From a virus, in IMG/VR virus record IMGVR_UViG_3300031758_000040, positions 16,464-80,463 of that record: a stretch of 64,000 nt of DNA; one strand, written 5' to 3'. Below are positions 1 to 64,000 of the stretch, one piece after another. A model generated the notes under the pieces. That model ran no database searches, had not been told where the DNA came from, and worked only from the letters and a program-made list of their open reading frames with translations. The position numbers and the translations under genes were made by a program. Position 1 is the stretch's first letter; each line of letters begins with the position of its first letter.

Positions 1-133
1 CGACAGAGTTTGATTGATCAGAACTACCTGAGTGTACTCCACATAATGGGCAGACGCTTGGCTTGGGCTTTTTCCTTATTCCTAGGGCCTTTTCATACAT
101 GGCGACCTCTTCAGAAAGGGTGTACTTTCGCAT
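1..133 (-). CDS. Hypothetical protein, C-terminal part off window
   Basis: An ATG at 133 opens a frame that runs off the left end of the window, giving 44 visible residues. A CPLC motif could be half of a zinc site. The start follows the stop of the preceding small gene by four bases, so it is the last visible member of the minus-strand late operon starting near 2417. Function unknown. Confidence 0.6.
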   Translation of the reverse strand, partial: MRKYTLSEEVAMYEKALGIRKKPKPSVCPLCGVHSGSSDQSNSV

Positions 134-137
134 TACC

Positions 138-248
138 CTACTTGGTAGACTTTTCTAGTTTCGAGATGGCCTCTCGATTCTTCTCTATTAGAGAAAGGTG
201 CTTCTTAAGATTACGACGGTTTCTGGGTTTGGTCTCGTGTTTCTTCAT
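138..248 (-). CDS. Small basic hypothetical protein (36 aa)
   Basis: A short, Lys/Arg-rich frame begins 11 bases after the stop of the 260-1246 gene and ends just before the next ATG. The tight packing within the minus-strand operon is the main reason to accept it. No recognisable domain. Confidence 0.5.
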   Translation of the reverse strand: MKKHETKPRNRRNLKKHLSLIEKNREAISKLEKSTK

Positions 249-259
249 GGCGTGGGTTT

Positions 260-1246
260 TTATCTCTTGTTCTTCATGAACTGATTGAAGTTCCAAACGA
301 CTGATTCGTTTGCAAGCTTTCCTTGAAGCTTTTCTTTCTTCTTCTCAAGACGATCTACCTTTTTCTCTGCTCTTTTTTCCTGGCGAAGATCCTTGACCTC
401 CTGTTTTAGGGAGGATACTTTGTCCTTGGCACTAGGAGCAGCGGCTTTAGTTGCCGTAGTAGTTGAAGCAGTTCCAGTCTGAGCAGCCTCCTTAAAGTTC
501 TGTTTAAGGTAGGTGGTCAAGTCATTCGCTGTGGTGAAAGACTTTGATGAGATCATGTCAGATAGGCTCTTTATGTATGCCTTGATTCCCTCAGCAGTTG
601 TCGCAGCTGACTTTGCAACTCCCAACTTTGCAGATAACTGGTCAGCTATCTTTCTCAGGTCGTCCACTGATGTGATCGATTCGCTCTGGGTCGCCACTGT
701 CGATGCGATAGTCTTTAGAGAATTAAGGCTTGTTGCGTCCACCGCACTGATGTTTGAGATGATCGTTGCGGGCTCGACCTTGGCTGCCTCTGCCTTCTTC
801 CCAGTTACAGTGACTTCCGGTCCAGTTGTGGATCCCTTGACAGGTTCCTCAAAGGTCGCATTTGCCTTGATGAAATCGATGGAAGGTTTTTCCTTAGCCT
901 CGATAAAATCCTTGTCGTCCTTGCCCTTATAATAGTACTTGCCTCCCTCCATCTTAAACTCGTAGTTCGGGTCCTTGGACTTGCCGATCACCGCGCCGGT
1001 TGCTGTAGCGGGAGTTGTTGTAGTAGACGGTGTAGCTGAGAAAGTCACTTGGTCCTTGATTGCCTTGATGGCAGTGTCCTTTACTGCAGGGGTCCAGTTA
1101 GCGTCCCCAGGTTTCTTAAAGAAGTACTTGTCTCCCTCCTTTTTGTATTCGTATGTATCCTTAGGATTCTTGGTGTTCTTTCCCGTCTGGGCCTCGTCAG
1201 CCTCGTTAAGTCGTAACCAATACTTGTTAAAGTCTATGTAACTCAT
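260..1246 (-). CDS. Tagged internal/structural protein with coiled-coil C-terminus (paralogue 1)
   Basis: A 328-residue protein. The N-terminus (FNKYWLRLNE) ends in LNE, which fits the T4 prohead-protease consensus (I/L)-x-E. A YEYKKEGDKYFFKKPGD-type segment appears twice (about residues 32 and 95). A Thr/Ala-rich linker and a basic, probably coiled-coil tail (about 270-310) follow, and the last residues (WNFNQFMKNKR) echo the tag motif. It is paralogous to the 1608-2417 product at both ends. It shares the minus-strand operon and late promoter near 2440. Inference: packaged capsid protein; no enzymatic domain recognised. Confidence 0.9.
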   Translation of the reverse strand: MSYIDFNKYWLRLNEADEAQTGKNTKNPKDTYEYKKEGDKYFFKKPGDANWTPAVKDTAIKAIKDQVTFSATPSTTTTPATATGAVIGKSKDPNYEFKMEGGKYYYKGKDDKDFIEAKEKPSIDFIKANATFEEPVKGSTTGPEVTVTGKKAEAAKVEPATIISNISAVDATSLNSLKTIASTVATQSESITSVDDLRKIADQLSAKLGVAKSAATTAEGIKAYIKSLSDMISSKSFTTANDLTTYLKQNFKEAAQTGTASTTTATKAAAPSAKDKVSSLKQEVKDLRQEKRAEKKVDRLEKKKEKLQGKLANESVVWNFNQFMKNKR

Positions 1247-1258
1247 CTCTTCCTGTTT

Positions 1259-1603
1259 TTAATCTTCTTCGCCCTCGACTCTTCCCCAGACGTCTCCGTA
1301 GGTCGGGTTGCGAGTGTATTCAAATTCCGAGCGTGCCTCGTACTTTAGGTCCTTAATATAGTCTTCCAAGTATTGGATCACCTGCTCTATTCGAGCGATT
1401 CTCTGCTTGGGACTCACCTTGCGACTTAACCTGTGCTCCTGTGAAAGATAGCCACGTTCGTTCCTGTCACTGGTCGCCTCTCGCTCATCATTACCGAAGA
1501 GCATCTCGTCCAGTTCTCGACGCAGGTTAGAAAGTTCCTTCTGACCTAGACCCATCTCCCTCTCATTGAGAAAACCGACATATGACTTTACTTGATTCTT
1601 CAT
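1259..1603 (-). CDS. Tagged hypothetical protein (MKNQVKSYVGFLNE)
   Basis: A 114-residue, charged, probably helical protein. Its first 14 residues are a clear copy of the recurrent tag (MK....KSF..FLNE type) with a candidate cleavage site after FLNE. It lies between the two paralogues at 260-1246 and 1608-2417 with short spacers, so it is probably co-transcribed. No domain recognised beyond the tag. Confidence 0.9.
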   Translation of the reverse strand: MKNQVKSYVGFLNEREMGLGQKELSNLRRELDEMLFGNDEREATSDRNERGYLSQEHRLSRKVSPKQRIARIEQVIQYLEDYIKDLKYEARSEFEYTRNPTYGDVWGRVEGEED

Positions 1604-1607
1604 CTTA

Positions 1608-2417
1608 TTAAAACTTATTTTTAAACTTAACGAACTGTGCGAAAGAGTACACGCTAGATTCAGAGGTCATCTTGCCCTCAAGTCGTTCTTTTCTCTTCTC
1701 AAGCCTTTCTAACTTCTTCTCTACTCGAGCGTCCTTTCTAGCGGACCTTAGTTCTTCTTTGGCGGCCTGTATCTCCTTTTTCAACTGATCTACCTCCTGT
1801 TTGGGAGTAGTAGGTGTAGTCGCCGTAGTAGTCGCAGTGGAGTCAGGTGTCGTAGTAACAGCGGCAGTTGTCGTCGCAGTCGTTGAGGTAGTCATGGTGG
1901 CTGCTCCCTTCCAGAAAGGATTGTCTAACACGCCAGCGGGTTTTGCTGCCGGGTCAAAGTCAAAGCCCGTCGAAAAGTTAGGGTCATCTTCCTGTGAGTA
2001 GTTGAACATCGTCTTGCCCATCACGTCCTCAGAGTACCTCAGCTTTCCCTTGTCGTCAAGGAAATAGTTATTGTATTGGTCTACCATCGCGAAAGGATAC
2101 TCAGAGATGAGCACCTTTACCCACTCAGGTCGAGTGACTGCCAGCCTGTTCTTAGCGACATCGCCGGTAAGAAACTCCTCAGTTGGGGTAACATCAGCCG
2201 CCTTAAACTCTATCTGGCTCTCGATGGAACTGATCATTCCAGAGTCTGTCACCTGGATCCAGTTCTCGCTTCCCTTCTTGCGAGTATAATAGGCCCAACT
2301 ACCCTCCGCTCCCTCTCTCTTGTACTCGTAGGGGTCGGTCGGGTTCACCGTGTTCGTACCAGTCTCCTCGGCCTCATTGAGACCGAACCAGTACCTATTA
2401 AAATCAGGATAGTCCAT
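1608..2417 (-). CDS. Tagged internal/structural protein with coiled-coil C-terminus (paralogue 2)
   Basis: A 269-residue paralogue of the 260-1246 product: same FNRYWFGLNE start, same PYEYKREG segment, a Thr/Ala low-complexity linker (about 174-205), a KKEIQ..RKER basic coiled coil and an ending (YSFAQFVKFKNKF) that again resembles the tag. First gene of the operon behind the late promoter at 2439-2447. Probable packaged capsid component; function otherwise unknown. Confidence 0.9.
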   Translation of the reverse strand: MDYPDFNRYWFGLNEAEETGTNTVNPTDPYEYKREGAEGSWAYYTRKKGSENWIQVTDSGMISSIESQIEFKAADVTPTEEFLTGDVAKNRLAVTRPEWVKVLISEYPFAMVDQYNNYFLDDKGKLRYSEDVMGKTMFNYSQEDDPNFSTGFDFDPAAKPAGVLDNPFWKGAATMTTSTTATTTAAVTTTPDSTATTTATTPTTPKQEVDQLKKEIQAAKEELRSARKDARVEKKLERLEKRKERLEGKMTSESSVYSFAQFVKFKNKF

Positions 2418-2438
2418 TTTCTGTGATCTTATTTTTTT

Positions 2439-2447
2439 TTATTTATC
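2439..2447 (-). promoter_or_regulatory. Late promoter GATAAATAA
   Basis: GATAAATAA on the minus strand about 30 bases upstream of the 2417 start. A CTGTGAT/ATCACAG inverted repeat flanks the A/T tract. Confidence 0.65.
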
Positions 2448-2481
2448 ACAGAGGAAATGAGTAATCGCCCAGTAGAGAGGA

Positions 2482-2700
2482 TCAGAGATCGCAGAGCCTA
2501 AAGAACTCTTCATAGTCGAACTGGATCCCGTCCCGCCTAAAGTCTTTGACCTGCTTCTCCGCAAGCTCCCTCCTGTTCCCCAGGTCCCGGACTCCTCTCA
2601 GGATCTCAGCAATGCCCTCCACCATGGGTATCTCTTCCTGGGGATCAAGGCTTGAGATGGGTCTTGAGATCTCCGAAAAACGCTTAAAGCTTGGAATCAT
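2482..2700 (-). CDS. Hypothetical protein with degenerate tag (MIPSFKRFSE)
   Basis: A 72-residue, acidic/helical protein. The first ten residues (MIPSFKRFSE) resemble the recurrent tag, but no clear (I/L)-x-E cleavage site follows. It has its own late promoter immediately upstream. Function unknown. Confidence 0.8.
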   Translation of the reverse strand: MIPSFKRFSEISRPISSLDPQEEIPMVEGIAEILRGVRDLGNRRELAEKQVKDFRRDGIQFDYEEFFRLCDL

Positions 2701-2711
2701 GGTGCACTTTT

Positions 2712-2724
2712 CTTATTATTTATC
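2712..2724 (-). promoter_or_regulatory. Late promoter GATAAATAATAAG
   Basis: Minus-strand GATAAATAATAAG ending 12 bases before the ATG at 2700. It sits exactly in the gap after the 2725-3258 stop codon. Confidence 0.65.
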
Positions 2725-3258
2725 TTAATAAGAGAGCTCGACAGTTGCCCAGAGCAGCGAGTGCATGTACTGTTCCCAGTCGTCGTGCACGTCGTAGAAT
2801 TCGTCAGTGAGCCGGAGCCACACTTTCTCCGAGAGAGACCACTCGCGACCACCATCTCGGATCGTGTTCCAGTCGGGACCCCACACGTCACGGTCACCCC
2901 AATAGAAGTGCACCCGTGCCCCACTAGAGAGCACCAGGTCCAGGTCAAATCCTTCCTCTTCAAGCTTGCCGGTTGCCATGATTATCCGTTCTCCCTTGCG
3001 ACCCTGCCAGTCCAGCAGCCACTCCTTGGCGGGATCTAGCTGATCGTCGTCCAGGTATTCATCAGGGGTTATGTCAAAAAGGATATCGCCGGGTTCTAAA
3101 AGCTCTAAGGGATCGCGGCCCTCCTCCTTGGCCATGGTGACCAGGTCCTGCAAGTATTCATCGTGACCTATGAGGCCCAGCTCCCTAAGCCGCTTGAGCT
3201 TGGTCAGGAACTCTGGCTGCTCGTTCTCGTTGATGAATTGAGTAAATGACTTTATCAT
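2725..3258 (-). CDS. Tagged hypothetical protein (MIKSFTQFINE)
   Basis: A 177-residue acidic protein that opens with one of the best tag copies (MIKSFTQFINE, candidate cut after FINE). Residues 18-40 (LKRLRELGLIGHDEYLQDL) resemble the equivalent segment of the 31117-31692 product, suggesting a distant paralogy. It follows the 3262-3831 gene by three bases and is therefore probably translated from the same late transcript. Confidence 0.9.
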   Translation of the reverse strand: MIKSFTQFINENEQPEFLTKLKRLRELGLIGHDEYLQDLVTMAKEEGRDPLELLEPGDILFDITPDEYLDDDQLDPAKEWLLDWQGRKGERIIMATGKLEEEGFDLDLVLSSGARVHFYWGDRDVWGPDWNTIRDGGREWSLSEKVWLRLTDEFYDVHDDWEQYMHSLLWATVELSY

Positions 3259-3261
3259 GGC

Positions 3262-3831
3262 CTAGCCGTAGAAATTAAAAATGGTTGAGTCCTGATCCCA
3301 GTCGTGGTAAGTCTGGTGCTGATAAGGATCTGAGTTTACTCTAATCTTAGTCAAGGTGCCGATCGTTGGAAAAACGGCAGTGACTCCGTTCATGAAGAAA
3401 TCCTCACTGTCGTCTTCCGGATAGTTTGGATTCTGTTGCTCATAGCTCCATACTTCTATCCACTGATCCGTGTCCTGGTCGTAAAGCTCTATGCTATAGG
3501 TACAGGACGTGTCATCGCCGTGAACGTGACCGTTAGCTGACCCTGAACTTATCGTGAGCTTGCTTACACCAGAGATGGGTGCAAATTCTTCGGTCTCCCA
3601 AAACTCAAAGGAACTATAATCGTCTCCTTCAGAGCCGAGCCCTTCGGGTGCGACCACTAGCCAGTCAACCGAGCCTACCAGAGTAAGAGGGCTCGATATG
3701 CTCCCGCCACCGACTCCTCCCTGAGACTGCATCTTGATTCTTACGGCCTGTTCAAATAGAGCATCCTGTTCCAGTCGAGCCCTAATTGCCTTTTGTTCGG
3801 AGGTCTCCTCTCCCCAGTTAATGAATGACAT
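3262..3831 (-). CDS. Virion surface/fibre-type protein with MSFINWG module
   Basis: A 189-residue protein whose first ~40 residues (MSFINWGEETSEQ, then RLEQDALFEQAVRIKMQSQG) are nearly identical to the N-termini of the products at 33449 and 44852. A glycine-rich hinge and a unique beta-rich C-terminal domain with His/Asp clusters follow. A conserved N-terminus with exchangeable C-termini is typical of modular tail or head decoration proteins (inference). Late promoter at 3841-3858. Confidence 0.9.
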   Translation of the reverse strand: MSFINWGEETSEQKAIRARLEQDALFEQAVRIKMQSQGGVGGGSISSPLTLVGSVDWLVVAPEGLGSEGDDYSSFEFWETEEFAPISGVSKLTISSGSANGHVHGDDTSCTYSIELYDQDTDQWIEVWSYEQQNPNYPEDDSEDFFMNGVTAVFPTIGTLTKIRVNSDPYQHQTYHDWDQDSTIFNFYG

Positions 3832-3840
3832 GTCTTAAAG

Positions 3841-3858
3841 TTATTTTAGTTATTTATT
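3841..3858 (-). promoter_or_regulatory. Late promoter AATAAATAACTAAAATAA
   Basis: Minus-strand AATAAATAACTAAAATAA, matching the element before 40996 and nearly those before 44852 and 58170. An upstream TGGTATTTT and an AATCCCCCAG block are shared with the promoter of the 4069-4344 gene. Confidence 0.75.
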
Positions 3859-3953
3859 AGAAAATACCATTAGAGAGAGCCCTTTTTTCTGGGGGATTTT
3901 TTCCAGGTGCAGAGGGGGACCTTTTACTAGGGGGAGAGAGCCCGTACACACAG

Positions 3954-3998
3954 AGAAAAAAGAAGGGTGCCCGAGACCCTTAAACTCAAGCACCCTAA
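3954..3998 (-). terminator. Terminator of the 4069-4344 gene
   Basis: Read on the minus strand, AGGGTGC and GCACCCT arms are followed by TCTTTTTT. The loop is long (about 19 bases). Confidence 0.55.
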
Positions 3999-4068
3999 TA
4001 AAATGAAAACGTAGATCTCAATGTCATTCGTAATCTACTTAGCTATGATACACAATCCTCGTGAAAGA

Positions 4069-4344
4069 TTAAAACTCGCCAAAATTATCCCTAAGCCAGG
4101 TGTTTATTTTCTCCCTAAGACACTTATCCACCTCTTCAAGGTTAGGAAAGGGTCTTGCATATATTCCAGGAAGCTGATTCCTTAGAAACTGAGAGTAGTC
4201 TTTGCCGTATGGTGTGTGTTCCCTACCCATCTTCTTTTGGGACTCAAGAGCGACTAGTAATTTCTGCCACGATCGGTCACAGATTTCCTGTATAGAATTG
4301 GACTCGTTAACCCATTGGCTAAAACCTTTTACTCTATTCTTCAT
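4069..4344 (-). CDS. Tagged hypothetical protein (MKNRVKGFSQWVNE)
   Basis: A 91-residue protein beginning with a textbook tag, MKNRVKGFSQWVNE, and candidate cut after VNE. The remainder is charged and helical without a recognised fold. It is a single-gene late unit with TATAAATAATAAT upstream and a terminator at its 3' side. Confidence 0.9.
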   Translation of the reverse strand: MKNRVKGFSQWVNESNSIQEICDRSWQKLLVALESQKKMGREHTPYGKDYSQFLRNQLPGIYARPFPNLEEVDKCLREKINTWLRDNFGEF

Positions 4345-4355
4345 GATCGTAATTT

Positions 4356-4369
4356 ATTATTATTTATAT
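4356..4369 (-). promoter_or_regulatory. Late promoter TATAAATAATAAT
   Basis: Minus-strand perfect T4-like TATAAATA, 12-17 bases upstream of the ATG at 4344, preceded by TGGTATTTT. Confidence 0.75.
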
Positions 4370-4948
4370 AAAATACCAGGAGGATGCTTAAACTTTCCTG
4401 GGGGATTTTTTTCTAGAGAAGAGGGAGGTTTTTTCTGGAGGAGTACTATATAGAATCTACCCGCACGTATACACGGGGAGAGACACTGGGAAAGGCTGGG
4501 AGAGAGCACCTAGGCCATGGGGGAGTTTCGGGCCCCGGAGAGGGGACCGGTTTTCCAGGCCAGGTGAGCCTATAGTCACAAAATTTAACTTGATTTTGCT
4601 AGCTAGTCTATCTAGCCATATCTAGCCTATCCAGCAGGCGCTCGGCCAGGCGCTCCAGGGGGCCTCCAGGGGCAGTTTTTTAGCTCCAGGGGCTAGTCTG
4701 GGGCCAGCCACTTGGGCTGACCTGTACCAGGCGTTCGTTTTACTGCTCCTGGCAGGCTTTTAGTTAAGAAAAAAGAGTCTCTTGAATGGCCAGCTTTCAC
4801 TAGGCTAGGAAATGTCTGTAGAAAAGAGTCTCCCAACCACTAGAAGACCTGTCTTGCAAGAAGAAGACCTGTCTTAAAGCGTCTCCCGACGGCTGGAGTC
4901 CAGTGTTTTCGCCAAGCTAGGCTGTGCTAAAGAGTCTCCTGGAACAAG
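4370..4948. other. Gene-free GC-rich region with CCAGG, CTAGCC and GTCTCCC repeats
   Basis: About 580 bases without a convincing ORF. From about 4440 to 4760 it is clearly richer in G and C than its surroundings, with many CCAGG/CCAGGGG and CTAGC/CTAGTC words. From 4785 four GTCTC-type boxes follow. AAGACCTGTCTT, a near-palindrome, occurs twice around 4844-4876. It could be a replication origin, a structured RNA or a regulatory hub; the sequence alone does not decide. Confidence 0.5.
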
Positions 4949-4949
4949 A

Positions 4950-4974
4950 ACCTTTTTCGGAGACTGGATATAAT
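4950..4974 (+). promoter_or_regulatory. TATAAT-type promoter for the 2OG oxygenase
   Basis: AACCTTTTTCGGAGAC then TATAAT (4969-4974), seven bases before the ATG. The upstream block recurs near 6800 and 10114. Confidence 0.5.
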
Positions 4975-4980
4975 AGCATC

Positions 4981-5571
4981 ATGGAATTCGACGTGGAACT
5001 AACGCTACCGGTTGGGGTGGCAAGAGAGATAGTCAGGCTCGTGGAAGAGGACGGGCCGAAGTTTAAGAGGAGACGCTTTACTGAGCAGGATCTTGCCAAG
5101 AGGTCAAGTGCCGAGATCCAGTCATGGTCAGCTCGACGACTCTGCGTGCTGGATGCAAGCGACTCTGGTCTGGGCAGCACGGTTGCCGAGTTCGCGGTCG
5201 AGTGCTTTGCTAAGCTAGGCTTGAGCTGGTCTCAGGAAAGGGTGTTTGGTAACTTCATAGGGGTACAGTATCCTGGAGCTTGGGTACAGGCGCATACTGA
5301 TCCCGTCAGTGATTTGGGTTGGTGGCACCTAAGGCTTAACTTTCTGGTGCAGAAGCCCGACGCTGGAGGTGAGGTCAGGCTTGGAGACTTTGTGATCGAG
5401 CCTGAGGAGGGAGCATGGTGGCTTAACTTTGCTTCGAGTCGGGTGCATGCCTGCTCTCCAGTCTTGGGAGATCGGGCAAGAGTCATCCTTAGCTTGGGCA
5501 CCTACGTGGAACCGGAGGTTGGGGCTCGCCTGCTCCGGGATTACGAGTCTGTGCTGAGCGGCTCCATGTGA
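4981..5571 (+). CDS. 2-oxoglutarate/Fe(II)-dependent oxygenase-like protein
   Basis: A 196-residue double-stranded beta-helix candidate. The iron triad is visible as H105-x-D107 (QAHTDP) and H156 (SRVHACSP), and R165/R167 (DRARVILSLG) is positioned to bind 2-oxoglutarate. No signal peptide, so cytoplasmic. Such phage enzymes hydroxylate nucleic-acid bases or proteins; the substrate cannot be read here. The ATG at 4981 is preferred over a GTG at 4924 because the TATAAT box falls between them. Confidence 0.85.
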   Translation: MEFDVELTLPVGVAREIVRLVEEDGPKFKRRRFTEQDLAKRSSAEIQSWSARRLCVLDASDSGLGSTVAEFAVECFAKLGLSWSQERVFGNFIGVQYPGAWVQAHTDPVSDLGWWHLRLNFLVQKPDAGGEVRLGDFVIEPEEGAWWLNFASSRVHACSPVLGDRARVILSLGTYVEPEVGARLLRDYESVLSGSM

Positions 5572-5592
5572 GAAGATAGTCTGTCTTAAGGA

Positions 5593-5640
5593 GTCTCCCA
5601 AGTTCTTATTGTCACCTGTAGCGGGAAATGGTTATATTAG
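5593..5640 (+). promoter_or_regulatory. Early-type promoter without leader or gene
   Basis: GTCTCCC 5593, TTG 5609, TATATTAG 5633. It would transcribe antisense to the 5637-5864 gene. Confidence 0.5.
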
Positions 5641-5864
5641 AATCTTCGCATGTCAGCAACGTGTCCGTAATAGTCTTTTGCTATGCGATTGACTATTCTC
5701 ATGAATTCGTCCTCGCTCATCATGTCGTCAGACTCGTCAGAATTGATCAGTGCCAAGAGACCGCTTTCTATTTTCTTTTGAGCTGTGCTGTCAACTCCTT
5801 GTCGTCGTGACTCGTTTACTTCTTCCTTAATAAAGCTGTTGAAGTTTCTGACTCTATTTTTCAT
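5637..5864 (-). CDS. Tagged hypothetical protein (MKNRVRNFNSFIKE)
   Basis: A 75-residue protein with the N-terminal tag MKNRVRNFNSFIKE (IKE fits the cleavage consensus), followed by a short acidic helical body. It has its own late promoter and lies opposite the early genes. Function unknown; probably packaged. Confidence 0.85.
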   Translation of the reverse strand: MKNRVRNFNSFIKEEVNESRRQGVDSTAQKKIESGLLALINSDESDDMMSEDEFMRIVNRIAKDYYGHVADMRRF

Positions 5865-5877
5865 GGTTAACCTTTTT

Positions 5878-5888
5878 GGTTATTTATC
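5878..5888 (-). promoter_or_regulatory. Late promoter GATAAATAACC
   Basis: Minus-strand GATAAATAACC, 14 bases upstream of the ATG at 5864. Confidence 0.65.
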
Positions 5889-5904
5889 CTAGTCTTAGAC
5901 AAGA

Positions 5905-5952
5905 GTCTCTCGGCTTTGGATTGTCACCGGTCAGGAAGATTGGTTATATTAG
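5905..5952 (+). promoter_or_regulatory. Early-type promoter without an evident gene
   Basis: GTCTCT 5905, TTG 5921, TATATTAG 5945. No ORF follows before the next promoter at 6010, so any product would be a very short RNA. Confidence 0.45.
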
Positions 5953-6009
5953 AATCAGGCTTCGCTCGGGGGAGGGTGAGCCAGAAACTTAGGCTAAAAT
6001 AAAGAAGTA

Positions 6010-6057
6010 CTCTCCCGAATCCTTATTGTCCAGGTTGGCGGATAATGGTTATATTTA
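6010..6057 (+). promoter_or_regulatory. Early promoter for 6082
   Basis: CTCTCCC 6010, TTG 6026, TATATTTA 6050, then the TAACTTAAAA leader. Box-to--7 distance 40. Confidence 0.8.
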
Positions 6058-6081
6058 ACCATAACTTAAAAGCTAAAAGAG

Positions 6082-6243
6082 ATGAAAGGAACAATTGTGT
6101 TTATCGTGTCAGTGATTGGAATGGTGCTCCTAGCGGGAGGCAATGACTGGGGAATGGTTGGAATCTTTCCAGCGTTGTGGTACCTGTTGAAGGAGGACTT
6201 TAGAGAAGTAGATGCTAAGAAGGGCGGGTCTCCTAGGTTTTAA
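6082..6243 (+). CDS. Small membrane protein (53 aa)
   Basis: An ATG directly after the early leader opens a 53-residue frame with one strong hydrophobic segment (about residues 4-20), a second weaker one (25-36) and a charged C-terminus. The 3' end of the gene contains the GTCTCC box of the next promoter and its stop codon is part of that promoter. Probably an inner-membrane early protein of unknown role. Confidence 0.75.
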   Translation: MKGTIVFIVSVIGMVLLAGGNDWGMVGIFPALWYLLKEDFREVDAKKGGSPRF

Positions 6244-6275
6244 TTGTCCAGATTGAAAAAAGATTATTATATTTA
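6228..6275 (+). promoter_or_regulatory. Early promoter for 6299, inside the preceding gene
   Basis: GTCTCC 6228, TTG 6244, TATATTTA 6268; distance 40. The box overlaps the last codons of the 6082-6243 gene. Confidence 0.8.
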
Positions 6276-6298
6276 CTTATAACTTAAAAACAAAAAGG

Positions 6299-6442
6299 AT
6301 GAAGACTTTAGAATTAGTGACTTTAAGAGCTTTACAGGTGGCAAGCTTTGTGTTGGGTACGATGGTGATAGTTGCAATAGGCTACGCTGCCTTTCAGATA
6401 GCGACAGGTAACGTGCACGGCACTGCAAGCTTCGAGTTCTAA
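6299..6442 (+). CDS. Small single-span membrane protein (47 aa)
   Basis: A 47-residue frame with one hydrophobic stretch (about residues 14-34) starting right after the early leader and ending before a strong terminator. Second in a run of three consecutive small membrane-protein cassettes; function unknown. Confidence 0.75.
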   Translation: MKTLELVTLRALQVASFVLGTMVIVAIGYAAFQIATGNVHGTASFEF

Positions 6443-6473
6443 GCAAGATACTCCGTTTATTGGTTAATCGGTG

Positions 6474-6502
6474 ACGGGTCCCAAAAGGACCCGTATTTTT
6501 TT
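6474..6502 (+). terminator. Intrinsic terminator after 6299-6442
   Basis: ACGGGTCC / GGACCCGT stem with a CAAAA loop and a run of T. Confidence 0.85.
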
Positions 6503-6529
6503 GTCCACTTGCCTGTGCCGATCGGATGG

Positions 6530-6577
6530 GTCTCCTGACTTTTAATTGTCAGGTTTGGAAAGAAATGATTATATTTA
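6530..6577 (+). promoter_or_regulatory. Early promoter for 6602
   Basis: GTCTCC 6530, TTG 6546, TATATTTA 6570; distance 40. CCTGAC/GTCAGG form an inverted repeat around the -33 region, as also at 8161. Confidence 0.85.
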
Positions 6578-6601
6578 TACTATAACTTAAAAACAAACAA
6601 G

Positions 6602-6736
6602 ATGAAAAAAAGATCAGCAATCGTTGAAACAGTGGCAGCAGCATGGATGGTAACAGTAATCGGCACGGCGTTCATAGGCTTAGCCATCGCGATCGTTAAC
6701 CTCATAATCGGCAACTACATCTACCCTTACTTCTAA
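6602..6736 (+). CDS. Small membrane protein (44 aa)
   Basis: A 44-residue protein that is almost entirely hydrophobic between residues 7 and 38, in a complete promoter-gene-terminator cassette. Likely a membrane-inserted early peptide; role unknown. Confidence 0.75.
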   Translation: MKKRSAIVETVAAAWMVTVIGTAFIGLAIAIVNLIIGNYIYPYF

Positions 6737-6766
6737 GGGGTAGAGCCCTTCCTGAATCCCAAACTA

Positions 6767-6796
6767 ACGGAGCTCCAAAGGCTCCGTATTTTTTTG
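6767..6796 (+). terminator. Intrinsic terminator after 6602-6736
   Basis: ACGGAGC / GCTCCGT stem, seven-base loop, then a T run. Confidence 0.85.
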
Positions 6797-6799
6797 TTA

Positions 6800-6905
6800 A
6801 AACCTTTTCCGGAGACGAGATATAAGAAGACATCTACAGGTCAAAGGTTGAGCTCGGAAAAAACTACCTCTTTTTCTGGACTCAGCCTTTTTCTTTGCTC
6901 TGTTA
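6800..6905 (+). ncRNA. Candidate short transcript from a TATAAG promoter
   Basis: AAACCTTTTCCGGAGACGAG precedes TATAAG (6821-6826), the same block as near 4950 and 10114. No ORF follows; GGTTGAG and CTCAGCC can pair and are followed by TTTTTC. It may be a small RNA of about 60-70 bases. Tentative. Confidence 0.3.
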
Positions 6906-6911
6906 TACAGG

Positions 6912-6959
6912 GTCTCCCCAATTTTAGTTTTCAAGTTTGAAAAATAATAGTTATATTTA
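6912..6959 (+). promoter_or_regulatory. Early promoter for 6983
   Basis: GTCTCCC 6912, degenerate -33, TATATTTA 6952; distance 40. Preceded by TGTTATACAGG, which recurs upstream of two other early boxes (near 7211 and 19005). Confidence 0.75.
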
Positions 6960-6982
6960 CTTATAACTTAAAAACAAACAAG

Positions 6983-7162
6983 ATGAACACATCACAAATC
7001 AGAGCAGAGATCGTGGAGTTAATAAACTCAGGAATGTTAAACGTTCCCAAGATAGTAAAATACTTTCGTGAGTATCGACCTGATGCAAGCCTAGAGACGG
7101 TTAGAGAGGAGGCAAAGGAGCTTGTTGCACAGGCGAGAGAGACCATCAAGCGCGGCTACTAA
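6983..7162 (+). CDS. Small helical hypothetical protein (59 aa)
   Basis: A 59-residue charged protein. Residues 8-28 could form a short helix-turn-helix-like segment (EIVELINSGMLNVPKIVKYF), but this is not strong enough to call a regulator. Single-gene early cassette closed by a terminator. Confidence 0.75.
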   Translation: MNTSQIRAEIVELINSGMLNVPKIVKYFREYRPDASLETVREEAKELVAQARETIKRGY

Positions 7163-7180
7163 GAACGGCCGTTTCTTTTG

Positions 7181-7204
7181 GACCCGAGCAATCGGGTCTT
7201 TTTT
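7181..7204 (+). terminator. Intrinsic terminator after 6983-7162
   Basis: GACCCGA / TCGGGTC with a GCAA loop and T6. Confidence 0.85.
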
Positions 7205-7220
7205 GATCCTGTTATACAGG

Positions 7221-7268
7221 GTCTCTCGGCTTTTAATTGTCAGGATTAGGAGAAAATTATTATATTTA
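7221..7268 (+). promoter_or_regulatory. Early promoter for 7295
   Basis: GTCTCT 7221, TTG 7237, TATATTTA 7261; distance 40. TGTTATACAGG precedes it. Confidence 0.85.
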
Positions 7269-7294
7269 TAGTATAACTTAAAAACATAAAAGAT

Positions 7295-7450
7295 ATGTGG
7301 AGCTTAAAATGTGATTATTACTTGAAGGAATTCTCAACGCTTTCGGAACTCCTAGATGACATCCTCTTCTCGGGAATGGATCCAAACTACGAGATTACTA
7401 GGGACGGCAGGGGGACGGGAGAGGATGCGTGGAGCTACTTCCAAGAGTAG
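7295..7450 (+). CDS. Hypothetical protein MWSLKCDY family, copy 1
   Basis: A 51-residue acidic protein starting MWSLKCDYYLKEF. It is a paralogue of the 10403-10558 product (same length; shared MWSLKCDY, SGMDPNYE and TRDG blocks), and the first 20 coding bases are identical. Not recognised. Confidence 0.75.
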   Translation: MWSLKCDYYLKEFSTLSELLDDILFSGMDPNYEITRDGRGTGEDAWSYFQE

Positions 7451-7471
7451 CCGAACCTGTAGAAACAAGAG

Positions 7472-7500
7472 AGGGAGCCCAAAAGCTCCCTTTTTCTTTT
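7472..7500 (+). terminator. Intrinsic terminator after 7295-7450
   Basis: AGGGAGC / GCTCCCT stem followed by TTTTCTTTTT and then directly by ACTCCGTAG. Confidence 0.8.
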
Positions 7501-7516
7501 TACTCCGTAGTGTAGA

Positions 7517-8107
7517 TTATCCGAAATACCTGTCCTCGAAAACCAGGAGATCCAGCTTAGAGCTGACATCAATCAGTTGTAAGGCGTTTAGTAGGTCTGA
7601 ATACTCGGAGACTTCTCCTACCTGGATGTCAACATACTCTTGAATAAAGTTGAACGTTGCGGGATGGTCTCTGAAGATCTCCTTCTGGTCATTGGAATAC
7701 TTTTGCAGGAGATTCCATTCTAGCTCGTAAGCCTGGTTGATCAGGTCGACTAGGCCAAGAAAGGCTCTCCCGGTCTCGACCGCGGGAATGTCTGGATATA
7801 GGTTCCATTGGGTAAGATAATCCTGAATCTTGAGAGCGTGCTCCAACTCTCCCGCTGCCTCCTTCTCAAAGAAAGCTGCCGCCTTTGGATAATTGACTCC
7901 CTTACACCAGTTAGCAGCGTTACGATAGAAGTAGTAAGCTGTGTACTCGTCTCCCAGTCTGGAGTTAAGAGTAAGCTCAATCTCTTTGGGTAAAGCCTTA
8001 GGCATGATCGGCTCAATGACCTTCTCGATCAGGGTCTCCATTGCTTTTGCGATCGGAGACTCTTCCTTATCGTTATCAAAAGACTTAAAGGTAATAAAAT
8101 CTTCCAT
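7517..8107 (-). CDS. Ferritin-like diiron protein with tag-like N-terminus
   Basis: A 196-residue protein. The four-helix ferritin fold is suggested by DEYTAYYFY (E54), EKEAAGELEHA (E87, H90 of the ExxH motif), YELEW (E128/E130) and QVGEVSEY (Q162, E165), the usual order of ferroxidase ligands. About 40 residues precede the core and include FITFKSF, which resembles the recurrent capsid tag but lacks a clear (I/L)-x-E. Ferritins oxidise and store iron. The gene lies against the early region and has a late promoter, so it is made with virion proteins. A non-iron ferritin-like role cannot be excluded. Confidence 0.85.
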   Translation of the reverse strand: MEDFITFKSFDNDKEESPIAKAMETLIEKVIEPIMPKALPKEIELTLNSRLGDEYTAYYFYRNAANWCKGVNYPKAAAFFEKEAAGELEHALKIQDYLTQWNLYPDIPAVETGRAFLGLVDLINQAYELEWNLLQKYSNDQKEIFRDHPATFNFIQEYVDIQVGEVSEYSDLLNALQLIDVSSKLDLLVFEDRYFG

Positions 8108-8119
8108 TTAATTTCTTGT

Positions 8120-8137
8120 TTATTTAAGTTATTTATC
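8120..8137 (-). promoter_or_regulatory. Late promoter of the ferritin gene
   Basis: Minus-strand GATAAATAACTTAAATAA upstream of the ATG at 8107, a close match to the late consensus. Confidence 0.75.
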
Positions 8138-8156
8138 GATGAATCTTTGGGGTCGC

Positions 8157-8204
8157 GTCTCCTGACTTTTAATTGTCAGGTTTGGAAAGAAATGCTTATA
8201 TTTA
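8157..8204 (+). promoter_or_regulatory. Early promoter for 8231
   Basis: GTCTCC 8157, TTG 8173, TATATTTA 8197; distance 40. Nearly identical to the promoter at 6530. Confidence 0.85.
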
Positions 8205-8230
8205 TATTATAACTTAAAAACAAAAAGAGT

Positions 8231-8419
8231 ATGAAAAAGTTTTGTGTATTGTTTCTTTCACGAGAAGATTGGGATGAGCCTGAAGTAGTTTTCGTTGATG
8301 CTGAGAGCGAAGATGATGCGTATATGCTCGGCCTTGAAAAGGTAGGATATACTGAGGAGGAGGTTGAAGAGATGCTAGATTATGGAAGCTATTCCATCGA
8401 AATCAAGGAGGTGGAGTAA
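8231..8419 (+). CDS. Small acidic hypothetical protein (62 aa)
   Basis: A 62-residue protein with a short beta-rich start (MKKFCVLFLSRED) and an acidic body. Its layout resembles the 24367-24582 product (both MKK-hydrophobic start, YTEEEVEEMLDY / YDEEVIDEL block, then a short strand), suggesting paralogy. No known domain. Confidence 0.8.
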   Translation: MKKFCVLFLSREDWDEPEVVFVDAESEDDAYMLGLEKVGYTEEEVEEMLDYGSYSIEIKEVE

Positions 8420-8437
8420 CATTCCAATTACTCTTTC

Positions 8438-8465
8438 AAGTGGGGACTTTTTAGTCCCCACTTTT
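8438..8465 (+). terminator. Intrinsic terminator after 8231-8419
   Basis: AGTGGGGACT / AGTCCCCACT perfect stem, T loop and T tail. Confidence 0.85.
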
Positions 8466-8482
8466 GGGTCTTGTTCAGGCGT

Positions 8483-8531
8483 GTCTCCCGACTTTTTCGC
8501 ATACAACTTATTAAAAAAATTATTATATTTA
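8483..8531 (+). promoter_or_regulatory. Early promoter for 8556
   Basis: GTCTCCC 8483 and TATATTTA 8524; distance 41, the only one off the 40/50/60 grid, and no clear -33 TTG. Confidence 0.7.
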
Positions 8532-8555
8532 ACTATAACTTAAAAACAAAACAAA

Positions 8556-8762
8556 ATGGTAAACGTAAAGCAAATCATGGAGAGCGCGAAAGCGGCATTG
8601 GTAAAAGGAGAAAGAGAAGCGGCAGCTGACTTCTTAAACAAGGGAATCGGTCTACTCGGCAACCTCACCCAGAAAGGAGTTGAAAAGGTTGACGGAGCGA
8701 GCATCGATCGTTGGAAGGAAAGGTTCTGGTTTCAACTAGAAGATAACCAATTACTTGAGTGA
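8556..8762 (+). CDS. Small helical hypothetical protein (68 aa)
   Basis: A 68-residue protein, probably two to three helices (MESAKAALVKGEREAAADFL is amphipathic). Complete early cassette with terminator. No family recognised. Confidence 0.8.
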   Translation: MVNVKQIMESAKAALVKGEREAAADFLNKGIGLLGNLTQKGVEKVDGASIDRWKERFWFQLEDNQLLE

Positions 8763-8786
8763 TTGGCGACGACCGCTTGGGTGAAC

Positions 8787-8813
8787 GGAAGGGCGAGAGC
8801 CCTTCTTTTTTTG
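8787..8813 (+). terminator. Intrinsic terminator after 8556-8762
   Basis: GAAGGGC / GCCCTTC with GAGA loop and T7. Confidence 0.85.
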
Positions 8814-8833
8814 AACCCATCTCAAGAATAGAG

Positions 8834-8848
8834 TATAAATAAATTAAA
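8834..8848 (+). promoter_or_regulatory. TATAAATAA promoter for 8858-9360
   Basis: AGAGTATAAATAAATTAAAG, a late-type box within the early region and 16-24 bases before the ATG; no GTCTCCC element. Confidence 0.55.
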
Positions 8849-8857
8849 GAGACTCCA

Positions 8858-9049
8858 ATGGAAGAAGCAATAGACCGAGTAATCAGACTTTTCTACAACG
8901 GTAACTCACCTAAGATAAAAGATGTACAGGTGTTGAACTGGTCTCCGGAAACGGAGTTCATCACCGTTCGCTGGAAGGAAGGAGACTCTTGCATCACTGT
9001 CAAGAGTTTTGACTACGGAGTGAAAAAAGTAATCACAAGATTAAGATGA
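8858..9049 (+). CDS. Hypothetical protein (63 aa)
   Basis: A 63-residue protein with a helical N-terminus and alternating beta-like C-terminus. Its stop overlaps the start of the next gene (ATGATAA), so the two are translationally coupled. Function unknown. Confidence 0.8.
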   Translation: MEEAIDRVIRLFYNGNSPKIKDVQVLNWSPETEFITVRWKEGDSCITVKSFDYGVKKVITRLR

Positions 9050-9360
9050 TAAAGACTCTTTACAAAACGTTTGAAGACTGGGCGGAGTCTCTGCACAAGG
9101 AGATAGGCAGAGACGAGGACGCGATGGTCTTCTTTCACTGGGCGCTAGAAGACGAGTATGAGGCGAGACTTAGCGAGGCGATGGAATACTTCTCAGGCAG
9201 GCCTGACTACTTGGAGCAGGAGTGTATAAACCATCTCCTGGAACTGGAGACGCTGGAGCTAAGATTCATCGAGCTTGAAGAATTCGAGAAATGCGCAGTA
9301 ATAAGAGACCTAAGAGCCGAGCTCAAGCAACGCTATGACCAGATGCTTGCTTTATGCTAG
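9046..9360 (+). CDS. Hypothetical protein with UVR-like helical motif
   Basis: A 104-residue, strongly helical protein. The C-terminal EFEKCAVIRDLRAELK resembles the UVR motif of UvrB/UvrC-type proteins, where it mediates protein contacts. The same motif occurs in the 21136-21411 product (EKYEDCAFIRDLQKKI). Coupled to 8858-9049. UVR similarity is by eye and tentative. Confidence 0.8.
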   Translation: MIKTLYKTFEDWAESLHKEIGRDEDAMVFFHWALEDEYEARLSEAMEYFSGRPDYLEQECINHLLELETLELRFIELEEFEKCAVIRDLRAELKQRYDQMLALC

Positions 9361-9363
9361 CCG

Positions 9364-9421
9364 GTCTCCCAAAAATTGTAGCACAAAAGTTTTTAAGTTT
9401 AGAAAAAAATAGTTATATTTA
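9364..9421 (+). promoter_or_regulatory. Early promoter for 9446
   Basis: GTCTCCC 9364, TATATTTA 9414; distance 50; -33 degenerate (TTT). Confidence 0.8.
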
Positions 9422-9445
9422 CTTATAACTTAAAAACAAAACAAA

Positions 9446-9655
9446 ATGGAAAAGCTTAGCACACAAGAATTGGTAGAAAACGCTAGACCCTACCTTGAAT
9501 TACAGAGTGACCTCCTGAACAACATCGCGACGGGGATGAGAAAGCTAATCGCGGACGCAGACGTTACAGCAGCGGACATGAGTGACCTCATCAGGATAGC
9601 GACGTACAGGGCACAGATCATTGACATCGAACGTGAGTTGATACAACGAAACTAG
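9446..9655 (+). CDS. Small helical hypothetical protein (69 aa)
   Basis: A 69-residue all-helical protein. First of three tightly spaced genes (9446-10040) that share one early promoter. No recognised family. Confidence 0.8.
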   Translation: MEKLSTQELVENARPYLELQSDLLNNIATGMRKLIADADVTAADMSDLIRIATYRAQIIDIERELIQRN

Positions 9656-9658
9656 GCC

Positions 9659-9808
9659 ATGGAAAAGAAGATGCAAAAGATTAGGCTAGCAGCCAGCCGT
9701 GTCTCCCAAAAGGAGCAGGGCTTCTTCGACGGGAGATTCGTTGCCCGAGCCGAGGAGTCTAAGAAGATTTATAAACGTAAACCCAAACACCCAAGCAGAC
9801 ATGATTAA
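9659..9808 (+). CDS. Small basic hypothetical protein (49 aa)
   Basis: ATG three bases after the preceding stop; 49 residues, Lys/Arg-rich. The last codons overlap the ATG of the next gene by eight bases. Position, spacing and lack of any other gene in the gap support it. Confidence 0.65.
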   Translation: MEKKMQKIRLAASRVSQKEQGFFDGRFVARAEESKKIYKRKPKHPSRHD

Positions 9809-10040
9809 GAGAGAACCACAATGGGCAAAAGAGAACCTGGACGGAACTACCACAGTGAGTGGCAAGTGCGTCTTTACGGGAGAGGAGTATTCGTGCACAG
9901 TGCCGACCGAGGGGTTGAGACGCTTCCTTGACGGGGAGCACGCGCAGACCGCACTGTCGACGGTCCCTGCAGACGACAGAGAGTTCCTGATTTCAGGAAT
10001 CTCGCCAAAGGGTTGGTCGAATTCTTTCGGCCGCTCCTAG
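9801..10040 (+). CDS. Conserved phage protein of unknown function (79 aa)
   Basis: The start at MIKREPQWAKENLDG is chosen because upstream in-frame codons overlap the 9659 gene. The pattern CVFTGEEY ... VP..GL..FLDGE ... DDREFLISGISPKGW is, from memory, shared with small proteins in many unrelated phages, none with a known role. Third gene of its operon, followed by a terminator. Confidence 0.85.
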   Translation: MIKREPQWAKENLDGTTTVSGKCVFTGEEYSCTVPTEGLRRFLDGEHAQTALSTVPADDREFLISGISPKGWSNSFGRS

Positions 10041-10064
10041 TTTTTAAGTTATATAGGTTAGGTG

Positions 10065-10090
10065 AAGGGAGCTCAGGGGCTCCCTTTGTT
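10065..10090 (+). terminator. Intrinsic terminator after 9801-10040
   Basis: AAGGGAGC / GCTCCCTT with T-rich tail; ACTCCGTAG follows at 10105. Confidence 0.75.
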
Positions 10091-10113
10091 GTTTACTAAC
10101 GTTTACTCCGTAG

Positions 10114-10222
10114 AAACCTTTTTAGGAGATAGAGTATAATAGGGTACATGGCGGTCGAGAGATCGTATAGGTTTAGTGGTTAGTGGTTAGGTCAAGAGGA
10201 GAGCGCAAGTTCTCCTCTTGTT
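10114..10222 (+). ncRNA. Candidate small RNA with own promoter and terminator
   Basis: AAACCTTTTTAGGAGATAGAG leads into TATAAT (10135-10140). About 50 bases later a perfect ten-base-pair hairpin (CAAGAGGAGA / TCTCCTCTTG, 10193-10220) is followed by TTG. The only ORF, from an ATG at 10148, is 11 codons. A repeated TTTAGTGGTTAGTGGTTAGG lies between. A short regulatory RNA or leader peptide is the simplest reading. Confidence 0.45.
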
Positions 10223-10230
10223 GTCTGTGC

Positions 10231-10250
10231 TAAAGCGTCTCCCGATTGGG
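10231..10250. repeat. GTCTCCC / GGGAGAC inverted repeat
   Basis: A GTCTCCC box faces its own complement across five bases, with no -7 element at 40, 50 or 60. Possible orphan operator or hairpin. Confidence 0.5.
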
Positions 10251-10319
10251 GAGACCTGATGCATAGCGGTAGACGTTAGGAATTCTCACTATATCAACAC
10301 TATTGAAAACGTCTTTCTA

Positions 10320-10377
10320 GTCTCCCGACTTTTCGCTTAATAAGATTTTAAAGTTTAGAAAAAAATAGTTATATTTA
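10320..10377 (+). promoter_or_regulatory. Early promoter for 10403
   Basis: GTCTCCC 10320, TATATTTA 10370; distance 50. Confidence 0.8.
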
Positions 10378-10402
10378 CTTATAACTTAAAAACAAAGAAG
10401 AT

Positions 10403-10558
10403 ATGTGGAGCTTAAAATGTGACTATTTTACTAAAGAGTTTGAGACTCTTAATGAATTAATTGACTATGTGATGTCAAGTGGAATGGACCCCAACTATGA
10501 GGTAACGAGAGACGGTAAGGGAATCGGCGAAGAGGCTGTTGATTTTATCGTGTACTAA
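10403..10558 (+). CDS. Hypothetical protein MWSLKCDY family, copy 2
   Basis: A 51-residue paralogue of the 7295-7450 product with the same start and SGMDPNYEVTRDG block. It leads a three-gene operon (10403, 10561, 10765). Copy number two suggests cassette duplication. Confidence 0.75.
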   Translation: MWSLKCDYFTKEFETLNELIDYVMSSGMDPNYEVTRDGKGIGEEAVDFIVY

Positions 10559-10560
10559 TT

Positions 10561-10761
10561 ATGGAGACGACACTACTCAGCATGTTCCACGAGTTGAATT
10601 CGTTCGTGACATGCGCTCAGCACTTTGACGCTGCAGCTAAATCCGGAATTACTGTCAGTAATAACAAGACGTTTGCGAGTCTCGTAAGGGAGTGGTCCAA
10701 TGGAGACTATGATGAATGTCCAGAATTATTAGTACAAGGTTTAACCAACTTAATCCATTAA
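10561..10761 (+). CDS. Hypothetical protein (66 aa)
   Basis: A 66-residue helical protein beginning two bases after the previous stop. No recognised domain. Confidence 0.8.
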   Translation: METTLLSMFHELNSFVTCAQHFDAAAKSGITVSNNKTFASLVREWSNGDYDECPELLVQGLTNLIH

Positions 10762-10764
10762 GCT

Positions 10765-10929
10765 ATGACAATTAGAAGAGGAGAAAAAATAGAGATCGCC
10801 GCAGGAACCCGAGTAGAGTTCACAGTAGGAGATGAAGTATTAAGTGATACAATAACCTTTATTGGAGATGGAGTGATTGAAGGAGAAAAATTCGATCTTA
10901 CTCATGTTCGATTCAGAGTCGTGGAGTAA
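10765..10929 (+). CDS. Small beta-rich hypothetical protein (54 aa)
   Basis: ATG three bases after the previous stop. The 54-residue frame has alternating hydrophobic strands suggestive of a small beta barrel. Last gene before a terminator. Confidence 0.7.
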   Translation: MTIRRGEKIEIAAGTRVEFTVGDEVLSDTITFIGDGVIEGEKFDLTHVRFRVVE

Positions 10930-10956
10930 AGGTATCGTCGAGAAGAGACGGGACAG

Positions 10957-10985
10957 GGGTCGGCTAAAGCCGGCCCTTTGTTGTT
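10957..10985 (+). terminator. Intrinsic terminator after 10765-10929
   Basis: GGGTCGGC / GCCGGCCC with TAAA loop, T-rich tail, then ACTCCGTAG and a GTTGGATC / GGATCCAAC inverted repeat that recurs near 14818. Confidence 0.8.
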
Positions 10986-11023
10986 TACTCCGTAGTAAGT
11001 TGGATCAATGCTGGATCCAACGG

Positions 11024-11081
11024 GTCTCCCAATTTTTATTAGGCCAGGATTTTAAAGTAAAGATTATTATTGTTATATTTA
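11024..11081 (+). promoter_or_regulatory. Early promoter for 11106
   Basis: GTCTCCC 11024, TATATTTA 11074; distance 50. Confidence 0.8.
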
Positions 11082-11105
11082 CTTATAACTTAAAAACTTA
11101 AAGAC

Positions 11106-11336
11106 ATGAATCTAACTGATCTTAAGAAGGAGCACTCAAGCGCTCACGATTCTCTAATCGACATGTGGGCGGAATTATCCAGAATCTCAATCGCCTCTGC
11201 CAAGAGAGACATCAAGGAGGACCTAGGCATTCGCTACGTGATAGAGAAGAAGGGAACCTCACTAGTGTTCAAGGACGGACATGCCGGAGACATCTTTGTC
11301 TACGACGCGACACAGGATATTTGGAATTTACTTTAA
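11106..11336 (+). CDS. Hypothetical protein (76 aa)
   Basis: A 76-residue protein: helical first half, beta-like second half (RYVIEKKGTSLVFKDG). Co-transcribed with 11353, which starts after a 16-base A-rich spacer resembling the early leader. Unknown function. Confidence 0.8.
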   Translation: MNLTDLKKEHSSAHDSLIDMWAELSRISIASAKRDIKEDLGIRYVIEKKGTSLVFKDGHAGDIFVYDATQDIWNLL

Positions 11337-11352
11337 CCTAAAAACAAAAGAG

Positions 11353-11529
11353 ATGAAATGTTCAATCTGTAAAGAGTCAATTCAAGAGAATCGGTCAAAC
11401 AATGCTGAGCCCGTAAACTCGGGTCGATGTTGTGACTCATGTAACATGACGGTGGTGATTCCCGCTAGGCTAGCCATGTTCCTGTCTCCTGATTTTAATC
11501 AAGACAATATTGTCAAGACTGAAGAATAA
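11353..11529 (+). CDS. Zinc-ribbon phage protein (CxxC ... CCxxC, 58 aa)
   Basis: The start MKCSICKESIQE gives 58 residues. MKCSIC and GRCCDSCN supply two cysteine knuckles for one zinc; NNAEPVNSGRCC and VVIPARL match, from memory, a small zinc-ribbon family common in tailed phages and without assigned function. The GTCTCC box and -33 of the next promoter lie inside its coding sequence. Confidence 0.85.
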   Translation: MKCSICKESIQENRSNNAEPVNSGRCCDSCNMTVVIPARLAMFLSPDFNQDNIVKTEE

Positions 11530-11541
11530 TGGTTATATTTA
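11484..11541 (+). promoter_or_regulatory. Early promoter for 11565, overlapping the 11353 gene
   Basis: GTCTCC 11484, TTG 11510, TATATTTA 11534; distance 50. Confidence 0.8.
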
Positions 11542-11564
11542 ACTATAACTTAAAAACAAACAAC

Positions 11565-11825
11565 ATGGAAATGGAAATCGGTTTTAATTGCACCGGAACG
11601 ATCACTGATGATTTTACTAAGATGGTAGTCTATTATGAGTCGAGTGAGTGGGACAGTCGTAAGAGATGGAGGCTAGACTTAGAAGCCGCTGCTGAGAACG
11701 CTAACGATTGTGTTAACGAACCGGTCTTAGATGCTTTGGAAAAGATGGGGTACACCCTCTCAGATGAGAATCATGAGTTCGACGAGGATAATGAGTGTAT
11801 CACTTATAAGATAGTCAAGTCATAA
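11565..11825 (+). CDS. Acidic hypothetical protein (86 aa)
   Basis: The start is placed at MEMEIGFN, after the leader; an upstream in-frame ATG at 11529 lies within the promoter and is rejected. Acidic, mixed alpha/beta, no known family. Confidence 0.8.
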   Translation: MEMEIGFNCTGTITDDFTKMVVYYESSEWDSRKRWRLDLEAAAENANDCVNEPVLDALEKMGYTLSDENHEFDEDNECITYKIVKS

Positions 11826-11845
11826 TCAGTCACAGTTTAATGGAG

Positions 11846-11869
11846 AGCCAGCTTACGCTGGCTTTTTTT
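11846..11869 (+). terminator. Intrinsic terminator after 11565-11825
   Basis: AGCCAGC / GCTGGCT, TTAC loop, T7. Confidence 0.85.
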
Positions 11870-11897
11870 GTTTGGTAATCTTGGCTCGATCGGGCGT

Positions 11898-11955
11898 GTC
11901 TCCCGACTTTATCGTAAAGAAGATTGTACTTATTCAAGTATAATGGTTATATTTA
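11898..11955 (+). promoter_or_regulatory. Early promoter for 11979
   Basis: GTCTCCC 11898, TTG 11924, TATATTTA 11948; distance 50. Confidence 0.85.
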
Positions 11956-11978
11956 TACATAACTTAAAAACAAGAAGA

Positions 11979-12266
11979 ATGAAGAGAGTAAACCTTAAAG
12001 AGGTAAGATTTTCAGTTGAAACAGGGATTATCAAAGTTTCAGAAAAGGATGTCCAGTTTGATACCCAGTACGAGGTAGTCTCAGCCAAGACTGGTAACTC
12101 AATGGTATTTAACTTTTCCCACTCAACCGGGCCAGAGTTCGATCCCACGACCGAGTGGGTGTACACCAGCCAAGAAGGTATTGAGTTTCGAGTATGCAAT
12201 GACGCTCACATTACTGCTCAAAACGCGAGGGCTTACGTTAAAGCCAAGCACGGCCGGGTCTCCTGA
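11979..12266 (+). CDS. Hypothetical protein (95 aa)
   Basis: Start MKRVNLKEVRF after the leader; 95 residues, mainly beta. The stop codon (TGA) is part of the GTCTCCTGA box of the next promoter, so gene end and promoter are fused. No recognised domain. Confidence 0.8.
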   Translation: MKRVNLKEVRFSVETGIIKVSEKDVQFDTQYEVVSAKTGNSMVFNFSHSTGPEFDPTTEWVYTSQEGIEFRVCNDAHITAQNARAYVKAKHGRVS

Positions 12267-12325
12267 TTTTAGGCGAAAAATTTTTACACAGGATTTTTAC
12301 TTTTAACGAATAATGGTTATATTTA
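12258..12325 (+). promoter_or_regulatory. Early promoter for 12351
   Basis: GTCTCC 12258, TATATTTA 12318; distance 60, one helical turn more than usual; -33 is TTT. Confidence 0.75.
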
Positions 12326-12350
12326 ACTATAACTTAAAAACATAAAAGAC

Positions 12351-12605
12351 ATGGTATTAGAGCCGATTTCACCAGAAGTATTGCGTCAGAGATTGAGAAG
12401 CGGAGCAGTGCAGTTCGCATTCAAGAAACTAGACGGGACCTTGCGTACCGCGGTAGGTACGACCAACCTTACCACCATTCCTAGCGACCACCACCCTAAG
12501 GGAGTGCGAGAGAGCTCTCCTCGGCAGGTCACCTTCTTCGATCTTGAGAAACAGTCGTGGAGAAGCGTTTCAGTGAACCAGGAAATCTTCCTCTCAAACC
12601 TATAG
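12351..12605 (+). CDS. DUF2693-like protein (84 aa)
   Basis: The pattern VLRQRLRSGAVQFAFKKLDG, R.AVGTTNL..IP, and VTFFDLEKQSWRSV matches what I recall of DUF2693, a small beta-rich family from phages and Bacteroidota mobile elements with unknown function. Co-transcribed with the small membrane protein at 12610. Confidence 0.85.
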   Translation: MVLEPISPEVLRQRLRSGAVQFAFKKLDGTLRTAVGTTNLTTIPSDHHPKGVRESSPRQVTFFDLEKQSWRSVSVNQEIFLSNL

Positions 12606-12609
12606 AGTC

Positions 12610-12714
12610 ATGAGAAGAGGAAGCGAGTTATTCGAGCAAATCATGTGGGCGATCCTGATCCTATTGGGATCGTTCATCATTATCGGAAACATAATCAGAT
12701 TCATATTGAGTTAG
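12610..12714 (+). CDS. Small membrane protein (34 aa)
   Basis: A 34-residue frame four bases after the previous stop, with one continuous hydrophobic segment (about 10-33) and an MRRG basic start. Probably membrane inserted. Confidence 0.6.
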   Translation: MRRGSELFEQIMWAILILLGSFIIIGNIIRFILS

Positions 12715-12765
12715 AGACTGGGGTCAGCGGGAGCTGACCCTTTGTCGTTTACTCCGTAGTAGAAG
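12712..12765 (+). repeat. Duplicated terminator module, copy 1
   Basis: TTAGAGACTGGGGTCAGCGG, hairpin, TTTGTCGTTTACTCCGTAG. Copies 2 and 3 at 13249-13318 and 14747-14815 are nearly identical and extend further 5' (GAAGTTGTTTTAGG). Confidence 0.8.
12720..12749 (+). terminator. Intrinsic terminator after 12610-12714
   Basis: GGGTCAGC / GCTGACCC, GGGA loop, TTTGTCGTTT. Confidence 0.8.
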
Positions 12766-12776
12766 AATGGGAGCAG

Positions 12777-12834
12777 GTCTCCCGACTTTATCCGATGCAG
12801 GATTGTCAAGATTAGAAAGAAATGATTATATTTA
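12777..12834 (+). promoter_or_regulatory. Early promoter for 12860
   Basis: GTCTCCC 12777, TTG 12803, TATATTTA 12827; distance 50. Confidence 0.85.
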
Positions 12835-12859
12835 ACTATAACTTAAAAACTAAAAGAGT

Positions 12860-13252
12860 ATGAAAGCAGGCAAGTATTATGTTGGAGACCTATGCTATGT
12901 TTTGGGAGACCGTTGGACTGAGGTGTGTGACCTCATCATCGTGGACCACAACTGTTTGGACGGAGAGTTTGAGCTTAAGGATGGGACCAAGTTCGCGATC
13001 TATGGGACCGCTTACGGAGACGGAGTGTATCCCGATCAGCACGGTAACGGGTATCCAGTAGATTCGGGATCGATCGGTTGTGTGCTAGTCGATGATATAA
13101 CAGAGGGACACTTGGAAATTACGTTAGGAAACACCTTTGATTTTGAGGAGGACTTTGAAACTAGCGAGGAAGACGGAATAATCCGGATCGGTGAGATAGA
13201 GATTGATACGAAAGGAGAAGAAGAGGACTACGACGAGGAAGAGGAATATTAA
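12860..13252 (+). CDS. Hypothetical phage protein (YYVGDLCYVL family, 130 aa)
   Basis: A 130-residue protein: a compact beta domain (KYYVGDLCYVL, GEFELKDGTKFAIYGTAYGD, VDSGSIGCVLVD) and a very acidic C-terminal tail. The YVGDLCYV...DSG.IG pattern is familiar from phage proteins of unknown function. The acidic tail could be a DNA mimic or a solubility tail. Single-gene cassette. Confidence 0.85.
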   Translation: MKAGKYYVGDLCYVLGDRWTEVCDLIIVDHNCLDGEFELKDGTKFAIYGTAYGDGVYPDQHGNGYPVDSGSIGCVLVDDITEGHLEITLGNTFDFEEDFETSEEDGIIRIGEIEIDTKGEEEDYDEEEEY

Positions 13253-13318
13253 GAAGTTGTTTTAGGTTAGAGACGAGGGGTCAGCGAGAGCTGGCCCTTT
13301 GTCGTTTACTCCGTAGAG
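13249..13318 (+). repeat. Duplicated terminator module, copy 2
   Basis: Near-identical to 14747-14815, including the AAGAAGTTGTTTTAGG start, hairpin and ACTCCGTAG. Confidence 0.85.
13278..13303 (+). terminator. Intrinsic terminator after 12860-13252
   Basis: GGGTCAGC / GCTGGCCC, GAGA loop, T-rich tail. Confidence 0.75.
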
Positions 13319-13323
13319 CCGAG

Positions 13324-13378
13324 CCCCTGCCCGCTGAGACTCCGAGAGAGCCCATGTGCCATGGCGCCCCGAGCTCAA
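13324..13378 (+). repeat. ~55-base GC-rich repeat, copy 1
   Basis: CCCCTGCCCGCTGAGAC ... GCCATGGCGC ... GAGCTCAA, about three-quarters identical to 28851-28905. No ORF; may be a structured RNA or protein-binding element. Confidence 0.65.
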
Positions 13379-13409
13379 AGTAGGGAAGCCGAATTCCTGT
13401 AGCAGACGA

Positions 13410-13467
13410 GTCTCCCAGTTTTTCTGCAACTAGGATTGTACTTATCCAAAGATAATGGTTATATTTA
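13410..13467 (+). promoter_or_regulatory. Early promoter for 13491
   Basis: GTCTCCC 13410, TTG 13436, TATATTTA 13460; distance 50. Confidence 0.85.
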
Positions 13468-13490
13468 ACCATAACTTAAAAACAAAAAAG

Positions 13491-14015
13491 ATGGAAACAG
13501 TAAACATGGAACCGTTTAAAAGATTGCTTTATGGATTTACCGGAGTCTGCTTTGGACTCATCATCTCGCTGTCGTTCTTAAAGAAACCTGAAGTATCGGG
13601 TCTCAAGTTAGAGAGAGTCGCTCGAGTAGAACCCGTAAAACCAGTCGATCCGAGCTTCAGCAAGGAAAAGCTTCTAGAGACCCTGAAGGAGATGAGAGTC
13701 AAGTACTATGACATCGTCTACGCTCAAGCAATAGTCGAGACTGGGCGATTCACCTCTAACATCTTTAGGAACGGTAATAACCTCTTCGGCATGAAGGTGG
13801 CAAGGCAGCGACCCACGACCGCGATAGGAGAATACAAGGGTCACGCAAAGTACGAGTCGTGGCAGCATAGCGTCATGGACTACGCGCTCTTCCAGGCTGC
13901 CTACACGAAAAAGTGTAAGACGAGAGAAGAATACTTGCAGTACCTCAAAAAGAATTACGCAGGGGATCCCGATTACGTCAACAAGGTGAGGCAGATAGCG
14001 AGCAAGATAGGATAG
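13491..14015 (+). CDS. Membrane-anchored GH73-type glucosaminidase
   Basis: Start METVNMEPFKRLL (174 residues). Residues 12-30 form one membrane segment, so the catalytic domain is probably periplasmic. YYDIVYAQAIVETGRFTSN with E83 and NNLFGMK match the FlgJ/GH73 endo-beta-N-acetylglucosaminidase pattern, which cleaves peptidoglycan glycan strands; YESWQHSVMDYALF is also typical. Expression from an early promoter is unusual for a lysin and suggests a role in wall remodelling or superinfection rather than final lysis (inference). Confidence 0.85.
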   Translation: METVNMEPFKRLLYGFTGVCFGLIISLSFLKKPEVSGLKLERVARVEPVKPVDPSFSKEKLLETLKEMRVKYYDIVYAQAIVETGRFTSNIFRNGNNLFGMKVARQRPTTAIGEYKGHAKYESWQHSVMDYALFQAAYTKKCKTREEYLQYLKKNYAGDPDYVNKVRQIASKIG

Positions 14016-14020
14016 TCGAG

Positions 14021-14046
14021 GCGGAGAGAAATCTCCGCTTTTTCGT
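14021..14046 (+). terminator. Intrinsic terminator after the GH73 gene
   Basis: GCGGAGA / TCTCCGC, GAAA loop, T5. Confidence 0.85.
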
Positions 14047-14075
14047 TTCAACTCCTTTCAACTTCAAGCCTGAGT

Positions 14076-14133
14076 GTCTCCCAAATTTGCTGAGCACAGG
14101 ATTGTACTTATTTGAAAGCATTTGTTATATTTA
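14076..14133 (+). promoter_or_regulatory. Early promoter for 14158
   Basis: GTCTCCC 14076, TTG 14102, TATATTTA 14126; distance 50. Confidence 0.85.
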
Positions 14134-14157
14134 CTTATAACTTAAAACTTAAACACT

Positions 14158-14547
14158 ATGACAAATCAAAGGTTTCTTAACGACAATGAGGTAGAGAAGA
14201 TCGACAGTGCACTGTACGTTGCCATCACCAATCATGTCAATAGCTTCATTGCCAATTGGGAAGAGCAGTGCGAGAGTGATGCTGAGGCTGAAGCACTAGA
14301 GTTCGTTCTTAATAGTCACTATCCTGCATGGAGGGTACGCGAGGATGGGACCATCGATGTGGTGGTGCATGGAGATTCTAGAGACTTCTTCAACTTCGAG
14401 TGGGAGGACGAGGAAGGAGTGGAGATGGAATCAAACGCTCTCGACCTCTTAGCGGGATGTGTTAGTCACGAGTTCGATGACGATTGTAATAATGATATCG
14501 CGTTCGATCGTGAGCTTGAGAATAAGATAATTGCACTCTTTAAATAA
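14158..14547 (+). CDS. Acidic hypothetical protein (129 aa)
   Basis: A 129-residue acidic protein with no recognised domain. First of two co-transcribed genes (next starts nine bases after the stop). Confidence 0.85.
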   Translation: MTNQRFLNDNEVEKIDSALYVAITNHVNSFIANWEEQCESDAEAEALEFVLNSHYPAWRVREDGTIDVVVHGDSRDFFNFEWEDEEGVEMESNALDLLAGCVSHEFDDDCNNDIAFDRELENKIIALFK

Positions 14548-14555
14548 TAGAACCC

Positions 14556-14750
14556 ATGGAAAAATCAGCAAACGAATCAACACGAAACGACGTCCTTGGA
14601 GAAATCCTAGTAGGAATGGTAGACTCAGGAGAACATGGGCTAACCGTTGCCGACATCCTAGTTTCCTTCGCCAACAACAGAATGTTAGAGGAGGAGAGAG
14701 AAATGATCGTTGAACTCTTGAAAAAGGAATACGACAAAGGCGAATATTAA
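14556..14750 (+). CDS. Small acidic helical protein (64 aa)
   Basis: A 64-residue protein with residues 12-40 reminiscent of a winged-helix half (LGEILVGMVDSGEHGLTVAD), too short to call. Followed by terminator-module copy 3. Confidence 0.8.
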   Translation: MEKSANESTRNDVLGEILVGMVDSGEHGLTVADILVSFANNRMLEEEREMIVELLKKEYDKGEY

Positions 14751-14815
14751 GAAGTTGTTTTAGGTTAGAGACTGGGGTCAGCGGGAGCTGACCCTTTGTC
14801 GTTTACTCCGTAGTA
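14747..14815 (+). repeat. Duplicated terminator module, copy 3
   Basis: See copy 2; the 5' boundary lies at the stop codon of the preceding gene in both copies 2 and 3. Confidence 0.85.
14775..14802 (+). terminator. Intrinsic terminator after 14556-14750
   Basis: GGGTCAGC / GCTGACCC, GGGA loop, TTTGTCGTTT. Confidence 0.8.
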
Positions 14816-14841
14816 CGTTGGATCAAGACTGGATCCAACTG

Positions 14842-14899
14842 GTCTCCTGAATTTACCCATCACAGGATTGTACTTATTCAGGGATCGTAGTTATATTTA
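14842..14899 (+). promoter_or_regulatory. Early promoter for the ACP-like gene
   Basis: GTCTCC 14842, TTG 14868, TATATTTA 14892; distance 50. Confidence 0.85.
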
Positions 14900-14922
14900 C
14901 TTATAACTTAAAACCTACCACC

Positions 14923-15453
14923 ATGTTAAAAGAAAAAGTATTTGAGATAATTAGACTTCACGTTGAGGAGTATGCAGTGTGCGCTGAGATCGACGAGAAC
15001 ACGAGCCTAATGGACGATCTTAGAATGGATGCATTGGACATCGTCGAGGTAATCATAAAGCTCGAGAAAAAGTTTGGAGTAAAGATTCCTGAAGAATTAG
15101 AGGACGTCGAGAAAGTAGGTGATCTTCTCAATTTCCTTGAGGGAGCTGAAGTTCCTACCGTTCCTGATGAGACGGAGACTTTCTCAGTTGCGATACTGGC
15201 AAACCGCTACTCTAGCCTGCCCCTAGGCACCGCATCGATGGTGACGACCGTTGAGTCCCTTAATGAGGAGCAAGCTAGGCTAGATGCAGCTCTCAAGTTT
15301 CTTAAGGTGAGCGGGTTCCAGGTTCCAAATGAAGCTAGTCCTGAGACAATATCTTCTGTTTGTGAGGAGATGGGGTTCGACCTCGAGGAGCTTGAGGTAA
15401 AGCTTGGAGAACATTCCTTTCCTTACACCAATTGCACGCTCTTTGTGAAATAG
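14923..15453 (+). CDS. Acyl-carrier-protein-like protein lacking the carrier serine
   Basis: A 176-residue protein. Residues 1-75 read as a complete ACP: helix I, then LMDDLRMDALDIVEVIIKLE and FGVKIPEELEDVEKVGDL. In ACPs the phosphopantetheine is attached to the Ser of the D-S-L motif; here the codon is GCA (Ala37 in D-A-L). The rest of the recognition helix is conserved. Residues 76-176 are a separate unknown domain. A carrier-dead ACP could bind ACP partners without taking acyl groups (inference): a decoy, inhibitor or scaffold in an early infection phase. Confidence 0.85.
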   Translation: MLKEKVFEIIRLHVEEYAVCAEIDENTSLMDDLRMDALDIVEVIIKLEKKFGVKIPEELEDVEKVGDLLNFLEGAEVPTVPDETETFSVAILANRYSSLPLGTASMVTTVESLNEEQARLDAALKFLKVSGFQVPNEASPETISSVCEEMGFDLEELEVKLGEHSFPYTNCTLFVK

Positions 15454-15461
15454 ATCTACAG

Positions 15462-15519
15462 GTCTCCCAAAAGTCTTTCGGCCAGGATTGTACATTACTC
15501 GTTATTATTGTTATATTTA
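15462..15519 (+). promoter_or_regulatory. Early promoter for 15545
   Basis: GTCTCCC 15462, TTG 15488, TATATTTA 15512; distance 50. Confidence 0.85.
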
Positions 15520-15544
15520 TACATAACTTAAAAGCTTAAAAGCT

Positions 15545-16036
15545 ATGCAAGAAAACATGAGCGTCTTAGACCAAATTAAAAAAATCAAAAGAGATCGTAC
15601 ATTGACCTCGATCGACAAGGGTGTACGGTTAAGCACCATCGCGGAGACGACATCCGACCCAATGGCATTGGAGTCATTGAGCTCGACCACTTTCAAGGAT
15701 ATCGTTGCCAAAAACCGAACGTGTCCAAGCGACGTCTTACGAAAGCTTTCGAAGGATCGAAGCAGTGTGATTCGATCAAGAGTCGCAGGAAATCCGTCGA
15801 CTCCAGCGGACGTCCTAGCCAATCTCATTAACGATCGGCCCGACGTCAAACGTATGCTCGCAAAAAATGAGGAGATCCCAGAGAACCTTCTTGAGATCCT
15901 AAGCCATGAGAAGAACGATGCGATTCGCTATTACGTGCTAAACAATCCAAAATGTACTCAAGAGATTCGAGATCGACTTGGTCCTTGTGAAACATATCAA
16001 CGAGGTAGATGGTGGTTCGGAGGTCCGCCATTATAA
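15545..16036 (+). CDS. Variant leucine-rich (LRV/HEAT-like) repeat protein
   Basis: A 163-residue protein with about four helical repeats of 22-25 residues: IVAKNRTCPSDVLRKLSKD, RVAGNPSTPADVLANLIND, MLAKNEEIPENLLEILSHE, YVLNNPKCTQEIRDRL. The N-P/x-x-x-P-x-x-[VL]-L signature is that of LRV repeats, a protein-binding scaffold. Similar repeats occur in 21881-22798. Likely an early host-interaction protein. Confidence 0.85.
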   Translation: MQENMSVLDQIKKIKRDRTLTSIDKGVRLSTIAETTSDPMALESLSSTTFKDIVAKNRTCPSDVLRKLSKDRSSVIRSRVAGNPSTPADVLANLINDRPDVKRMLAKNEEIPENLLEILSHEKNDAIRYYVLNNPKCTQEIRDRLGPCETYQRGRWWFGGPPL

Positions 16037-16046
16037 GACTCAATTT

Positions 16047-16073
16047 GATCCCGAGAAATCGGGATCTTTTTTT
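16047..16073 (+). terminator. Intrinsic terminator after the LRV gene
   Basis: GATCCCGA / TCGGGATC, GAAA loop, T7. Confidence 0.9.
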
Positions 16074-16088
16074 GCCCAGTATCCCAGC

Positions 16089-16146
16089 GTCTCTCGGCTT
16101 TTAGGGCCGACTAATTGTACATTATCAGTTATTATTATTACATTTA
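16089..16146 (+). promoter_or_regulatory. Early promoter for 16170
   Basis: GTCTCT 16089, TTG 16115, TACATTTA 16139; distance 50. One substitution in the -7 element. Confidence 0.75.
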
Positions 16147-16169
16147 CTTATAACTTAAAAACAAGCACA

Positions 16170-16532
16170 ATGAATTTACAGGTAACATCAATTGAACCTC
16201 AAACAAAGGACTATCACCGTGCACTGGAGATGGACTTCTACAAACACGGCATGCGAAACTGGTTTTATGGTAATGGCTCGCCTATCCAGAGTCTAGCTGA
16301 GAAGCAGTCTAAGCTCATCAAAGACCCCGTTAAATTGGTACGAAGAGCCAAGGCAGTCGTTGCCGTATGGGGCACGAGAGATTATCATGGATATGCAAGC
16401 GGCGTACCACACAAAGAGAACGTATGGGTACCATTTAAGCAGGCTCTAATAGGAATGGGGTTTGACGGTCTCCAGATTGCAGAGATAGAACTCCACAGAG
16501 TCGACAAAGATTTCTTAAAGAGTTTACGCTAG
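16170..16532 (+). CDS. Hypothetical protein (120 aa)
   Basis: Start MNLQVTSIEPQ, placed after the leader; longer in-frame extensions cross the promoter and are rejected. 120 residues, alpha/beta, no recognised family. Confidence 0.8.
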   Translation: MNLQVTSIEPQTKDYHRALEMDFYKHGMRNWFYGNGSPIQSLAEKQSKLIKDPVKLVRRAKAVVAVWGTRDYHGYASGVPHKENVWVPFKQALIGMGFDGLQIAEIELHRVDKDFLKSLR

Positions 16533-16534
16533 GA

Positions 16535-16566
16535 TTGTACAAGCACTAGAGAATTTAGTATATTTA
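16535..16566 (+). promoter_or_regulatory. Early promoter for 16590 without GTCTCCC box
   Basis: TTG 16535, TATATTTA 16559, leader present. No GTCTC element at 40-60; the space is coding sequence. Confidence 0.75.
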
Positions 16567-16589
16567 CTATATAACTTAAAACAAAAAAG

Positions 16590-16904
16590 ATGGCAGCATA
16601 CACTGAAGGACAAGAGGAGAGAATAGCAGAGGTCGTTTCCAAGCGAATCGATGAGTATTACTCGTGGGGACACGACCTCGCATTTGGACAGGCGATAGCG
16701 TTCAACGAAAGTAGAGAACACGTCACTAGGATCGGCGTCTCCATACTGAGCACCAAGTGGGGAGTGGGATTTCCAGGCGGAAGCTTTGTGCAGGCGATAG
16801 TCGATAACAACTTGATGGAGACAGTGGGAAGAGCCGACTCAATCAATTTAAACGCCATCCGATTTTATGTATACTTAGTCTATAACCAAGGATACGTAGC
16901 ATGA
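16590..16904 (+). CDS. Hypothetical protein (104 aa)
   Basis: A 104-residue alpha/beta protein, not recognised. The stop overlaps the ATG of 16901 (ATGA), indicating translational coupling. Confidence 0.8.
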   Translation: MAAYTEGQEERIAEVVSKRIDEYYSWGHDLAFGQAIAFNESREHVTRIGVSILSTKWGVGFPGGSFVQAIVDNNLMETVGRADSINLNAIRFYVYLVYNQGYVA

Positions 16905-17152
16905 GAGTGGACAAAGCGATAAACCTGATCAAGGTCGGGGCACAGGACACGGTAAGACAGTACCTCAAGAGACTGAGTCTAAAGGAGAGGTTACCCGTCC
17001 TGCACGAGATGGTGCCCTACGTGAACGACACTCCGGAGAATCTAAAATTCTTTAGGACCAATTTCTCCCAGGAGATAGGAGCACTAATAGCTGCTGAGTA
17101 CGATTATACAAAGGCAGAGAAGATATACAACGGGGCAAAGGGACTTAAATAG
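16901..17152 (+). CDS. Basic helical hypothetical protein (83 aa)
   Basis: An 83-residue, Lys-rich, all-helical protein coupled to 16590-16904. No family recognised. Confidence 0.8.
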   Translation: MRVDKAINLIKVGAQDTVRQYLKRLSLKERLPVLHEMVPYVNDTPENLKFFRTNFSQEIGALIAAEYDYTKAEKIYNGAKGLK

Positions 17153-17196
17153 TTTACTCCGTAGTAACAAAGAAGTTGTTTTAAGTTGTAGGAACG

Positions 17197-17224
17197 GGGA
17201 TCGAGAAATCGGTCCCTTTTTCTT
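17197..17224 (+). terminator. Intrinsic terminator after 16901-17152
   Basis: GGGATCGA / TCGGTCCC, GAAA loop, TTTTTC; preceded by AAGAAGTTGTTTTAAG, part of the terminator module. Confidence 0.75.
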
Positions 17225-17251
17225 TGTGCTCTGTCAAGACCTGTCAAAAGA

Positions 17252-17309
17252 GTCTCCCGACTTTTCCCAAACCAGGATTTTATAGATTGGAGAATAGTTG
17301 TTATATTTA
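17252..17309 (+). promoter_or_regulatory. Early promoter for 17332
   Basis: GTCTCCC 17252, TTT at the -33 position, TATATTTA 17302; distance 50. Confidence 0.8.
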
Positions 17310-17331
17310 ACTATAACTTAAAAACAAAAAG

Positions 17332-17676
17332 ATGCAAGAAGTAAAAGAAAAAGTAGAAGAATTATTTGGAATCAAGCTCGTTCAAACCTTTGATTCTAGG
17401 GAGGATGAGGGATGTGAGAACGAGGAGTTTGGCCACTTTACTTGTTACGAACCCATTATCGATTTTCCTGACGAAGCGTGTCCGCCGATAATCAGCATCT
17501 ATGAGGAAGGGCTCATTCAGTTCTTTTGGGATGCTACGCCTTTCCCAGTCGCTGCGAATACTGAGGAAGAAGCTCGTCTAATGATGCAAGCCTTGATCGA
17601 GGCTCCCGTCTCCTTTGATGACCTAGAGAAAGACGACTTTCAAAAATTCATCGACCTCGTCCTAGATCAAGTCTGA
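17332..17676 (+). CDS. Acidic hypothetical protein (114 aa)
   Basis: A 114-residue acidic alpha/beta protein in its own cassette. Not recognised. Confidence 0.85.
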   Translation: MQEVKEKVEELFGIKLVQTFDSREDEGCENEEFGHFTCYEPIIDFPDEACPPIISIYEEGLIQFFWDATPFPVAANTEEEARLMMQALIEAPVSFDDLEKDDFQKFIDLVLDQV

Positions 17677-17693
17677 TCCGGTCTGGGCGACGC

Positions 17694-17751
17694 GTCTCCC
17701 TACTTTTGTCGCCGCCCAATTTTCACGACTCAAAGATTAGTATTATATTTA
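17694..17751 (+). promoter_or_regulatory. Early promoter for 17776
   Basis: GTCTCCC 17694, TATATTTA 17744; distance 50; no TTG. Confidence 0.8.
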
Positions 17752-17775
17752 ACTATAACTTAAAAACTTAAAAGC

Positions 17776-18021
17776 ATGAAAACACAAGACTTTGAAGAAG
17801 GGGACGACGTAGTATTCATGTTCTTAGGAGACACTCTCATTGAGGTCTTTGAGAACGAGGATATCGAGCTACACAAACCGGTCGAGGAGGCCTTCGCGAA
17901 AGGAGACGAGATCGACGTGACCGTCTGTTCAGCCGACGAACACACAATCGGCATCCAGTTCGGAGACGGATCGATTGCGTTCATCCATACAGGATCAGTA
18001 GAATTTTTAAGATTTTCATAA
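17776..18021 (+). CDS. Acidic beta-rich hypothetical protein (81 aa)
   Basis: An 81-residue acidic protein. Co-transcribed with 18038, which has an A-rich leader (AAAACAAGAAGAA) but no promoter of its own. Confidence 0.8.
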   Translation: MKTQDFEEGDDVVFMFLGDTLIEVFENEDIELHKPVEEAFAKGDEIDVTVCSADEHTIGIQFGDGSIAFIHTGSVEFLRFS

Positions 18022-18037
18022 CCTAAAACAAGAAGAA

Positions 18038-18427
18038 ATGGAAGCAGTATTTAACAGACACAAAAGAGACTTTCACTGTGACTTCACCATTGAGTTCGAC
18101 GTGAAGTTTCCTACTTTGCCCCTAACTGAAGCTCATGAGGAACTCCTACAATACGAGTGGGAGGACGGGTTCTATACTAACTATCACTCAGAACAGTGTT
18201 TCGAGAAGATAATGGAGAGTGACTATCCGTTCATTACTGATTGGAGCTTTGCCGGTCGCAGTAACGGGTGGTGGGTGCTTGTCTGCGAAGGAGACGAGTC
18301 AAAGGTCAGAGCGAGTTCTCTCCGTCGTATAGAACGAATCGTTGAAGAGTACTTTAAAAGCTACGGCCAGTTCCTATTAGTCAACTTCGATAACTACTTG
18401 AAGGAAGAGGCGGAACATGTCTCTTAA
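18038..18427 (+). CDS. Hypothetical protein (129 aa)
   Basis: A 129-residue alpha/beta protein with many aromatic residues; unknown. Its last codons (CATGTCTCT) contain the GTCTCT box of the next promoter. Confidence 0.8.
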   Translation: MEAVFNRHKRDFHCDFTIEFDVKFPTLPLTEAHEELLQYEWEDGFYTNYHSEQCFEKIMESDYPFITDWSFAGRSNGWWVLVCEGDESKVRASSLRRIERIVEEYFKSYGQFLLVNFDNYLKEEAEHVS

Positions 18428-18476
18428 AAGTTTTCGCTACCGGATTGTTAAGATTCAGACTTAATGATTATATTTA
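18419..18476 (+). promoter_or_regulatory. Early promoter for 18502, overlapping the 18038 gene
   Basis: GTCTCT 18419, TTG 18445, TATATTTA 18469; distance 50. Confidence 0.8.
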
Positions 18477-18501
18477 ACTATAACTTAAAAACGAAAGCAG
18501 C

Positions 18502-18969
18502 ATGAAAACAACACACAGCATCTGGAGCCTGCTCGATGGAGACGGCCCGCTTAAAGGAATTAAGATGGACTTTGGTAATAACTGCATGTTATTCGAAATA
18601 TCTCAGGATACTGATGATGGTACTTATCCAACCGTGGCATCCTACACGAGAGACGCGAATGCACTGGATGAGGAGGGAGCAAGCCACTGGATTAACCGTC
18701 TCACCAGAAAAAAGGACAAGACTCAAATCGAGTTTTACGATGGAGTAAAGATTATCCGAGAGAACAGGTGGAGTCATGAGGCAGTGCTTGAGTTTAAGGA
18801 GCCAGTCGAAGTAGTCTTGGGATACCTTGATGAGACACCGTTCGTGATCGACGTTAAGAAGATCAAGGGCGAGTTCATTCACGACTGGTTCTGGACCCGA
18901 AACGGTCGACAGGACAGGATCGCAAACGGCTACGAGATCTGGTTCAAGATTGAATCTTATCACGGATAA
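18502..18969 (+). CDS. Hypothetical protein (155 aa)
   Basis: A 155-residue mixed-fold protein in a single-gene cassette; no recognised motif. Confidence 0.85.
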   Translation: MKTTHSIWSLLDGDGPLKGIKMDFGNNCMLFEISQDTDDGTYPTVASYTRDANALDEEGASHWINRLTRKKDKTQIEFYDGVKIIRENRWSHEAVLEFKEPVEVVLGYLDETPFVIDVKKIKGEFIHDWFWTRNGRQDRIANGYEIWFKIESYHG

Positions 18970-18976
18970 GAAACAC

Positions 18977-19002
18977 GGCTCCCAAGCGGAGCCTTTTCTT
19001 TG
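18977..19002 (+). terminator. Intrinsic terminator after 18502-18969
   Basis: GGCTCC / GGAGCC, CAAGC loop, TTTTCTTT. Confidence 0.75.
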
Positions 19003-19016
19003 TGCTGTTATACAGG

Positions 19017-19074
19017 GTCTCCCGATTTTTATCGCACCAGGATTGTACTTATTGCAGAATAATAATTATATTTA
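19017..19074 (+). promoter_or_regulatory. Early promoter for the 19099-19687 operon
   Basis: GTCTCCC 19017, TTG 19043, TATATTTA 19067; distance 50; TGTTATACAGG just upstream. Confidence 0.85.
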
Positions 19075-19098
19075 CTTATAACTTAAAAACAAAGCAAA

Positions 19099-19224
19099 AT
19101 GGAAAATTCAAAAGAAAAGCAGGTAGAAAAACCTAAGTGCGAGCACAAGAGAACCTATGTGGCAGTACGACACGTATCGGGAATACAGCTAGTGAGATGC
19201 AGTGATTGTGGAGCTAAAGTATGA
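19099..19224 (+). CDS. Small zinc-ribbon protein (41 aa)
   Basis: A 41-residue frame directly after the leader. CEH near residue 19 and CSDC at 36-39 are likely zinc ligands. The stop overlaps the next ATG (ATGA). Unknown function. Confidence 0.7.
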   Translation: MENSKEKQVEKPKCEHKRTYVAVRHVSGIQLVRCSDCGAKV

Positions 19225-19454
19225 TTGCGATGAAGACGATAACGACAGAATATGAGGGGATCTATACTCAGGTCGAGCTCGAAGAGATCCTAGACTTTCT
19301 CCACACGATGTTTGAGATCGCAATTGATTCTGACGACTTCGTACGTAAGGTCACCTATGGAATCACCGACGAGACGAGTCGACTAAGCGGTGAGGATCAC
19401 GCGACGCTGACTAATTGGTACTTTACTGAATACTCAAAAACCTCCCACATATGA
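19221..19454 (+). CDS. Hypothetical protein (77 aa)
   Basis: A 77-residue acidic helical protein, translationally coupled on both sides by overlapping start/stop codons. MKTITTEYEG is an alternative start nine bases in. Confidence 0.8.
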   Translation: MIAMKTITTEYEGIYTQVELEEILDFLHTMFEIAIDSDDFVRKVTYGITDETSRLSGEDHATLTNWYFTEYSKTSHI

Positions 19455-19687
19455 AGTGGGGACCAGTCAGAGACAGGATAGTCGAGGGTCAACAGGACAA
19501 GGTCCGATGTTGGATCCTAATGAACCGCGAAGAGAAGGTGCTCTCGATCTACATCCGGATCGATGAGGTCTCCAAGTTCCTACCTGCAGATGAGTGGGAG
19601 GAGACCCTAGAGGGAGCCAAGCTCAGAGCCGAGATAGAGCTAGAACGATTTGAAAAGGCTAAACTTAAGCCAAAAAACAGAGTATAA
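19451..19687 (+). CDS. Hypothetical protein (78 aa)
   Basis: A 78-residue charged protein, last gene of the coupled trio. The TATAAT box of the next gene lies in its last codons. Confidence 0.8.
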   Translation: MKWGPVRDRIVEGQQDKVRCWILMNREEKVLSIYIRIDEVSKFLPADEWEETLEGAKLRAEIELERFEKAKLKPKNRV

Positions 19688-19688
19688 T
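19683..19688 (+). promoter_or_regulatory. TATAAT-type promoter for 19712
   Basis: GAGTATAATAT 24 bases before the ATG, followed by an A-rich leader; no GTCTCCC box at 40-60. Confidence 0.5.
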
Positions 19689-19711
19689 ATAAAAAGAAAA
19701 AAGCAGAAAAG

Positions 19712-19921
19712 ATGAAGAATTTAAGCAAGACATTTAAGCAGTTAGCGTGTAAGAGATGCGGTAACATCGTACCTAAGGTGGACATCAATTCAGAGGCAGT
19801 GACCTGTTCAGACTGCGTGCAACTCGATCTACTCGGTGGAGTTCGGATCACGGAAGAGCAGTATTGGTCTCTGGTAAAAAGCGGAAAATTAAACGAACAG
19901 GATTGTACAGAATCAGAGTAA
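19712..19921 (+). CDS. Zinc-ribbon protein (69 aa)
   Basis: CKRCGNIV and CSDCVQ form a CxxC-CxxC zinc ribbon in a 69-residue protein directly upstream of the sigma factor, whose promoter is embedded in this gene. The pairing could mean a joint role in transcription (inference). Confidence 0.8.
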   Translation: MKNLSKTFKQLACKRCGNIVPKVDINSEAVTCSDCVQLDLLGGVRITEEQYWSLVKSGKLNEQDCTESE

Positions 19922-19934
19922 TTTGTTAAATTTA
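19867..19934 (+). promoter_or_regulatory. Early promoter of the sigma factor gene, inside 19712-19921
   Basis: GTCTCT 19867, TTG 19903, TAAATTTA 19927; distance 60. The only copies at 60 are this and 12258. Confidence 0.7.
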
Positions 19935-19960
19935 CTATATAACTTAAAAACATAAAGAAC

Positions 19961-20674
19961 ATGAGATTTGAAACTTCAGAAAACTTGCCAAAGTACTTTC
20001 GTACTATTCAAAAGAGCACGCCAGTGACGCACGATCGTGAGATCGAACTGGTAAAACTAATCCAAGAGGGAGATCGTATGGCACTTAACGAGCTCGTACA
20101 GGCCAACCTAAAATTCGTGGTGAAGCTTGCAAACCGCCACATAGGTCAAGGAGTGCCCATCGACGACCTCATCCAAGAGGGCAACATCGGCTTGATGGAA
20201 GCCGCAAAGAACTTCAAGCCCAAAGAGGGTCAGAGATTCATTTCATACGCGAGCCTATGGATTCGTAAACGACTTAACGAAGCAGTCGCTAAGACGGGCC
20301 GGATAGTGAGACTGCCTCACAACCAGGAATACGAGATCTACAAGGCCAAGATGAATCATGAGGAGGTCGAAGAACCCAAGCGTGCCTACATCGACGATCG
20401 AGTAGGAGAAGAAGGCGGCACGTCTCTAGGCGACCTCATCCTACACTCTCCATCCCAAACTGAGTCTGAGATCGAGATCGACGACATCAAGTTCAAGGTA
20501 AAGAAGGTCTTAAGCTCCCTAAAGGAACGTGACCGCCTGATCGTGATGGACTACTTCGGCATAGACCGAGAGTATGAGATGCCGACTGATGCGATCGCTG
20601 AGCGCTACGACATGTCAAACGTTCGTGTCAGCCAGATCGTGAAGGCATCGCTAGAAAAAATGCGAATCAATTGA
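19961..20674 (+). CDS. Phage-encoded RNA polymerase sigma-70 family factor
   Basis: A 237-residue protein. Region 2 is intact (LVQANLKFVVKLANRHIGQG, DDLIQEGNIGLMEAAKNF, then F.SYASLWIRKRLNEAV with the -10 recognition helix), region 3 is short, and region 4 (LKERDRLIVMDYFGID, DAIAERYDMSNVRVSQIV) carries the -35 helix-turn-helix. No region 1.1. It resembles group 1/2 sigma factors more than T4 gp55. Made from an early promoter, it is the obvious candidate to recognise the TATAAATA-class promoters of the late genes (inference). Confidence 0.92.
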   Translation: MRFETSENLPKYFRTIQKSTPVTHDREIELVKLIQEGDRMALNELVQANLKFVVKLANRHIGQGVPIDDLIQEGNIGLMEAAKNFKPKEGQRFISYASLWIRKRLNEAVAKTGRIVRLPHNQEYEIYKAKMNHEEVEEPKRAYIDDRVGEEGGTSLGDLILHSPSQTESEIEIDDIKFKVKKVLSSLKERDRLIVMDYFGIDREYEMPTDAIAERYDMSNVRVSQIVKASLEKMRIN

Positions 20675-20832
20675 TAACAACCATAATCATAATACTAAGC
20701 CTGCTGCTCTGGACCGCAGCAGGCTTTACCACTCTACTCTACCTAAGTAACAAGGGATATGAGATGAACGGTCCGATACAGACGCTGGCGATATTGATTC
20801 TCTGGCCGATTTACTTACTTTTTACTCCGTAG
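20671..20832 (+). CDS. Small two-span membrane protein, TTG start (53 aa)
   Basis: A TTG at 20671 overlaps the sigma stop (TTGA) and opens 53 residues with two hydrophobic segments (about 3-25 and 35-51). The stop codon is the TAG of an ACTCCGTAG motif. Coupling to the sigma gene and coding-like hydrophobicity support it; the unusual start lowers confidence. Confidence 0.5.
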   Translation: MITTIIIILSLLLWTAAGFTTLLYLSNKGYEMNGPIQTLAILILWPIYLLFTP

Positions 20833-20834
20833 TC

Positions 20835-21152
20835 ATGAACACACAATTTATAGTTTTTTACGAAGATGAGGAGCACTACCTGGAAGAACAGGGTCTCCGA
20901 GACTTCTTTAAGAGGAGCTCACGCCAACTGGCAGAAGCTTTCCAATCAACTGCGATCTACCTCGACCTGGCTAAGGAGCTAGGAAAAGGGACGCCCCTTC
21001 CCTTCTTTACCAGCAAGATAGAGGGTGCACAATCGGCATACGATCGTCTCAAGCTTGAGCTCTCAGAGAGAGTAGGCGAGGAGAAGGTATTAGAGATCGA
21101 GGAACAAGTACTAACCGCCATAAAGAAGGAGAGGGATGAATCCGCAGGATGA
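20835..21152 (+). CDS. Hypothetical helical protein (105 aa)
   Basis: A 105-residue charged helical protein starting two bases after an ACTCCGTAG motif. First of four overlapping or abutting genes (20835-21797). Unknown. Confidence 0.8.
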   Translation: MNTQFIVFYEDEEHYLEEQGLRDFFKRSSRQLAEAFQSTAIYLDLAKELGKGTPLPFFTSKIEGAQSAYDRLKLELSERVGEEKVLEIEEQVLTAIKKERDESAG

Positions 21153-21411
21153 AGAGTTCTTGGCATCTCTATTGGAGATACGAGAGCGGGACCCATCACT
21201 CTTCATGCAGCTGGTGCTGGAGTCTCTAAAAAGGTTTCCCGACCTGGCAGTAGAGGACGGTCACCAAGTCTCACAAAAGATCTCAGCTCTAAAGACGATG
21301 TTAAGACACTTTGAGAGCGAAGAAAAGTATGAGGACTGTGCTTTCATTAGGGACCTACAAAAAAAGATAGAGGATGAAGAGAAGAGAGGTTTACTTGGTA
21401 ATGAGCAATAG
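21136..21411 (+). CDS. Hypothetical protein with UVR-like motif (91 aa)
   Basis: A 91-residue helical protein overlapping the previous gene by 17 bases. EKYEDCAFIRDLQKKIED matches the UVR-like segment in 9046-9360. The overlap and motif suggest a small protein-interaction module. Confidence 0.8.
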   Translation: MNPQDEEFLASLLEIRERDPSLFMQLVLESLKRFPDLAVEDGHQVSQKISALKTMLRHFESEEKYEDCAFIRDLQKKIEDEEKRGLLGNEQ

Positions 21412-21631
21412 GGAGACCGGTCTCCAGTGGGAGCAAGAACTCGTGGAGACGCTTGCCGTCTGCTCCAACCTGAAGAAGGCATATGAAGTCGGCATGTTCT
21501 TGGGAAGAGTGGCTGATCCTGACTCTAGCTATCGCAAGGTGCTAGAGACGATTAAGGTAAAGGGTGCTTATACCCTTAAGAGCCTGAAGGGAGAACAACA
21601 AGTAACGATAGTAAAGATCAAATATTATTAG
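21401..21631 (+). CDS. Hypothetical protein (76 aa)
   Basis: The start MSNRETGLQWEQ is preferred (11-base overlap with the previous gene); an in-frame ATG at 21374 would overlap 38 bases. The palindrome GGAGACCGGTCTCC lies at 21413-21426, within its first codons. Confidence 0.75.
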   Translation: MSNRETGLQWEQELVETLAVCSNLKKAYEVGMFLGRVADPDSSYRKVLETIKVKGAYTLKSLKGEQQVTIVKIKYY

Positions 21632-21632
21632 G

Positions 21633-21797
21633 ATGAACGATAAAGAAAGATTACAAGCAGTGAGAGACTTTATTACGGGCAGAAAGCTTGCATATGGAGA
21701 GGAGCTGAAAGGCGCCGAGACCGAGGTGGAAGAGTTCGTCTTTTCTCAGATGATTGCGCTGCTCGATGAGGTGAGCTCCATTGCAGAGCAGGAGTAA
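21633..21797 (+). CDS. Small acidic helical protein (54 aa)
   Basis: A 54-residue frame one base after the previous stop. Acidic, helical, unknown. End of the four-gene unit. Confidence 0.65.
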   Translation: MNDKERLQAVRDFITGRKLAYGEELKGAETEVEEFVFSQMIALLDEVSSIAEQE

Positions 21798-21800
21798 AGC

Positions 21801-21858
21801 GTCTCCCGATTTTACCCACGCCAGGATTGTACAAATGCCTGATTCTTGGTTATATTTA
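21801..21858 (+). promoter_or_regulatory. Early promoter for 21881
   Basis: GTCTCCC 21801, TTG 21827, TATATTTA 21851; distance 50. Confidence 0.85.
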
Positions 21859-21880
21859 CTTATAACTTAAAAACAGAAGT

Positions 21881-22798
21881 ATGAAAAGGTATCGCGTACA
21901 ATTTAAGAGAACATCGAGCGCACAACGACGCCCGTCCTTTATGCCAACTAAGACTTTCATGGTTCATGGAGAAAGCCAAGAGGATGCCGAGAAAGTGGCC
22001 AATCAAAAGATCCATGAATACATGTGTAACGTGATCGACTCATACGGAAGAGATTCACGGTCGATGTCCATTGGAACCTATGAGATCGAATCAATCGAGG
22101 TCTCGACTAAGGAGGAGAAGTTTGACCCTAACGTGAAGTCACTTGCGACAAGGAAGAAATACGTGAGCTCCCCTTTCTGTCCAGCTGAAATTCTTTCTAA
22201 GTTTGCAAAGGAGGAGCCGGATCTACAATCCGAAATACTTCGTCACCAAAACACTCTTGACTCCACTCGGCTCGAGATATTGGAGAGATTTTCCAAATCT
22301 TTTAATTGGGTTGAGAGATGCCGAGCGGCTAAACATGAAATGACACCGAAGGATCTTCTAGTCAAGTTATGCGTGGATGAGGACTTCATGGTAAGAAAAG
22401 ATGCACTCGCTAATCTTAAAGAATCTTTTGGTGTTGACGACGAACTAATTGACGTGATCGATGTGGAATACGGGAAAAAGGATCCATATGGAAAGATCCA
22501 GGTCAAGGAGCTATTGGAGTCCGTCTTTGAGATCAAAGAAGAGGTATTCCTAAAAAGCAATGGTCGTCCATGGCATTTCTTTTTCGGGACAACCTTTTGC
22601 TCAACTACTTCTAGACTGATTAGGATTTTACAAGAAGATGAGCTGTCCCCTTTTATCATAAGAGTAGTCGACCCTGCCAGTGAATCTACTCAATATGGAG
22701 GGAGACCCATCAAACTAAGCACGTTAGTAATGGAGAGACTAGGAATCGAGTTTGAGGAATTTCTTAAGTACGCTAGCGGATTTCAAATAAACGAATAA
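21881..22798 (+). CDS. Early protein with LRV-like helical repeats (305 aa)
   Basis: Residues 1-75 form a beta-rich start; residues 85-185 carry LRV-like repeats (VSSPFCPAEILSKFAKE, RLEILERFSKSFNWVERCRAAKHEMTPKDLL); the C-terminal third is unknown. Related in repeat style to 15545-16036. Likely a protein-binding early factor. Confidence 0.8.
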   Translation: MKRYRVQFKRTSSAQRRPSFMPTKTFMVHGESQEDAEKVANQKIHEYMCNVIDSYGRDSRSMSIGTYEIESIEVSTKEEKFDPNVKSLATRKKYVSSPFCPAEILSKFAKEEPDLQSEILRHQNTLDSTRLEILERFSKSFNWVERCRAAKHEMTPKDLLVKLCVDEDFMVRKDALANLKESFGVDDELIDVIDVEYGKKDPYGKIQVKELLESVFEIKEEVFLKSNGRPWHFFFGTTFCSTTSRLIRILQEDELSPFIIRVVDPASESTQYGGRPIKLSTLVMERLGIEFEEFLKYASGFQINE

Positions 22799-22811
22799 TC
22801 TTTCAACAGGA

Positions 22812-22843
22812 TTGTACAAATGCTCAAGCGTTTATTATATTTA
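22812..22843 (+). promoter_or_regulatory. Early promoter for 22868 without GTCTCCC box
   Basis: TTG 22812, TATATTTA 22836, leader; no box upstream. Confidence 0.75.
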
Positions 22844-22867
22844 CTTATAACTTAAAAACAAAAGCAG

Positions 22868-23164
22868 ATGAATACCGCAACAACAACGATTGATGGACTC
22901 TTTGATTGGTACATGGGATCGAATTGGATGGAGAACTGGCAAGTAACGAATACTATGTTAGTTGATGGAGTCCATGCCCAAAGTATAGGAGCCGACGATT
23001 ATGGAACTAGCACCCTTGAGAAATTAGTAGAGCTAATGGAAACAGAGGTAGAGCTAACCGGCAGAAAGAATCACTTTGATGATATCTGGGAAATCTCATT
23101 TATGCTTGAAGGAAAGTCATATAGCATAACGGCAACCGCGTTTTTTGGAGAAGAGGGTTACTGA
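22868..23164 (+). CDS. Hypothetical protein (98 aa)
   Basis: A 98-residue Trp- and Thr-rich protein; alpha/beta, not recognised. Confidence 0.85.
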   Translation: MNTATTTIDGLFDWYMGSNWMENWQVTNTMLVDGVHAQSIGADDYGTSTLEKLVELMETEVELTGRKNHFDDIWEISFMLEGKSYSITATAFFGEEGY

Positions 23165-23180
23165 GCCGACTTGGCACCGA

Positions 23181-23238
23181 GTCTCCTGAATTTACCCATC
23201 ATAGGATTGTACTCATACCCAAGTTTTTATTATATTTA
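23181..23238 (+). promoter_or_regulatory. Early promoter for the 23263-23993 operon
   Basis: GTCTCC 23181, TTG 23207, TATATTTA 23231; distance 50. Confidence 0.85.
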
Positions 23239-23262
23239 CTTATAACTTAAAAACAAAAGCAG

Positions 23263-23505
23263 ATGACTAAAGAAGAATTCAAAGCCGGTGTTCTATTCCT
23301 ACTCAAGGTAAAGAACGATTTCCAACTCAATCCTAATAGCTCAGGTTATTTGGGCTTCCTAAACTGTGGAGAGGATATTACCGACGATCCTGGATTCATG
23401 GTCCTGGTCAAGAATCAGGAAGAGTTTGAGCCCATCATGGAAGGACTTGGACTGGACACAGAAGAGGGCATCCACGAGGAAGAGACAGTATTCATTCTAA
23501 AGTAG
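23263..23505 (+). CDS. Hypothetical protein (80 aa)
   Basis: An 80-residue acidic protein, first of three co-transcribed genes. Not recognised. Confidence 0.8.
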   Translation: MTKEEFKAGVLFLLKVKNDFQLNPNSSGYLGFLNCGEDITDDPGFMVLVKNQEEFEPIMEGLGLDTEEGIHEEETVFILK

Positions 23506-23510
23506 TGGCG

Positions 23511-23714
23511 ATGACTAGACAGGAGATATTAGACCTCATCCAAAAGATCGACGCAAGGATAGAGTTCCTAAAGAACGATAAGACTGTTTGGACCATGGCA
23601 TGGGAAGGCAGCACCTACAATCACGGTCCCTACCTACGTAGGCTCGAGACCAAGAGACTCAAGGGCAGGCTAAAGACCCTAAACAAGAAGTTAACCCGAT
23701 TAGAAAACCAATAA
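23511..23714 (+). CDS. Basic helical hypothetical protein (67 aa)
   Basis: Start MTRQEILDLIQK (a GTG two codons upstream overlaps the previous stop by one base). Two Lys/Arg-rich helices, possibly a helical hairpin. Confidence 0.75.
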   Translation: MTRQEILDLIQKIDARIEFLKNDKTVWTMAWEGSTYNHGPYLRRLETKRLKGRLKTLNKKLTRLENQ

Positions 23715-23723
23715 GCAGGAAAG

Positions 23724-23993
23724 ATGGAACAGAAACACGCAGAGACGATAGGACAGATCATCGATAGATTCGATTTTCAAAAGGTGCACGACTACATGGT
23801 ACAGGTTGATTGGAAATGGAGAGGTGAGATGCCGACGATAGATGATTTAAAAAGAACTGCGGCGATTCTTCTAGTCAACGCAATGCAGAATTCAGAAGAG
23901 ACTATGTCTACAGGGACAGGTGGGTTCAGAGCCTATAAGTTTCCGTGGGGCGTGGAGCTCGTCTTCGCGATGGAGACTAAGGCAACCTTCTAG
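23724..23993 (+). CDS. Hypothetical protein (89 aa)
   Basis: An 89-residue alpha/beta protein ten bases after the preceding gene; last of the operon. Unknown. Confidence 0.8.
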   Translation: MEQKHAETIGQIIDRFDFQKVHDYMVQVDWKWRGEMPTIDDLKRTAAILLVNAMQNSEETMSTGTGGFRAYKFPWGVELVFAMETKATF

Positions 23994-23997
23994 CCAG

Positions 23998-24055
23998 GTC
24001 TCCCGAAAGTTTACTCCGTAGAAGTGTACAATACTAATTAGTCTTTGTATATTTA
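23998..24055 (+). promoter_or_regulatory. Early promoter for 24077
   Basis: GTCTCCC 23998, GTG in place of TTG at 24024, TATATTTA 24048; distance 50. ACTCCGTAG lies between box and -33. Confidence 0.75.
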
Positions 24056-24076
24056 CTTATAACTTAAATCAAACCC

Positions 24077-24283
24077 ATGAAAGCATTCAGCATTTTTGTA
24101 GACCCAGAAAAGGTGGACTCAGTAATACACGAGCTAGAGTACGAAGGATTGGAGTGGACTCATCTTGGCGCAGGAGGCCCATCCGCAATCGTCTACTTTA
24201 AGGGAGAGCAGCCCGCACTCAACTCTTTTTTAGAGAACAACTCTTTCGAGATCGAGGCTCACCATGTAACGGAAGAGGAATAG
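24077..24283 (+). CDS. Hypothetical protein (68 aa)
   Basis: A 68-residue alpha/beta protein. Its final codons (HHVTEEE) and the following promoter are duplicated downstream at 24586. Confidence 0.8.
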   Translation: MKAFSIFVDPEKVDSVIHELEYEGLEWTHLGAGGPSAIVYFKGEQPALNSFLENNSFEIEAHHVTEEE

Positions 24284-24362
24284 CGTCTCTTGATTTCTGC
24301 CACGGCAGGATTGTACAAGTCACAAGAATCTTAGTATATTTATACTATAACTTAAAAGCAGA
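24268..24362 (+). repeat. Promoter duplication, copy 1
   Basis: Covers the last codons of 24077-24283, the GTCTCT box, -33, -7 and leader. Copy 2 at 24586-24682 is nearly identical, and the promoter half recurs a third time at 24955-25010. Confidence 0.85.
24285..24342 (+). promoter_or_regulatory. Early promoter for 24367
   Basis: GTCTCT 24285, TTG 24311, TATATTTA 24335; distance 50. Confidence 0.85.
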
Positions 24363-24366
24363 AACC

Positions 24367-24582
24367 ATGAAGAAATTATTTTGCGTAGTAGTATCAGATG
24401 AGGGATACTCAGTTGGGCTAGATAGCCCGGTTATCTTTCATATCAAATGCAAAGAGTCCGAGCAGGCCGAAGATGAGGTTAAAAAGATGATGGCAGATGA
24501 ATACGGATATGACGAGGAAGTGATTGATGAGCTTGATATATTTTCGTTTGAAGTAACTGATGTTGATATTATTGAAATTTAG
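24367..24582 (+). CDS. Small acidic hypothetical protein (71 aa)
   Basis: A 71-residue probable paralogue of 8231-8419 (hydrophobic start, acidic helix with YDEEVIDEL, beta ending). No known role. Confidence 0.8.
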   Translation: MKKLFCVVVSDEGYSVGLDSPVIFHIKCKESEQAEDEVKKMMADEYGYDEEVIDELDIFSFEVTDVDIIEI

Positions 24583-24585
24583 AAA

Positions 24586-24682
24586 CCATGTAACGGAAGA
24601 GGAATAACGTCTCTTGATTTCTGTCACGGCAGGATTGTACAAGTCACAAGAATCTTAGTATATTTACTTATAACTTAAAAAC
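24586..24682 (+). repeat. Promoter duplication, copy 2
   Basis: Contains a non-translated fossil of the 3' end of gene 24077-24283 (ATGTAACGGAAGAGGAATAA) ahead of the promoter. Confidence 0.85.
24609..24666 (+). promoter_or_regulatory. Early promoter for 24691
   Basis: GTCTCT 24609, TTG 24635, TATATTTA 24659; distance 50. Confidence 0.85.
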
Positions 24683-24690
24683 AAAAGCAG

Positions 24691-24924
24691 ATGAAAACAC
24701 CAAGATTTGAATTGCTCAAGCAAGAAGAAAAGAACCCAGTAATCGTACGTGAATACATATTAAACGACGAGGAAGAGGAGATCACGATTGTCTACACCGA
24801 GATCTTGACTCAGGAAGAAGCTGTCATCGATACCTTCATGACTGACCAGTATGGAGACACCTTCAGTGAGGACGAGTATCCGGGTCTACTCAAAGAAGTG
24901 CAGGACTTTCTCTTCCCGCAGTAG
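24691..24924 (+). CDS. Acidic hypothetical protein (77 aa)
   Basis: A 77-residue acidic protein in its own cassette; unknown. Confidence 0.8.
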   Translation: MKTPRFELLKQEEKNPVIVREYILNDEEEEITIVYTEILTQEEAVIDTFMTDQYGDTFSEDEYPGLLKEVQDFLFPQ

Positions 24925-24932
24925 GCGGCACC

Positions 24933-24990
24933 GTCTCCCGACTTTTAGGTCCACTGGATTGTACAAGTCACAAGAATCTTAGTATATTTA
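24933..24990 (+). promoter_or_regulatory. Early promoter for 25018
   Basis: GTCTCCC 24933, TTG 24959, TATATTTA 24983; distance 50. Confidence 0.85.
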
Positions 24991-25017
24991 CTATATAAAC
25001 TTAAAAACAAAAGCAGC

Positions 25018-25449
25018 ATGGCAACAAGATCAAGAATCGCAATGGAGCAAGAGGACGGCTCAGTTCTCTCAGTATACTGTCACAGTGACGGTTACATCGA
25101 ATACAACGGGTTCATCCTACACACCCACTATCAAGACCCAGAGAAGGTGAAGGACCTCATCGCTCTAGGAGACCTATCGCTACTGGGCAAGAAGGTGCAC
25201 CCAACCGGCCCACACGGCTTCGACTATGACCAGCGGGAGAAGGGAGTCACAGTCGCATACGGCAGAGACCGAGGTGAGGACGACACTGATCCACGTAAGG
25301 ACGAGTCAGTCTCTTCATTCTTTAAGTCAGACATCGAGGAGTATGGATACCTGTTCACTCAGGAGGGAGAGTGGCTCGTGAAGACCTCTCACAATGATGA
25401 GGACCCTGTTCCACTCAATCTAGTAATCTCAGGAGTAATCGAATTTTAG
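25018..25449 (+). CDS. Conserved MATRSRI-type phage protein (143 aa)
   Basis: MATRSRIAMEQEDGSVLSVY, CHSDGYIEYNG, LIALGDLSLLGKKV and FDYDQREKGVTVAYGRDRGE match a family I recognise from many phages and plasmids, with no assigned function. Co-transcribed with 25455. Confidence 0.88.
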   Translation: MATRSRIAMEQEDGSVLSVYCHSDGYIEYNGFILHTHYQDPEKVKDLIALGDLSLLGKKVHPTGPHGFDYDQREKGVTVAYGRDRGEDDTDPRKDESVSSFFKSDIEEYGYLFTQEGEWLVKTSHNDEDPVPLNLVISGVIEF

Positions 25450-25454
25450 GAGAC

Positions 25455-25640
25455 ATGTGGTACGAGATAAACGTAAGCAAGGATGGGAAGCATTACTTCT
25501 CCACTGATAAGAGATCGATAACTACGGTTGCCAGAGCGCTTGATGTCAGAGAGAGATTAAAGATGGCCATGCCCGAAGAGGAAGGCTTTGAGTACACCAT
25601 AACACAGTGGCAGACTGTTGGAGTTCAGATAAGTAATTAG
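25455..25640 (+). CDS. Hypothetical protein (61 aa)
   Basis: A 61-residue protein five bases after the preceding stop; beta-helix-beta pattern. Unknown. Confidence 0.75.
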   Translation: MWYEINVSKDGKHYFSTDKRSITTVARALDVRERLKMAMPEEEGFEYTITQWQTVGVQISN

Positions 25641-25666
25641 ACCTAGGTTCCTGCTTTTCCGGGTCG

Positions 25667-25696
25667 GCCAGCTTCGCAAGAGGCTGGCTTTTTTGT
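25667..25696 (+). terminator. Intrinsic terminator after 25455-25640
   Basis: GCCAGC / GCTGGC, ten-base loop, T6; ACTCCGTAG follows. Confidence 0.75.
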
Positions 25697-25734
25697 TTTA
25701 CTCCGTAGTAATGGAGCTAGTCCAGGCAGGTCGC

Positions 25735-25792
25735 GTCTCCCGAATTTACTCACGCCAGGATTGTACATTTGGGTTCTTTAGTAGTATATTTA
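25735..25792 (+). promoter_or_regulatory. Early promoter for 25819 (last of the series)
   Basis: GTCTCC 25735, TTG 25761, TATATTTA 25785; distance 50. Confidence 0.85.
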
Positions 25793-25818
25793 CTATATAA
25801 ACTTAAAAACAAAAGCAG

Positions 25819-26244
25819 ATGAAAAAAGTATTTTTAATCAGGTTCGGAATGCCAATTCCAACTCAAGGTGACCAACAAGCAATCGAACGTATCGGGTGTA
25901 GAGAGACCTCTGTGGGAGCAGGTTCTCCGTTTGGTGTCATATCAATCATCGGTACTGACAAGAGTCCCGCACAGATCGTGCAGATCTTTAAGGAGGTTGA
26001 GGCCGAAATGGAGGATCAGTTACCAATCATCGTGTGGGTCGAGGGCGATCAGGCCTCTGCCAACCTAAGTGAGGGTTTCTTTGAGCACTTCAAACCCATG
26101 AGCGCGGAGTGGGACAGGGAATTCGGTAACGTCAAGAAGAAGTGTACCATGAGTCTCGACGAGTTGCTAGACTTGGTGCAAGCTAAAGGACTTCAGAACT
26201 TCACAGCGGAAGAACTTCAGAGACTGAAAGATTTATCGCAATAA
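25819..26244 (+). CDS. Hypothetical protein (141 aa)
   Basis: A 141-residue alpha/beta protein ending in a helical LDELLDLVQAKGLQNFTAEE region. Unknown function; precedes the replication/recombination-like pair. Confidence 0.85.
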   Translation: MKKVFLIRFGMPIPTQGDQQAIERIGCRETSVGAGSPFGVISIIGTDKSPAQIVQIFKEVEAEMEDQLPIIVWVEGDQASANLSEGFFEHFKPMSAEWDREFGNVKKKCTMSLDELLDLVQAKGLQNFTAEELQRLKDLSQ

Positions 26245-26249
26245 GTTTT

Positions 26250-26278
26250 AAAGTTTACCGGAAATTTAGTACTATAAT
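26250..26278 (+). promoter_or_regulatory. TATAAT-type promoter for the RecA-fold ATPase
   Basis: TTTTAAAGTTTACCGGAAAT then TATAAT at 26273-26278. A sister sequence precedes 27505. Confidence 0.55.
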
Positions 26279-26309
26279 CTTAAGTCAAACCAATAAAAAA
26301 AGCAGAATT

Positions 26310-27428
26310 ATGATTGAAATCACAGGAGGAAAGAAGGAGCAAATCGTTAGACAGTGGTTTAATGACGCTTACGAAGGAGTCGTGCCGACTCGCTCAAAGG
26401 TACTGGACCTGTTCCAGGAATTCGACGCGGGTGAAAGGCCCGAGGAGATCTCATACGGGCTCTTCAATGGAGTCATCAAGAAGATCGTGGCCGAGGGTCA
26501 CTACGAACGCAGCGAACATACTGCATCAGTTCACTCCGTAGTAGAGCCTCAGATAGTAAGGGTGGAGGACATGGAGTTCCCTAACTTCGGTCTCTTCCGT
26601 ACAGGCAAAAAGATCGACGATCTCTTCTCAGACCATGAGGAAGGTGGCGGTATCTACGGCGGTACTGTGAACATCGTCATCGGCGAGTCAGGCGTCGGTA
26701 AGTCAACTGTCATGCTGGATCTCTTGGCATCTGTCGTGGACCAAAACCCCGAGGCAAGGATCCTATACATCTCCAGCGAGATGACCAGAAACGACATCAT
26801 GTTCTACTATCGTAAGACCCCTGCCATCGGTCGCGTGCCCACACTCTTGCTCATGGATTACGTGAAGTCTAATCAGCTTGCACCCGTCCTCGAGAAGACC
26901 TTCAACGGCGACTACGACATCATCCTCTTAGACTCTTATCAGGACGTGTTAGTAAAGCTCAAGGAAGTACATGGTTGGAAGTCAACTAAAGCCGAGTCGT
27001 GGATGACTAACATGATGATCGATGCGGCAGAGAAGAACGGCTGTGCAGTGTTGGCCATCCAGCACATGACGAAGGGAGGGCAGTACGTTGGTTCTACATA
27101 TCTTAAGCATGCAACTACGGCAATGGTTGAGATCCGTTTCGACTCGACTGGCCTACGCTACCTAGAGTTCTCAAAGAACCGTCGAGGCGGCAGCGGTACG
27201 GGCAAACGTCTCTACTACAAGCTGAACGAGGAAGGTCAGGTGGTGTACGACGTTACACGCTATGCTGAGACCGAGGAGCTACGCTCAATGGAGAACGTCG
27301 AGACCTTGCGTCAGCAGGACTTGAGCCTACGCTTTGAGCAGGTCTTCTTGGGCAGAACGTTCGACGATCACTCCGTAGAAGAGGAGGATCAGGACCTAGT
27401 AGAAATCGAAGGGGACGACGAAAATTAA
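26310..27428 (+). CDS. RecA/DnaB-superfamily ATPase
   Basis: A 372-residue protein. Residues 1-70 are a helical N-terminal domain; residues 90-320 form a RecA-type core with Walker A GESGVGKST (125-133), ILYISSEM after it, Walker B YDIILLDS (202-209) and a sensor-like LAIQHMTKGG. A 50-residue acidic tail follows. DnaB/RadA/UvsX-like proteins use this core for unwinding or strand exchange; the SSEMT...R...K pattern is nearest to RadA/DnaB. The exact role (helicase, recombination mediator) is unresolved. Two ACTCCGTAG motifs lie in linker regions. Confidence 0.9.
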   Translation: MIEITGGKKEQIVRQWFNDAYEGVVPTRSKVLDLFQEFDAGERPEEISYGLFNGVIKKIVAEGHYERSEHTASVHSVVEPQIVRVEDMEFPNFGLFRTGKKIDDLFSDHEEGGGIYGGTVNIVIGESGVGKSTVMLDLLASVVDQNPEARILYISSEMTRNDIMFYYRKTPAIGRVPTLLLMDYVKSNQLAPVLEKTFNGDYDIILLDSYQDVLVKLKEVHGWKSTKAESWMTNMMIDAAEKNGCAVLAIQHMTKGGQYVGSTYLKHATTAMVEIRFDSTGLRYLEFSKNRRGGSGTGKRLYYKLNEEGQVVYDVTRYAETEELRSMENVETLRQQDLSLRFEQVFLGRTFDDHSVEEEDQDLVEIEGDDEN

Positions 27429-27429
27429 T

Positions 27430-27477
27430 CGTCCCCAAATTTTAAAGTAGACCAGAAAATTAGTATAATATAAATAA
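27430..27477 (+). promoter_or_regulatory. Composite promoter (TATAAT and TATAAATAA) for 27505
   Basis: TTTTAAAGTAGACCAGAAAA, TATAAT 27464-27469 overlapping TATAAATAA 27469-27477. Confidence 0.55.
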
Positions 27478-27504
27478 GTCAAATCAACTAAAAACAAAGA
27501 GACA

Positions 27505-28680
27505 ATGAGAGAAGTAACACAATCACAATTCGATGCCATTCGCGAGGCGATGGTGTCCAACGAGTTTGCTACTAAAGAGGTGCCTACCTCAGCGATCAAG
27601 CTCAGCGACCAATCGTTCCTTAAGGGTCAGATAGAGGTGTCAGGCCAGCCAGTCAAGGTGGCTCAGAACTTCTTTATCAAGCTAGCGAGCATGATGAAGA
27701 TGAACGCCTCCCTTACTCGAGAGTTCATCAAGAACGAGGACGGCAAGGTTGCTGCAGCACTGATGAACGCACTAAACGATTATCGTCAGCGTCAGGGCGG
27801 AGCTTCAGTCCTGCTAATAGCGAACGTTAGCACTCGCGAGATCGTCGACGTCTGCGATCCTAAGCGTTACCGTCGAGTGACCACCGACTCGCTCTTCGAT
27901 ATCACGAGCAAGATCATGAACGAGCACCCTTCCCTGATGATAGAGACCATCGACCACAACCCTTACTCCGGCTCGGTCGAGATCAACTTCTTAAATCAAA
28001 ACGAGGTAGGTTTCCCAGGAGCAGGCAAGGACGAGTTCTTTAAGTTCGGCTTCTCCATCATGCAGACCACTCGTGACACCATCATTGAGACCTACAACCA
28101 GAGATTAGTATGCTCCAATGGGTTACGAGTAAGCCTAGGAAGCGGAGCCATCGGTGGAAACCGTGACCTAAACTTCGCAGAGAAGTTTCGTCTAGGAGGC
28201 ACAGATGCCGAGGACATTCGTACCTTCCTTAACAACATAGAAGCGATGAAGAAGGCGGACTTTGTTCCATTAGGCTTTCAACAGTCATTGGAACGTGCGG
28301 TCTCCACTAAAGCGAGTCTTACTGAAGTTGAGCAGGCAATGCTAAGCGTGCAGCGCAAGGTGAAGGAGGACGACCCACAGTTCAAGAAGAACTTCATCGA
28401 TGCGGTGCAACGCAACTACTTCGACGGCTACAACAATACCATGGCCAGAATAGTGCAAAAGGGTCAGGACCCAATGAAGCTGAACGATCGCCAGAAGAGC
28501 TTCATCCGAACGGGCATGTCGATCTGGGATGTCGTGAACTCCTTGACCTACTTGGGATCCAACAACTCGGGAATTGAATTAGAGAACAAATACGAATTAA
28601 AGGCAGCTGCTGGCCAGCTCTTCGCAAAAGGAGCTAACAGCGGATATGACTTACAGTTCGCAGACTACGCGACCTTGTAA
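27505..28680 (+). CDS. DUF932-like phage protein (391 aa)
   Basis: A 391-residue protein. FKFGFSIMQTTRDTIIETYNQ, RLVCSNGLRVS and the length fit DUF932, a family found in phages and conjugative elements and related by eye to plasmid/phage replication-associated proteins; function unknown. It follows the RecA-fold ATPase, suggesting DNA metabolism. Ends before a terminator. Confidence 0.85.
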   Translation: MREVTQSQFDAIREAMVSNEFATKEVPTSAIKLSDQSFLKGQIEVSGQPVKVAQNFFIKLASMMKMNASLTREFIKNEDGKVAAALMNALNDYRQRQGGASVLLIANVSTREIVDVCDPKRYRRVTTDSLFDITSKIMNEHPSLMIETIDHNPYSGSVEINFLNQNEVGFPGAGKDEFFKFGFSIMQTTRDTIIETYNQRLVCSNGLRVSLGSGAIGGNRDLNFAEKFRLGGTDAEDIRTFLNNIEAMKKADFVPLGFQQSLERAVSTKASLTEVEQAMLSVQRKVKEDDPQFKKNFIDAVQRNYFDGYNNTMARIVQKGQDPMKLNDRQKSFIRTGMSIWDVVNSLTYLGSNNSGIELENKYELKAAAGQLFAKGANSGYDLQFADYATL

Positions 28681-28700
28681 GGTTGGTTTGACTTGAGAAG

Positions 28701-28725
28701 AGGGAGCTTAACGGCTCCCTTTTTT
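28701..28725 (+). terminator. Intrinsic terminator after the DUF932-like gene
   Basis: AGGGAGC / GCTCCCT, T6; ACTCCGTAG follows at 28739. Confidence 0.8.
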
Positions 28726-28739
28726 GGCTCATACTTTTA

Positions 28740-29020
28740 CTCCGTAGTAGGGAGTCTCTGGTATCGCGCGTCGTAACCCGCCTGCGGGTGCCCGTACACG
28801 GGAGACCCGAGGAGTCTCCCGATTTCTACCGCTAGCCGGGTCTCCCGGTTCCCCTGCCCGCCGAGACTTCTGGGAGCCCTGGCTACCATGGCGCGCGGAG
28901 CTCAACCAAGAGGGACACCGTTTCCCTGGACGAGGCTCGTTAATCTGACCGGTAGATACTAATGAGATGCAAGAAAGGGCCTCCCTAAGAGACCCTTCTA
29001 GACTGTAGAACTGTTGTCTG
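28740..29020. other. Gene-free repeat region with GTCTCCC boxes and 55-base repeat
   Basis: About 280 bases with no supported gene. It holds CGGGAGAC / GTCTCCCG inverted (28798-28820), a further GGGTCTCCCGG at 28838-28848, and copy 2 of the 55-base repeat (28851-28905). No TATATTTA lies 40-60 bases downstream of any box. Confidence 0.6.
28851..28905 (+). repeat. ~55-base GC-rich repeat, copy 2
   Basis: CCCCTGCCCGCCGAGAC ... ACCATGGCGCGCGGAGCTCAA; partner of 13324-13378. Confidence 0.65.
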
Positions 29021-29164
29021 TTACCGACCCTGTCCGCGATAGGGCTTCTTCCAGTTCTTGCTCTTCTTAGAGGCGCTACGTTTGCACTTCGCGTGTACTC
29101 CAGGCCGCTTGGTCTTGGCTCTTGGATTCCACACGGCAACGCTAGCCCCTTTCGCCTTTGCCAT
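29021..29164 (-). CDS. Small basic RPGVHAK-type protein (47 aa)
   Basis: A 47-residue, strongly basic protein. RPGVHAKCKRSASKKSKNWK and the PYRGQGR ending match a tiny conserved family seen in Bacteroidota phages and mobile elements; possibly nucleic-acid binding. Late promoter TATAAATAACT and a GGAGG just upstream of the ATG. Confidence 0.85.
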   Translation of the reverse strand: MAKAKGASVAVWNPRAKTKRPGVHAKCKRSASKKSKNWKKPYRGQGR

Positions 29165-29180
29165 GCCTCCTCGATTTTTT

Positions 29181-29191
29181 AGTTATTTATA
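29181..29191 (-). promoter_or_regulatory. Late promoter TATAAATAACT
   Basis: Minus-strand TATAAATAACT 17 bases before the ATG at 29164. Confidence 0.75.
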
Positions 29192-29531
29192 GGCGGAATC
29201 CCCACTCCTTTATGAGCTCCAATTCCCGAAGGAAACCGTCTCCCACCATGAACCAGGTAAAGTCCTTCCTGGGATCCTCCTCCCCTATCCACTCGTCCAG
29301 CGAGTAGAAGAGCGCGACCGCGACGGGTTCCTCCAGGATCCTTACTCGCTGCACTGCTGTCACGGTGAAGCTAGTCTTCTCTATCGCGACCGGTTTGGGA
29401 GACTCGTCCTTTACCCTAAGCCAGAGCTCATACATGAGCTCCCAGTCAGGGGAGTCGTTGCCGACCGTGTTGATGGGACGCTGGCCGATCCACTCGACGC
29501 CGGCGCCATACAGGCTTAATTCTTCTTCCAT
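29187..29531 (-). CDS. Hypothetical protein (114 aa)
   Basis: A 114-residue protein with alternating strands and many Trp; unknown. GATAAATATTAG upstream suggests late expression, although it overlaps the stop of the recombinase-like gene. Confidence 0.8.
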   Translation of the reverse strand: MEEELSLYGAGVEWIGQRPINTVGNDSPDWELMYELWLRVKDESPKPVAIEKTSFTVTAVQRVRILEEPVAVALFYSLDEWIGEEDPRKDFTWFMVGDGFLRELELIKEWGFRL

Positions 29532-29543
29532 ACTAATATTTAT

Positions 29544-30236
29544 CTACATGAGGTCTGACAGGTCTCGATCTGATGGGGTCTCTGGCTTGTCCTCCCAGTC
29601 AGGGGTGATCTTGCCCGGGTGCTTGCGCCTCTCCCGCTTTCTGGGTACCGGTAGGCTCTCAGCTCCTAGCTTATCCAGCCTGTCCACGCCCGCCTTTAAC
29701 AAGAGATTCGTGAGATCCCTCTCCTGCTCCTGCTGATACTCTGGCACCACTATAGCACTGTTGATGACTATTACCTCCACCCCATAATACTTGAACCAGG
29801 AGGGAAAGATCTCCCAACCGACTCGAGCCAGCCTGTCCGGGGTCTCCACCACGATCACGCTTATCTTTTTCTTTATGACATCCTGTATGAGCTCATGTAA
29901 CCCGGGTCTCCCGTCCATGGAGAAGTCAGTAGACGGGCACCAGTCGTCGTAGAGCTTTTCTAGAGACACTCCACGCTTGGCACACCACTCCCGGATCAGT
30001 TGCTGCTGGCGGAGCATGAGTCTCCGGTCGGACTCCGTAGTCCCCGGTACCCTACAGTAGGCGACCGACCAGTTCTCCTTCTGGATCTTCTTGCCCAGTA
30101 GGGCGTAGACGTCGTCGTCCCAGTACATCACCTTGCCGTTGGGCATCTTGGTGGTCCTTAGCTTACCCTCGTTCCTCCACTTGCGGCAGGCGTTATAGCT
30201 GCATTGCAAGGTTGCCATTACCTCCTTTACGTACAT
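29544..30236 (-). CDS. IS607 TnpA-like serine recombinase without catalytic serine
   Basis: A 230-residue protein. Residues 1-45 are a MerR-like helix-turn-helix (YVKEVMATLQCSYNACRKW), and residues 57-175 are a resolvase domain with AYCRV (59-63), VETPDRLARVG and WFKYYGVEVIVIN, as in IS607-type TnpA. In active enzymes a Ser directly follows ARV; here it is Pro64 in RVPGTTESD. The ACTCCGTAGT motif on the opposite strand overlaps exactly this TTES stretch. A basic tail replaces the usual C-terminus. No TnpB is nearby. Probably a domesticated DNA-binding or regulatory protein; late promoter present. Confidence 0.85.
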   Translation of the reverse strand: MYVKEVMATLQCSYNACRKWRNEGKLRTTKMPNGKVMYWDDDVYALLGKKIQKENWSVAYCRVPGTTESDRRLMLRQQQLIREWCAKRGVSLEKLYDDWCPSTDFSMDGRPGLHELIQDVIKKKISVIVVETPDRLARVGWEIFPSWFKYYGVEVIVINSAIVVPEYQQEQERDLTNLLLKAGVDRLDKLGAESLPVPRKRERRKHPGKITPDWEDKPETPSDRDLSDLM

Positions 30237-30246
30237 GTTACCCTTT

Positions 30247-30259
30247 CTTATTATTTATC
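30247..30259 (-). promoter_or_regulatory. Late promoter GATAAATAATAAG
   Basis: Minus-strand GATAAATAATAAG upstream of the ATG at 30236. Confidence 0.65.
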
Positions 30260-30594
30260 ACACCTGGGCTTGCCATAAGGGGTTCACACTGAAAGTAGCA
30301 TGGCAAACGTAGCAAGCGTGGCAACAAGGGTGGCACCCATGGAGTTTCCCGTATGGGACTCCGTAGACCCAGTCGGCAGTGGTTCCCACATTACGTCTCA
30401 CTAAAGGGCTACCTGGGTGCGACTGTAGCTGGGCTCCTTTGGCTGGTCTGGCGGTAGGTCGTTGGTATCGTGTCTGGTCTCTAGGATCTACGCTCCTGGC
30501 CATGGGCTATCTATGATGTTGGGTCTCCTGTCTAGAGACTCTCTTCCCATTTCTCTTTGTCCTGGTTTCTGGGTATCTTGGTCACTGGTGGCCG
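30260..30594. other. Gene-poor spacer with repeats
   Basis: About 330 bases. A minus-strand frame (30258-30503, 81 codons) lacks a promoter, leader or recognisable sequence and is not called. The stretch has GTAGCATGGCAAACGTAGCA-like near-repeats and one ACTCCGTAG (30358). Confidence 0.4.
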
Positions 30595-30604
30595 GACTCC
30601 GTAG

Positions 30605-30620
30605 TATAAATATAACTAAA
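30605..30620 (+). promoter_or_regulatory. Late promoter TATAAATATAACTAAA
   Basis: Directly abuts an ACTCCGTAG motif (30596-30604). Confidence 0.75.
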
Positions 30621-30634
30621 GAACTAACTATAGC

Positions 30635-31102
30635 ATGAAGCACATAGTATCATATTCATTATTTGAGAACAGATCGAAGGTTTCAATGGTCTGGATACAC
30701 GGTCTACCTGGTTCGGGTAAGAGTCATCTCATACGTGAGATCATTAGTGATAGCGATCTTGAGTGGAGAGTCTTCGACGATTCTGCTAGCGTTGAAGAGA
30801 TAGTATCAGCCTTGCAGAGTGGAGAGCACGTGATCTTGGCCTCTCCCTACTTTGAGGATTATACTCTTATCGGTCTAGGGGAGAAGCTTAGGCAGGGTCT
30901 AGCTGAGTTGGAAGGAGTCGATTTAAGAGAGATCTGGTTTAGCAATGATCCGGAACAGTGCATAGAGAACGTGCTCTCCAGGAAGGGTCACAGCATTGAC
31001 GCTAGGTCCATCGTGCATGAGCTGCCCCATTTTTCTAAACGTTATAGGATACCCGATGGAGTTGAAAACGTGCCAGTATGGAGACCTGATAAATATAACT
31101 AA
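30635..31102 (+). CDS. Tagged P-loop kinase-like protein
   Basis: A 155-residue protein. Residues 1-11 (MKHIVSYSLFE) are a short-form tag with LFE as possible cleavage site. A Walker A GLPGSGKS (23-30) follows directly, then a small NMP-kinase-like core (FSNDPEQCIENVLSRKGH). Such small P-loop proteins phosphorylate nucleotides, nucleic-acid ends or antibiotics; the substrate is not evident. First of four consecutive tagged late genes. The promoter of the next gene lies in its last codons (DKYN). Confidence 0.85.
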   Translation: MKHIVSYSLFENRSKVSMVWIHGLPGSGKSHLIREIISDSDLEWRVFDDSASVEEIVSALQSGEHVILASPYFEDYTLIGLGEKLRQGLAELEGVDLREIWFSNDPEQCIENVLSRKGHSIDARSIVHELPHFSKRYRIPDGVENVPVWRPDKYN

Positions 31103-31105
31103 AGA
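31088..31105 (+). promoter_or_regulatory. Late promoter GATAAATATAACTAAAG inside 30635-31102
   Basis: Overlaps the stop codon of the kinase-like gene; same extended sequence as 30605. Confidence 0.7.
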
Positions 31106-31116
31106 ACTAGCGTGGC

Positions 31117-31692
31117 ATGAAGTATATCAAATCATCTAGAGTATGGGAGAGCGAGGACTCTCAACAGAGCGGAGAAAAGACCGAACGTCACCTTAATCGA
31201 CTGTTAGGGCTCGGGCTAATTAGCCAGCAAGAGTTTGAAAAGGGGATCAAGGAGATTGACCTACAGGGTTGGGCCGACGAGTTTTATTCTCAGCTTGAGG
31301 CTCTGTGTAATTCCGAGCCCGATAAGTATCTTGGGGTGAAGAAGACGAGATATGCTAGCTTTGAGGCCGCTGAGCTGACTGTTGCGCCGGGTCTTCTAGA
31401 CCTGCCTGAAACTCACTATAACGACTGGTCGTATCAGGTCGTTGATGATGAGCCTGCTCTGATAGTCATTGGACTTGGTGTGGAGAGCACGGTCGAGATC
31501 AGGGCGCTATATGCGAATCATGAGGACGCGGCTTATGACGATGATGACGATGGCTACTTTGATTATGACGGCACGTGGATCTATAACGGCGAGATCAACA
31601 TATTCACTGTCGACGACCTGGTACAGGTGCTCAAGTCATTTGATTCAGAGGTGGCCCTGGGCGACGAGGAAGGTGATTGGTACCGCGATTGA
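31117..31692 (+). CDS. Tagged acidic hypothetical protein (191 aa)
   Basis: MKYIKSSRVWES is a short-form tag (VWE). Residues 25-45 (LNRLLGLGLISQQEFEKG) resemble 2725-3258. A DDDDDGYFDYDG stretch could bind calcium. Probable packaged protein. Confidence 0.85.
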   Translation: MKYIKSSRVWESEDSQQSGEKTERHLNRLLGLGLISQQEFEKGIKEIDLQGWADEFYSQLEALCNSEPDKYLGVKKTRYASFEAAELTVAPGLLDLPETHYNDWSYQVVDDEPALIVIGLGVESTVEIRALYANHEDAAYDDDDDGYFDYDGTWIYNGEINIFTVDDLVQVLKSFDSEVALGDEEGDWYRD

Positions 31693-31728
31693 TCGGGTGC
31701 TGGACTCCGTAGTAGAACAGCGTTAGTA

Positions 31729-31738
31729 GATAAATAAA
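31729..31738 (+). promoter_or_regulatory. Late promoter GATAAATAAA
   Basis: 19-28 bases before the ATG at 31757; ACTCCGTAG lies at 31704. Confidence 0.7.
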
Positions 31739-31756
31739 GAAAAATAGAAGAGAGTC

Positions 31757-32221
31757 ATGAAGAAGCATATCAAGACGTTTGAATCCTTTTCGCAATCTAG
31801 GTTGGACGAGAGCTGGTTCGGTTGGAAAAAAAGCAGACAGCAGGAGCCGGAAAAACCGTCGAGCGCATATCTGTGGTACCTCAAACGCCTGGATTCACCG
31901 ACTAAAGAAGACTTTTTAAAGGTCGATATTTCACAGTACAGTGAGGATGAGATCCTGGACGCGTTTAAGGATGCGTGGTATGCCGGTAAAGTAGAAGGAA
32001 CTAGGGAAAACCTACTTGAGCTATTGGAGACTGAGCCCTACTCTAATCTAACCGGTTTTGTTCAAGGAGCCAATGATTTCGTTGAAAACTATTTTAGAGA
32101 GGTTAAAGCGGATTGGGAGAGAATGCCAAAAATGCGCTCTTCAGGCTCAAGAAGCCAGTCTCTAGACACTAGCGGCGGCTATAGCAGCAGCGGCATATCA
32201 AGGTTTAGCGGTTCTTTTTAA
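31757..32221 (+). CDS. Tagged hypothetical protein (154 aa)
   Basis: MKKHIKTFESF fits the tag core; (I/L)-x-E is not obvious before RLDES. The C-terminus is Ser/Gly-rich. Unknown function. Confidence 0.85.
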   Translation: MKKHIKTFESFSQSRLDESWFGWKKSRQQEPEKPSSAYLWYLKRLDSPTKEDFLKVDISQYSEDEILDAFKDAWYAGKVEGTRENLLELLETEPYSNLTGFVQGANDFVENYFREVKADWERMPKMRSSGSRSQSLDTSGGYSSSGISRFSGSF

Positions 32222-32305
32222 AGGGTTTGGGTCTCTGTCGCCTACCAATCTTTTCTTTTATCTTTATCTCTAGTTATTTAGTATTAGTAGCTGGACTCCG
32301 TAGTA

Positions 32306-32314
32306 GATAAATAA
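32306..32314 (+). promoter_or_regulatory. Late promoter GATAAATAA
   Basis: Fused to ACTCCGTAGTA (32295) and followed by an A-rich leader. Confidence 0.7.
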
Positions 32315-32332
32315 AAAAAATAAAGAACCATC

Positions 32333-32707
32333 ATGAAGAATTACGTAAAAGGATTTGAAAATCACCTGAACGAGAGTCGAATCAACGAGACATATAAGGA
32401 CCTATTACATTCAATGGAAGTCTTTCAGGAACCACTAAACGATCTTTCTGCTCTAGTAGATCACCTAAGAGCTCTAAGGATTGAGGGAGTCGACTCTAGA
32501 TATATCAATGAGAACTATGCTGAGCCTGCAAACCAGCTCTTATTGGAATTGGACAGACTAAAGAGGAGTTTTATGGATGATGAAAGCCTGTGGCAGAGAA
32601 AGGGTAGATTCAGAGAGGACTCTGAAAGAAGAACAGAGGAGATGTGGAAGCGCATGGCTGACGTCCAGGCTGAGAACGAGCGCAGATATAGAGGGGAAAG
32701 ATATTAA
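32333..32707 (+). CDS. Tagged helical protein (MKNYVKGFENHLNE, 124 aa)
   Basis: A clear long-form tag with LNE, then an all-helical, Arg/Glu-rich body. Unknown; likely packaged. Confidence 0.85.
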   Translation: MKNYVKGFENHLNESRINETYKDLLHSMEVFQEPLNDLSALVDHLRALRIEGVDSRYINENYAEPANQLLLELDRLKRSFMDDESLWQRKGRFREDSERRTEEMWKRMADVQAENERRYRGERY

Positions 32708-32820
32708 TAAGAGTTTGATCTCAACCTCGACGTCTGAATGGGTTCGATGCGGCCAAGGAGTGGTCCTTGCCTGGAGCCCAAAGTCTGCTGTGTACTTTTG
32801 CATGGCGGTGATGTTCTAAT

Positions 32821-33255
32821 TTAGAAAGGTTCTCCGTGTTTCCACTTCTTCCAGTTATCGAAGTCCTTGAGCAGCTCGTCCCTTTCCCGTTCCATCCGTT
32901 TGGCCTTTTCGTAGATCTCGATCCGGGTGAAGTGCCAGGTCTGGGGATCCAGTATCTCATTGAGCTTCTTGAGTTCCTCAATGAACCACTCCACTGGGCT
33001 GAGTTCCTGATAGATTCCGGACGCCTCGTCCTCCCGCATCATCCTGATCATTGCCTCTTCCCTCTCATCGTACTCGACAGCGTCGGGAAAGAAGTAACCT
33101 GAGTGGATCGCGTCGCCGGTGAGAGGTTCCTCTGCCTGCCAGTGGTAGACCTCGTTCTCCTCGTCTATCTCAGTGATCGTCACCCACGTGAGGTCGTAGT
33201 TCTCTCGATCGAACTCATTGGCTCGCAGCCTGTCTCCCACTCTAAACTTATTCAT
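32821..33255 (-). CDS. Hypothetical protein (144 aa)
   Basis: MNKFRVGDRLRANE and the next 60 residues read as a small SH3-like beta domain; a long charged helix follows (EELKKLNEI, KAKRMERERDEL). Late promoter with perfect TATAAATA. Confidence 0.85.
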   Translation of the reverse strand: MNKFRVGDRLRANEFDRENYDLTWVTITEIDEENEVYHWQAEEPLTGDAIHSGYFFPDAVEYDEREEAMIRMMREDEASGIYQELSPVEWFIEELKKLNEILDPQTWHFTRIEIYEKAKRMERERDELLKDFDNWKKWKHGEPF

Positions 33256-33262
33256 CTCTTCG

Positions 33263-33270
33263 TATTTATA
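33263..33270 (-). promoter_or_regulatory. Late promoter TATAAATA
   Basis: Minus-strand exact T4-like TATAAATA, 8-15 bases before the ATG at 33255. Confidence 0.7.
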
Positions 33271-33420
33271 GGGTTAAAAATAATGCAATAATAAGCCAGC
33301 CCCAACCCTCCATTCCTTGGGAGGCAAGGTGGACTATTCCGACAATAAGCGAAAATTGAACCAATAATCGGTAAATATTTTGATTTTTCATGTAGCTATT
33401 ATACTAAAGATCTCCGAAAA

Positions 33421-33430
33421 GATAAATAAA
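33421..33430 (+). promoter_or_regulatory. Late promoter GATAAATAAA
   Basis: 18-28 bases before the ATG at 33449. Confidence 0.7.
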
Positions 33431-33448
33431 ACAAATAAACTTGATACC

Positions 33449-35101
33449 ATGTCATTCATCAATTGGGGAGGTGAATCGCCGGAGCAGAGAGCTCTTCGTG
33501 CAAAATTTGAGCAAGATGCCCTGTTAGAGCAGGCAGCTAGGCTAAGTCAGGCAAGAAACCGTGGAACAAATACCATGTTTGGCGGGGCCGCCGGCGGAGG
33601 GAGTGTGCCGCCAACCGGCTTACAATTTGTAGTAAATACAACACAAGAACTTGACTTTAGAATTGAATTTACTTCTACAAATGAACCAATCGAATTTACT
33701 ATTGATTGGGGCGACGGTAATACATATGAAGGTTCAGGCTCTGGAGGATTCTATTCAGAAGAACATACATATGATGAAGGTGGAGAGTACACAGTTAAAG
33801 TTACATTTGATGATCCTCTTAAAGTATTACAGTTGGATTTTCCAGGTTGGGATGATAATTATTCATCTTTAGTATCAATAACTGGTTTACAAACCCTTGC
33901 CAATTTACAAGAATTTAGAGCAGACTACAATTCATTAGTAAGCGTAGATTTTTCAGGAATGACTAATCTTACATATATTGATATTAGTGATTGTGATGAT
34001 CTTGATACAGAGGCGCCATCATTAACAAGTGTTAATGTTTCAGGTTGTACTTCATTAGAATTTCTTTATCTTGATGACAGTGATTTTTCTGCTGGAACTC
34101 CAGATTTGACTGGTTTAAATGACCTTCAGTATATAGATTTTGATGATTGCAATATTACTAGTATTGACTTATCAATGTTGCCTTCTTTACGAGGGTTTGA
34201 TCTAAGTAATAACGATGATATCACAAATGTAATTATATCAAATACCCAGCCTCTTGGTGATGGTGAATCTGTGGATGTGGATGATGGGGCTCTAACGGAA
34301 GAAGCTGTAGATAACATCTTAGTTGCTTTAAGTACTAACGGGGTATCGAATGGATATGTTGATTTATCTGGAGTTACTAATGCTGCGCCGAGTGAAATTG
34401 GTCTTGCGGCCAAAGAAGTTCTAGAAGGAAATGGGTGGACGGTAGACGTTAATATTCTGGTGTCGGACCTTAGTATTCCAGCAAGCATAGACTTCGATAT
34501 CACGGGTGATTTTACGATCGAGATGTTTGTTAATTTTAATCAACTAGACGTCTTCGGCACCTCCCCTCGTCCGTATAGTTTTGGTGCCTTTCCGACTGCT
34601 GCCAATGCTATATCTTTTCAAACTAATCAAATCATTTTCTGGGCAAACGGTGATCAGAGGTCGGTTGGGTCATTTACACCTACACTAGGACAATGGTATC
34701 ATATATGCGCAATGAGAACAAGTGGTAATATTGATCTCTTTATCGATGGTATAAATGTTGCATCAAATCCGTACCCCGACCCAATACCGAGTCAAGGCTT
34801 GCCTTTAGCAATAGGATACGGTAACGAGCCTAATTCTTCGCTCGACGGATTCATAAGTAACTTTAGATGGTCAGACACCGCGCAGTATTCAACAGCTGGA
34901 TTCACGTCACCTGCTGCACCATTCACCGTCCCAACTTTACCGACTGTTAAACTTCTATTGTTTCAAGGAACAACAGAAAGCGCTCTATTGAATGACAACA
35001 GCGGAAATGGTAACTCCGCATCAGGAACGCAGGGATTCGCTTATAGCACAAACGATCCATTTAGCTCAGCTCAAGGATCTTTACAAGTAGGAACAGTTTA
35101 A
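33449..35101 (+). CDS. Modular surface protein: MSFINWG module, PKD-like, LRR and LamG domains
   Basis: A 550-residue protein. The start is set at MSFINWGGESPEQ because two other proteins begin identically. After the shared N-module (1-40) come a PKD-like segment (FTIDWGDGNTYEG, HTYDEGGEYTVKV), about eight irregular leucine-rich repeats (LTYIDISDCDDL, LQYIDFDDCNI; about 140-270), and a LamG/concanavalin-like domain (FTIEMFVNFNQLD, GQWYHICAMRTSGNIDLFID; about 350-540). The combination fits a fibre or decoration protein binding cell-surface glycans or proteins. The PKD/LRR section is markedly more AT-rich than its flanks. Confidence 0.9.
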   Translation: MSFINWGGESPEQRALRAKFEQDALLEQAARLSQARNRGTNTMFGGAAGGGSVPPTGLQFVVNTTQELDFRIEFTSTNEPIEFTIDWGDGNTYEGSGSGGFYSEEHTYDEGGEYTVKVTFDDPLKVLQLDFPGWDDNYSSLVSITGLQTLANLQEFRADYNSLVSVDFSGMTNLTYIDISDCDDLDTEAPSLTSVNVSGCTSLEFLYLDDSDFSAGTPDLTGLNDLQYIDFDDCNITSIDLSMLPSLRGFDLSNNDDITNVIISNTQPLGDGESVDVDDGALTEEAVDNILVALSTNGVSNGYVDLSGVTNAAPSEIGLAAKEVLEGNGWTVDVNILVSDLSIPASIDFDITGDFTIEMFVNFNQLDVFGTSPRPYSFGAFPTAANAISFQTNQIIFWANGDQRSVGSFTPTLGQWYHICAMRTSGNIDLFIDGINVASNPYPDPIPSQGLPLAIGYGNEPNSSLDGFISNFRWSDTAQYSTAGFTSPAAPFTVPTLPTVKLLLFQGTTESALLNDNSGNGNSASGTQGFAYSTNDPFSSAQGSLQVGTV

Positions 35102-35104
35102 AAT

Positions 35105-35830
35105 CTAGTCGTTCCTAAGTATAGGAATCACCACCTCTTCCACGAATTCCTGCATGTCCTTGGTGCAGATCGTATCTAGTGTGTCTCGACTTGAGTGACA
35201 GTTCCAGAGCATGCTAAAGTCTAGCTCTCCATCAACTATAGGCAAGGGATTGATCACAACTGAGTCGATGCCGTTTCTCCTAAAGATGACCGAGTCGTTG
35301 AAAGGGGTTGACTCTATCTGACACTCAAACATTCCACCGATACGATCGCTCAGCGGACCTGGATAGTTGCCGATAAAAAAGTTCTTGCCACCTCGGCCAG
35401 TAAGTTCTAAGTTCAGCACCCACTCGATCTCTCCGAACTCGCCAGCCTTGATCTGTTCAGAACATCGTTGGGATCCCAAGCCGCCCACCTCCTCACCGTC
35501 TAGGAGGACTACGTGAACCTCAGGTAGTTTCTTCTTTATCGCGATTGCATTGATCACTGAGGCCGAGTTGTCGTTGGCGTTATCGATGTTGGGATTCACG
35601 ATGTCATGGTGAGCGGTCACCATTCTTGAACTGGAACCCCTAAGTATGATGTTATAGCATTGAGCGCTATTGACTTTAAACTTGTCTAACTCATAAGGAA
35701 TCCCCTCCTTGTCCAAGAGGTCAAGGATGAACTTTACCCTTGGTGTGGGCTCGTCACCATTCATAAATACCGTGCCCAGGTTTCTGACCTTGCAGAAGTC
35801 GTAAATGCTCTCGTAAATGCTATCTTTCAT
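35105..35830 (-). CDS. M28-family zinc peptidase-like protein
   Basis: A 241-residue protein. M28 ligands in order: AHHD (H75), NANDNSA (D87), DGEEVGG (E113/E114), NLELTG and the C-terminal WNCHSSRD (His). No signal peptide, so it would act in the cytoplasm or virion, as an aminopeptidase (inference). It lies convergent to the fibre gene with four bases between stops. Confidence 0.85.
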   Translation of the reverse strand: MKDSIYESIYDFCKVRNLGTVFMNGDEPTPRVKFILDLLDKEGIPYELDKFKVNSAQCYNIILRGSSSRMVTAHHDIVNPNIDNANDNSASVINAIAIKKKLPEVHVVLLDGEEVGGLGSQRCSEQIKAGEFGEIEWVLNLELTGRGGKNFFIGNYPGPLSDRIGGMFECQIESTPFNDSVIFRRNGIDSVVINPLPIVDGELDFSMLWNCHSSRDTLDTICTKDMQEFVEEVVIPILRND

Positions 35831-35839
35831 CTTATCACT

Positions 35840-35845
35840 ATTGTA
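35840..35845 (-). promoter_or_regulatory. TACAAT-type promoter of the M28 gene
   Basis: TTTTAGTACAATAGTG, nearly the same as upstream of 38812. Confidence 0.45.
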
Positions 35846-35858
35846 CTAAAATCCTGTA

Positions 35859-35867
35859 GATAAATAA
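35859..35867 (+). promoter_or_regulatory. Late promoter GATAAATAA
   Basis: 19-27 bases before the ATG at 35886, divergent from the M28 gene. Confidence 0.7.
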
Positions 35868-35885
35868 AATAAAATCTCACAATCC

Positions 35886-36485
35886 ATGACCTTTGAACTA
35901 CTCCAATCTCTTGTTAATTCTCCATATGGATTTTCTCCAACATATCGTACTTTTACAACTAGAAGAGATCCGCGAGCATGGTCACTAAACATTGAGTCCT
36001 TGCTCTTGGAAAGCCTACAAGAGGCATACTCTGAGACTTTCATCGATTCACCTGAGTTAGCTTTTTCGCCAGGAAGCGAGACTCTTGCTGAAGCATATTT
36101 TCCAATAGGCCGTCGAGTCCCAGCAGGTGAAAGATTCTTTGCAGTGGGTAGAAAAAGAGTGATCTCGAGCCTAGGAAGAAGGGTCAATCTTCTCTTCGAT
36201 AACAGCACTTATGATGGAGGAATAGGTGAGCCACGCGGACCACGTTTTTATGCTTTAGATCAGGATACATCCTCCATATTAGAAGATAGGGCAGTCGCTA
36301 TTGATTCAGCATATGTTAGAAGAGTCGGGCTTCAAGAAATCGTTACTTATAGTGAAAGAGACTATCAGGTCTTGACCGTAAGCTTTGTGCCTCAAGTGAA
36401 TTATACAGCAACCGTCGCAATATTAGTAGATGAGCTCGCGGATGGGATAGCTCAGCTTGTTTCAGGAGGAAACCGTTTTGCATAA
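35886..36485 (+). CDS. Hypothetical structural-type protein (199 aa)
   Basis: A 199-residue, mostly beta protein, with a possible transmembrane-free C-terminus (ATVAILVDELADG). Late promoter; no family recognised. Confidence 0.85.
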   Translation: MTFELLQSLVNSPYGFSPTYRTFTTRRDPRAWSLNIESLLLESLQEAYSETFIDSPELAFSPGSETLAEAYFPIGRRVPAGERFFAVGRKRVISSLGRRVNLLFDNSTYDGGIGEPRGPRFYALDQDTSSILEDRAVAIDSAYVRRVGLQEIVTYSERDYQVLTVSFVPQVNYTATVAILVDELADGIAQLVSGGNRFA

Positions 36486-36496
36486 ATAAACTAACG

Positions 36497-36643
36497 TCAC
36501 TTCATCAAGAGCATTGCGATCGCGATACCACAAAAGATCCCAATTATTGTCCCTCTTAAAAAGATCTTCCAGTATTTCTCATTCTCAATTATCTCAAGAG
36601 AAAAAAGATTATTCTTCTTTTTGTCGTTTAGTGACTCTTTCAT
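36497..36643 (-). CDS. Small membrane protein (48 aa)
   Basis: Start MKESLNDKKKNNL chosen because it overlaps the upstream stop (ATGA). One membrane helix at the C-terminus (about 29-47). A longer in-frame extension would overlap the upstream gene heavily. Confidence 0.7.
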   Translation of the reverse strand: MKESLNDKKKNNLFSLEIIENEKYWKIFLRGTIIGIFCGIAIAMLLMK

Positions 36644-37050
36644 TTGTCTATTTTGTTTGTGATTAACGTGGGATTTCCCGTTCTTTGCAAGTACCACTCC
36701 TTTTCCAGAGCACTTAGGCTTTCCCAAGAGTATTCAGGCTCTTCTAGCATCTCATCCTCAGTTTCATAGTAGGGCTCGTTCTTGTGACCGAGCCTCTCTA
36801 TCACGATTGACGGGCAGTTCTTAGAGAATCCCCAGCAAAATTCCTTGAAGATATTAGCTATTACTCGATAATCGACACCATATCCCTCAGCTATCCTGGA
36901 GATCCTGGTGCCCCTCATGATCTTTGCTCTAATGTGCAGTATCTCTCGAACGGTAAAGACTCGTCTAGTGTGCTCTAAATACTTTCCCATGACCTGATAG
37001 TCTTGACTCTTCTTTACTCTAGATCCATCCGATTGGCGTTCCTTGTCCAT
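36640..37050 (-). CDS. Helix-turn-helix protein (136 aa)
   Basis: VFTVREILHIRAKIMRGTRI, then RIAEGYGVDYRVIANIFKEF, is a convincing helix-turn-helix; the C-terminal half is acidic. It is part of a five-gene overlapping minus-strand operon (38182 to 36497). The start could be ATG 36990 (MGKYLEH), which would remove a 37-base overlap. Possible regulator. Confidence 0.8.
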   Translation of the reverse strand: MDKERQSDGSRVKKSQDYQVMGKYLEHTRRVFTVREILHIRAKIMRGTRISRIAEGYGVDYRVIANIFKEFCWGFSKNCPSIVIERLGHKNEPYYETEDEMLEEPEYSWESLSALEKEWYLQRTGNPTLITNKIDK

Positions 37051-37313
37051 TCCTCCTTTAGTTTTTCTATTAGTTCTTCAAAGCTATCGCTCACCCACTC
37101 TGCTTCCACTGAGTCTCCCCAGTCATCGCCCTTTGGAGTCTTTACCCAGTAGTCGATGCTGATGTCATTCGTCTTATCGTCCTGGTATATGGTGACTGAC
37201 CGCACTATTGCAGGATAGACTGCGCAATGATCTGTGTCTCCATTGGACGCTCTATATCTAGATATCGCCCACACCTGTGAACCCACCGCATATACCTCGT
37301 ATTTAGTCTTCAT
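37014..37313 (-). CDS. Hypothetical beta-rich protein (99 aa)
   Basis: A 99-residue protein, probably a small beta barrel (VGSQVWAISRYRA, VYPAIVRSVTIY). Overlaps both neighbours. Unknown. Confidence 0.8.
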   Translation of the reverse strand: MKTKYEVYAVGSQVWAISRYRASNGDTDHCAVYPAIVRSVTIYQDDKTNDISIDYWVKTPKGDDWGDSVEAEWVSDSFEELIEKLKEEWTRNANRMDLE

Positions 37314-37599
37314 CTCTTTCTTTTGGGTGCACTCCGTTCCACCATTCGTACTCTGAGTTCTTTGTCCTGAACCTAAGGTAGTCCACTTGTTCTGTTCTGA
37401 TCTCTTCCAAGATCTCCTCGACCTGAGTCGTGATCCAGATATCGTTGGATCTAATGGGTCCGACTAGGATTGACTTGCCGACCTCAGGCTCATGACCGTG
37501 AATCTTTCCGATCTCTGACTCCTCGTCCCACGCAATAGCCTCGCTTCTTAAACCTGACCAACTGCGCCTGTCTGATATTCTACGTAGATGAAACGGCAT
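37303..37599 (-). CDS. Hypothetical protein (98 aa)
   Basis: A 98-residue protein coupled by an 11-base overlap to the next gene. Not recognised. Confidence 0.8.
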   Translation of the reverse strand: MPFHLRRISDRRSWSGLRSEAIAWDEESEIGKIHGHEPEVGKSILVGPIRSNDIWITTQVEEILEEIRTEQVDYLRFRTKNSEYEWWNGVHPKERDED

Positions 37600-38182
37600 C
37601 CTTATCTGATTTTTTTAGTCTGATCAACCTGCATATATCGGCTCTCATCTTTTTTTCAAGATAAGGCCTATTTGAGCTTCCCTTTGGATGCACAGGATAC
37701 CACTTTGTTGTCTTGCCCGGCATGAAGCTTGTCTCAAATATATTCTCCTCTTTAAATAAGATTCTTTCAATTATCCAATCACTGATGAATTCAGAGATTT
37801 CCCTTTCGAGTTCAGGATTCTTTTTGAGTGCAGGTCTCTTTCTCCTCTTACGACACCACCACTCAGCGAAAGCTGAGATTCCTTCAAATGCGTTCTCAAG
37901 CCTATCCTGCTTGAAATCAGCATCAACTATAAAGTTTTCCGGAAATGATGCATCTCTTCTGTAGATCTGACATGAGTACTTATCGAGATACACTCTAAAT
38001 CCAAGTTCTTCGATCTTATCGACAACTGGCATGAGCCAGTCCCAAGAGGAGTGATACTGAGCTTCCTCAATCTTATACTCCTTGTTCTTACGAATGTAAT
38101 ACGAAGGCTCTAGTCCAGTATCATAGAAATCTTTCATGAATACTGCAATGTGATGATTGCCCTTACGAATGTATTCTTCCAT
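37580..38182 (-). CDS. Hypothetical protein (200 aa)
   Basis: A 200-residue protein. YHSSWDWLMPVVDKIEELGF is a segment I have seen in other phage proteins of unknown role. Basic C-terminal half. Confidence 0.8.
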   Translation of the reverse strand: MEEYIRKGNHHIAVFMKDFYDTGLEPSYYIRKNKEYKIEEAQYHSSWDWLMPVVDKIEELGFRVYLDKYSCQIYRRDASFPENFIVDADFKQDRLENAFEGISAFAEWWCRKRRKRPALKKNPELEREISEFISDWIIERILFKEENIFETSFMPGKTTKWYPVHPKGSSNRPYLEKKMRADICRLIRLKKSDKDAVSST

Positions 38183-38206
38183 GTTATTTTTACTATTAGT
38201 CAGTGA

Positions 38207-38812
38207 TTAGTTTTGATCTAGAGAATCCGGATAGTAGAGAAGAGTTGGATTCTTTTTCTGTATGTCTATGTCAGGGAACTTCTCCTTGAAGGATTTTGCA
38301 TCAAACTTTGCAGTGATCAGGTGATATCCGTTCTTCGTGGGAACAACTACTTCGCACTTAGGTCCAGCTGGATCCAAGCGATTGATGACCTTTGCGAGCT
38401 CGTTAACTGCATGGTAGTCGTGAGTGTCGATATCGACGATCCATCTCTTTTCTTGAGTCTTGATCTGACCGACTACTGAGTCAAAGAGACCCTTCTGGTT
38501 TTGAACACCGTCTCTTATCCTTTCAGCAAGTGAGACCATCATGTTCAAGGAAACGTCCCGATGATTCTGTTTCTGCACATGGATGTAGGCTCTGGCCCTG
38601 AATACTTCACAGAGTTGCTTGATCTCGTCCCACCTTCTCTCCAGGTGATCCATGCTCTCAATGCAATAAGTTTTAATGGTTCGCACCGACTGGTGATTGT
38701 CTCGTTCCCCTTCAGGCTGATCCTTCTTTCTTTTAAACACATAGAGCATGTAAAAGTCTCCAGGTTCAGAGAATTTTAAGAGAGGCTTAATGGTTTCTAA
38801 ATTGTCTATCAT
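38207..38812 (-). CDS. Possible small primase-polymerase-like protein (201 aa)
   Basis: RWIVDIDTHD matches the hhhDhD metal motif of archaeo-eukaryotic-type primases, and TKNGYHLIT with a later PTLLYYP is compatible, but the protein is short and the match is by eye. First gene of the minus-strand operon; TACAAT-type promoter. Confidence 0.8.
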   Translation of the reverse strand: MIDNLETIKPLLKFSEPGDFYMLYVFKRKKDQPEGERDNHQSVRTIKTYCIESMDHLERRWDEIKQLCEVFRARAYIHVQKQNHRDVSLNMMVSLAERIRDGVQNQKGLFDSVVGQIKTQEKRWIVDIDTHDYHAVNELAKVINRLDPAGPKCEVVVPTKNGYHLITAKFDAKSFKEKFPDIDIQKKNPTLLYYPDSLDQN

Positions 38813-38818
38813 AGTACT

Positions 38819-38824
38819 ATTGTA
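38819..38824 (-). promoter_or_regulatory. TACAAT-type promoter for 38812
   Basis: AAGTACAATAGTACTATG; divergent from the late promoter at 38838. Confidence 0.45.
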
Positions 38825-38837
38825 CTTAAAAATAAAA

Positions 38838-38846
38838 GATAAATAA
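38838..38846 (+). promoter_or_regulatory. Late promoter GATAAATAA
   Basis: Ends six bases before the ATG at 38852, a very short leader. Confidence 0.7.
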
Positions 38847-38851
38847 AGTAT

Positions 38852-39406
38852 ATGAAGTACTTAAAACTTTACGAACAGTTTTCTCTACAGAAAAAGAGAG
38901 TTGTGAAGGGAGAGTTCTCACCACCTAGGGGAGACTATGATGCCATGCATTCCTTTCAGTCCAGAAAGAAGGATGGCTTCGGCGGCAAGATGAACACTCT
39001 CGTGAATGAAGCACTGGCAAAGTTTTACAAGGAGCTTGGAGCAAATCCAGAGATCACCTCAATTAAGATCAACATGGACGATACTAATTGGAAGGTTTCT
39101 TGGGAAGTCACCATTGAGGAGAGCAAGGATGGTAAGGCCTGGGTGGGTCTGACTAGTAGAGGAGGAGCTGGTCGTAAGGATGGAATAAACGGATCAGTTC
39201 AACGTGCTGAAAGACAAGCAGTTAAAAAGATCTCTAACCTTGCGGCAGAGGTCGGCGACCTTGGTTTAGAATCCAAACGAGTGCTTGACTTTACTTTTCA
39301 AGGAAAGGGTGCATTCATTAGACAGATCTTTATAGCTTACACCCATCCAAAGAAGTTTCCACCGATCAAAAAGACTCAAGGAGAAATAGAGGGTTATCTT
39401 TCTTGA
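38852..39406 (+). CDS. Tagged hypothetical protein (MKYLKLYEQF, 184 aa)
   Basis: Short-form tag with LYE. The body contains ITSIKINMDDTNWKVSWEVT and a Gly-rich GLTSRGGAGRKDG loop, reminiscent of a small alpha/beta fold but unassigned. Converges with 39394-40914 with a 13-base overlap of 3' ends. Confidence 0.85.
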   Translation: MKYLKLYEQFSLQKKRVVKGEFSPPRGDYDAMHSFQSRKKDGFGGKMNTLVNEALAKFYKELGANPEITSIKINMDDTNWKVSWEVTIEESKDGKAWVGLTSRGGAGRKDGINGSVQRAERQAVKKISNLAAEVGDLGLESKRVLDFTFQGKGAFIRQIFIAYTHPKKFPPIKKTQGEIEGYLS

Positions 39407-40914
39407 GAATCTCTCTCAATCGATTCGCCTCTCTCAAGTATGTCTAGGATCTCTTGTTTTCTCTTCACTGCTCCGGCTACTGCAGGATATTTTGAAGCTC
39501 CGAAATAAACGAGGATCTCTTCAAGATCTCCAAAGATCTCCTTCGCTCTACTCACTATCCTATTTCTAAAATCAGTAGAAAGGTCGGGAAAGAGCAGGTT
39601 GAATAGCTTCGCTGAAAAAGGAGATAACCATCCCTTTTCCATGAAGAGAGACTGTGTTTCCTGTGGCGAGATGTTTCCTGAAACACGTTCATCGATTATC
39701 TCAAGTATCGGACCGATCACTGACTTATCCTCTTCAAGATTCATTCGAGGATCGTAGCTCGCAAACACTATCGTCTTTAATAGATCTCTAGGAGAGCTTG
39801 CGTCCATGTTGAACCCAGTAACGATATCTTTGATGAGTCCCTCCCGCATGATGGAAGAGTCAACTGCTGTCGCAAGTTCCTCAGGATAACCTAGACCCAA
39901 GAGGTGCTGTCTGAAATCATTTGATTTTATGATGCTTAAGTCGTTCTTATCGTGTGAATGGGTGACTCTCTTGTCCTTAGTCACTGTAGTACCAGTGATG
40001 TGTAGAGGATCTGTCGGTTTCTTGTTGAAGTTAAAGATGTTTATTTGTAAACGATCCTTTTGACCACCGTACGATCCCCAAGATCCACGGTTGATACACC
40101 AGTTAGCGATGGAACAAAGATCCTTTTGAGCCTTTTCAGTACGAATTCCTAGAACCATGTACCCATTCTTTAGGTAGAGTAGTCCAGCTTCAGGTATGAG
40201 ATCCTTTAGCTGTTCCATCTTTGATACAACATCTGATGAGGCGACTCCATCCGCAAAGCTCTCCACCCATTCTAAATATTCTTCAGCTGATTTATCTGCG
40301 AATGACTTTACTTTCTTAAGAAGACTGATCTTATTATTCGTCTCTCTGCCAGTCTCCTCATCAATGAAGTTTCCGACTTTAGCATCGATATCGTCAATGA
40401 TCTTTGCAGACTTTATCAGTCTGTCCTGGTCACGGTCACTCAACATTCTTAATCGGCGACGCAGGTCTCCTGGAGTGTCGTCAATGATCCATCGGCTCCT
40501 TTTCTTTACTTCTATTGAGTCAAATGCGTCCATCAGTGCCTCGAAACTATCTACTCCGTTTACTTGAGCCTGTTTCGCATACTCTTCGATCGGCATCGGC
40601 AGAGTATTTAACACAGCAGAATACTGCTTGATCTTCTCTAGAAGGTTAGCCAACTGATTCATTCGAACGTTATGCTCAAACCTAAAAAGAACAAAGGGAT
40701 ATACGTATCCGTCCTTGCCCTTTAGCATCGTTAGGATCGCTTGATAGTCTTTATTATTACGTAAGATCTCTCCCTGCTCCTCTTTGGGAATCTCAGAGAT
40801 GGGAACGTTCATCTTGTCAGAATAACTTTTAAGAAGATATCCCTTCGCTGCCTGGATGTTTTCGTCCATTCTAGGTTGGTCTGTAAAAGAATTAAATGAA
40901 AGTAAGTGACTCAT
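39394..40914 (-). CDS. Large tagged-like protein of unknown function (506 aa)
   Basis: A 506-residue protein starting MSHLLSFNSFTDQ, a degenerate tag. Central region: LCSIANWCINRG, WGSYGGQKDRLQINIFNFN, DPLHITGTTV, with several conserved-looking aromatic and polar residues, as in an enzyme, but no family recognised. Late promoter; probably virion-associated. Confidence 0.88.
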   Translation of the reverse strand: MSHLLSFNSFTDQPRMDENIQAAKGYLLKSYSDKMNVPISEIPKEEQGEILRNNKDYQAILTMLKGKDGYVYPFVLFRFEHNVRMNQLANLLEKIKQYSAVLNTLPMPIEEYAKQAQVNGVDSFEALMDAFDSIEVKKRSRWIIDDTPGDLRRRLRMLSDRDQDRLIKSAKIIDDIDAKVGNFIDEETGRETNNKISLLKKVKSFADKSAEEYLEWVESFADGVASSDVVSKMEQLKDLIPEAGLLYLKNGYMVLGIRTEKAQKDLCSIANWCINRGSWGSYGGQKDRLQINIFNFNKKPTDPLHITGTTVTKDKRVTHSHDKNDLSIIKSNDFRQHLLGLGYPEELATAVDSSIMREGLIKDIVTGFNMDASSPRDLLKTIVFASYDPRMNLEEDKSVIGPILEIIDERVSGNISPQETQSLFMEKGWLSPFSAKLFNLLFPDLSTDFRNRIVSRAKEIFGDLEEILVYFGASKYPAVAGAVKRKQEILDILERGESIERDSQER

Positions 40915-40940
40915 CTTTTATTGATCGTATTTTTATAGAT

Positions 40941-40950
40941 TTATTTATCT
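40941..40950 (-). promoter_or_regulatory. Late promoter AGATAAATAA
   Basis: Minus-strand element 27-36 bases before the ATG at 40914, divergent from 40965. Confidence 0.7.
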
Positions 40951-40964
40951 TTACCTAATATAAG

Positions 40965-40980
40965 AATAAATAACTAAAAT
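40965..40980 (+). promoter_or_regulatory. Late promoter AATAAATAACTAAAAT
   Basis: Same sequence as upstream of 3831; 16 bases before the ATG at 40996. Confidence 0.75.
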
Positions 40981-40995
40981 AACTTTGTTCTCATC

Positions 40996-41268
40996 ATGAG
41001 GAAGTACATCAAATCAATCAACGAAAGGTTAGCGATGGCAGAACCTGCGATCAAGCCTAAGACTCCTACTGCACCACCGGATGAAGAGAAGGGAAAGAGA
41101 CCATGGAGGCCTATTCCTACTAAGAGACCTAGCGAAAGAGAGAAAACCAAGCCTCAGTTCGCATACGAAGAGATGATTGACATGTTCTTTAACGAGCTTA
41201 ACGCAATAAAGGACACTCCAGAAGGAATGAAAATGATTCAAAAACTACACGACAAATATGTTAAATAA
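40996..41268 (+). CDS. Tagged Pro/Lys-rich protein (90 aa)
   Basis: MRKYIKSINERL carries INE. A Pro/Lys linker and a C-terminal helix follow. It overlaps the next tagged gene by 11 bases, so the two are coupled. Confidence 0.85.
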   Translation: MRKYIKSINERLAMAEPAIKPKTPTAPPDEEKGKRPWRPIPTKRPSEREKTKPQFAYEEMIDMFFNELNAIKDTPEGMKMIQKLHDKYVK

Positions 41269-42724
41269 TTTCGAAGACTATATCAATGAGGCTTCCCTTA
41301 GAGGAAACATCGGAATTCCAGGAGAAGGAGAGTCCAATGATCCTTCATGGTTAGCGAAGGTCAAAGCGGAAAAGGATCCTAAAATGGCAAGATTTGCCAT
41401 GGAAAATCGTGAAGACCTTAGTAATTTCATGGGGCTTATTGGCAAATCAAAAGCACTTCAATCAGGGCACGAGGACGCGTTATCTGACCTGACTGTTTCT
41501 TCATTTAGATTCATATTCAAGGGTCTGCTTGATGATGTTGAATTCGATTTTAAGATAGGTGATGAGGCACGATCAATGGGATCAATGACTCCAGAGGAAC
41601 CTGAACAGCCTAACGTCGAGGAAATCGTTAATCGTAAGATAATTAATGAGATCCACAAGAGAAAGATCTTAAAGACGCTTCAGCAGGGAATGGGATTGAA
41701 TTCTAAAGCGATTCTAAATCTACCTATGTTCAAGTCTGGAATCAAGACAATACTAGGAAAAACCGACGGTGAAGAATATCTTAAGCTCTTGAATAAGATC
41801 TCAGCAGTGGCTCAATTCAATGATTGGAGATTACCAGATAACCAGATAAAGACCTACTTGAAGATGTCTGGAGCTGGGGTCAATATGATTGATTTTGGAG
41901 ATAAAAAGCCAGACGAAGACGCAGCTAAGAAGATGTTAGACGATCTTGAAAAAGGAAAGGACTTTACTGAAAGCGACTCAGCTGAAGAGTTAATGGCAGA
42001 CCTTGAGATGAAGATATTTGCTAGGGGAGTTGATCTCTCAGTTCTTATCCATGAAGCGATCAAAGCAGTCTACGTTCTTCCAGTACAGCTAAGCACTGAG
42101 CACCTTTCAGAAGATGAGGCAGAACAGGTGATAATGAACACTGATACTCTACTTGATGAAGCTGAAGAGTTTAAGTACGGCACTGACATGCAGAACGATT
42201 TTCGTAAAGCAATCAACTCTCATCCGGAAGTTGAAGAGAGGTTTTCTAGCTATCGACGCGAAATGGACCGAGAAACAGGAGAGAATGTCGATTCGATATG
42301 GAATGACCTCGCGGCAGAGGAACAACGTCTCTATTGGATGGTATTTGGAATGCTTGCAACGACTGGTAAAGATGACCCTAAGGAAATGCTTAAGATTGTA
42401 TATGCAATCTTGATGAATGATAAATCAGGTATCGAAAGATTATTTTATCCCATAATTGAAGAAGCACTAGCCAACCTTGAAGCACAGTCTAAATATGGTG
42501 ACCAATCTAAAGAGGAGGAACCTCGATACGAGATGCCGACTCAAGAGGTTGAGCCGGATGTTGAGCCGGATGTTGAAAGCGAGATGAGCCAGGACGAGAT
42601 ACAAGATGCGATCATTGATGCCTATTTGAAAGGAGACATTGATAAAGCTGATCGATTACGTAAGAAGTACTTGGGAGAGGGACTAAACGTGTCCTTTAGC
42701 GCTTGGCTTAGACTCAATAGCTAA
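41258..42724 (+). CDS. Large tagged protein of unknown function (488 aa)
   Basis: MLNNFEDYINEASL is a long-form tag (INE). The body is acidic, almost wholly helical; a repeat VEPDVEPDVESE occurs near 420. The ending (NVSFSAWLRLNS) again resembles the tag, as in 260-1246. Candidate core/scaffold or packaged protein. Confidence 0.88.
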   Translation: MLNNFEDYINEASLRGNIGIPGEGESNDPSWLAKVKAEKDPKMARFAMENREDLSNFMGLIGKSKALQSGHEDALSDLTVSSFRFIFKGLLDDVEFDFKIGDEARSMGSMTPEEPEQPNVEEIVNRKIINEIHKRKILKTLQQGMGLNSKAILNLPMFKSGIKTILGKTDGEEYLKLLNKISAVAQFNDWRLPDNQIKTYLKMSGAGVNMIDFGDKKPDEDAAKKMLDDLEKGKDFTESDSAEELMADLEMKIFARGVDLSVLIHEAIKAVYVLPVQLSTEHLSEDEAEQVIMNTDTLLDEAEEFKYGTDMQNDFRKAINSHPEVEERFSSYRREMDRETGENVDSIWNDLAAEEQRLYWMVFGMLATTGKDDPKEMLKIVYAILMNDKSGIERLFYPIIEEALANLEAQSKYGDQSKEEEPRYEMPTQEVEPDVEPDVESEMSQDEIQDAIIDAYLKGDIDKADRLRKKYLGEGLNVSFSAWLRLNS

Positions 42725-42943
42725 CAATGCCAACTTTAAAGAAGCTAGGAAGGACTCATAAGCTTGGACCTAGGGATCAGAAATAGCAGATAAACTAGAG
42801 AGCAGTAACCTCCTAACCCAAAAACTTTTACCTAAATTAGAGTAAATATCAATAGAGCCTGACACTCCAGTCGGCATCAAGTCCTAGTGGCTTTTGAGTG
42901 GGTTGACCCACGATGATGTCGGCTTTAAAAAAACAGGTAAATT
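42725..42943. other. Intergenic spacer with hairpin
   Basis: No gene. GTGGGTTGACCCAC (42897-42912 region) is a perfect inverted repeat and GTCGGC occurs twice around it; it may be a terminator-like or leader structure. No late box is evident before 42944. Confidence 0.4.
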
Positions 42944-43702
42944 ATGAATTACACATCAATTAAAGGGGACTCACTGTCTCCTACTGCACACATTGCAGTG
43001 AACAGAAATCGTATGAAACAATACGATAACAAAGTCTATCTTAAAGACGGGACTCACTTTGAGATAGAGCTTTACAATCCCAAAAAATCAAAGGTGCTTG
43101 CCAAGATCTACATCGATGAAAAACTTATTTCATCGACTGGAATCGTGGTGAAACCTGGCCAGAGAGTCTTTTTAGAAAGATGGATCGATGAGCCAAAAAA
43201 GTTTATCTTTGAGACTTATGAAGTCGAGAACTCAGCTGAATCGAAGGAGGCAACTAGAGAAAACGGTAGAGTAAAAATAGAGTTTTATGATGAATTCATC
43301 AAGCTGACAGGTGGGTTCAATACTACTTGGACGCATGACTCATATCCTCCATTCGGCGGATCAACAGTCAACACAGTCTACTATTCTAATTCTAATCCTA
43401 CTTTAGGTTTTTCACTGAACGATGTCATTGGGGCAAACTCGTCAATGGTCACCTCTTCAATGCCGATCGCAGGATCCCTTGAGACTGGCCGAACTGAGAA
43501 GGGAGAGTCTTCTGACCAAGAATTCGGTCAGGACAACTCAGAATATAATTTCTGGGCAAGCAATTCAGTCTTTATCAGGATCTTGCCAGAGTCCAAAAAA
43601 CCAGTCGATCTTAAAGAGATTAGAAACTACTGCACTGATTGCGGCTCGCGTCTTAAAAAATCCAGCTGGAAGTTCTGCCCTAACTGCGGAACTAAAGTAT
43701 AA
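42944..43702 (+). CDS. Protein with C-terminal zinc ribbon (252 aa)
   Basis: Residues 25-100 are a beta domain (KVYLKDGTHFEIELYNP, KSKVLAKIYID). A Ser/Asn-rich middle follows, and the end YCTDCGSRLKKSSWKFCPNC is a classic CxxC-CxxC zinc ribbon. Probably virion- or assembly-related from its position. Unknown family. Confidence 0.88.
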   Translation: MNYTSIKGDSLSPTAHIAVNRNRMKQYDNKVYLKDGTHFEIELYNPKKSKVLAKIYIDEKLISSTGIVVKPGQRVFLERWIDEPKKFIFETYEVENSAESKEATRENGRVKIEFYDEFIKLTGGFNTTWTHDSYPPFGGSTVNTVYYSNSNPTLGFSLNDVIGANSSMVTSSMPIAGSLETGRTEKGESSDQEFGQDNSEYNFWASNSVFIRILPESKKPVDLKEIRNYCTDCGSRLKKSSWKFCPNCGTKV

Positions 43703-43724
43703 ATTTTGCCCGTCAGGCTCTAGG

Positions 43725-43756
43725 AAAAGGACTCTTGCTGAGTCCTTTTTTATTTT
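43725..43756 (+). terminator. Intrinsic terminator after 42944-43702
   Basis: AAGGACTC / GAGTCCTT, five-base loop, T7. Confidence 0.85.
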
Positions 43757-43763
43757 AGTTTAA

Positions 43764-43772
43764 GATAAATAA
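43764..43772 (+). promoter_or_regulatory. Late promoter GATAAATAA
   Basis: 16-24 bases before the ATG at 43788. Confidence 0.7.
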
Positions 43773-43787
43773 TAAAAAACTTTCAAA

Positions 43788-44114
43788 ATGGCAAAATTTA
43801 ATACTATCCATGTTTTTGGATTTGGGGATGTTCAGCTTATCGGAGAGAAAAAAGGTACAATAAAAGCTGACACCATGACTAAACTTACTGCTCTAGTTGA
43901 CCATGTCAAGACTTTTAAACCTGAAGATGTGACTCTTACTGACTATCATGTTATCCACATCTTTAATGGAGAGTCAGTTCGATATTTAGGAGTTAGAGCA
44001 GAGGATACTACTGCTGAGACTTCATTTTTAGTTAAGATCTCAGAAGTGGACGCAACGATTCTTGAGGAATTCATAGCAGAACTGGAAGCAGCTATCCCAG
44101 TAGAAGCACAATAA
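43788..44114 (+). CDS. Small probable virion protein (108 aa)
   Basis: A 108-residue alpha/beta protein (FNTIHVFGFGDVQLIG, VIHIFNGESVRYLG) in an isolated late unit with strong promoter and terminator, a layout expected for an abundant structural protein (inference). Confidence 0.88.
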   Translation: MAKFNTIHVFGFGDVQLIGEKKGTIKADTMTKLTALVDHVKTFKPEDVTLTDYHVIHIFNGESVRYLGVRAEDTTAETSFLVKISEVDATILEEFIAELEAAIPVEAQ

Positions 44115-44140
44115 TTTTACAATTACAAATAAATTTAATG

Positions 44141-44168
44141 AAAAAGGATCTCCAATGAGATCCTTTTT
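44141..44168 (+). terminator. Intrinsic terminator after 43788-44114
   Basis: AAGGATCTC / GAGATCCTT, CAAT loop, T5. Confidence 0.85.
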
Positions 44169-44173
44169 GCTTT

Positions 44174-44182
44174 TATAAATAA
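44174..44182 (+). promoter_or_regulatory. Late promoter TATAAATAA
   Basis: 23-31 bases before the ATG at 44205. Confidence 0.7.
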
Positions 44183-44204
44183 AAGTAGATAACACGCTTT
44201 TATT

Positions 44205-44831
44205 ATGTCGAATCACCTATTACACAAAGGATTCCTAGCTCAGAGACAAAGGAATCAGATCCTAAACTTCGTTAATTCTTTAAGGTCTGATGGAGACTTA
44301 ACTAATCCTCATCTTAAAGAGCTCATAGGAAAGCTAAATGGCTTTTCTTGCATGTTTGACCTGAGTCAGAATGAGATCTCGGGCAAGATCTCCCAATACC
44401 AAGCTGGGGGTGCAGTCGTCCAGACAGAGATACCTAATGTTTTTCGCGACATCGCTGAGAGTGTCTGCAAAGAAGTAGGGATTCCAAACAAGAATTCCTT
44501 CTTGCAGATAGTTGACATGGACGAGGGAGGAACTATTGGAGCGCACTATGATGCCGGCTTTGACGGACTCATAAACTATAAGTGTAACGTGAGTGTGCTC
44601 TCAGGACCCTACGAGTTCGCAATAGAGAAGGAGATAGTAAACGTTGAAGAGACTGATCTCTATTGTTTTGAAGCCAGTCTATACAAGCACTGGACACCAA
44701 ATCCTTTTAAGAGTAGAAGAGTGCTGCTTAGTTTTGGATTCATGTTAGAGTACGAGGAGTTGGGACGAAGTAAGTCGGATCCTAGAATTAGGCTAAGCGA
44801 ACGAATACAGCGACACTTTCAGGATAAATAA
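44205..44831 (+). CDS. 2-oxoglutarate/Fe(II)-dependent oxygenase-like protein (late)
   Basis: A 208-residue protein. H114-Y-D116 (GAHYDAG), H162 (YKHWTPNP) and R171/R172 (RRVLLSFGF) give the 2-His-1-Asp triad plus the 2OG-binding Arg in the right order. Little similarity to the early oxygenase at 4981 beyond the motif. Made late, so it may act on virion proteins or progeny DNA (inference). Confidence 0.85.
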   Translation: MSNHLLHKGFLAQRQRNQILNFVNSLRSDGDLTNPHLKELIGKLNGFSCMFDLSQNEISGKISQYQAGGAVVQTEIPNVFRDIAESVCKEVGIPNKNSFLQIVDMDEGGTIGAHYDAGFDGLINYKCNVSVLSGPYEFAIEKEIVNVEETDLYCFEASLYKHWTPNPFKSRRVLLSFGFMLEYEELGRSKSDPRIRLSERIQRHFQDK

Positions 44832-44838
44832 CTAAAAT
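44823..44838 (+). promoter_or_regulatory. Late promoter GATAAATAACTAAAAT
   Basis: Overlaps the stop codon of the preceding gene; precedes 44852. Confidence 0.75.
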
Positions 44839-44851
44839 AAACTTAGATAGA

Positions 44852-45775
44852 ATGTCATTCATCAATTGGGGAAACGAGACGCCCGAACAAAGAGCTCTTC
44901 GCGCAAAGCTAGAACAGGATGCTCTATTTGAGCAAGCAATAAGAATCAAGATGCAGTCACAAGGCGGAGTTGGCGCAGCAGGTAGCGGCGGCGGATATGA
45001 TCCATTGGAGGGACTATTTGGAGTCTCATTCGATGGTCTAATATACACAGTAGACCGAACTGAAGCCAATTGGCCATTCAACTTCGAGAATTTTCCTGAT
45101 CTGACCGTAATCACCCTAAACACAGACGATGATCGTTTATACGCAGCGGTTGATTTTGGTGGAGAAGTATATTTCATACGAATCGACAAGGAGACCAGAG
45201 AGTTTACCTTCTTTGATAATAACATCAACGATTATGCGACAAAGGGAGCAAGCTCTCTGTATTATGAAGGTAATGGGAGTTTTATCTATCTAGATAACGG
45301 TTTCAAGAAGACTGGAGTGTCTAGCATCATTAGAGTGACACTGAACGAATTAGCCGAAACGGTCGATGTGACTGAAGTATCTGAAGTCGATGACGGCGTG
45401 ACAGGTTACCTACTTAGAAACCTCTTTCTGTATGATGGAACTCCATGGGCGATAGCGTATGCTGGGCCAGATATAATCATAGGGCCTTTTGATATAGATG
45501 CAGGCGACTTTATCTATTCTAACATACTCGTTCCTTCTCCTAGTGAGACTAGAGTGGAGTTGATACTTGGAGTATTCAGCACAGTCGAGCACAGAGGCAC
45601 AGTTTACTCTGCGATAGTGTTTGCAGACTCTGAACTAGATGGAGATCCTAACCTTGGACTCTTTAAGGTGGATACTGAGACGGGCGGAGCTCTTGCGCCG
45701 TATTATGTCTCATACATAAAGAACCTGAACCTTGAGAGTCAAGGTACATCGATACTATCGCTATTTAGCTACTAA
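44852..45775 (+). CDS. Modular surface protein: MSFINWG module plus beta-propeller-like domain
   Basis: A 307-residue protein. The N-module (MSFINWGNETPEQ, then KLEQDALFEQAIRIKMQSQG) is shared with 3262 and 33449; a Gly hinge follows. The rest has repeated strands of the type DRLYAAVDFGGEVYFIRID and GSFIYLDNGF, suggesting a beta-propeller. Probable fibre/decoration variant. Confidence 0.88.
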   Translation: MSFINWGNETPEQRALRAKLEQDALFEQAIRIKMQSQGGVGAAGSGGGYDPLEGLFGVSFDGLIYTVDRTEANWPFNFENFPDLTVITLNTDDDRLYAAVDFGGEVYFIRIDKETREFTFFDNNINDYATKGASSLYYEGNGSFIYLDNGFKKTGVSSIIRVTLNELAETVDVTEVSEVDDGVTGYLLRNLFLYDGTPWAIAYAGPDIIIGPFDIDAGDFIYSNILVPSPSETRVELILGVFSTVEHRGTVYSAIVFADSELDGDPNLGLFKVDTETGGALAPYYVSYIKNLNLESQGTSILSLFSY

Positions 45776-45791
45776 AAAAAATATTAAGTAT

Positions 45792-46121
45792 ATGAGACTA
45801 TGCATACTATGTGAAAATGAGAATGTAGTTGAAGCTAGAAAGAGATCAGCTGGTGTCTTGCCTAAACGCGAATCAGCAGACCGCATCATTGAGTTGAAGA
45901 AAAAGAAAGACCCTGAGTTTTCAGTAGACCATTTAACTATTCCCTTGTCTGAGACAGGAGAGCTTCCTGCGACTCACTGGTTCTGCTTTGTTAATGTAAA
46001 CGAGACCACTTATCAAGAAATGCTAGCATCACAGTTACACACAATCATCGAAGAGGCAGTTCCTTCTGAGTTTTTAGAGAGACACGGTCTCAAGAAGATA
46101 AAAACATTTGGGCCCAAATAA
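45792..46121 (+). CDS. Hypothetical protein (109 aa)
   Basis: Start MRLCILCENENVVEA (upstream in-frame codons overlap the preceding gene). CILC could be half of a metal site. It lies three bases before the cyclase gene. Confidence 0.8.
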   Translation: MRLCILCENENVVEARKRSAGVLPKRESADRIIELKKKKDPEFSVDHLTIPLSETGELPATHWFCFVNVNETTYQEMLASQLHTIIEEAVPSEFLERHGLKKIKTFGPK

Positions 46122-46124
46122 GAC

Positions 46125-46826
46125 ATGAAATACTTAGTATCTTATCCTATCTGGGAGAGCATTGACTCTCTAAAGAAACTTGAAGAGAAGGAGCAGGCGA
46201 TCCTGTTCACTGACGTTAAGTCAAGCTCTAAGCTTTGGAAGCTACATCAGTCTGGCATGTTCAATGCTCTTGAAGAGCACAATAAGCGAATGACAAAGGT
46301 GGTCACAAAGTTCAAGGGCATGATCGTAAAGACTATCGGTGATAGTTACATGGTCAGCTTCGAGGGCAAGGACTCCTTACTAAGAGCGGTAGAGGCAGGC
46401 ATGGAGATACAGGAGGACCTTAAGAATAACCCTATCAAGATTAAGGATAAGAACATGACGATTCGACTTGGGATCTGCTGGGGACCTCTATATAAAAAGC
46501 AGACAGACATCCAAGGTAAAAAACTATGGGACTTCTTCGGTAACACGGTAAACACTGCTTCTCGAATGGAGTCGACTGTTTCTGAACCTGGAAACGTGAC
46601 CTTTAGCTTTACTGAAGCTCTACCTAAAGAGGAGGAGAAAAGGATAGAGGATCTAGTTTCTAAGAAGAGTCGTAAATTAGAGATCATTGACTATCAGCAG
46701 AGATGTTATGAGGGTAAACGTAGAAGAAGCGGTAGACTTCTTTCAGAATTACAGTTACACTCTTGCGAACCTCTAAGAAACCTAAAGGGAGTGGCAAAAA
46801 CGACTGCATATAAAATAAAGATTTAA
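46125..46826 (+). CDS. Tagged class III adenylate cyclase
   Basis: A 233-residue protein. Residues 1-11 (MKYLVSYPIWE) are a short-form tag. The catalytic domain (24-150) retains both metal aspartates (D30 in ILFTDVKSS, D73 in KTIGDSYMVSF), base-selecting K69 and D136 (WDFFGNTVN; an adenine-type pair), N143 and transition-state R147 (ASRMES). It should therefore make cAMP. A basic C-terminal segment follows. No transmembrane or sensor domain. Co-transcribed with another tagged gene. Packaging in the virion and delivery to the host is inferred from the tag. Confidence 0.92.
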   Translation: MKYLVSYPIWESIDSLKKLEEKEQAILFTDVKSSSKLWKLHQSGMFNALEEHNKRMTKVVTKFKGMIVKTIGDSYMVSFEGKDSLLRAVEAGMEIQEDLKNNPIKIKDKNMTIRLGICWGPLYKKQTDIQGKKLWDFFGNTVNTASRMESTVSEPGNVTFSFTEALPKEEEKRIEDLVSKKSRKLEIIDYQQRCYEGKRRRSGRLLSELQLHSCEPLRNLKGVAKTTAYKIKI

Positions 46827-46828
46827 TA

Positions 46829-47149
46829 GTGAAACACGTTGTGCTATACGAAAGCTGGATGAGAGAAGAAGTCATAGTCCTTACATCGAGACAGGGAAGA
46901 ACTATTACAATTAAGATGACTCACGGAAAGATTGAGGAAATTGATAACGAGTCTGGAGTAAGGTTTCCCTTTGTGACAGGTCAACCCTTTACCATATTCA
47001 TGAAGAATTGGGCATGTCGCAACGGATTCAAGTGGAATGGTGAGAATGCTTGTGATCCAGGAGAGGACAAGATCTTTGGAGTCAAGAAGAAATTCATACC
47101 GAAGGGTCATGAATGGAGACAGATCTTTCCAGGAAAGTTTAGAGACTAG
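46829..47149 (+). CDS. Tagged small beta protein (GTG start, 106 aa)
   Basis: The GTG at 46829 gives MKHVVLYESWMRE (LYE), a short-form tag, two bases after the cyclase stop. The body reads as a small beta domain (VIVLTSRQGRTITIKMTHGK). Likely co-packaged; unknown. Confidence 0.82.
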   Translation: MKHVVLYESWMREEVIVLTSRQGRTITIKMTHGKIEEIDNESGVRFPFVTGQPFTIFMKNWACRNGFKWNGENACDPGEDKIFGVKKKFIPKGHEWRQIFPGKFRD

Positions 47150-47151
47150 TC

Positions 47152-48831
47152 TTATCTAGCCATGAGTCCCATAAAACCTGTGGCAATGCCGCTTCTTTCT
47201 CCAGTCAAGTAATCGATCGCTTTTGAATTTAGATCAGTAAAAACGAAGAACTTGTAGTCAGTCGGATATGTTCCATCAGCTTGCTTTTCAGTTGGATCAA
47301 GTATAGTTTCAGGAATAATTTTGTCAATGTCTATTTCCGAATCAGTGTTTATTTTAGTCAGTTCCCAAACCATTTCTATCACCGTCCTTGCCTCTTTTGA
47401 ATATTTGGCCTTCTTGTTTTTTCTAGTACTTGTGTCTAGATACATTTTCTTGATCTGTTCTCTAAGCTTAGGGTTGTCATTACCTCCTTGCAATCTTGTG
47501 AAAAGCTCGGGATACTTAAGCGAGCCGTCTGGATTACACACTATCTCTAAGAACTGATCCATTTCCGGTATCTCTTTATCAATCACTATTTCCTCATTCA
47601 AACGGGTGCTTAATGGAGTGGTGTGATCTATCCATTCGTTAAAGCTCATCACAAACCTGCTCTCATTGGCTAATCGATAATCCTTAAACATTCTCTCTGC
47701 AAGATCCGCAGGAATTATTTCAGTCTTATCCCATCCCGCAGTCTTGGCATATGGATAAGCGCTCTTTGGATCTATTGAGATCTCTCGAATAGTTCCTGTG
47801 TTAGCGAGCCACTGGCCGCTTCCTAACTGCTTAGCTAGTGTGATAGTGTCTCCCTTTCTGATAAATCTTTCGTTAGTAGGAACAGGAGGATTGAATCTAG
47901 GTTCGTCTAACCAGTGTACCCATTTCTTTCCGATCTTCATAGCTATCTCATTGTCCCCTCCTCTCTTCACTAGTTGAGAATCTTCAATGGGTATTGCTCC
48001 CCAAGTATTGTGCTTCTCGTTTCTCTCTAGAATCCACACCTTGTTTGGGGTGATGTTCATTTGTTTGGGAACAGTCTCTAAAGTAAAATCAGTAGTGCCT
48101 CTCTCAGGAGCGATATAGACTTGTTCCTGTCGAGTGACTGTGCTTCCAGCGATAAAGTCGGTTAGCTGTTGTTCAGTTGATGCAGGCAGACTAAGGTCAA
48201 ATGTTACTTCATCTATGCCAGCCGGCTTTAAAACAACTTTGTGCTTTTGTTTCAAGTCTTCCGGATTTTCCATTCTCACATTTAACACTCTAGATATCCT
48301 AGCAAGTTCAGCCTCTTTATTAAACCGTAAGTGATCTATTGACTTATTGATGATCGTGTTTCTCTCAGACTGGTTGCTGCCGTCTAACGTATATAGCTTT
48401 ATGGTACGAACAGTCGAACCTATTGTGAATATCCAGAAGTAGAGGCCAGTCCTCATTATCTTCTTGCCCTGGTCAGTCCTTTCATAGACTTCAAACACAG
48501 GCTTGACCTTTTTGCCGTTAGGAAGAACTACTACTGGTTTTCCCATTCTAATGAGTCCAATCATTCCTAAAGGAACGTCAACCTCATCAAATATCTTACT
48601 CTTTTCTGGATCAGCTAGGTGAAAGAAAACTTCTTGAAAGAATCTTGTGCTCGCTGATTTTACCTTAGGATCTACATCAACATTCTTTCCTGAATCGTCT
48701 AGAAAATTTACTATCTTTAATCCTTTTAATCGAAGCTTTGCTCTCTCTTCAAAGTGAGTGTCTTTGACTCCGGTCAGACTCGACCTTACTGTTAGTGCCT
48801 CATTGACAAATGTCTTAAAATCCTTGATCAC
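47152..48831 (-). CDS. Large tagged protein of unknown function (559 aa)
   Basis: MIKDFKTFVNEAL is a full tag with VNE. A second tag-like stretch, NESRFVMSFNEWIDH, lies near residue 400, so the protein may be cut in two by the prohead protease. The middle has several beta domains; the last 150 residues are helical. No family recognised. Confidence 0.88.
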   Translation of the reverse strand: MIKDFKTFVNEALTVRSSLTGVKDTHFEERAKLRLKGLKIVNFLDDSGKNVDVDPKVKSASTRFFQEVFFHLADPEKSKIFDEVDVPLGMIGLIRMGKPVVVLPNGKKVKPVFEVYERTDQGKKIMRTGLYFWIFTIGSTVRTIKLYTLDGSNQSERNTIINKSIDHLRFNKEAELARISRVLNVRMENPEDLKQKHKVVLKPAGIDEVTFDLSLPASTEQQLTDFIAGSTVTRQEQVYIAPERGTTDFTLETVPKQMNITPNKVWILERNEKHNTWGAIPIEDSQLVKRGGDNEIAMKIGKKWVHWLDEPRFNPPVPTNERFIRKGDTITLAKQLGSGQWLANTGTIREISIDPKSAYPYAKTAGWDKTEIIPADLAERMFKDYRLANESRFVMSFNEWIDHTTPLSTRLNEEIVIDKEIPEMDQFLEIVCNPDGSLKYPELFTRLQGGNDNPKLREQIKKMYLDTSTRKNKKAKYSKEARTVIEMVWELTKINTDSEIDIDKIIPETILDPTEKQADGTYPTDYKFFVFTDLNSKAIDYLTGERSGIATGFMGLMAR

Positions 48832-48844
48832 AAAAGTCTTTTTC

Positions 48845-48855
48845 TTTATTTATTT
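48845..48855 (-). promoter_or_regulatory. Late promoter, minus half of a bidirectional element
   Basis: AAATAAATAAAG on the minus strand, 14-24 bases before the ATG at 48831. Confidence 0.65.
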
Positions 48856-48864
48856 AATAAATAA
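48856..48864 (+). promoter_or_regulatory. Late promoter AATAAATAA, plus half
   Basis: 18-26 bases before the endolysin ATG; abuts the minus-strand element. Confidence 0.7.
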
Positions 48865-48881
48865 TAAGAAAACAGTGTAAG

Positions 48882-49493
48882 ATGAGTTTAAAAAGTTTAC
48901 AAGAAAAGATAGGAACTACTACCGATGGTGCGTTTGGTCCTGGAACAATGAAGGCCGCGATGGCTTATTATAAGCTAACTCCGGTGAGAGCAGCTCACTT
49001 CTTTGCTCAAACCTCACATGAGACTGGAGTATTCAAGGCGTTTAGTGAAAACCTAAATTATTCGGCTCAAGGATTACAAGGAACCTTTGGAAAGTATTTT
49101 CCTGGAACGCTTGAAGAGTCCTATGCTCGACAACCTGAAAAGATTGCTAATAGAGTTTATGCGAGCAGAATGGGTAATGGGGATGAGACATCAGGAGACG
49201 GCTGGAAATATAGAGGAAGAGGTGCCCTACAGTTGACAGGAAAATCCAATTATAAGAACTTCTCCGACTATTTGAAGAAACCTGAGATAATGGAAAACCC
49301 TGACTTAGTCGCAACAACATATGCTTTTGAGTCTGCAATGTTTTTCTTTGACCGAAACAAGCTATGGACCATCTGTGATCAAGGAATAACTGATGCGGCA
49401 ATCCTAGCTCTAACAAAGAGAATTAATGGAGGAACTAATGGATTAGAGCACAGAAAAGAGCTTACTTATAAATATTACAATTATGTAAAATAA
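48882..49493 (+). CDS. GH19-type endolysin
   Basis: A 203-residue protein. Residues 1-30 (LQEKIGTTTDGAFGPGTMKA) are half of a peptidoglycan-binding repeat. The rest is a chitinase-like GH19 muramidase with HFFAQTSHETG (E47 catalytic), ANRVYASRMGNGDETSGDG and YRGRGALQLTGKSNY. It cleaves the glycan of peptidoglycan for lysis. No signal peptide, so it would need a holin; none is identified beside it. Confidence 0.93.
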   Translation: MSLKSLQEKIGTTTDGAFGPGTMKAAMAYYKLTPVRAAHFFAQTSHETGVFKAFSENLNYSAQGLQGTFGKYFPGTLEESYARQPEKIANRVYASRMGNGDETSGDGWKYRGRGALQLTGKSNYKNFSDYLKKPEIMENPDLVATTYAFESAMFFFDRNKLWTICDQGITDAAILALTKRINGGTNGLEHRKELTYKYYNYVK

Positions 49494-49516
49494 AAGGCTT
49501 ACCGTCTGTAAAATAA

Positions 49517-49547
49517 AAAAGCGAGCCTTTAAGCTCGCTTTTCTTTT
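49517..49547 (+). terminator. Intrinsic terminator after the endolysin
   Basis: AAGCGAGC / GCTCGCTT, six-base loop, TTCTTTTT. Confidence 0.85.
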
Positions 49548-49623
49548 TATGTTTAACGGTTACTCAATGTTTTGACTAATGTACTAAAAGCTTCTTACTA
49601 TTAAAATCTAGAGAGAATAAAAA

Positions 49624-49632
49624 GATAAATAA
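49624..49632 (+). promoter_or_regulatory. Late promoter GATAAATAA
   Basis: 20-28 bases before the ATG at 49652. Confidence 0.7.
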
Positions 49633-49651
49633 TAAAAACATTCCTCTAGAA

Positions 49652-51028
49652 ATGGATTTTAATTACTTCATCTCAATATTTGAGGACTCTAACTTGAGTC
49701 AAATCGGGATTCCTAAGAAGATGATCTCTGCAATACATCAGAAACCCGAACACTATAACGAAAAGTATCCTAGAATGGGACACACATATAAGGCTAGACG
49801 AGCAGTTCCCATGCCTTATAAGTATCACAGACCTTCTCCTGAAATTGAGATTCCAGCGCCGGTTGAGCTTAGAGGCTGGACGAGCACAGAGTCTCCTTTC
49901 AATAACGATACTGATGACACTGGAAAATTAGGTAGCGCTGAATACACTGACTTGATCTGGTTCTTAAGATCCCTACCTTATGGAGAGAACCGATCCTTTA
50001 TTGTGCATCCAGATTACGACCTATTTGTGTTCATCTATAATAAGAAACCGAGCGTCGGTGCAGTAGGTTCACAATATGCGGTGATCGCATGGGACCCTAT
50101 AAAAAAGAGTGCAGTCGATTTTGGTTTTTCTGAGATGACGACAAGATCAGCTGACCTTGGAGACATTAGAAAAGCACACCTTGATAAGGGAGGAAACACA
50201 GCAGGAAAGGTACAAGAATTCGTAAGGTCTAGAGTCAAAGGATTCGGTGGTAAAAAATGGGCATCTAATAGGGACGAAGAGTCAGTTAATGCATACGTGA
50301 TGGCTGCACCAGCCCCGCATTCACAAGGAGCAGGCGAGCCTAGAGAGACTAGAATGGAGAGAGAATCCTCTAAGACAAGCTCAGCCGATTTTGTGAGAGT
50401 CGTTGCAAACAAGCTAAATTCAATGTATCCCAAGATGAACGGCAACATGCAAGCGCGGCTTGCAGCCAAAGTTGAGTCCTCTTACGCGATGAGCTCTGCT
50501 CCTGGAGAGATCACTGCTCTTGCTGACGAGATGGAATCAAATCCAATGAGATTATATGGAATGCTGTTTACTGAGTTTAGAGACTTTAGACAAAAGCTGT
50601 ACAACGAAGGTAGAGCTGGAACTGAGGGAGCGATAAGCGCATACTCAAAGACTCCAGGATTTGATTTAGAAAAAGAGAATCAGGAAATACAGAGAAAAGG
50701 CGGAGGCTGGTACCATCTGTATCGAATATCTACTAAGAAATTTAGTCCAGATGAGGAGCAACGTGAACCTGAGACTGGTGCTAGAGAGGCACAGCCTGAA
50801 CAGTATCGTAGAGAGCTTCCAATCGCTGGTGAATACGCTTCAATTCCTTCAATGATCAAAAAACACACCCTTGATGGGACTGTTAGTAAATTCATTGCAT
50901 ACATAGTTACAGGAAAGATCAAGGAGGCTGACGTGAGTTTGGGTGCCCTACTTGGGATCAAATCTGAAGAGTTTGAAGATCCTTTCAAAACATCAGGAGA
51001 CGAAGATATCGAAAGCTGGTTAGCATAA
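49652..51028 (+). CDS. Large tagged protein of unknown function (458 aa)
   Basis: MDFNYFISIFEDS is a short-form tag (IFE). Central part: YAVIAWDPIKKSAVDFGFSE and VRSRVKGFGGKKW; the remainder is helical with Met/Arg-rich segments. Coupled to 51030 (one base between). Unknown. Confidence 0.88.
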   Translation: MDFNYFISIFEDSNLSQIGIPKKMISAIHQKPEHYNEKYPRMGHTYKARRAVPMPYKYHRPSPEIEIPAPVELRGWTSTESPFNNDTDDTGKLGSAEYTDLIWFLRSLPYGENRSFIVHPDYDLFVFIYNKKPSVGAVGSQYAVIAWDPIKKSAVDFGFSEMTTRSADLGDIRKAHLDKGGNTAGKVQEFVRSRVKGFGGKKWASNRDEESVNAYVMAAPAPHSQGAGEPRETRMERESSKTSSADFVRVVANKLNSMYPKMNGNMQARLAAKVESSYAMSSAPGEITALADEMESNPMRLYGMLFTEFRDFRQKLYNEGRAGTEGAISAYSKTPGFDLEKENQEIQRKGGGWYHLYRISTKKFSPDEEQREPETGAREAQPEQYRRELPIAGEYASIPSMIKKHTLDGTVSKFIAYIVTGKIKEADVSLGALLGIKSEEFEDPFKTSGDEDIESWLA

Positions 51029-51029
51029 G

Positions 51030-51707
51030 ATGAAACACATACTTGAATACTATAATTGGGTCAGCTTAAATGAGGGAGGTAAAGTAAAGTTACCTGGATC
51101 CTTTTCTACTCGTGCGGATAACAACCCGTTCAATATCGTCATGAACGATAAAACCTTAAACTATAAGGGAGTTACTGGATACAAGATTGCTTCAAATAGC
51201 GGAAAACCATTTGTAGTCTTTGATACTTTAGAAAACGGAATACGTGCAGGACTAGGTAATTTATCTAAATACTTCACGGTCAAAAAATTGTTTACAGTCA
51301 AAGGCATCATAGAAGTTTACGCGGGTGGGTCTACTGCATACATTAATTATGTAACTTCACAACTTAAAAAGAGTTGGAATCCTAGTACGACAGCTACCTC
51401 TAAACTACCTGAATTTAAAGGGTATCAAGAGACGGACCCTAGCGCTATTCTCATGTTCAAAACTTTAGCTAAGGCGATTTTCGTATATGAAGGTGGTAAC
51501 CGAGAATTTTTACCTGACTTAGACGCGTTTGATGTTTCTAAATTACCCGGAGGAGAGGAATTAGCTAAGACTCTAGCTTTTGTTGCGCCTCCTCCTATTG
51601 AGTTTGAAGAAGGTGATATTCCTCTACCGAAGGAGGACAAAGAAGAGATTGCTTCTACTTTAGATCCAACAAAAGTAATAGATCCAAACGTTAATCCTCA
51701 ATACTGA
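51030..51707 (+). CDS. Tagged P5-like putative peptidoglycan hydrolase
   Basis: MKHILEYYNWVSLNE is a tag with LNE. ADNNPFNI, FVVFDTLENGIRAGLGNLSK and TVKGIIEVYAG, YINYVTSQL match the pattern of phage structural P5/lytic-transglycosylase-like domains (NNPGNI ... F..F....GIRA...L..Y ... TI..II..... Y...V). The C-terminus is Pro/Glu-rich. A virion wall-penetrating enzyme is plausible; similarity by eye. Confidence 0.85.
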   Translation: MKHILEYYNWVSLNEGGKVKLPGSFSTRADNNPFNIVMNDKTLNYKGVTGYKIASNSGKPFVVFDTLENGIRAGLGNLSKYFTVKKLFTVKGIIEVYAGGSTAYINYVTSQLKKSWNPSTTATSKLPEFKGYQETDPSAILMFKTLAKAIFVYEGGNREFLPDLDAFDVSKLPGGEELAKTLAFVAPPPIEFEEGDIPLPKEDKEEIASTLDPTKVIDPNVNPQY

Positions 51708-52179
51708 TCCCGTTAGCTTTTCGGTATTTTAGTTCCTTGTGATACATCTTATTAGCGAAGCTACTTCCTAAGCCTCTTTCATTATTGTATGAGATACACG
51801 CTTTTAGCCAAGCATCGCTCATCTCAGACATCGGCACCCAAGCCAGAGGCTGACGTCCATCCTTGCCTCTACCTCCTCTGTGGAAGTTCTCACGAATCAC
51901 CTCAAAGGGAGCATCGCTATAGATGCTGATCTCTTTGAATTCAAGCGGATCCTTCCAAGTCTTACCAATTAGTTTTAGTAGAAAAACCTTTGTCTTCATC
52001 CAAGCGGAGAGCTCGGTCCTGTGAACGTTTCTTCTCAAGTATTCGTTTCCTCCGTCTACCATGTATACTCGACCGTTCTTGTCAGTATAGGTCACGTAAT
52101 CGTGAACATGCATTGATTTTAACACAGTGCCGTCCGGCGTTTCAATCTGATTTAAGATTATTCTTTTTTCTTTTTTCAT
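51691..52179 (-). CDS. Hypothetical protein (162 aa)
   Basis: A 162-residue basic protein, its 3' end overlapping the convergent 51030 gene by 17 bases. Last of a minus-strand run from 53706. Not recognised. Confidence 0.82.
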   Translation of the reverse strand: MKKEKRIILNQIETPDGTVLKSMHVHDYVTYTDKNGRVYMVDGGNEYLRRNVHRTELSAWMKTKVFLLKLIGKTWKDPLEFKEISIYSDAPFEVIRENFHRGGRGKDGRQPLAWVPMSEMSDAWLKACISYNNERGLGSSFANKMYHKELKYRKANGISIED

Positions 52180-52373
52180 GTTAATTCTATTTTATATCTT
52201 ACTTCAACATCCCTTTTGGTTCCAAATTCAACTTTACCTATTAACTGTTGGTACGCGTCTTCATGCACCACCATATACATGTCTTCAAATCCTGTCTTGA
52301 TCACATGGATCAATTCTGGTTCGTCGCCTAATTGAAAGCACCAGGTCTTGCTCTTTATTTTTTTCCACTCCAT
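52176..52373 (-). CDS. Hypothetical protein (65 aa)
   Basis: Start MEWKKIKSKTW overlaps the upstream stop by one base (TAATG). 65 residues, beta-rich. Overlaps the next gene by four bases. Confidence 0.78.
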   Translation of the reverse strand: MEWKKIKSKTWCFQLGDEPELIHVIKTGFEDMYMVVHEDAYQQLIGKVEFGTKRDVEVRYKIELT

Positions 52374-52555
52374 TATGATTCCATTATTAAAATACCGAGT
52401 AATACATTGATTATAGCTGAAAACCAATAGAAGACTGATTTTATAACAAAAGCGGTTCTATTGTGCTCTCCATTGACCATCGTGGCTGTTGAGAAAATCC
52501 AGCACCCTAAGTTCGCGACAATCCCGACTAACAATAAAAAAGATGTGTTCATCAT
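52373..52555 (-). CDS. Small two-span membrane protein (60 aa)
   Basis: Two hydrophobic helices (about 4-25 and 36-57) joined by NGEHNRT. Coupled to 52176. A holin would look similar, but nothing specific supports that. Confidence 0.78.
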   Translation of the reverse strand: MMNTSFLLLVGIVANLGCWIFSTATMVNGEHNRTAFVIKSVFYWFSAIINVLLGILIMES

Positions 52556-52590
52556 GATAAACTGTTTTGCGTAAGGCTCGAAAGAACCAA

Positions 52591-53007
52591 TTAAATATTA
52601 AGATGCTTTTTAGCGTTAATTAAAAACTTCTCTATGTTTTCCTTACCTGTTGGGTTAGCTGAGTGTACTAAGTAATTTGGTAATTTTTTATCGGAGATTC
52701 CGCAATAGTCTACCAGAGCTTTAGCACAGTCTAATCCGGTCTTTTCCATGCTGCCGAATTTAGCGATCATCTCCTCCTCACTCATGGATTCATAATCCTC
52801 AGGCTTGAAATCATAGTGAAAGTCAGCAAGATCATGATCAAAGGAAACAAAATCAGGCATGCCTCTTGACGTAAGATATTGCATGAACTCATCGTATGTC
52901 CTAACTATGTCCCAATCGTTTTCCCAGTAGAACTTATTAAATTGGCTTGGCACTAGAGTGATCGCATCCTTTGGGATACGAATGTCATCTAAGAAAAGCT
53001 TCTTCAT
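52591..53007 (-). CDS. Cyclic-phosphate-processing receiver-like (cREC) protein
   Basis: Start MKKLFLDDIRIPKDA (ATGA overlap with 53004). LFLDDIR, DFVSFDHDLADFHYDF and KTGLDCAKALVDYC match, from memory, the atypical receiver-domain family proposed to process cyclic phosphates in RNA repair. LVHSANPTGKENIEKFL is also typical. 138 residues, no output domain. Whether it acts on RNA ends or a cyclic nucleotide cannot be told here. Confidence 0.85.
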   Translation of the reverse strand: MKKLFLDDIRIPKDAITLVPSQFNKFYWENDWDIVRTYDEFMQYLTSRGMPDFVSFDHDLADFHYDFKPEDYESMSEEEMIAKFGSMEKTGLDCAKALVDYCGISDKKLPNYLVHSANPTGKENIEKFLINAKKHLNI

Positions 53008-53306
53008 TTTGAAAAGTATTGTGGACTGTCGCTGAACTTGAGTCCCCACATGAGTCCAAACATCGACATCTCTCTTTCGATTAGAGTCTTGTTCCAATTG
53101 TACTTCTTCTTAAGGTAAGTTGATCCCCAAGCTCGCCACTCATCGTACTGTGCGTGAGTCATGGTCCACTGCATGTACCAATCGTCCTTACGATCCTTAA
53201 TGTCGTCATAGGTCACGTCATGACCGGCGAATTTGAACATCTCATTGATCATATCAATGATCGTCTCTTGATGCTTTTCTTGCATGCTCATTCTTTTCTT
53301 TGCCAT
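53004..53306 (-). CDS. Hypothetical protein (100 aa)
   Basis: Start MAKKRMSMQEKHQ, one base after the upstream gene's stop. DDWYMQWTMTHAQYDEWRAW is a Trp-rich segment I associate with phage proteins of unknown role. Confidence 0.8.
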   Translation of the reverse strand: MAKKRMSMQEKHQETIIDMINEMFKFAGHDVTYDDIKDRKDDWYMQWTMTHAQYDEWRAWGSTYLKKKYNWNKTLIEREMSMFGLMWGLKFSDSPQYFSK

Positions 53307-53307
53307 G

Positions 53308-53706
53308 TTAATTAGTTTTTTTAGGTTCAGCATCATGCTGGTCACACAGTGTGAGAACCCAACGTCGATTGTTTCTAAGCTTTCCAGGATTTCCACACTT
53401 CTCACAAACCGAGTAACTTAGTTTCTCAGCTTCACTTATCCTGTCATGAATCTCATTGCTTGCAGAGTTGATGTAGAATCGAAGACCTCCAAATTTCTCT
53501 TTTACTTGACATATTTGCTTGTCCCAGCCAAGAGCAATGATTTCTTCAATGAGCTCCTTAATAAGACCATACCAGCCGGGGTCAACTTCAAAAAATCCTT
53601 TGGATACGATACGAGGTCGATCAGTATAGTACCCATTTTCGAGACCTCCGATTGATTCTAAGAATTCCTCGAATTCAGAATCATTCATGTGATAACACTT
53701 TTCCAT
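53308..53706 (-). CDS. Conserved phage zinc-finger protein (132 aa)
   Basis: QVKEKFGGLRFYI, then EKLSYSVCEKCGNPGKLR and TLCDQHDA form a known but uncharacterised phage domain with C-x2-C and C-x2-H zinc ligands. First gene of the minus-strand run. Confidence 0.86.
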   Translation of the reverse strand: MEKCYHMNDSEFEEFLESIGGLENGYYTDRPRIVSKGFFEVDPGWYGLIKELIEEIIALGWDKQICQVKEKFGGLRFYINSASNEIHDRISEAEKLSYSVCEKCGNPGKLRNNRRWVLTLCDQHDAEPKKTN

Positions 53707-53738
53707 TCTTTCCTTTTTGAAAAGATACTTAAAGAAAG

Positions 53739-54665
53739 TTAAATATTAAAATATTTCTCAAAATTTGTGTAGGATCTAGGAGAAGAGATAAGAAAATCGT
53801 CAACGTCATTTGATCCAGTTAACGCAGTACTGATGGTCTTTTTTATGGGGTTGAGTTCAAATTCAACGAAATTTGCGTCATATTCCACGTTACTTATAGA
53901 TATGTCGACTATCTCATGCTCAGCATCAGTTATCTCAGTGTCTCCATCAGGCGGATTCATGTAATCTCCAGGATCATACCAACTAGAATAAGTCAAGTTA
54001 GATGAGATCTCTAAGTACAGGTCGCCCCTAGTGCTTGCACCCATTTCCTCTAATTCTTTGACTAGACTCGGATCTATAAATATGAATTGAATCTTTGCTT
54101 CATGCTCAGCGACAGTACTGTCTTCGTCAGGTTCGACGAGATCCATCGCGTCAGTCGCAGTCCATGAAAGAACGACAGCTTTCTTTTCTCCTCCGAATAT
54201 CGAATCTACTGCAGCTTTGACGAACTTAGCGTAAGTAGAGCCCCCTGCTGTCTGGTCAACTGACTCAAAGAGATAATCTGAACCGTCGATGTCGTCCCTA
54301 ACTCTGTCTAGTGCCTGTGAGATTGTAGTCTCTTTTAGTGTCTTCCAATGATATGGAGTCTTATTGTTATTCTTAACGATGCTTATCTTTCCTGGAGACT
54401 TCAAGTTTAGTGAATCCTTTAGTGACTCTTCACTCCTCCAGTTTATCTTCACTCCCTTCAGTCGATCTCCTTCTTTTATTATTCTATAGAACTGGTCTGA
54501 CATAAAGAGCATGGTTGCACCAGGTCTAAGCTCAGCAGAACTCATCACGTGACCTGCATACAACATCTTCTCCTTGTCCTTACCTCTAGGCTTTCCCTTG
54601 ATTAGGACTATTCCGTTTTGAAGAACTGACTCATTTATTGAGGAGTATGATTTAACGTGTTTCAT
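53739..54665 (-). CDS. Tagged hypothetical protein (MKHVKSYSSINE, 308 aa)
   Basis: The ATG at 54665 is chosen (MKHVKSYSSINES; a MN extension exists). The tag carries INE. The body is alpha/beta with a long acidic C-terminal half. Unknown; late promoter almost at the start codon. Confidence 0.86.
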   Translation of the reverse strand: MKHVKSYSSINESVLQNGIVLIKGKPRGKDKEKMLYAGHVMSSAELRPGATMLFMSDQFYRIIKEGDRLKGVKINWRSEESLKDSLNLKSPGKISIVKNNNKTPYHWKTLKETTISQALDRVRDDIDGSDYLFESVDQTAGGSTYAKFVKAAVDSIFGGEKKAVVLSWTATDAMDLVEPDEDSTVAEHEAKIQFIFIDPSLVKELEEMGASTRGDLYLEISSNLTYSSWYDPGDYMNPPDGDTEITDAEHEIVDISISNVEYDANFVEFELNPIKKTISTALTGSNDVDDFLISSPRSYTNFEKYFNI

Positions 54666-54668
54666 ATT

Positions 54669-54680
54669 CATTATTTATCA
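54669..54680 (-). promoter_or_regulatory. Late promoter TGATAAATAATG
   Basis: Very close to the ATG at 54665, implying a near-leaderless mRNA. Confidence 0.6.
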
Positions 54681-54692
54681 AAAGAATAATCA

Positions 54693-54701
54693 GATAAATA
54701 A
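54693..54701 (+). promoter_or_regulatory. Late promoter GATAAATAA
   Basis: 19-27 bases before the TTG start at 54720; divergent pair with 54669. Confidence 0.7.
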
Positions 54702-54719
54702 TACAAATTATCTCTTATT

Positions 54720-55460
54720 TTGAAAAATCGAGCTAGAAAATTTAGCGAGTGGATCAACGAAAAGGTTGAGTATCATAAGGATCTCTGTCCAAAGATATGG
54801 GAGGAAAATCAAATGAAGCCTGAGATCAGAAAGACTCTCTTACAGATAGCCAAGGACTTTTGGGAATCCTTAAAGCTCGATGTTCCGATCATTGACGTAC
54901 AGCTGACTGGCTCGTTGGCTAACTATAACTGGAATCGTGACTCTGACCTAGATGTTCACTTAATAGTTGATTTTTCACAAGTCGACTCAAACATCGATTT
55001 AGTAAGAAAGGCATTGGATGGTCAGAGATTTATGTGGAACCAACGGCATCCAGTAGTCCTTAGAGGACATGATGTGGAATGCTATGTACAACACAAAGAC
55101 GAACAACACACCGCTTCAGGTCTCTATTCTCTTCTTAAAGGAAAGTGGATAATAGTTCCACAATACAATCCTCCACAGATCGATCAAAAGGACGTTTCTG
55201 AAAAGAAGAGAGTGATTCAGGCAGAAGTAGAGATGATGAAGAAGAGAGCAAAGTCTATCTCCGGAATGGAAGCTAAGATCCTGTATGAGTATGTTGAGAG
55301 ACTCAAAAGGAAGGTATTAGCTGACCGGAAGTCAGGTCTTGCTTCAGGAGGAGAGTTCTCAGTCGAGAATTTAGTCTTCAAGGAACTAAGAAGGGAAGGT
55401 ACGATAGAAGAGATGATAGACTTAATGTCTGATCTCTATTCTAAAATCTATTCTGATTAA
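54720..55460 (+). CDS. Tagged nucleotidyltransferase (TTG start)
   Basis: The TTG start gives MKNRARKFSEWINE, a perfect long-form tag, which supports this start. The pol-beta-type nucleotidyltransferase motif follows: LTGSLANYNWN (G64-S65) and RDSDLDVHLIVDF (D76, D78), with VECYVQ as probable third strand. A helical C-terminal domain completes 246 residues. It could transfer a nucleotide to RNA, protein or small molecule. Confidence 0.9.
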   Translation: MKNRARKFSEWINEKVEYHKDLCPKIWEENQMKPEIRKTLLQIAKDFWESLKLDVPIIDVQLTGSLANYNWNRDSDLDVHLIVDFSQVDSNIDLVRKALDGQRFMWNQRHPVVLRGHDVECYVQHKDEQHTASGLYSLLKGKWIIVPQYNPPQIDQKDVSEKKRVIQAEVEMMKKRAKSISGMEAKILYEYVERLKRKVLADRKSGLASGGEFSVENLVFKELRREGTIEEMIDLMSDLYSKIYSD

Positions 55461-55469
55461 GATAAATAA
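55461..55469 (+). promoter_or_regulatory. Late promoter GATAAATAA
   Basis: 18-26 bases before the ATG at 55487. Confidence 0.7.
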
Positions 55470-55486
55470 CAAAAAAGGAAATACTA

Positions 55487-56398
55487 ATGCATAAGTACTT
55501 TAATTTTGCAAAGATATTCGAAGCTGAACAAGCGGGAGAGCCTCTAAGCCCAGAAGAAATGGGAACACCGGCCGCTCCAGAAGCGAGCGTGCCTAGCGAT
55601 TCGACTCAAATAAAAGCGAACGTTTCATCTACTGATGAACCTGCGGTCTTAAACTTTGAAGAGCTTGCGAAGACTCATATACTTGACTCTCTCTTCACAA
55701 AGGCGGAAGTTGAACAGTTAGAAAAAGACGGTACTCTACTCAAGCCTGATGCTAAGTTCATGAATAAGCAAACTTCATTAGATGTCGTTACTGTATCAAT
55801 GAAGATAAGTATAGCTGGAAAACAGACCACTGGTTCGCAAGACGATCCTGATGCGATCTCTTTTGTGATTAGTGATGAACAGTTTAAAGACATGAAGGAT
55901 GGAATGGTCGGAGGAACATACCAGTCTGAATTCGTTACTGGAGACACGTCTATTCCAGTAGCAGTACGATTTAACCTAGATCAATCCCTTGATGCTCAGC
56001 CAGTCGGCACTACTGGAGTCGCGCCTAGTGATAGTCAAGTTACTTCAGGAACTGTACCTGCTGCCCCAGTTGAAGGCGAATTGGATACTGCAACTCAACC
56101 TGGAGTACAGGAGTCTAGGGGAATCATGAGCTTCTCACAATTCGTAAATGAAGCTAAGAAAGACAAATGGATCGGAGGAGTTGTTGGAGACATGAAGAAG
56201 GGAGCTCTTCGCAAGGAAATGGGAATGAAAAAAGGTGAGAAGATGAATATATCTGACATCGATAAGAGCGAGGCAAAACTTAAGAAGAAGGACAAAGATA
56301 AAAAGAAACCTGGACTTCAGCTTGACAAGAAGGATGCTAAGACCCATAAGAGAAATACTCTAGCTAAGAACTTGATCAAGGCTTCTAAAGGAAAATAA
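55487..56398 (+). CDS. Tagged structural/core-type protein with internal tag (303 aa)
   Basis: MHKYFNFAKIFEAE opens it (IFE). Near residue 208 a second tag-like segment, RGIMSFSQFVNEAKKD, is followed by KWIGGVVGDMKKGALRKEM, a segment type common in T4-like phages, and a Lys-rich tail. It may be cleaved at both tags. Candidate prohead core component. Confidence 0.87.
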   Translation: MHKYFNFAKIFEAEQAGEPLSPEEMGTPAAPEASVPSDSTQIKANVSSTDEPAVLNFEELAKTHILDSLFTKAEVEQLEKDGTLLKPDAKFMNKQTSLDVVTVSMKISIAGKQTTGSQDDPDAISFVISDEQFKDMKDGMVGGTYQSEFVTGDTSIPVAVRFNLDQSLDAQPVGTTGVAPSDSQVTSGTVPAAPVEGELDTATQPGVQESRGIMSFSQFVNEAKKDKWIGGVVGDMKKGALRKEMGMKKGEKMNISDIDKSEAKLKKKDKDKKKPGLQLDKKDAKTHKRNTLAKNLIKASKGK

Positions 56399-56407
56399 TT
56401 AAAAGAG

Positions 56408-56917
56408 ATGAGAAGACTTTACGAATGTGGATGCGGTTGTGGAGGAATGGACGGTGGTTGTATGCAGGAACCTGATAACTACATGTTCTTCGGAAACCTA
56501 AAGACCATAAAGAGACACATTGATGCGATGCTAGAAATGGATCCTCAAATGGTTGATTCAATCCTAAGTGACGGTCATGGTTGGGCGGTTGATCACATTG
56601 CTTCCTCACTAGACGATATCCAAGAGGTTGCAAACTTCCTAATGAGTACTCAACATCAAGGCGGAGAAAATCCTCTTGCTGGGCTCATGATGCAGGACAA
56701 CCCATTTAGTAAGTTAGCTAAGAGCTTTGAGAGTTTTACTGTGAATGAAGCAAAGAAGAAAGAAAAGATGAAAGCTGCCGCTAAAAAGAAGAAGCAAGAA
56801 GACCAGGACGGAGACGGGGATAACGACTATGCAGACGCTAAGCTTGCTCAATATAAGGCCGGTGGAATGGATAAGAAAAGAGCGATGATGCTCGCTAAGA
56901 AGTATAATCTTAAATAG
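56408..56917 (+). CDS. Protein with Cys-rich start, internal tag and EF-hand-like loop
   Basis: MRRLYECGCGCGG (LYE) starts the protein. KSFESFTVNEAKKKEKM lies near residue 112, and a DQDGDGDNDYADA calcium-loop-like stretch follows with a basic tail. 169 residues. The pattern mirrors 55487, its operon partner. Confidence 0.85.
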   Translation: MRRLYECGCGCGGMDGGCMQEPDNYMFFGNLKTIKRHIDAMLEMDPQMVDSILSDGHGWAVDHIASSLDDIQEVANFLMSTQHQGGENPLAGLMMQDNPFSKLAKSFESFTVNEAKKKEKMKAAAKKKKQEDQDGDGDNDYADAKLAQYKAGGMDKKRAMMLAKKYNLK

Positions 56918-56926
56918 CACTAATAA

Positions 56927-57037
56927 ATGGTATCTCAAGAAATAGAATCGATAGTCCACTTAAGCGGACTATCAGTAATTCTAATTGCGATAATCGTCTG
57001 TTTAATAGTTAGGTCTCGTAAAAAAGGACCTAAATAA
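56927..57037 (+). CDS. Small membrane protein (36 aa)
   Basis: A 36-residue frame nine bases after the preceding stop with one hydrophobic span (about 13-28) and a KKGPK end. Overlaps the convergent gene by a few bases. Confidence 0.55.
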   Translation: MVSQEIESIVHLSGLSVILIAIIVCLIVRSRKKGPK

Positions 57038-57308
57038 AATCAAATTTATTTCCTCCAAGCTTTTCTTCAAGTTCCTGTAGTGTGAACTTCTTTGCCGCTC
57101 TTGAAAGCAGAATAGTCTTTTCTTCTTTGAGGTAGTCTCCATCTAGCTTATTTGCTTCAAGAAAATTGTCTACTTTCTCGTCACGTATCGTCTCTAGGAT
57201 CTCTGCGATCTCGGCCCTCGTCGCGTAATCTTCAATGTATTCGATTACGTCGTTGAACTTTATCTCTACCTCGGCGTCTACTTCAACTGTCTTATATAAT
57301 CTTGCCAT
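57030..57308 (-). CDS. Hypothetical acidic protein (92 aa)
   Basis: A 92-residue mixed protein; last of four minus-strand genes (58107 to 57030). Unknown. Confidence 0.82.
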   Translation of the reverse strand: MARLYKTVEVDAEVEIKFNDVIEYIEDYATRAEIAEILETIRDEKVDNFLEANKLDGDYLKEEKTILLSRAAKKFTLQELEEKLGGNKFDFI

Positions 57309-57310
57309 AA

Positions 57311-57502
57311 TTAATTGTTTGGAAATTGTGTTATGTTAACCCTGTCCAGATTGATGGTACTCTTCTTTCCAAAGAGTCGCCTCCACCAGATCACGCGATT
57401 TATTTTCTTTGAGACCTTTAGTTCAATGTCTGTCACAGTCTTTAGAAGAGCTTCTTTCTCTCCTGAGAGTTCAACTCTAATTGTTATTGTCTTGTACTTC
57501 AC
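57311..57502 (-). CDS. Hypothetical protein (63 aa)
   Basis: A 63-residue beta/basic protein overlapping the upstream gene by 26 bases. Unknown. Confidence 0.75.
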   Translation of the reverse strand: MKYKTITIRVELSGEKEALLKTVTDIELKVSKKINRVIWWRRLFGKKSTINLDRVNITQFPNN

Positions 57503-57890
57503 CGTGAAATATTTTTTTAAGTCGGTCTATCGTTTCTGCTGTGCTGGTCCTAAATTTGGAAAAATGCAAACGATACATAAACAGGTCTCTAGAATCTGGA
57601 ATGCGACACCTAATCCTGTTGAAGACATCCTTAGTTTCATCCTGATAGGACTTAACGTTTGACCAAAACAGTTTCTCAGTCATCGGAGTTAGAAACCTCC
57701 ACGAAGCGTCAAAGTAAGTTCCTAGCTCAATCATGGTTCCAAGAGTACGATCCTCAAGGTAGACCATTGCAGCCATTCGATCGCTCTGACGATAGTCATT
57801 GACTCTCTTAAAAATTAAGAACTTGTTGTCCCTAAGCTCGACTGAATCCTCATAGTAGGAGTCAAGCATCTGTTCCATTTCATTTTCCAT
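57477..57890 (-). CDS. Hypothetical protein (137 aa)
   Basis: Start MENEMEQMLDSYYED chosen to clear the upstream gene by ten bases. 137 residues, alpha/beta. Unknown. Confidence 0.8.
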   Translation of the reverse strand: MENEMEQMLDSYYEDSVELRDNKFLIFKRVNDYRQSDRMAAMVYLEDRTLGTMIELGTYFDASWRFLTPMTEKLFWSNVKSYQDETKDVFNRIRCRIPDSRDLFMYRLHFSKFRTSTAETIDRLKKIFHGEVQDNNN

Positions 57891-57900
57891 ATATGATTGT

Positions 57901-58107
57901 TTAGCGTTTCCAATAAGGTTTCTCATCGACCCAGATCTCAATGACTTCGGGTCTAGAAATAAGAACGGAGCAATACTTCTTGACGTTCTTTATTTTGTCG
58001 TAAATTAATATTTTGCCATCTGTGTAAAGCGCTTTTACGTCGCTTCCTCCTGGCATCACACTAAGCTCATTGGCTCGGTGATCATCTCGTACTCTCCATT
58101 CACTCAT
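57901..58107 (-). CDS. Conserved small phage protein (68 aa)
   Basis: MSEWRVRDDHRANELS, GGSDVKALYTDGKILIYDKI is a pattern I recall from phage proteins without function. First of the four-gene minus-strand unit. Confidence 0.83.
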   Translation of the reverse strand: MSEWRVRDDHRANELSVMPGGSDVKALYTDGKILIYDKIKNVKKYCSVLISRPEVIEIWVDEKPYWKR

Positions 58108-58141
58108 TTAACTTGATTTTTTTAAAGTCTCTAAAAGTTAG

Positions 58142-58159
58142 AGATAAATAACTAAAATA
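58142..58159 (+). promoter_or_regulatory. Late promoter GATAAATAACTAAAATAA
   Basis: Near-ideal extended late element, 11 bases before the ATG at 58170. Confidence 0.8.
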
Positions 58160-58169
58160 ATTATACACA

Positions 58170-58835
58170 ATGTCGGGTAGAGTTTTAAACTTTTTCGAAT
58201 TTTCTGACAAATATTCAACAGGAAATAGCGATCCATTGGGAGTGGATAACATGACAAGTGCTTCCTCAAACTTTGAAGAGGGATTTGATGATACAACATA
58301 CGATCAACCTGAATTAGGGCCAAAACGACCTGTTTCTGGTAATTATGAAGCAACACCGGCTGGTCCAGGAGAAGGAAGCGTTCCTGCATTCTCTCAAGGA
58401 GAAAGACCAGGAATGAATCCTCCAGAAGAAGAGGAAGAAGACGACTTTGAAGATGACGCTGAAGAAGTTGAAGAGGATGATGATGACTCTGGAAATCCTG
58501 AAGGAGACGAGACTGAAGAAGACGAGACTGAAGAAGAAAAAGTCGAAGAAAGCTTTAGACTAGTAAAGAGTTTTTCTAGATTCCTTAATGAATCATATGA
58601 TGGTTATTATGGAGAAGACGAAGATAGTGGTGAAGACTATGGAGCTAATCCTGATGACTATTTCGGGTATGGCGCAAACCCAGATGAGGATGAATATGGA
58701 ATGTATCCAGAGGATGAGGATGAATATGGAATGTATCCAGAAGAGGACTATTATTCTGAAGAAGAAGAGCAATTCTGCTCTAATTGCGGAGCAATGGGAG
58801 ACGAGTACGGTTATAGTTGTGGCTGTAACATGTAA
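58170..58835 (+). CDS. Acidic protein with tags, tandem repeat and Cys-rich end (221 aa)
   Basis: MSGRVLNFFEFSD is tag-like. Residues 85-125 are almost pure Glu/Asp; then SFRLVKSFSRFLNES is an internal tag (LNE). A tandem DEYGMYPEDE repeat and a CSNC ... CGC ending follow. Probably a prohead core/internal protein: in T4 such acidic proteins are common in the core. Confidence 0.85.
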   Translation: MSGRVLNFFEFSDKYSTGNSDPLGVDNMTSASSNFEEGFDDTTYDQPELGPKRPVSGNYEATPAGPGEGSVPAFSQGERPGMNPPEEEEEDDFEDDAEEVEEDDDDSGNPEGDETEEDETEEEKVEESFRLVKSFSRFLNESYDGYYGEDEDSGEDYGANPDDYFGYGANPDEDEYGMYPEDEDEYGMYPEEDYYSEEEEQFCSNCGAMGDEYGYSCGCNM

Positions 58836-58849
58836 TTAAAGAGTACTTA

Positions 58850-59461
58850 GTGAAGGAGATGATACCTATAATAATAGCATTCATAACAGGTGTGATAGGA
58901 CCAGTTCTTGTCATCTACATAAAGAATAAACTGGACAATTCTAAGCCGAAACCAGATATTGTGCTTGATGCACTAAAAGTCGGCGAACAGATAACGAATA
59001 AGATAGAGGCAATCCGGGAAGATTTTAAAGCTGACCGTGTGTGGATCATCCAGTTTCATAATGGAGGACATTTCTATCCCACTGGAAAGTCTATTGCTAA
59101 GTTTAGCATGCTATATGAGACTGTTGGAAGCGGTGCAAATTCTATTCAAACTAGCTTTCAAAACATACCAGTAAACCTATTTAGTCGGTCAATAAATCAG
59201 TTATTAGATAGGGATGCGATTGAGATACCTGATTTCAAAGATGAAAGTATTGCTACTTATGGACTAAAGTATGTTGCTGAAGAATCTGGTTGTAGGTCAG
59301 GGTACCTATTCTCTATCAAGAACATTGATGATAAGTTCATAGGAATAATGGGAATAGATTATACTAGAAAGAAGACTAAGCTTGATTCAGAGGATTGTGC
59401 TCATCTTAGGATTCATGCAAACATCATAGGCGGAGCTTTAATGAATCACCTAGGCAAATGA
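58850..59461 (+). CDS. GAF-domain membrane protein
   Basis: GTG start (an ATG at 58859 is also possible). One N-terminal membrane helix (about 4-25), then a GAF-like sensor domain (VWIIQFHNGGHFYPTGKS, GYLFSIKNIDDKFIGIMGID). No output domain. GAF domains often bind cyclic nucleotides or small ligands; co-occurrence with a phage cyclase is suggestive only. Confidence 0.82.
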   Translation: MKEMIPIIIAFITGVIGPVLVIYIKNKLDNSKPKPDIVLDALKVGEQITNKIEAIREDFKADRVWIIQFHNGGHFYPTGKSIAKFSMLYETVGSGANSIQTSFQNIPVNLFSRSINQLLDRDAIEIPDFKDESIATYGLKYVAEESGCRSGYLFSIKNIDDKFIGIMGIDYTRKKTKLDSEDCAHLRIHANIIGGALMNHLGK

Positions 59462-59931
59462 AAAGGCTAGTAGAGAGTTTTAAGGAGTTCATAACTTCAT
59501 CAGAGATCCATCAGAACCCAGGAGCTTGGGATTACTATGGTTCAAATCCTCGAAGATCATTAGGGTCCACTGAAAAAGTATCTTTTCCTGAGCTTAAAGT
59601 GTCTAGCATTAAAGCTAAGATTGATACTGGAGCAGATGGAACTTCAATCGACGCAAACGACATTAAAGTTAAAAATGGGGTTCTTTCATTTTGGATAAAA
59701 TCTCCATCTAATCGTCTAGAATTCTCAAAATTTGATAAAGTAAAGGTCAAGAATTCTTCAGGCAAGTCTGAGGACCGCTACCGAATTAGGACTATGCTTA
59801 AGATAGGGAATGACGAGATTAGGGTTCAGGTGTCTCTTACGGATAGAGGCAATATGAAATTTCCATGTATCATAGGTAAGAATGCAATCACTAAGGGTAA
59901 GTACATGGTTGACTTGAATGGGAAAAGATAA
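59458..59931 (+). CDS. Tagged retropepsin-like (RimB/Zn-protease-like) protein
   Basis: ATGA overlap with the GAF gene. MKRLVESFKEFITSSE is tag-like (LVE). KAKIDTGADGTSID contains the D-T-G-A motif of retropepsin-type aspartic peptidases (D56), and CIIGKNAITKGKYMVD the late conserved segment of the family related to RimB. 157 residues: one monomer, active as a dimer. Possibly a virion or assembly protease. Confidence 0.88.
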   Translation: MKRLVESFKEFITSSEIHQNPGAWDYYGSNPRRSLGSTEKVSFPELKVSSIKAKIDTGADGTSIDANDIKVKNGVLSFWIKSPSNRLEFSKFDKVKVKNSSGKSEDRYRIRTMLKIGNDEIRVQVSLTDRGNMKFPCIIGKNAITKGKYMVDLNGKR

Positions 59932-59940
59932 ACTTTGCTG

Positions 59941-60180
59941 TTAGTCTTCTTCATCAAAAAATGATCCGATTCTCCTTGCACTGATCGAATCGTATTCCCA
60001 ATTCAAGAGAACGTCATCAAGATCCTCATCGATCATCATTAACATCTGAATGTATGATTCACTATTGGAGCCTTGGCCTTCGACTATATTAGATCTAACT
60101 AACTCGATCTTCTTCAATATTTGTCCTTTTAATTCTTCTATAAGTGCAGCAGACGCTGCTGCTATCTCTTTTTCCTTCAT
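59941..60180 (-). CDS. Hypothetical protein (79 aa)
   Basis: A 79-residue acidic helical protein, convergent to 59458. Unknown. Confidence 0.82.
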   Translation of the reverse strand: MKEKEIAAASAALIEELKGQILKKIELVRSNIVEGQGSNSESYIQMLMMIDEDLDDVLLNWEYDSISARRIGSFFDEED

Positions 60181-60185
60181 GATTG

Positions 60186-60191
60186 ATTATA
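60186..60191 (-). promoter_or_regulatory. TATAAT-type promoter for 60180
   Basis: GAGATATAATCAATCATG, TATAAT six bases from the ATG region. Confidence 0.45.
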
Positions 60192-60216
60192 TCTCAAAAC
60201 AATCTACTGGTTTTTG

Positions 60217-60225
60217 AATAAATAA
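60217..60225 (+). promoter_or_regulatory. Late promoter AATAAATAA
   Basis: 27-35 bases before the ATG at 60252. Confidence 0.65.
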
Positions 60226-60251
60226 AGATATAAAATAATGTTTGTTACATC

Positions 60252-60707
60252 ATGAGGTACAATTCAATAAAAAGACTTTACGAGGCAGATGACGTTCAGC
60301 AAATGCCAACACAGCAAATGCAGCCTGCACAAGGAATGCCAGCGCCTGCTCCAATCCAACCACAAAGCGGAATGGACATACCAATGGAAGTTCCACAGCC
60401 TGCTGCTACTTCAATGGAAGAGATGCCAAATTTTTCTGATTCTCAGCCGGCTTTGCCTGAGGCTGATGTGATGAATCTTACAGTTAAGGAGCTTATGGAA
60501 AGATGTAAAAAGATCGATCCATTAGTTTGCATGGGACTTGAGAAATTCGTAGAGGAGAACAAGGAAGAGATCTTGGCCATGACTACTGGTGCAGAGGAGC
60601 CTACAATCGACGATAACACGGATATTACTTTCTCTAAGCAAGTAGAACCGCAACCTGCTGATTTTTCTCTAGACCAGCCTGCAAGTGATCTTAACTTTCC
60701 AGCATAA
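60252..60707 (+). CDS. Tagged Pro/Gln/Ala-rich protein (151 aa)
   Basis: MRYNSIKRLYEAD ends in LYE. A Pro/Gln/Met low-complexity region (15-65) and a short helical domain follow. Probably a head/internal protein; co-transcribed with 60711. Confidence 0.85.
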   Translation: MRYNSIKRLYEADDVQQMPTQQMQPAQGMPAPAPIQPQSGMDIPMEVPQPAATSMEEMPNFSDSQPALPEADVMNLTVKELMERCKKIDPLVCMGLEKFVEENKEEILAMTTGAEEPTIDDNTDITFSKQVEPQPADFSLDQPASDLNFPA

Positions 60708-60710
60708 AAC

Positions 60711-60980
60711 ATGAAGAGACTCACTGAAGGATTTGGTGCAAACACCATGGAAACGGATCCATTGGATCTAATCACAAGACCAGACATTCAGCGAGCAAAC
60801 TCATTGATGTTTTATCAAGGAGCGTCGGGCAAGGTACCAGCACACTGGAACAACTCTCCATTCTTATCTGGAGGAAGATTAACTAGTGCGTTTGGAGCAA
60901 ACCCAAAGGGATCTTCAAAGAATAAGGTCATGTCATATAAAGAATTTATTGATGCGACCAGAAGACACCAGAATAAATAA
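60711..60980 (+). CDS. Tagged small protein (MKRLTEGF, 89 aa)
   Basis: LTE in MKRLTEGFG is a possible cleavage site. The end contains KVMSYKEFIDATRR, again tag-like. Unknown. Confidence 0.82.
   Translation: MKRLTEGFGANTMETDPLDLITRPDIQRANSLMFYQGASGKVPAHWNNSPFLSGGRLTSAFGANPKGSSKNKVMSYKEFIDATRRHQNK
60971..60980 (+). promoter_or_regulatory. Late promoter GAATAAATAA at the end of 60711-60980
   Basis: Overlaps the stop codon; 16 bases before the ATG at 60996. Confidence 0.65.
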
Positions 60981-60995
60981 AAATAAAGCATACCG

Positions 60996-61310
60996 ATGTC
61001 ATCATACATAAAGAGCTTTAAGAGTTTTCAAAACGCGGCAGACAAGGCAGCTAAGGAAGTAGAAGCTGGTGCGAATCCTCAAATGGTAAAGGAGGAAGAC
61101 GCTGCTCTTACTGACCCTACGTTGATTGACCTTAGCACAAAGATTCAGCAGTATAAGAACCAAATAAACACTTGGGAAAGGGATATTGAGAATCGCAAAA
61201 AAGTATTAGCTGAAGAACAAAAGAAGAAGCAAGCTGCAACTCAAGCTGCTCAAGCAGCCGCACAAAAAGCAGCAGAAGCAGTTCCTCAACCTGCTACGCC
61301 GACCGCATAA
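60996..61310 (+). CDS. Tagged coiled-coil, Ala-rich protein (104 aa)
   Basis: MSSYIKSFKSFQNA is tag-like without a clear (I/L)-x-E. A coiled coil (about 45-85) and Ala/Pro tail follow. The stop overlaps the next ATG by one base. Confidence 0.82.
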   Translation: MSSYIKSFKSFQNAADKAAKEVEAGANPQMVKEEDAALTDPTLIDLSTKIQQYKNQINTWERDIENRKKVLAEEQKKKQAATQAAQAAAQKAAEAVPQPATPTA

Positions 61311-61753
61311 TGGAGAGAAAGATAAAGTCATATAATCAATTCATCAATGAAGCTACTAAGGAGGTGGTGTACCCTACTAATTTTAAGGGCATGGTACAAG
61401 GCGCGTTGGCTGGACTTTATTCTCAGATTATGGCTATAGCCAGAGAGCTCGCGAATGAAAAGGCTGCAAGAAATCCAAATCGATATAACGGCGACATACA
61501 GGAAGTCGATATCACTAGAGCGATGAACATGATCTTTCATAGCGATTGGAAGAAAAATATCAAGCAACAGGCCATAGATCAAGTGATGAGGAATTCTACT
61601 GGTCGTGCAGCTAAGCAGGATAATGTCGTCGCTAAGAAAAACCTAAGAGCGTTAGGTCGCTCAATGGGAGACAAAGACTTCAACCTCTCAATCGATAAGT
61701 CTAGCGTTAGATTTAGCGACGAGAAGGGAAGCGGAACAGGTAAAAATCAATAA
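61310..61753 (+). CDS. Tagged protein (MERKIKSYNQFINE, 147 aa)
   Basis: A classic long-form tag with INE, then a basic, helical protein. Coupled to 60996 and followed five bases later by the structural gene at 61759. Likely internal head protein. Confidence 0.87.
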   Translation: MERKIKSYNQFINEATKEVVYPTNFKGMVQGALAGLYSQIMAIARELANEKAARNPNRYNGDIQEVDITRAMNMIFHSDWKKNIKQQAIDQVMRNSTGRAAKQDNVVAKKNLRALGRSMGDKDFNLSIDKSSVRFSDEKGSGTGKNQ

Positions 61754-61758
61754 TAAGA

Positions 61759-62493
61759 ATGACGGAAGCCCAGCTCATACAGGACATAAATGATGAGATC
61801 ACTTTCTCAGGAGCATTACCATACGGTCTTCCTGAAAAGGAGATTAAACGTATCATTCTAAATGATTCTAGATTCTTTTGGGATAACTGGAGACATGCAG
61901 TTGAGAGCAGATACTTAATGTTACCTCTTGACCTCTTTAATAATGCGACCTTTAAGAAGCTACGACAGATTCAACTTCCTGACTGTGTACAGTTCGTAGT
62001 TGACTTTAAGGAAGCAAAAGGAGGATCTATCTTTGCAACGATCGACCGTGACTTTGCTGAACAGAAATTCATAGGTTCTGAGATATTCTTGACTCCTTTT
62101 ATTGGAGAGAGCATCATGTACAGAACGGTAATGTTCTCTTTCCTAGACTTGACTAAAGCTATGATGCTAGACACGATTGCATACGATTATAACAAGAACA
62201 CTAAACTATTGGGAGTGATCGGAAGAACTCCTAAAACAAATGCAGTTCTTCGAGTTTTCAAGAAACTTGAACAGGACAAGCTTTTTGAGGATGAGATGTT
62301 CCAACGATACGTTAGAGCACACGCAAAAGTGAGGCTTGCTCACATGCTTCAGACCTTTAATTATACTCTTCCTGGAGGAGTGACTGTGAATTATCAGAAT
62401 ATAGTCACAACCGCAGAAAAAGAAATGGAAGCAGTCAACACCATGATGAAGGGTGAAAACACTGCCGACTGGATGTATTTAACAAGACAGTAA
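61759..62493 (+). CDS. Putative neck/connector or baseplate structural protein (244 aa)
   Basis: A 244-residue protein without tag. MTEAQLIQDINDEITFSGALP, LPEKEIKRIILNDSRFFWDNW resembles T4-type neck/structural proteins in my reading, but I cannot assign a T4 number. One base before gp25, in the virion gene cluster. Confidence 0.87.
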   Translation: MTEAQLIQDINDEITFSGALPYGLPEKEIKRIILNDSRFFWDNWRHAVESRYLMLPLDLFNNATFKKLRQIQLPDCVQFVVDFKEAKGGSIFATIDRDFAEQKFIGSEIFLTPFIGESIMYRTVMFSFLDLTKAMMLDTIAYDYNKNTKLLGVIGRTPKTNAVLRVFKKLEQDKLFEDEMFQRYVRAHAKVRLAHMLQTFNYTLPGGVTVNYQNIVTTAEKEMEAVNTMMKGENTADWMYLTRQ

Positions 62494-62494
62494 G

Positions 62495-62872
62495 ATGGCG
62501 AGCTTAAGAGACTTTTACATGAGAACACCGGATGATCCCAAATATCGGGCTAATCAGGTGGAAATCGCAGACGACCTTGAAGCAACTATTCAAGGAATAC
62601 GAATGACTCTATTCACAAACAAGGGAGAAGTGCTTGGCGATCCTGACTTTGGAGTAAGCCTTAACAATTATCTCTTTGAGTTTTCAATCGATCCGTTTGC
62701 CGTGGCAAGAGAGGCAGCTGATCAGATCAATAGATATGTTGGAGAGACTAGAAAAAGAAAGATCGAGGTGAAACCCTCGATCTATGCTGATCAGACTTCC
62801 AATAGAGACATCCTTGTTTTATTAATAGACGTCCCTGAAGTCAAGAATTCTATCGCGATATTTTACGACTAA
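62495..62872 (+). CDS. gp25: gp25-like baseplate wedge protein
   Basis: A 125-residue protein, close to the usual 130. DDLEATIQGIRMTLFTNKGE, VLGDPDFGVSLNNYLFEF and INRYVGETRKRKIEVKPSI follow the GPW/gp25 pattern. In T4, gp25 sits at the sheath-baseplate junction and helps start sheath assembly, so its presence implies a contractile tail. The stop overlaps the convergent gene. Confidence 0.92.
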   Translation: MASLRDFYMRTPDDPKYRANQVEIADDLEATIQGIRMTLFTNKGEVLGDPDFGVSLNNYLFEFSIDPFAVAREAADQINRYVGETRKRKIEVKPSIYADQTSNRDILVLLIDVPEVKNSIAIFYD

Positions 62873-63255
62873 CCCTCAATTGAAATGCCTGACATGACTC
62901 CTAGAATGGATCGTATGTTTCGTTGGACGTTAGACTTCATCTCAATCTCAACTCTTATTGACTGTAAAGAAGAATCTGATTCTTTCTTAGAAGAATAAAG
63001 AGAAGCCAGAGTAGAATCACTCTTGGAATCATTCAAGAAAGCGATCTTTCTAGACTCTTCATTAGAATACATCTTCTTACCTGAGTCATCGGTTGCGGCA
63101 TTGATCTCAGACTTGATCTCATTCTCACGAACGGTAATATCTTCAGATAGCTTTTGAATGTTCTCATTCAGCGACAAAGCTGAAAGTTGAAGGGTCATGA
63201 TCTCCTTAGGTAGATCAAGCAGAGAGTTTACTAGTACTGTGACTTGTTCTTTCAT
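62869..63255 (-). CDS. Coiled-coil phage protein (128 aa)
   Basis: Mostly coiled coil; DDSGKKMYSNEESRKIAFLN is a segment I know from small phage proteins of unknown function. Located just downstream of the portal gene on the same strand. Confidence 0.83.
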   Translation of the reverse strand: MKEQVTVLVNSLLDLPKEIMTLQLSALSLNENIQKLSEDITVRENEIKSEINAATDDSGKKMYSNEESRKIAFLNDSKSDSTLASLYSSKKESDSSLQSIRVEIEMKSNVQRNIRSILGVMSGISIEG

Positions 63256-63279
63256 AACTTAGATTTTTTGTTCTAAGTT

Positions 63280-63285
63280 ATTATA
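63280..63285 (-). promoter_or_regulatory. TATAAT-type promoter for 63255
   Basis: AATAGTATAATAACTTAG upstream of the ATG at 63255. Confidence 0.5.
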
Positions 63286-63303
63286 CTATTTTATTGGATA
63301 CTA

Positions 63304-64000
63304 TTAAAGTTGGCCTGCTCCTTTTGATTCGCCTCCCTCAACTACTTCAGAACCTCCGCCTTCAGCAGCGGCTCCGCCTGCTGCGGCTGCTGCACCTCCT
63401 CCTCCGGCTGGTGGAGGAGCTCCTCCTGCAGGTGGAGCGGCTGCTGCTGCTTCAGCCTCTTCCTTAATCTCTTGGTCAAACCATTTTTGATTAGCTTCAA
63501 TCTCAGGTTCAGTCATCTTTAATTCTTCTCTAATCAAGTATTGAGTGGAGAAGAATGGCGTACCGTCGTCCTTCAAGATTCCTTTCTTAGATGTAAACGA
63601 TGCGATTCGCTTAGCCTCAATATCGTTCTTCTTCATCTCTTCAAAGACGTTATCGTTATTGTAGGTTATGCCTATCGCATTGTTGAACTTATAGTCATCC
63701 GCTAGCTCAGGAAAATCTAAACACATCTGTAAGTACCATGGCTTGATCATGAGCTCAGAGAAAGCTGATCTTAATCGATTCACGAATTTTTGATATCTAA
63801 CTTCCTCCCTAGTAATACCCTCAGCATTAAGAGTAAATGCACCCATACCTGACTGACCTTCCCAACGAGAGTAAGGTATCTTGGAGTCCATCTTTAATTT
63901 CTTATAAAAGTAATTAAGAAGTTCTGAACCGGAAAGGTTTGGTCCAGGAGTCTGAAGAACATCGATCTTTACCTGTTGCTGCTGATCGTTGACTGGTGTG
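63304..64000 (-). CDS. gp20: gp20-like portal vertex protein, C-terminal part (5' end off window)
   Basis: The frame is open to the right end of the window. Visible: DVLQTPGPNLSGSELLNYFY, KIPYSRWEGQSGMGAFTL, EGITREEVRYQKFVNRLRSA and ITYNNDNVFEEMKKNDIEAK, the conserved C-terminal half of T4-like portals. The ATG at 63891 is internal. The portal forms the dodecameric DNA gate at one capsid vertex. Odd: a 45-residue Ala/Gly/Pro-rich tail closes the protein. Confidence 0.95.
   Translation of the reverse strand, partial: TPVNDQQQQVKIDVLQTPGPNLSGSELLNYFYKKLKMDSKIPYSRWEGQSGMGAFTLNAEGITREEVRYQKFVNRLRSAFSELMIKPWYLQMCLDFPELADDYKFNNAIGITYNNDNVFEEMKKNDIEAKRIASFTSKKGILKDDGTPFFSTQYLIREELKMTEPEIEANQKWFDQEIKEEAEAAAAAPPAGGAPPPAGGGGAAAAAGGAAAEGGGSEVVEGGESKGAGQL

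Follow-up and report, generated by a model that had tools for sequence, protein, structure and literature searches.

Some 37 proteins of the viral record IMGVR_UViG_3300031758_000040 (80,463 b), which comes from a freshwater phage related to the huge phages, have unrelated bodies and one short tag in common, in which [ILV]-x-E is attached to an aromatic pair, [FY]xx[FWY]. The window, the whole 64-kb stretch of DNA analyzed here, contains about 30 of the tagged starts, and a further 7 are in the 16 kb upstream in the same record. We consider it very probable that this tag is a T4-like capsid-targeting propeptide deployed at large scale, with docking, a gp21-type cut, carriage in the head, and injection. 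By analogy, the tagged proteins are most likely loaded into the virus head and then injected into the host; we infer packaging, cutting, and injection from T4 and from the published virion data of other phages. The arrangement looks like a greatly expanded form of the T4 system, a general system for cargo whose dialects differ between lineages.

The original prediction that about 30 unrelated proteins share a tag was borne out, and every start it named exists and reads as it described. Under a strict pattern (aromatic-xx-aromatic, then [ILVM]xE at either spacing), 16 of the 139 ORFs begin with a tag compared with 0.6 in shuffled N-termini (200 shuffles, maximum 4), an excess that is real and is matched by matrix hits above expectation in four independent genomes. 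The offset of [ILVM]xE behind the aromatic pair is fixed at 0 or 2, with peaks at no others. There are three spacing classes, each ending in [ILV]-x-E; two forms had been predicted, of which the long one stands, whereas the short one (class III) in fact reads [FYS]-x-[ILV]-[FW]-E and the third class was overlooked. As had been claimed, nearly every tag ends in [ILV]-x-E, the short form included: the motif is terminal to 34 of 37 tags, a hand-picked set, as opposed to 30 of 102 other ORFs, a large contrast, with the N-termini at 60996 and 58170 among the three listed tags that do not carry it. Many of the tagged bodies have no known domain, and mean column identity over 130 tagged relatives is 4%; a short peptide common to proteins with unrelated bodies is what characterizes a T4-type capsid-targeting sequence. 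Because ORFs were called by longest frame, some starts, and with them some tags, were overlooked or put in the wrong place. A matrix derived from this record counts 27-31 tags in it, a figure that is partly circular because the same tags trained the matrix. The N-terminal copies are:

1202..1246 (-): MSYIDFNKYWLRLNE, class II, ORF 260-1246
1562..1603 (-): MKNQVKSYVGFLNE, class I
2373..2417 (-): MDYPDFNRYWFGLNE, class II, ORF 1608-2417
3226..3258 (-): MIKSFTQFINE
4303..4344 (-): MKNRVKGFSQWVNE
5823..5864 (-): MKNRVRNFNSFIKE
30635..30667 (+): MKHIVSYSLFE, class III, P-loop protein
31117..31149 (+): MKYIKSSRVWE, class III
31757..31810 (+): MKKHIKTFESFSQSRLDE
32333..32374 (+): MKNYVKGFENHLNE
38852..38881 (+): MKYLKLYEQF
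40861..40914 (-): MSHLLSFNSFTDQPRMDE
41258..41290 (+): MLNNFEDYINE, ORF 41258-42724
46125..46157 (+): MKYLVSYPIWE, class III, on a class III nucleotidyl cyclase (PF00211, E 9e-23)
46829..46867 (+): MKHVVLYESWMRE, retained as MKTYVQLFESWHREE in the G2 ortholog
48799..48831 (-): MIKDFKTFVNE, ORF 47152-48831
49652..49684 (+): MDFNYFISIFE, class III
51030..51074 (+): MKHILEYYNWVSLNE, class II, body matching PHROG endolysin 873 (E 1e-11)
54630..54665 (-): MKHVKSYSSINE
54720..54761 (+): MKNRARKFSEWINE, on a nucleotidyltransferase (PF01909)
55487..55522 (+): MHKYFNFAKIFE, class III, ORF 55487-56398
58170..58202 (+): MSGRVLNFFEF, on a very acidic protein
59458..59493 (+): MKRLVESFKEFI, on a retropepsin-like Zn_protease domain (PF05618, E 4e-19)
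60252..60284 (+): MRYNSIKRLYE
60996..61028 (+): MSSYIKSFKSF, without [ILV]xE
61310..61351 (+): MERKIKSYNQFINE, on the most conserved cargo

Most of the predicted members stand; 2482, 40996, 56408, and the N-terminus at 60711 are weak candidates, and no weight is placed on 40996 and 2482. Starts reading MSFINWG (3262, 44852, and inside 33380) form a separate shared N-terminus distinct from the tag. A histone-like identity for the 61310 protein was considered and set aside: its predicted fold (pLDDT 75) has histone H2B chains as best match in the PDB at E ~1, and neither Pfam nor PDB sequence profiles support the likeness.

The tag of the 61310 protein has an E14 that is invariant in 46 of 46 orthologs, with Y8, F11, and N13 each conserved in at least 90%. 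This invariance is difficult to reconcile with the idea that the shared start aids translation in the absence of a Shine-Dalgarno sequence, A-rich first codons yielding Met-Lys-rich N-termini by default. Upstream regions do mostly lack a Shine-Dalgarno sequence and many starts are MK, but the idea leaves the aromatic pair and [ILV]xE unexplained, and tags are also present inside proteins and at C-termini while early genes of the same phage are free of them; we give it very little credence. No more credible is a functionless recent DNA cassette copied onto many genes by 5' end duplication or recombination. Such a cassette would account for a short module ahead of unrelated bodies, yet where tags have the same residue at a position their codons agree in 47% of cases, with 43% expected from codon usage, the upstream DNA of same-register tags is 34% identical, and related phages retain dialects of their own. 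Homologs of the PF01909 nucleotidyltransferase (54720) in other phages have the tag replaced or absent.

The genomic context is given by three features:

6049..24682 (+): block with 24 copies of an early-promoter-like element, TTATATTTANNTATAACTTAAAAAC, whose ORFs are tag-free
61759..62493 (+): neck-like protein, with homologs in Tenacibaculum phage PTm1 that are annotated 'neck protein'
63304..63891 (-): C-terminal part of a portal-like protein, a function suggested by gene order and homologs

The prediction had hinged on the tag not being equally frequent in early genes, and it was found in 0 of the 48 ORFs of the early block as opposed to 31 of 91 elsewhere (p = 2.6e-7). The record ends in the portal-like gene, which may run beyond the contig end (relatives' versions have 560-608 aa), and stops short of the place where relatives have protease and capsid genes.

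The tag had been described as N-terminal, which fits many starts; it is also found internally, at fusion joints, and at C-termini, a distribution that was overlooked, as were the lineage dialects. These copies depart from a strictly N-terminal capsid-targeting sequence; being conserved, they extend the T4-type system rather than exclude membership of it. They are:

263..307 (-): C-terminal tag ESVVWNFNQFMKNKR, ORF 260-1246, with an E|S cut-like site upstream
1611..1661 (-): C-terminal tag ESSVYSFAQFVKFKNKF, ORF 1608-2417
42677..42721 (+): C-terminal tag EGLNVSFSAWLRLNS, ORF 41258-42724
47626..47664 (-): internal tag ESRFVMSFNEWID, ORF 47152-48831; the G2 ortholog terminates here with a C-terminal tag
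56111..56152 (+): internal tag ESRGIMSFSQFVNE, ORF 55487-56398, at a fusion joint
56711..56749 (+): weaker, internal tag-like KLAKSFESFTVNE
58548..58592 (+): internal tag ESFRLVKSFSRFLNE, retained in G1 and G2
60921..60977 (+): C-terminal tag NKVMSYKEFIDATRRHQNK, likewise retained in G1 and G2

In L029 and L030 the segment behind the internal tag of ORF 55487-56398 stands alone as a protein with the tag at its N-terminus, and one G1 protein has as an internal tag what is N-terminal in its ortholog in this record. It is probable that an internal tag represents the joint of two fused cargo modules. In internal and C-terminal copies a cut-like site usually stands between tag and body, and C-terminal tags would often be preceded by such a site, the E[SG] pattern before them having been spotted post hoc.

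In our model, proteins made outside the early block would attach by their aromatic pair to the prohead's scaffold core during assembly, a gp21-type protease would cut behind [ILV]-x-E, between tag and body, and the mature protein would be left in the head with the DNA and injected at the next infection. Mutations of T4 IPIII show that residues 4 and 7 direct targeting and residues 8 and 10 processing (PMC9026906). An aromatic pair corresponding to T4 residues 4 and 7 occurs in most of our tags, and the likeness to the T4 internal-protein start that had been pointed out holds in detail, the shared residues being the IPIII targeting and processing positions. Targeting could be real with [ILV]xE left uncut, the tags then acting as permanent docking peptides. 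The N-termini at 60996 and 58170 would suit this reading, as would those C-terminal tags that finish in INS or IND, given that Asp at position 10 in T4 stops cutting and leaves targeting (PMC9026906). The strong association of [ILV]xE with the tags and its fixed offsets argue the other way, as do the conserved fusion joints, which lend indirect support to a cut after the tag's E, and we regard uncut tags as unlikely.

At a cut-off set to the 1% interior threshold, the tag matrix from this record scored 14/227 (2.3 expected), 21/201 (2.0), 88/901 (9.0), and 32/597 (6.0) in the independent genomes. A 735-kb relative has about 60-90 tagged proteins, and those of the relatives include Nudix, PPK2, methyltransferases, and DNA-repair enzymes. 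The N-terminal matrix was rejected as a full census: it misses the T4 internal proteins, although the direct pattern finds them, and distant dialects are therefore under-counted. Judged from sequence, each lineage uses its own tag dialect. PTm1 was tag-free in an unbiased N-terminal pattern count. Phage PAU, a cultured jumbo phage, was wrongly taken as a tag-free control; its tags belong to class III, about 20 proteins having 'MKTLSKLYEA'-type starts in the dialect MKT[LI][ST]xLYE[AS], and most genes in the neighborhood of portal, protease, scaffold, and capsid carry it. N-terminal sequencing of the PAU capsid protein shows that 65 residues are removed, at a point within one residue of L-M-E.

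Of 20 relatives, 8 encode a gp21-family (S77) protease, with a gp23-type capsid gene beside it. The relatives' protease is fused to a scaffold-like region of about 10 tandem 14-residue repeats, whose core, YxxY[ILV]AE, resembles that of the tag. It is conceivable, if somewhat doubtful, that the tag is a one-unit scaffold mimic whose bearer is built into the core and cut free, with a co-evolved dialect in each huge-phage lineage and an open-ended injection system that could deliver host-control enzymes by the dozen. Every 14-residue repeat would then also be a possible protease site, and one unit would suffice at either end or between modules. A repeat-built matrix was discarded as proof of such imitation, having no signal in this record (2 hits vs 1.2 expected); G1 gave 11 vs 2.2 and LR756501 28 vs 8.3. 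No YxxYIxE repeats were found in T4 gp22.

Published virion mass spectrometry of cyanophage S-CREM2 includes four of its five strictly tagged proteins, a small sample, against 52 of 219 overall (p = 0.012); they are a SAM hydrolase, a kinase, a cytidylyltransferase, and gp13, three of them enzymes. A looser pattern gave no enrichment in S-CREM2 (5/15, p = 0.27). In S-SCSM1 the virion NMNAT begins MKSFLQFLKEA, and of two clear tags in this phage one was not detected in the virion (1/2 found). Virion mass spectrometry cannot separate head from tail, nor exclude carry-over, and several tagged genes adjoin neck and baseplate-like genes, so the tag might send proteins to the tail or baseplate, the membrane, or a replication compartment rather than the head interior. 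We consider another address quite improbable: the residue-level match is to a T4 capsid-targeting sequence with a known site of action, [ILV]xE fits a prohead protease, the tagged S-CREM2 virion proteins include a SAM hydrolase and a kinase whereas none of the tail proteins listed for that phage fits the strict pattern, and PAU tags encircle portal, protease, and capsid genes. Together, the T4 determinants, the relatives' gp21 and gp23 genes, the absence from the early block, and the S-CREM2 result support the predicted capsid-targeting role.

The injected proteins of huge phages are largely unknown, most proteins of these phages having no recognizable domain and few such phages being cultured. 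By predicting head cargo from sequence alone, such a tag would yield a list of candidates for injection even in metagenome-only genomes; those suggested here are the class III nucleotidyl cyclase, the nucleotidyltransferase, the protease-like domain, and dozens of unknowns. It would also explain cyanophage virion enzymes for which their authors could not account, the S-CREM2 paper leaving the tag unmentioned and conceding these enzymes as possible contaminants. Moreover, the tags would suggest ready-made addresses by which selected proteins could be directed into the heads of large phages.

Among known systems, T4 IPI, IPII, and IPIII (MKTYQEFIAE) have, like the proteins described here, N-terminal tags of about 10-19 residues with unrelated bodies behind them, and the tags share the determinants of IPIII, two aromatics three apart and a terminal [IL]-x-E. 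The gp21-family protease and gp23 capsid are also shared, via the relatives of this phage. T4 Alt is processed at its C-terminus too (PMC9026906). The handful of tags ascribed to T4 amounts to 3 strict hits, a number well exceeded in the window and in the 735-kb relative; internal and C-terminal copies and three spacing classes further set this phage group apart from the T4 capsid-targeting sequence, as does the relatives' fused protease, gp21 and gp22 being separate in T4. In the T4-like cyanophages S-CREM2, S-CRM01, and S-SCSM1, virion kinase, SAM hydrolase, cytidylyltransferase, and NMNAT begin with MKxFxxFLxE-type sequences, although these genomes carry few tags each, unlike this phage. 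In phiKZ and SPN3US a gp21-related protease cuts after E and large heads are full of ejected proteins; SPN3US propeptides mostly span 111-254 residues with the motif A-x-E, some 80% of head proteins go uncut, and, unlike here, no short common tag is described (PMC10052503). PAU differs in its dialect and in a protease unfused to a repeat scaffold, and is like this phage in the short shared N-terminus, ending in L-[YF]-E, of proteins many of which are encoded around the head genes.

The window covers positions 16,464-80,463 of an IMG/VR virus record 80,463 bases long. Candidate tagged starts number 37 in this record by hand reading, and the feature shared by these proteins with unrelated bodies can be reduced to a strict pattern of an aromatic pair, [FY]xx[FWY], and [ILVM]xE after it at one of two spacings, with nothing else required. 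This pattern stands at the start of 16 of the 139 ORFs, compared with 0.6 in shuffled N-termini. The shorter form of the tag in the original prediction is covered by a third class, [FYS]x[ILV][FWY]E (5 vs 0.6). Past the aromatic pair, [ILVM]xE clusters at offsets 0 and 2, with few occurrences at the remaining offsets; from a docking part combined with a cutting part one would expect just this, two elements conserved separately and spaced in either of two ways. In the capsid-targeting N-terminus of T4, targeting depends on residues 4 and 7 and processing on residues 8 and 10; with Asp at position 10, cutting stops but targeting is kept (PMC9026906).

The most conserved cargo (window 61310-61753) has 46 orthologs, in which E14 of the tag is invariant and Y8, F11 and N13 are conserved in at least 90%, the flanking residues within the tag being variable. 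Its fold is predicted to be all-helical; the best matches in a structural search were histone H2B chains, at non-significant values (E about 1). Recent DNA copying as the source of the tags was ruled out, since tags in the same register have residues in common with codon identity no greater than expected (47% vs 43%). Homologs of the tagged nucleotidyltransferase 54720 in Molly, S-CRM01 and DSL-LC03 are without the present tag, and the tag is therefore modular. The bodies and nearby motifs in the window include:

46125-46826: tagged class III nucleotidyl cyclase (adenylate/guanylate cyclase domain; PF00211, E 9e-23)
54720 (start): tagged nucleotidyltransferase
59458 (start): tagged retropepsin-like Zn_protease domain
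30635 (start): tagged P-loop protein
51030 (start): tagged endolysin-like protein
3262-3831 (-), inside 33380-35101 (+), 44852-45775 (+): second N-terminus, MSFINWGxExxEQxAxRxxxEQDALxEQAxR, of several proteins
58170-61310 (also 7798-15363 of the related genome G1, and S-CREM2 gp12): GAN[PST] motif

The second N-terminus, also present in the related genome G2, has the look of a shared attachment domain and is distinct from the capsid tag. The GAN[PST] motif is repeated in several small proteins near tags (EAGANPQ, DYGANPD, FGANTMETD). Bodies among 130 tagged relatives comprise Nudix, PPK2, polynucleotide phosphatase, pyrimidine-dimer glycosylase, tRNA nucleotidyltransferase, methyltransferases and leucine-rich repeats.

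A near-identical 25-base element, TTATATTTANNTATAACTTAAAAAC, occurs in 24 copies on the + strand of window 6049-24682 (0 expected by chance), mostly directly upstream of small ORFs, with zero copies in the 16.5 kb upstream, and is likely to be an early promoter. We infer that the 48 ORFs of this block are early genes and the remainder late. One outcome named as counting against the original prediction, a tag equally common in early genes, was not seen, with tags on 0 of 48 ORFs in the block vs 31 of 91 elsewhere (p = 2.6e-7).

The tag had been described as N-terminal, which holds for many proteins, but it is not confined there, as conserved copies also lie within proteins and at C-termini. Internal tags are joints, as three comparisons demonstrate: the segment downstream of that in ORF 55487 (...FVNE|AKKDKWI) is a free tagged protein in the loci L029 and L030, the internal tag of 47152 corresponds to a C-terminal tag in its G2 ortholog, and one G1 protein carries internally the tag with which its ortholog here begins. 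E|S or E|G stands before several of the C-terminal tags, so that here too the cut-like site falls between tag and body; this pattern was spotted after the fact, and E[SGA] has a base rate of 8.5% within nine residues.

A matrix trained on the present record detects tags in G1 (207 kb) and G2 (176 kb), and in the huge uncultured phages LR756501 (735 kb; 88 tagged N-termini vs 9 expected) and LR756500 (462 kb; 32 vs 6). The dialect varies between lineages: MKNxVKSFxxFINE here, MIKKFxxFINE and MIKKFKLFES in LR756501, MKYIKEYEEFLxE in LR756500, MKxFxxFLxE in cyanophages and MKT[LI][ST]xLYE[AS] in PAU. No tags were found in PTm1 proteins. At LR756501 locus L121:2186-4193 (-), four to five neighbouring small proteins carry MI[KR]K[FY][RK][LI]FE and then DPYGEE[EDI]W, the DPYGEE part of which reappears elsewhere in that genome.

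Relatives of the neck-like protein 61759 occur in the LR7565xx phages (462-735 kb), Prevotella Lak phages, jumbo phages of Tenacibaculum, Sphingomonas (PAU) and Chryseobacterium, and more than 80 IMG/VR contigs. Given these relatives and the mostly missing Shine-Dalgarno sites upstream of ORFs, the host is likely to belong to Bacteroidota. Separately, a G+C peak (0.53) spans window 28700-30500, and ORF 29544-30236 (-) inside it is a putative IS607-type recombinase.

The record closes with the terminal part of a portal-like gene as its final ORF, and so ends just short of the head genes. In 8 of 20 relatives, with contigs that extend to that locus, the gene for an S77 (gp21-family) protease adjoins that for a gp23 capsid protein. 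Fused to this protease is a stretch of 14-residue repeats, Y-x-x-Y-[ILV]-A-E, about ten in number and exact, which at high similarity was found, among annotated phages, only in the huge-phage group LR7565xx/LR745206; the likeness of these repeats to the core of the tag is no more than suggestive.

Elsewhere, the link between tag and virion is small but direct. In the cyanophage S-CREM2, 5 of the 219 proteins begin with the strict pattern, and four of these five (SAM hydrolase, kinase, cytidylyltransferase and gp13) are in the virion, vs 52 of 219 proteins overall (p = 0.012; virion list from PMC10665884 Table 3, a paper that makes no mention of any such tag). S-CREM2 gp156, present in the virion without the strict tag, resembles by eye the S-CRM01 homolog of 54720. 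The virion NMNAT of S-SCSM1 begins MKSFLQFLKEA; a second tagged protein was undetected among its virion proteins. Virion enzymes with T4-like tags (SAM hydrolase, kinases, cytidylyltransferase/NMNAT) are seen across S-CREM2 (OR473000), S-SCSM1 (MK867354) and S-CRM01 (HQ615693). About 20 PAU proteins genome-wide start MK[TS][LI][ST]xL[YF]E or similar, and dialect tags run throughout its operon of portal, protease, scaffold-like and capsid genes (JQ362498 100248-120537). By N-terminal sequencing the mature PAU capsid protein lacks 65 residues (PMC5646251), and its start then lies at most one residue from an L-M-E. PAU offers a cultured test system for the tag.

In the present phage, tagged proteins would dock in the prohead, their tags would be cut, and they would be packaged and then injected; cyclase 46125, if injected, could affect cyclic-nucleotide signalling or defence. 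Our search of the open-access literature found this kind of tag described nowhere outside the relatives of T4. In T4 itself the strict pattern matches three proteins, two of them internal proteins, and the present system is best understood as T4 capsid targeting on a scale one order of magnitude greater, with tags at internal and C-terminal positions as well.
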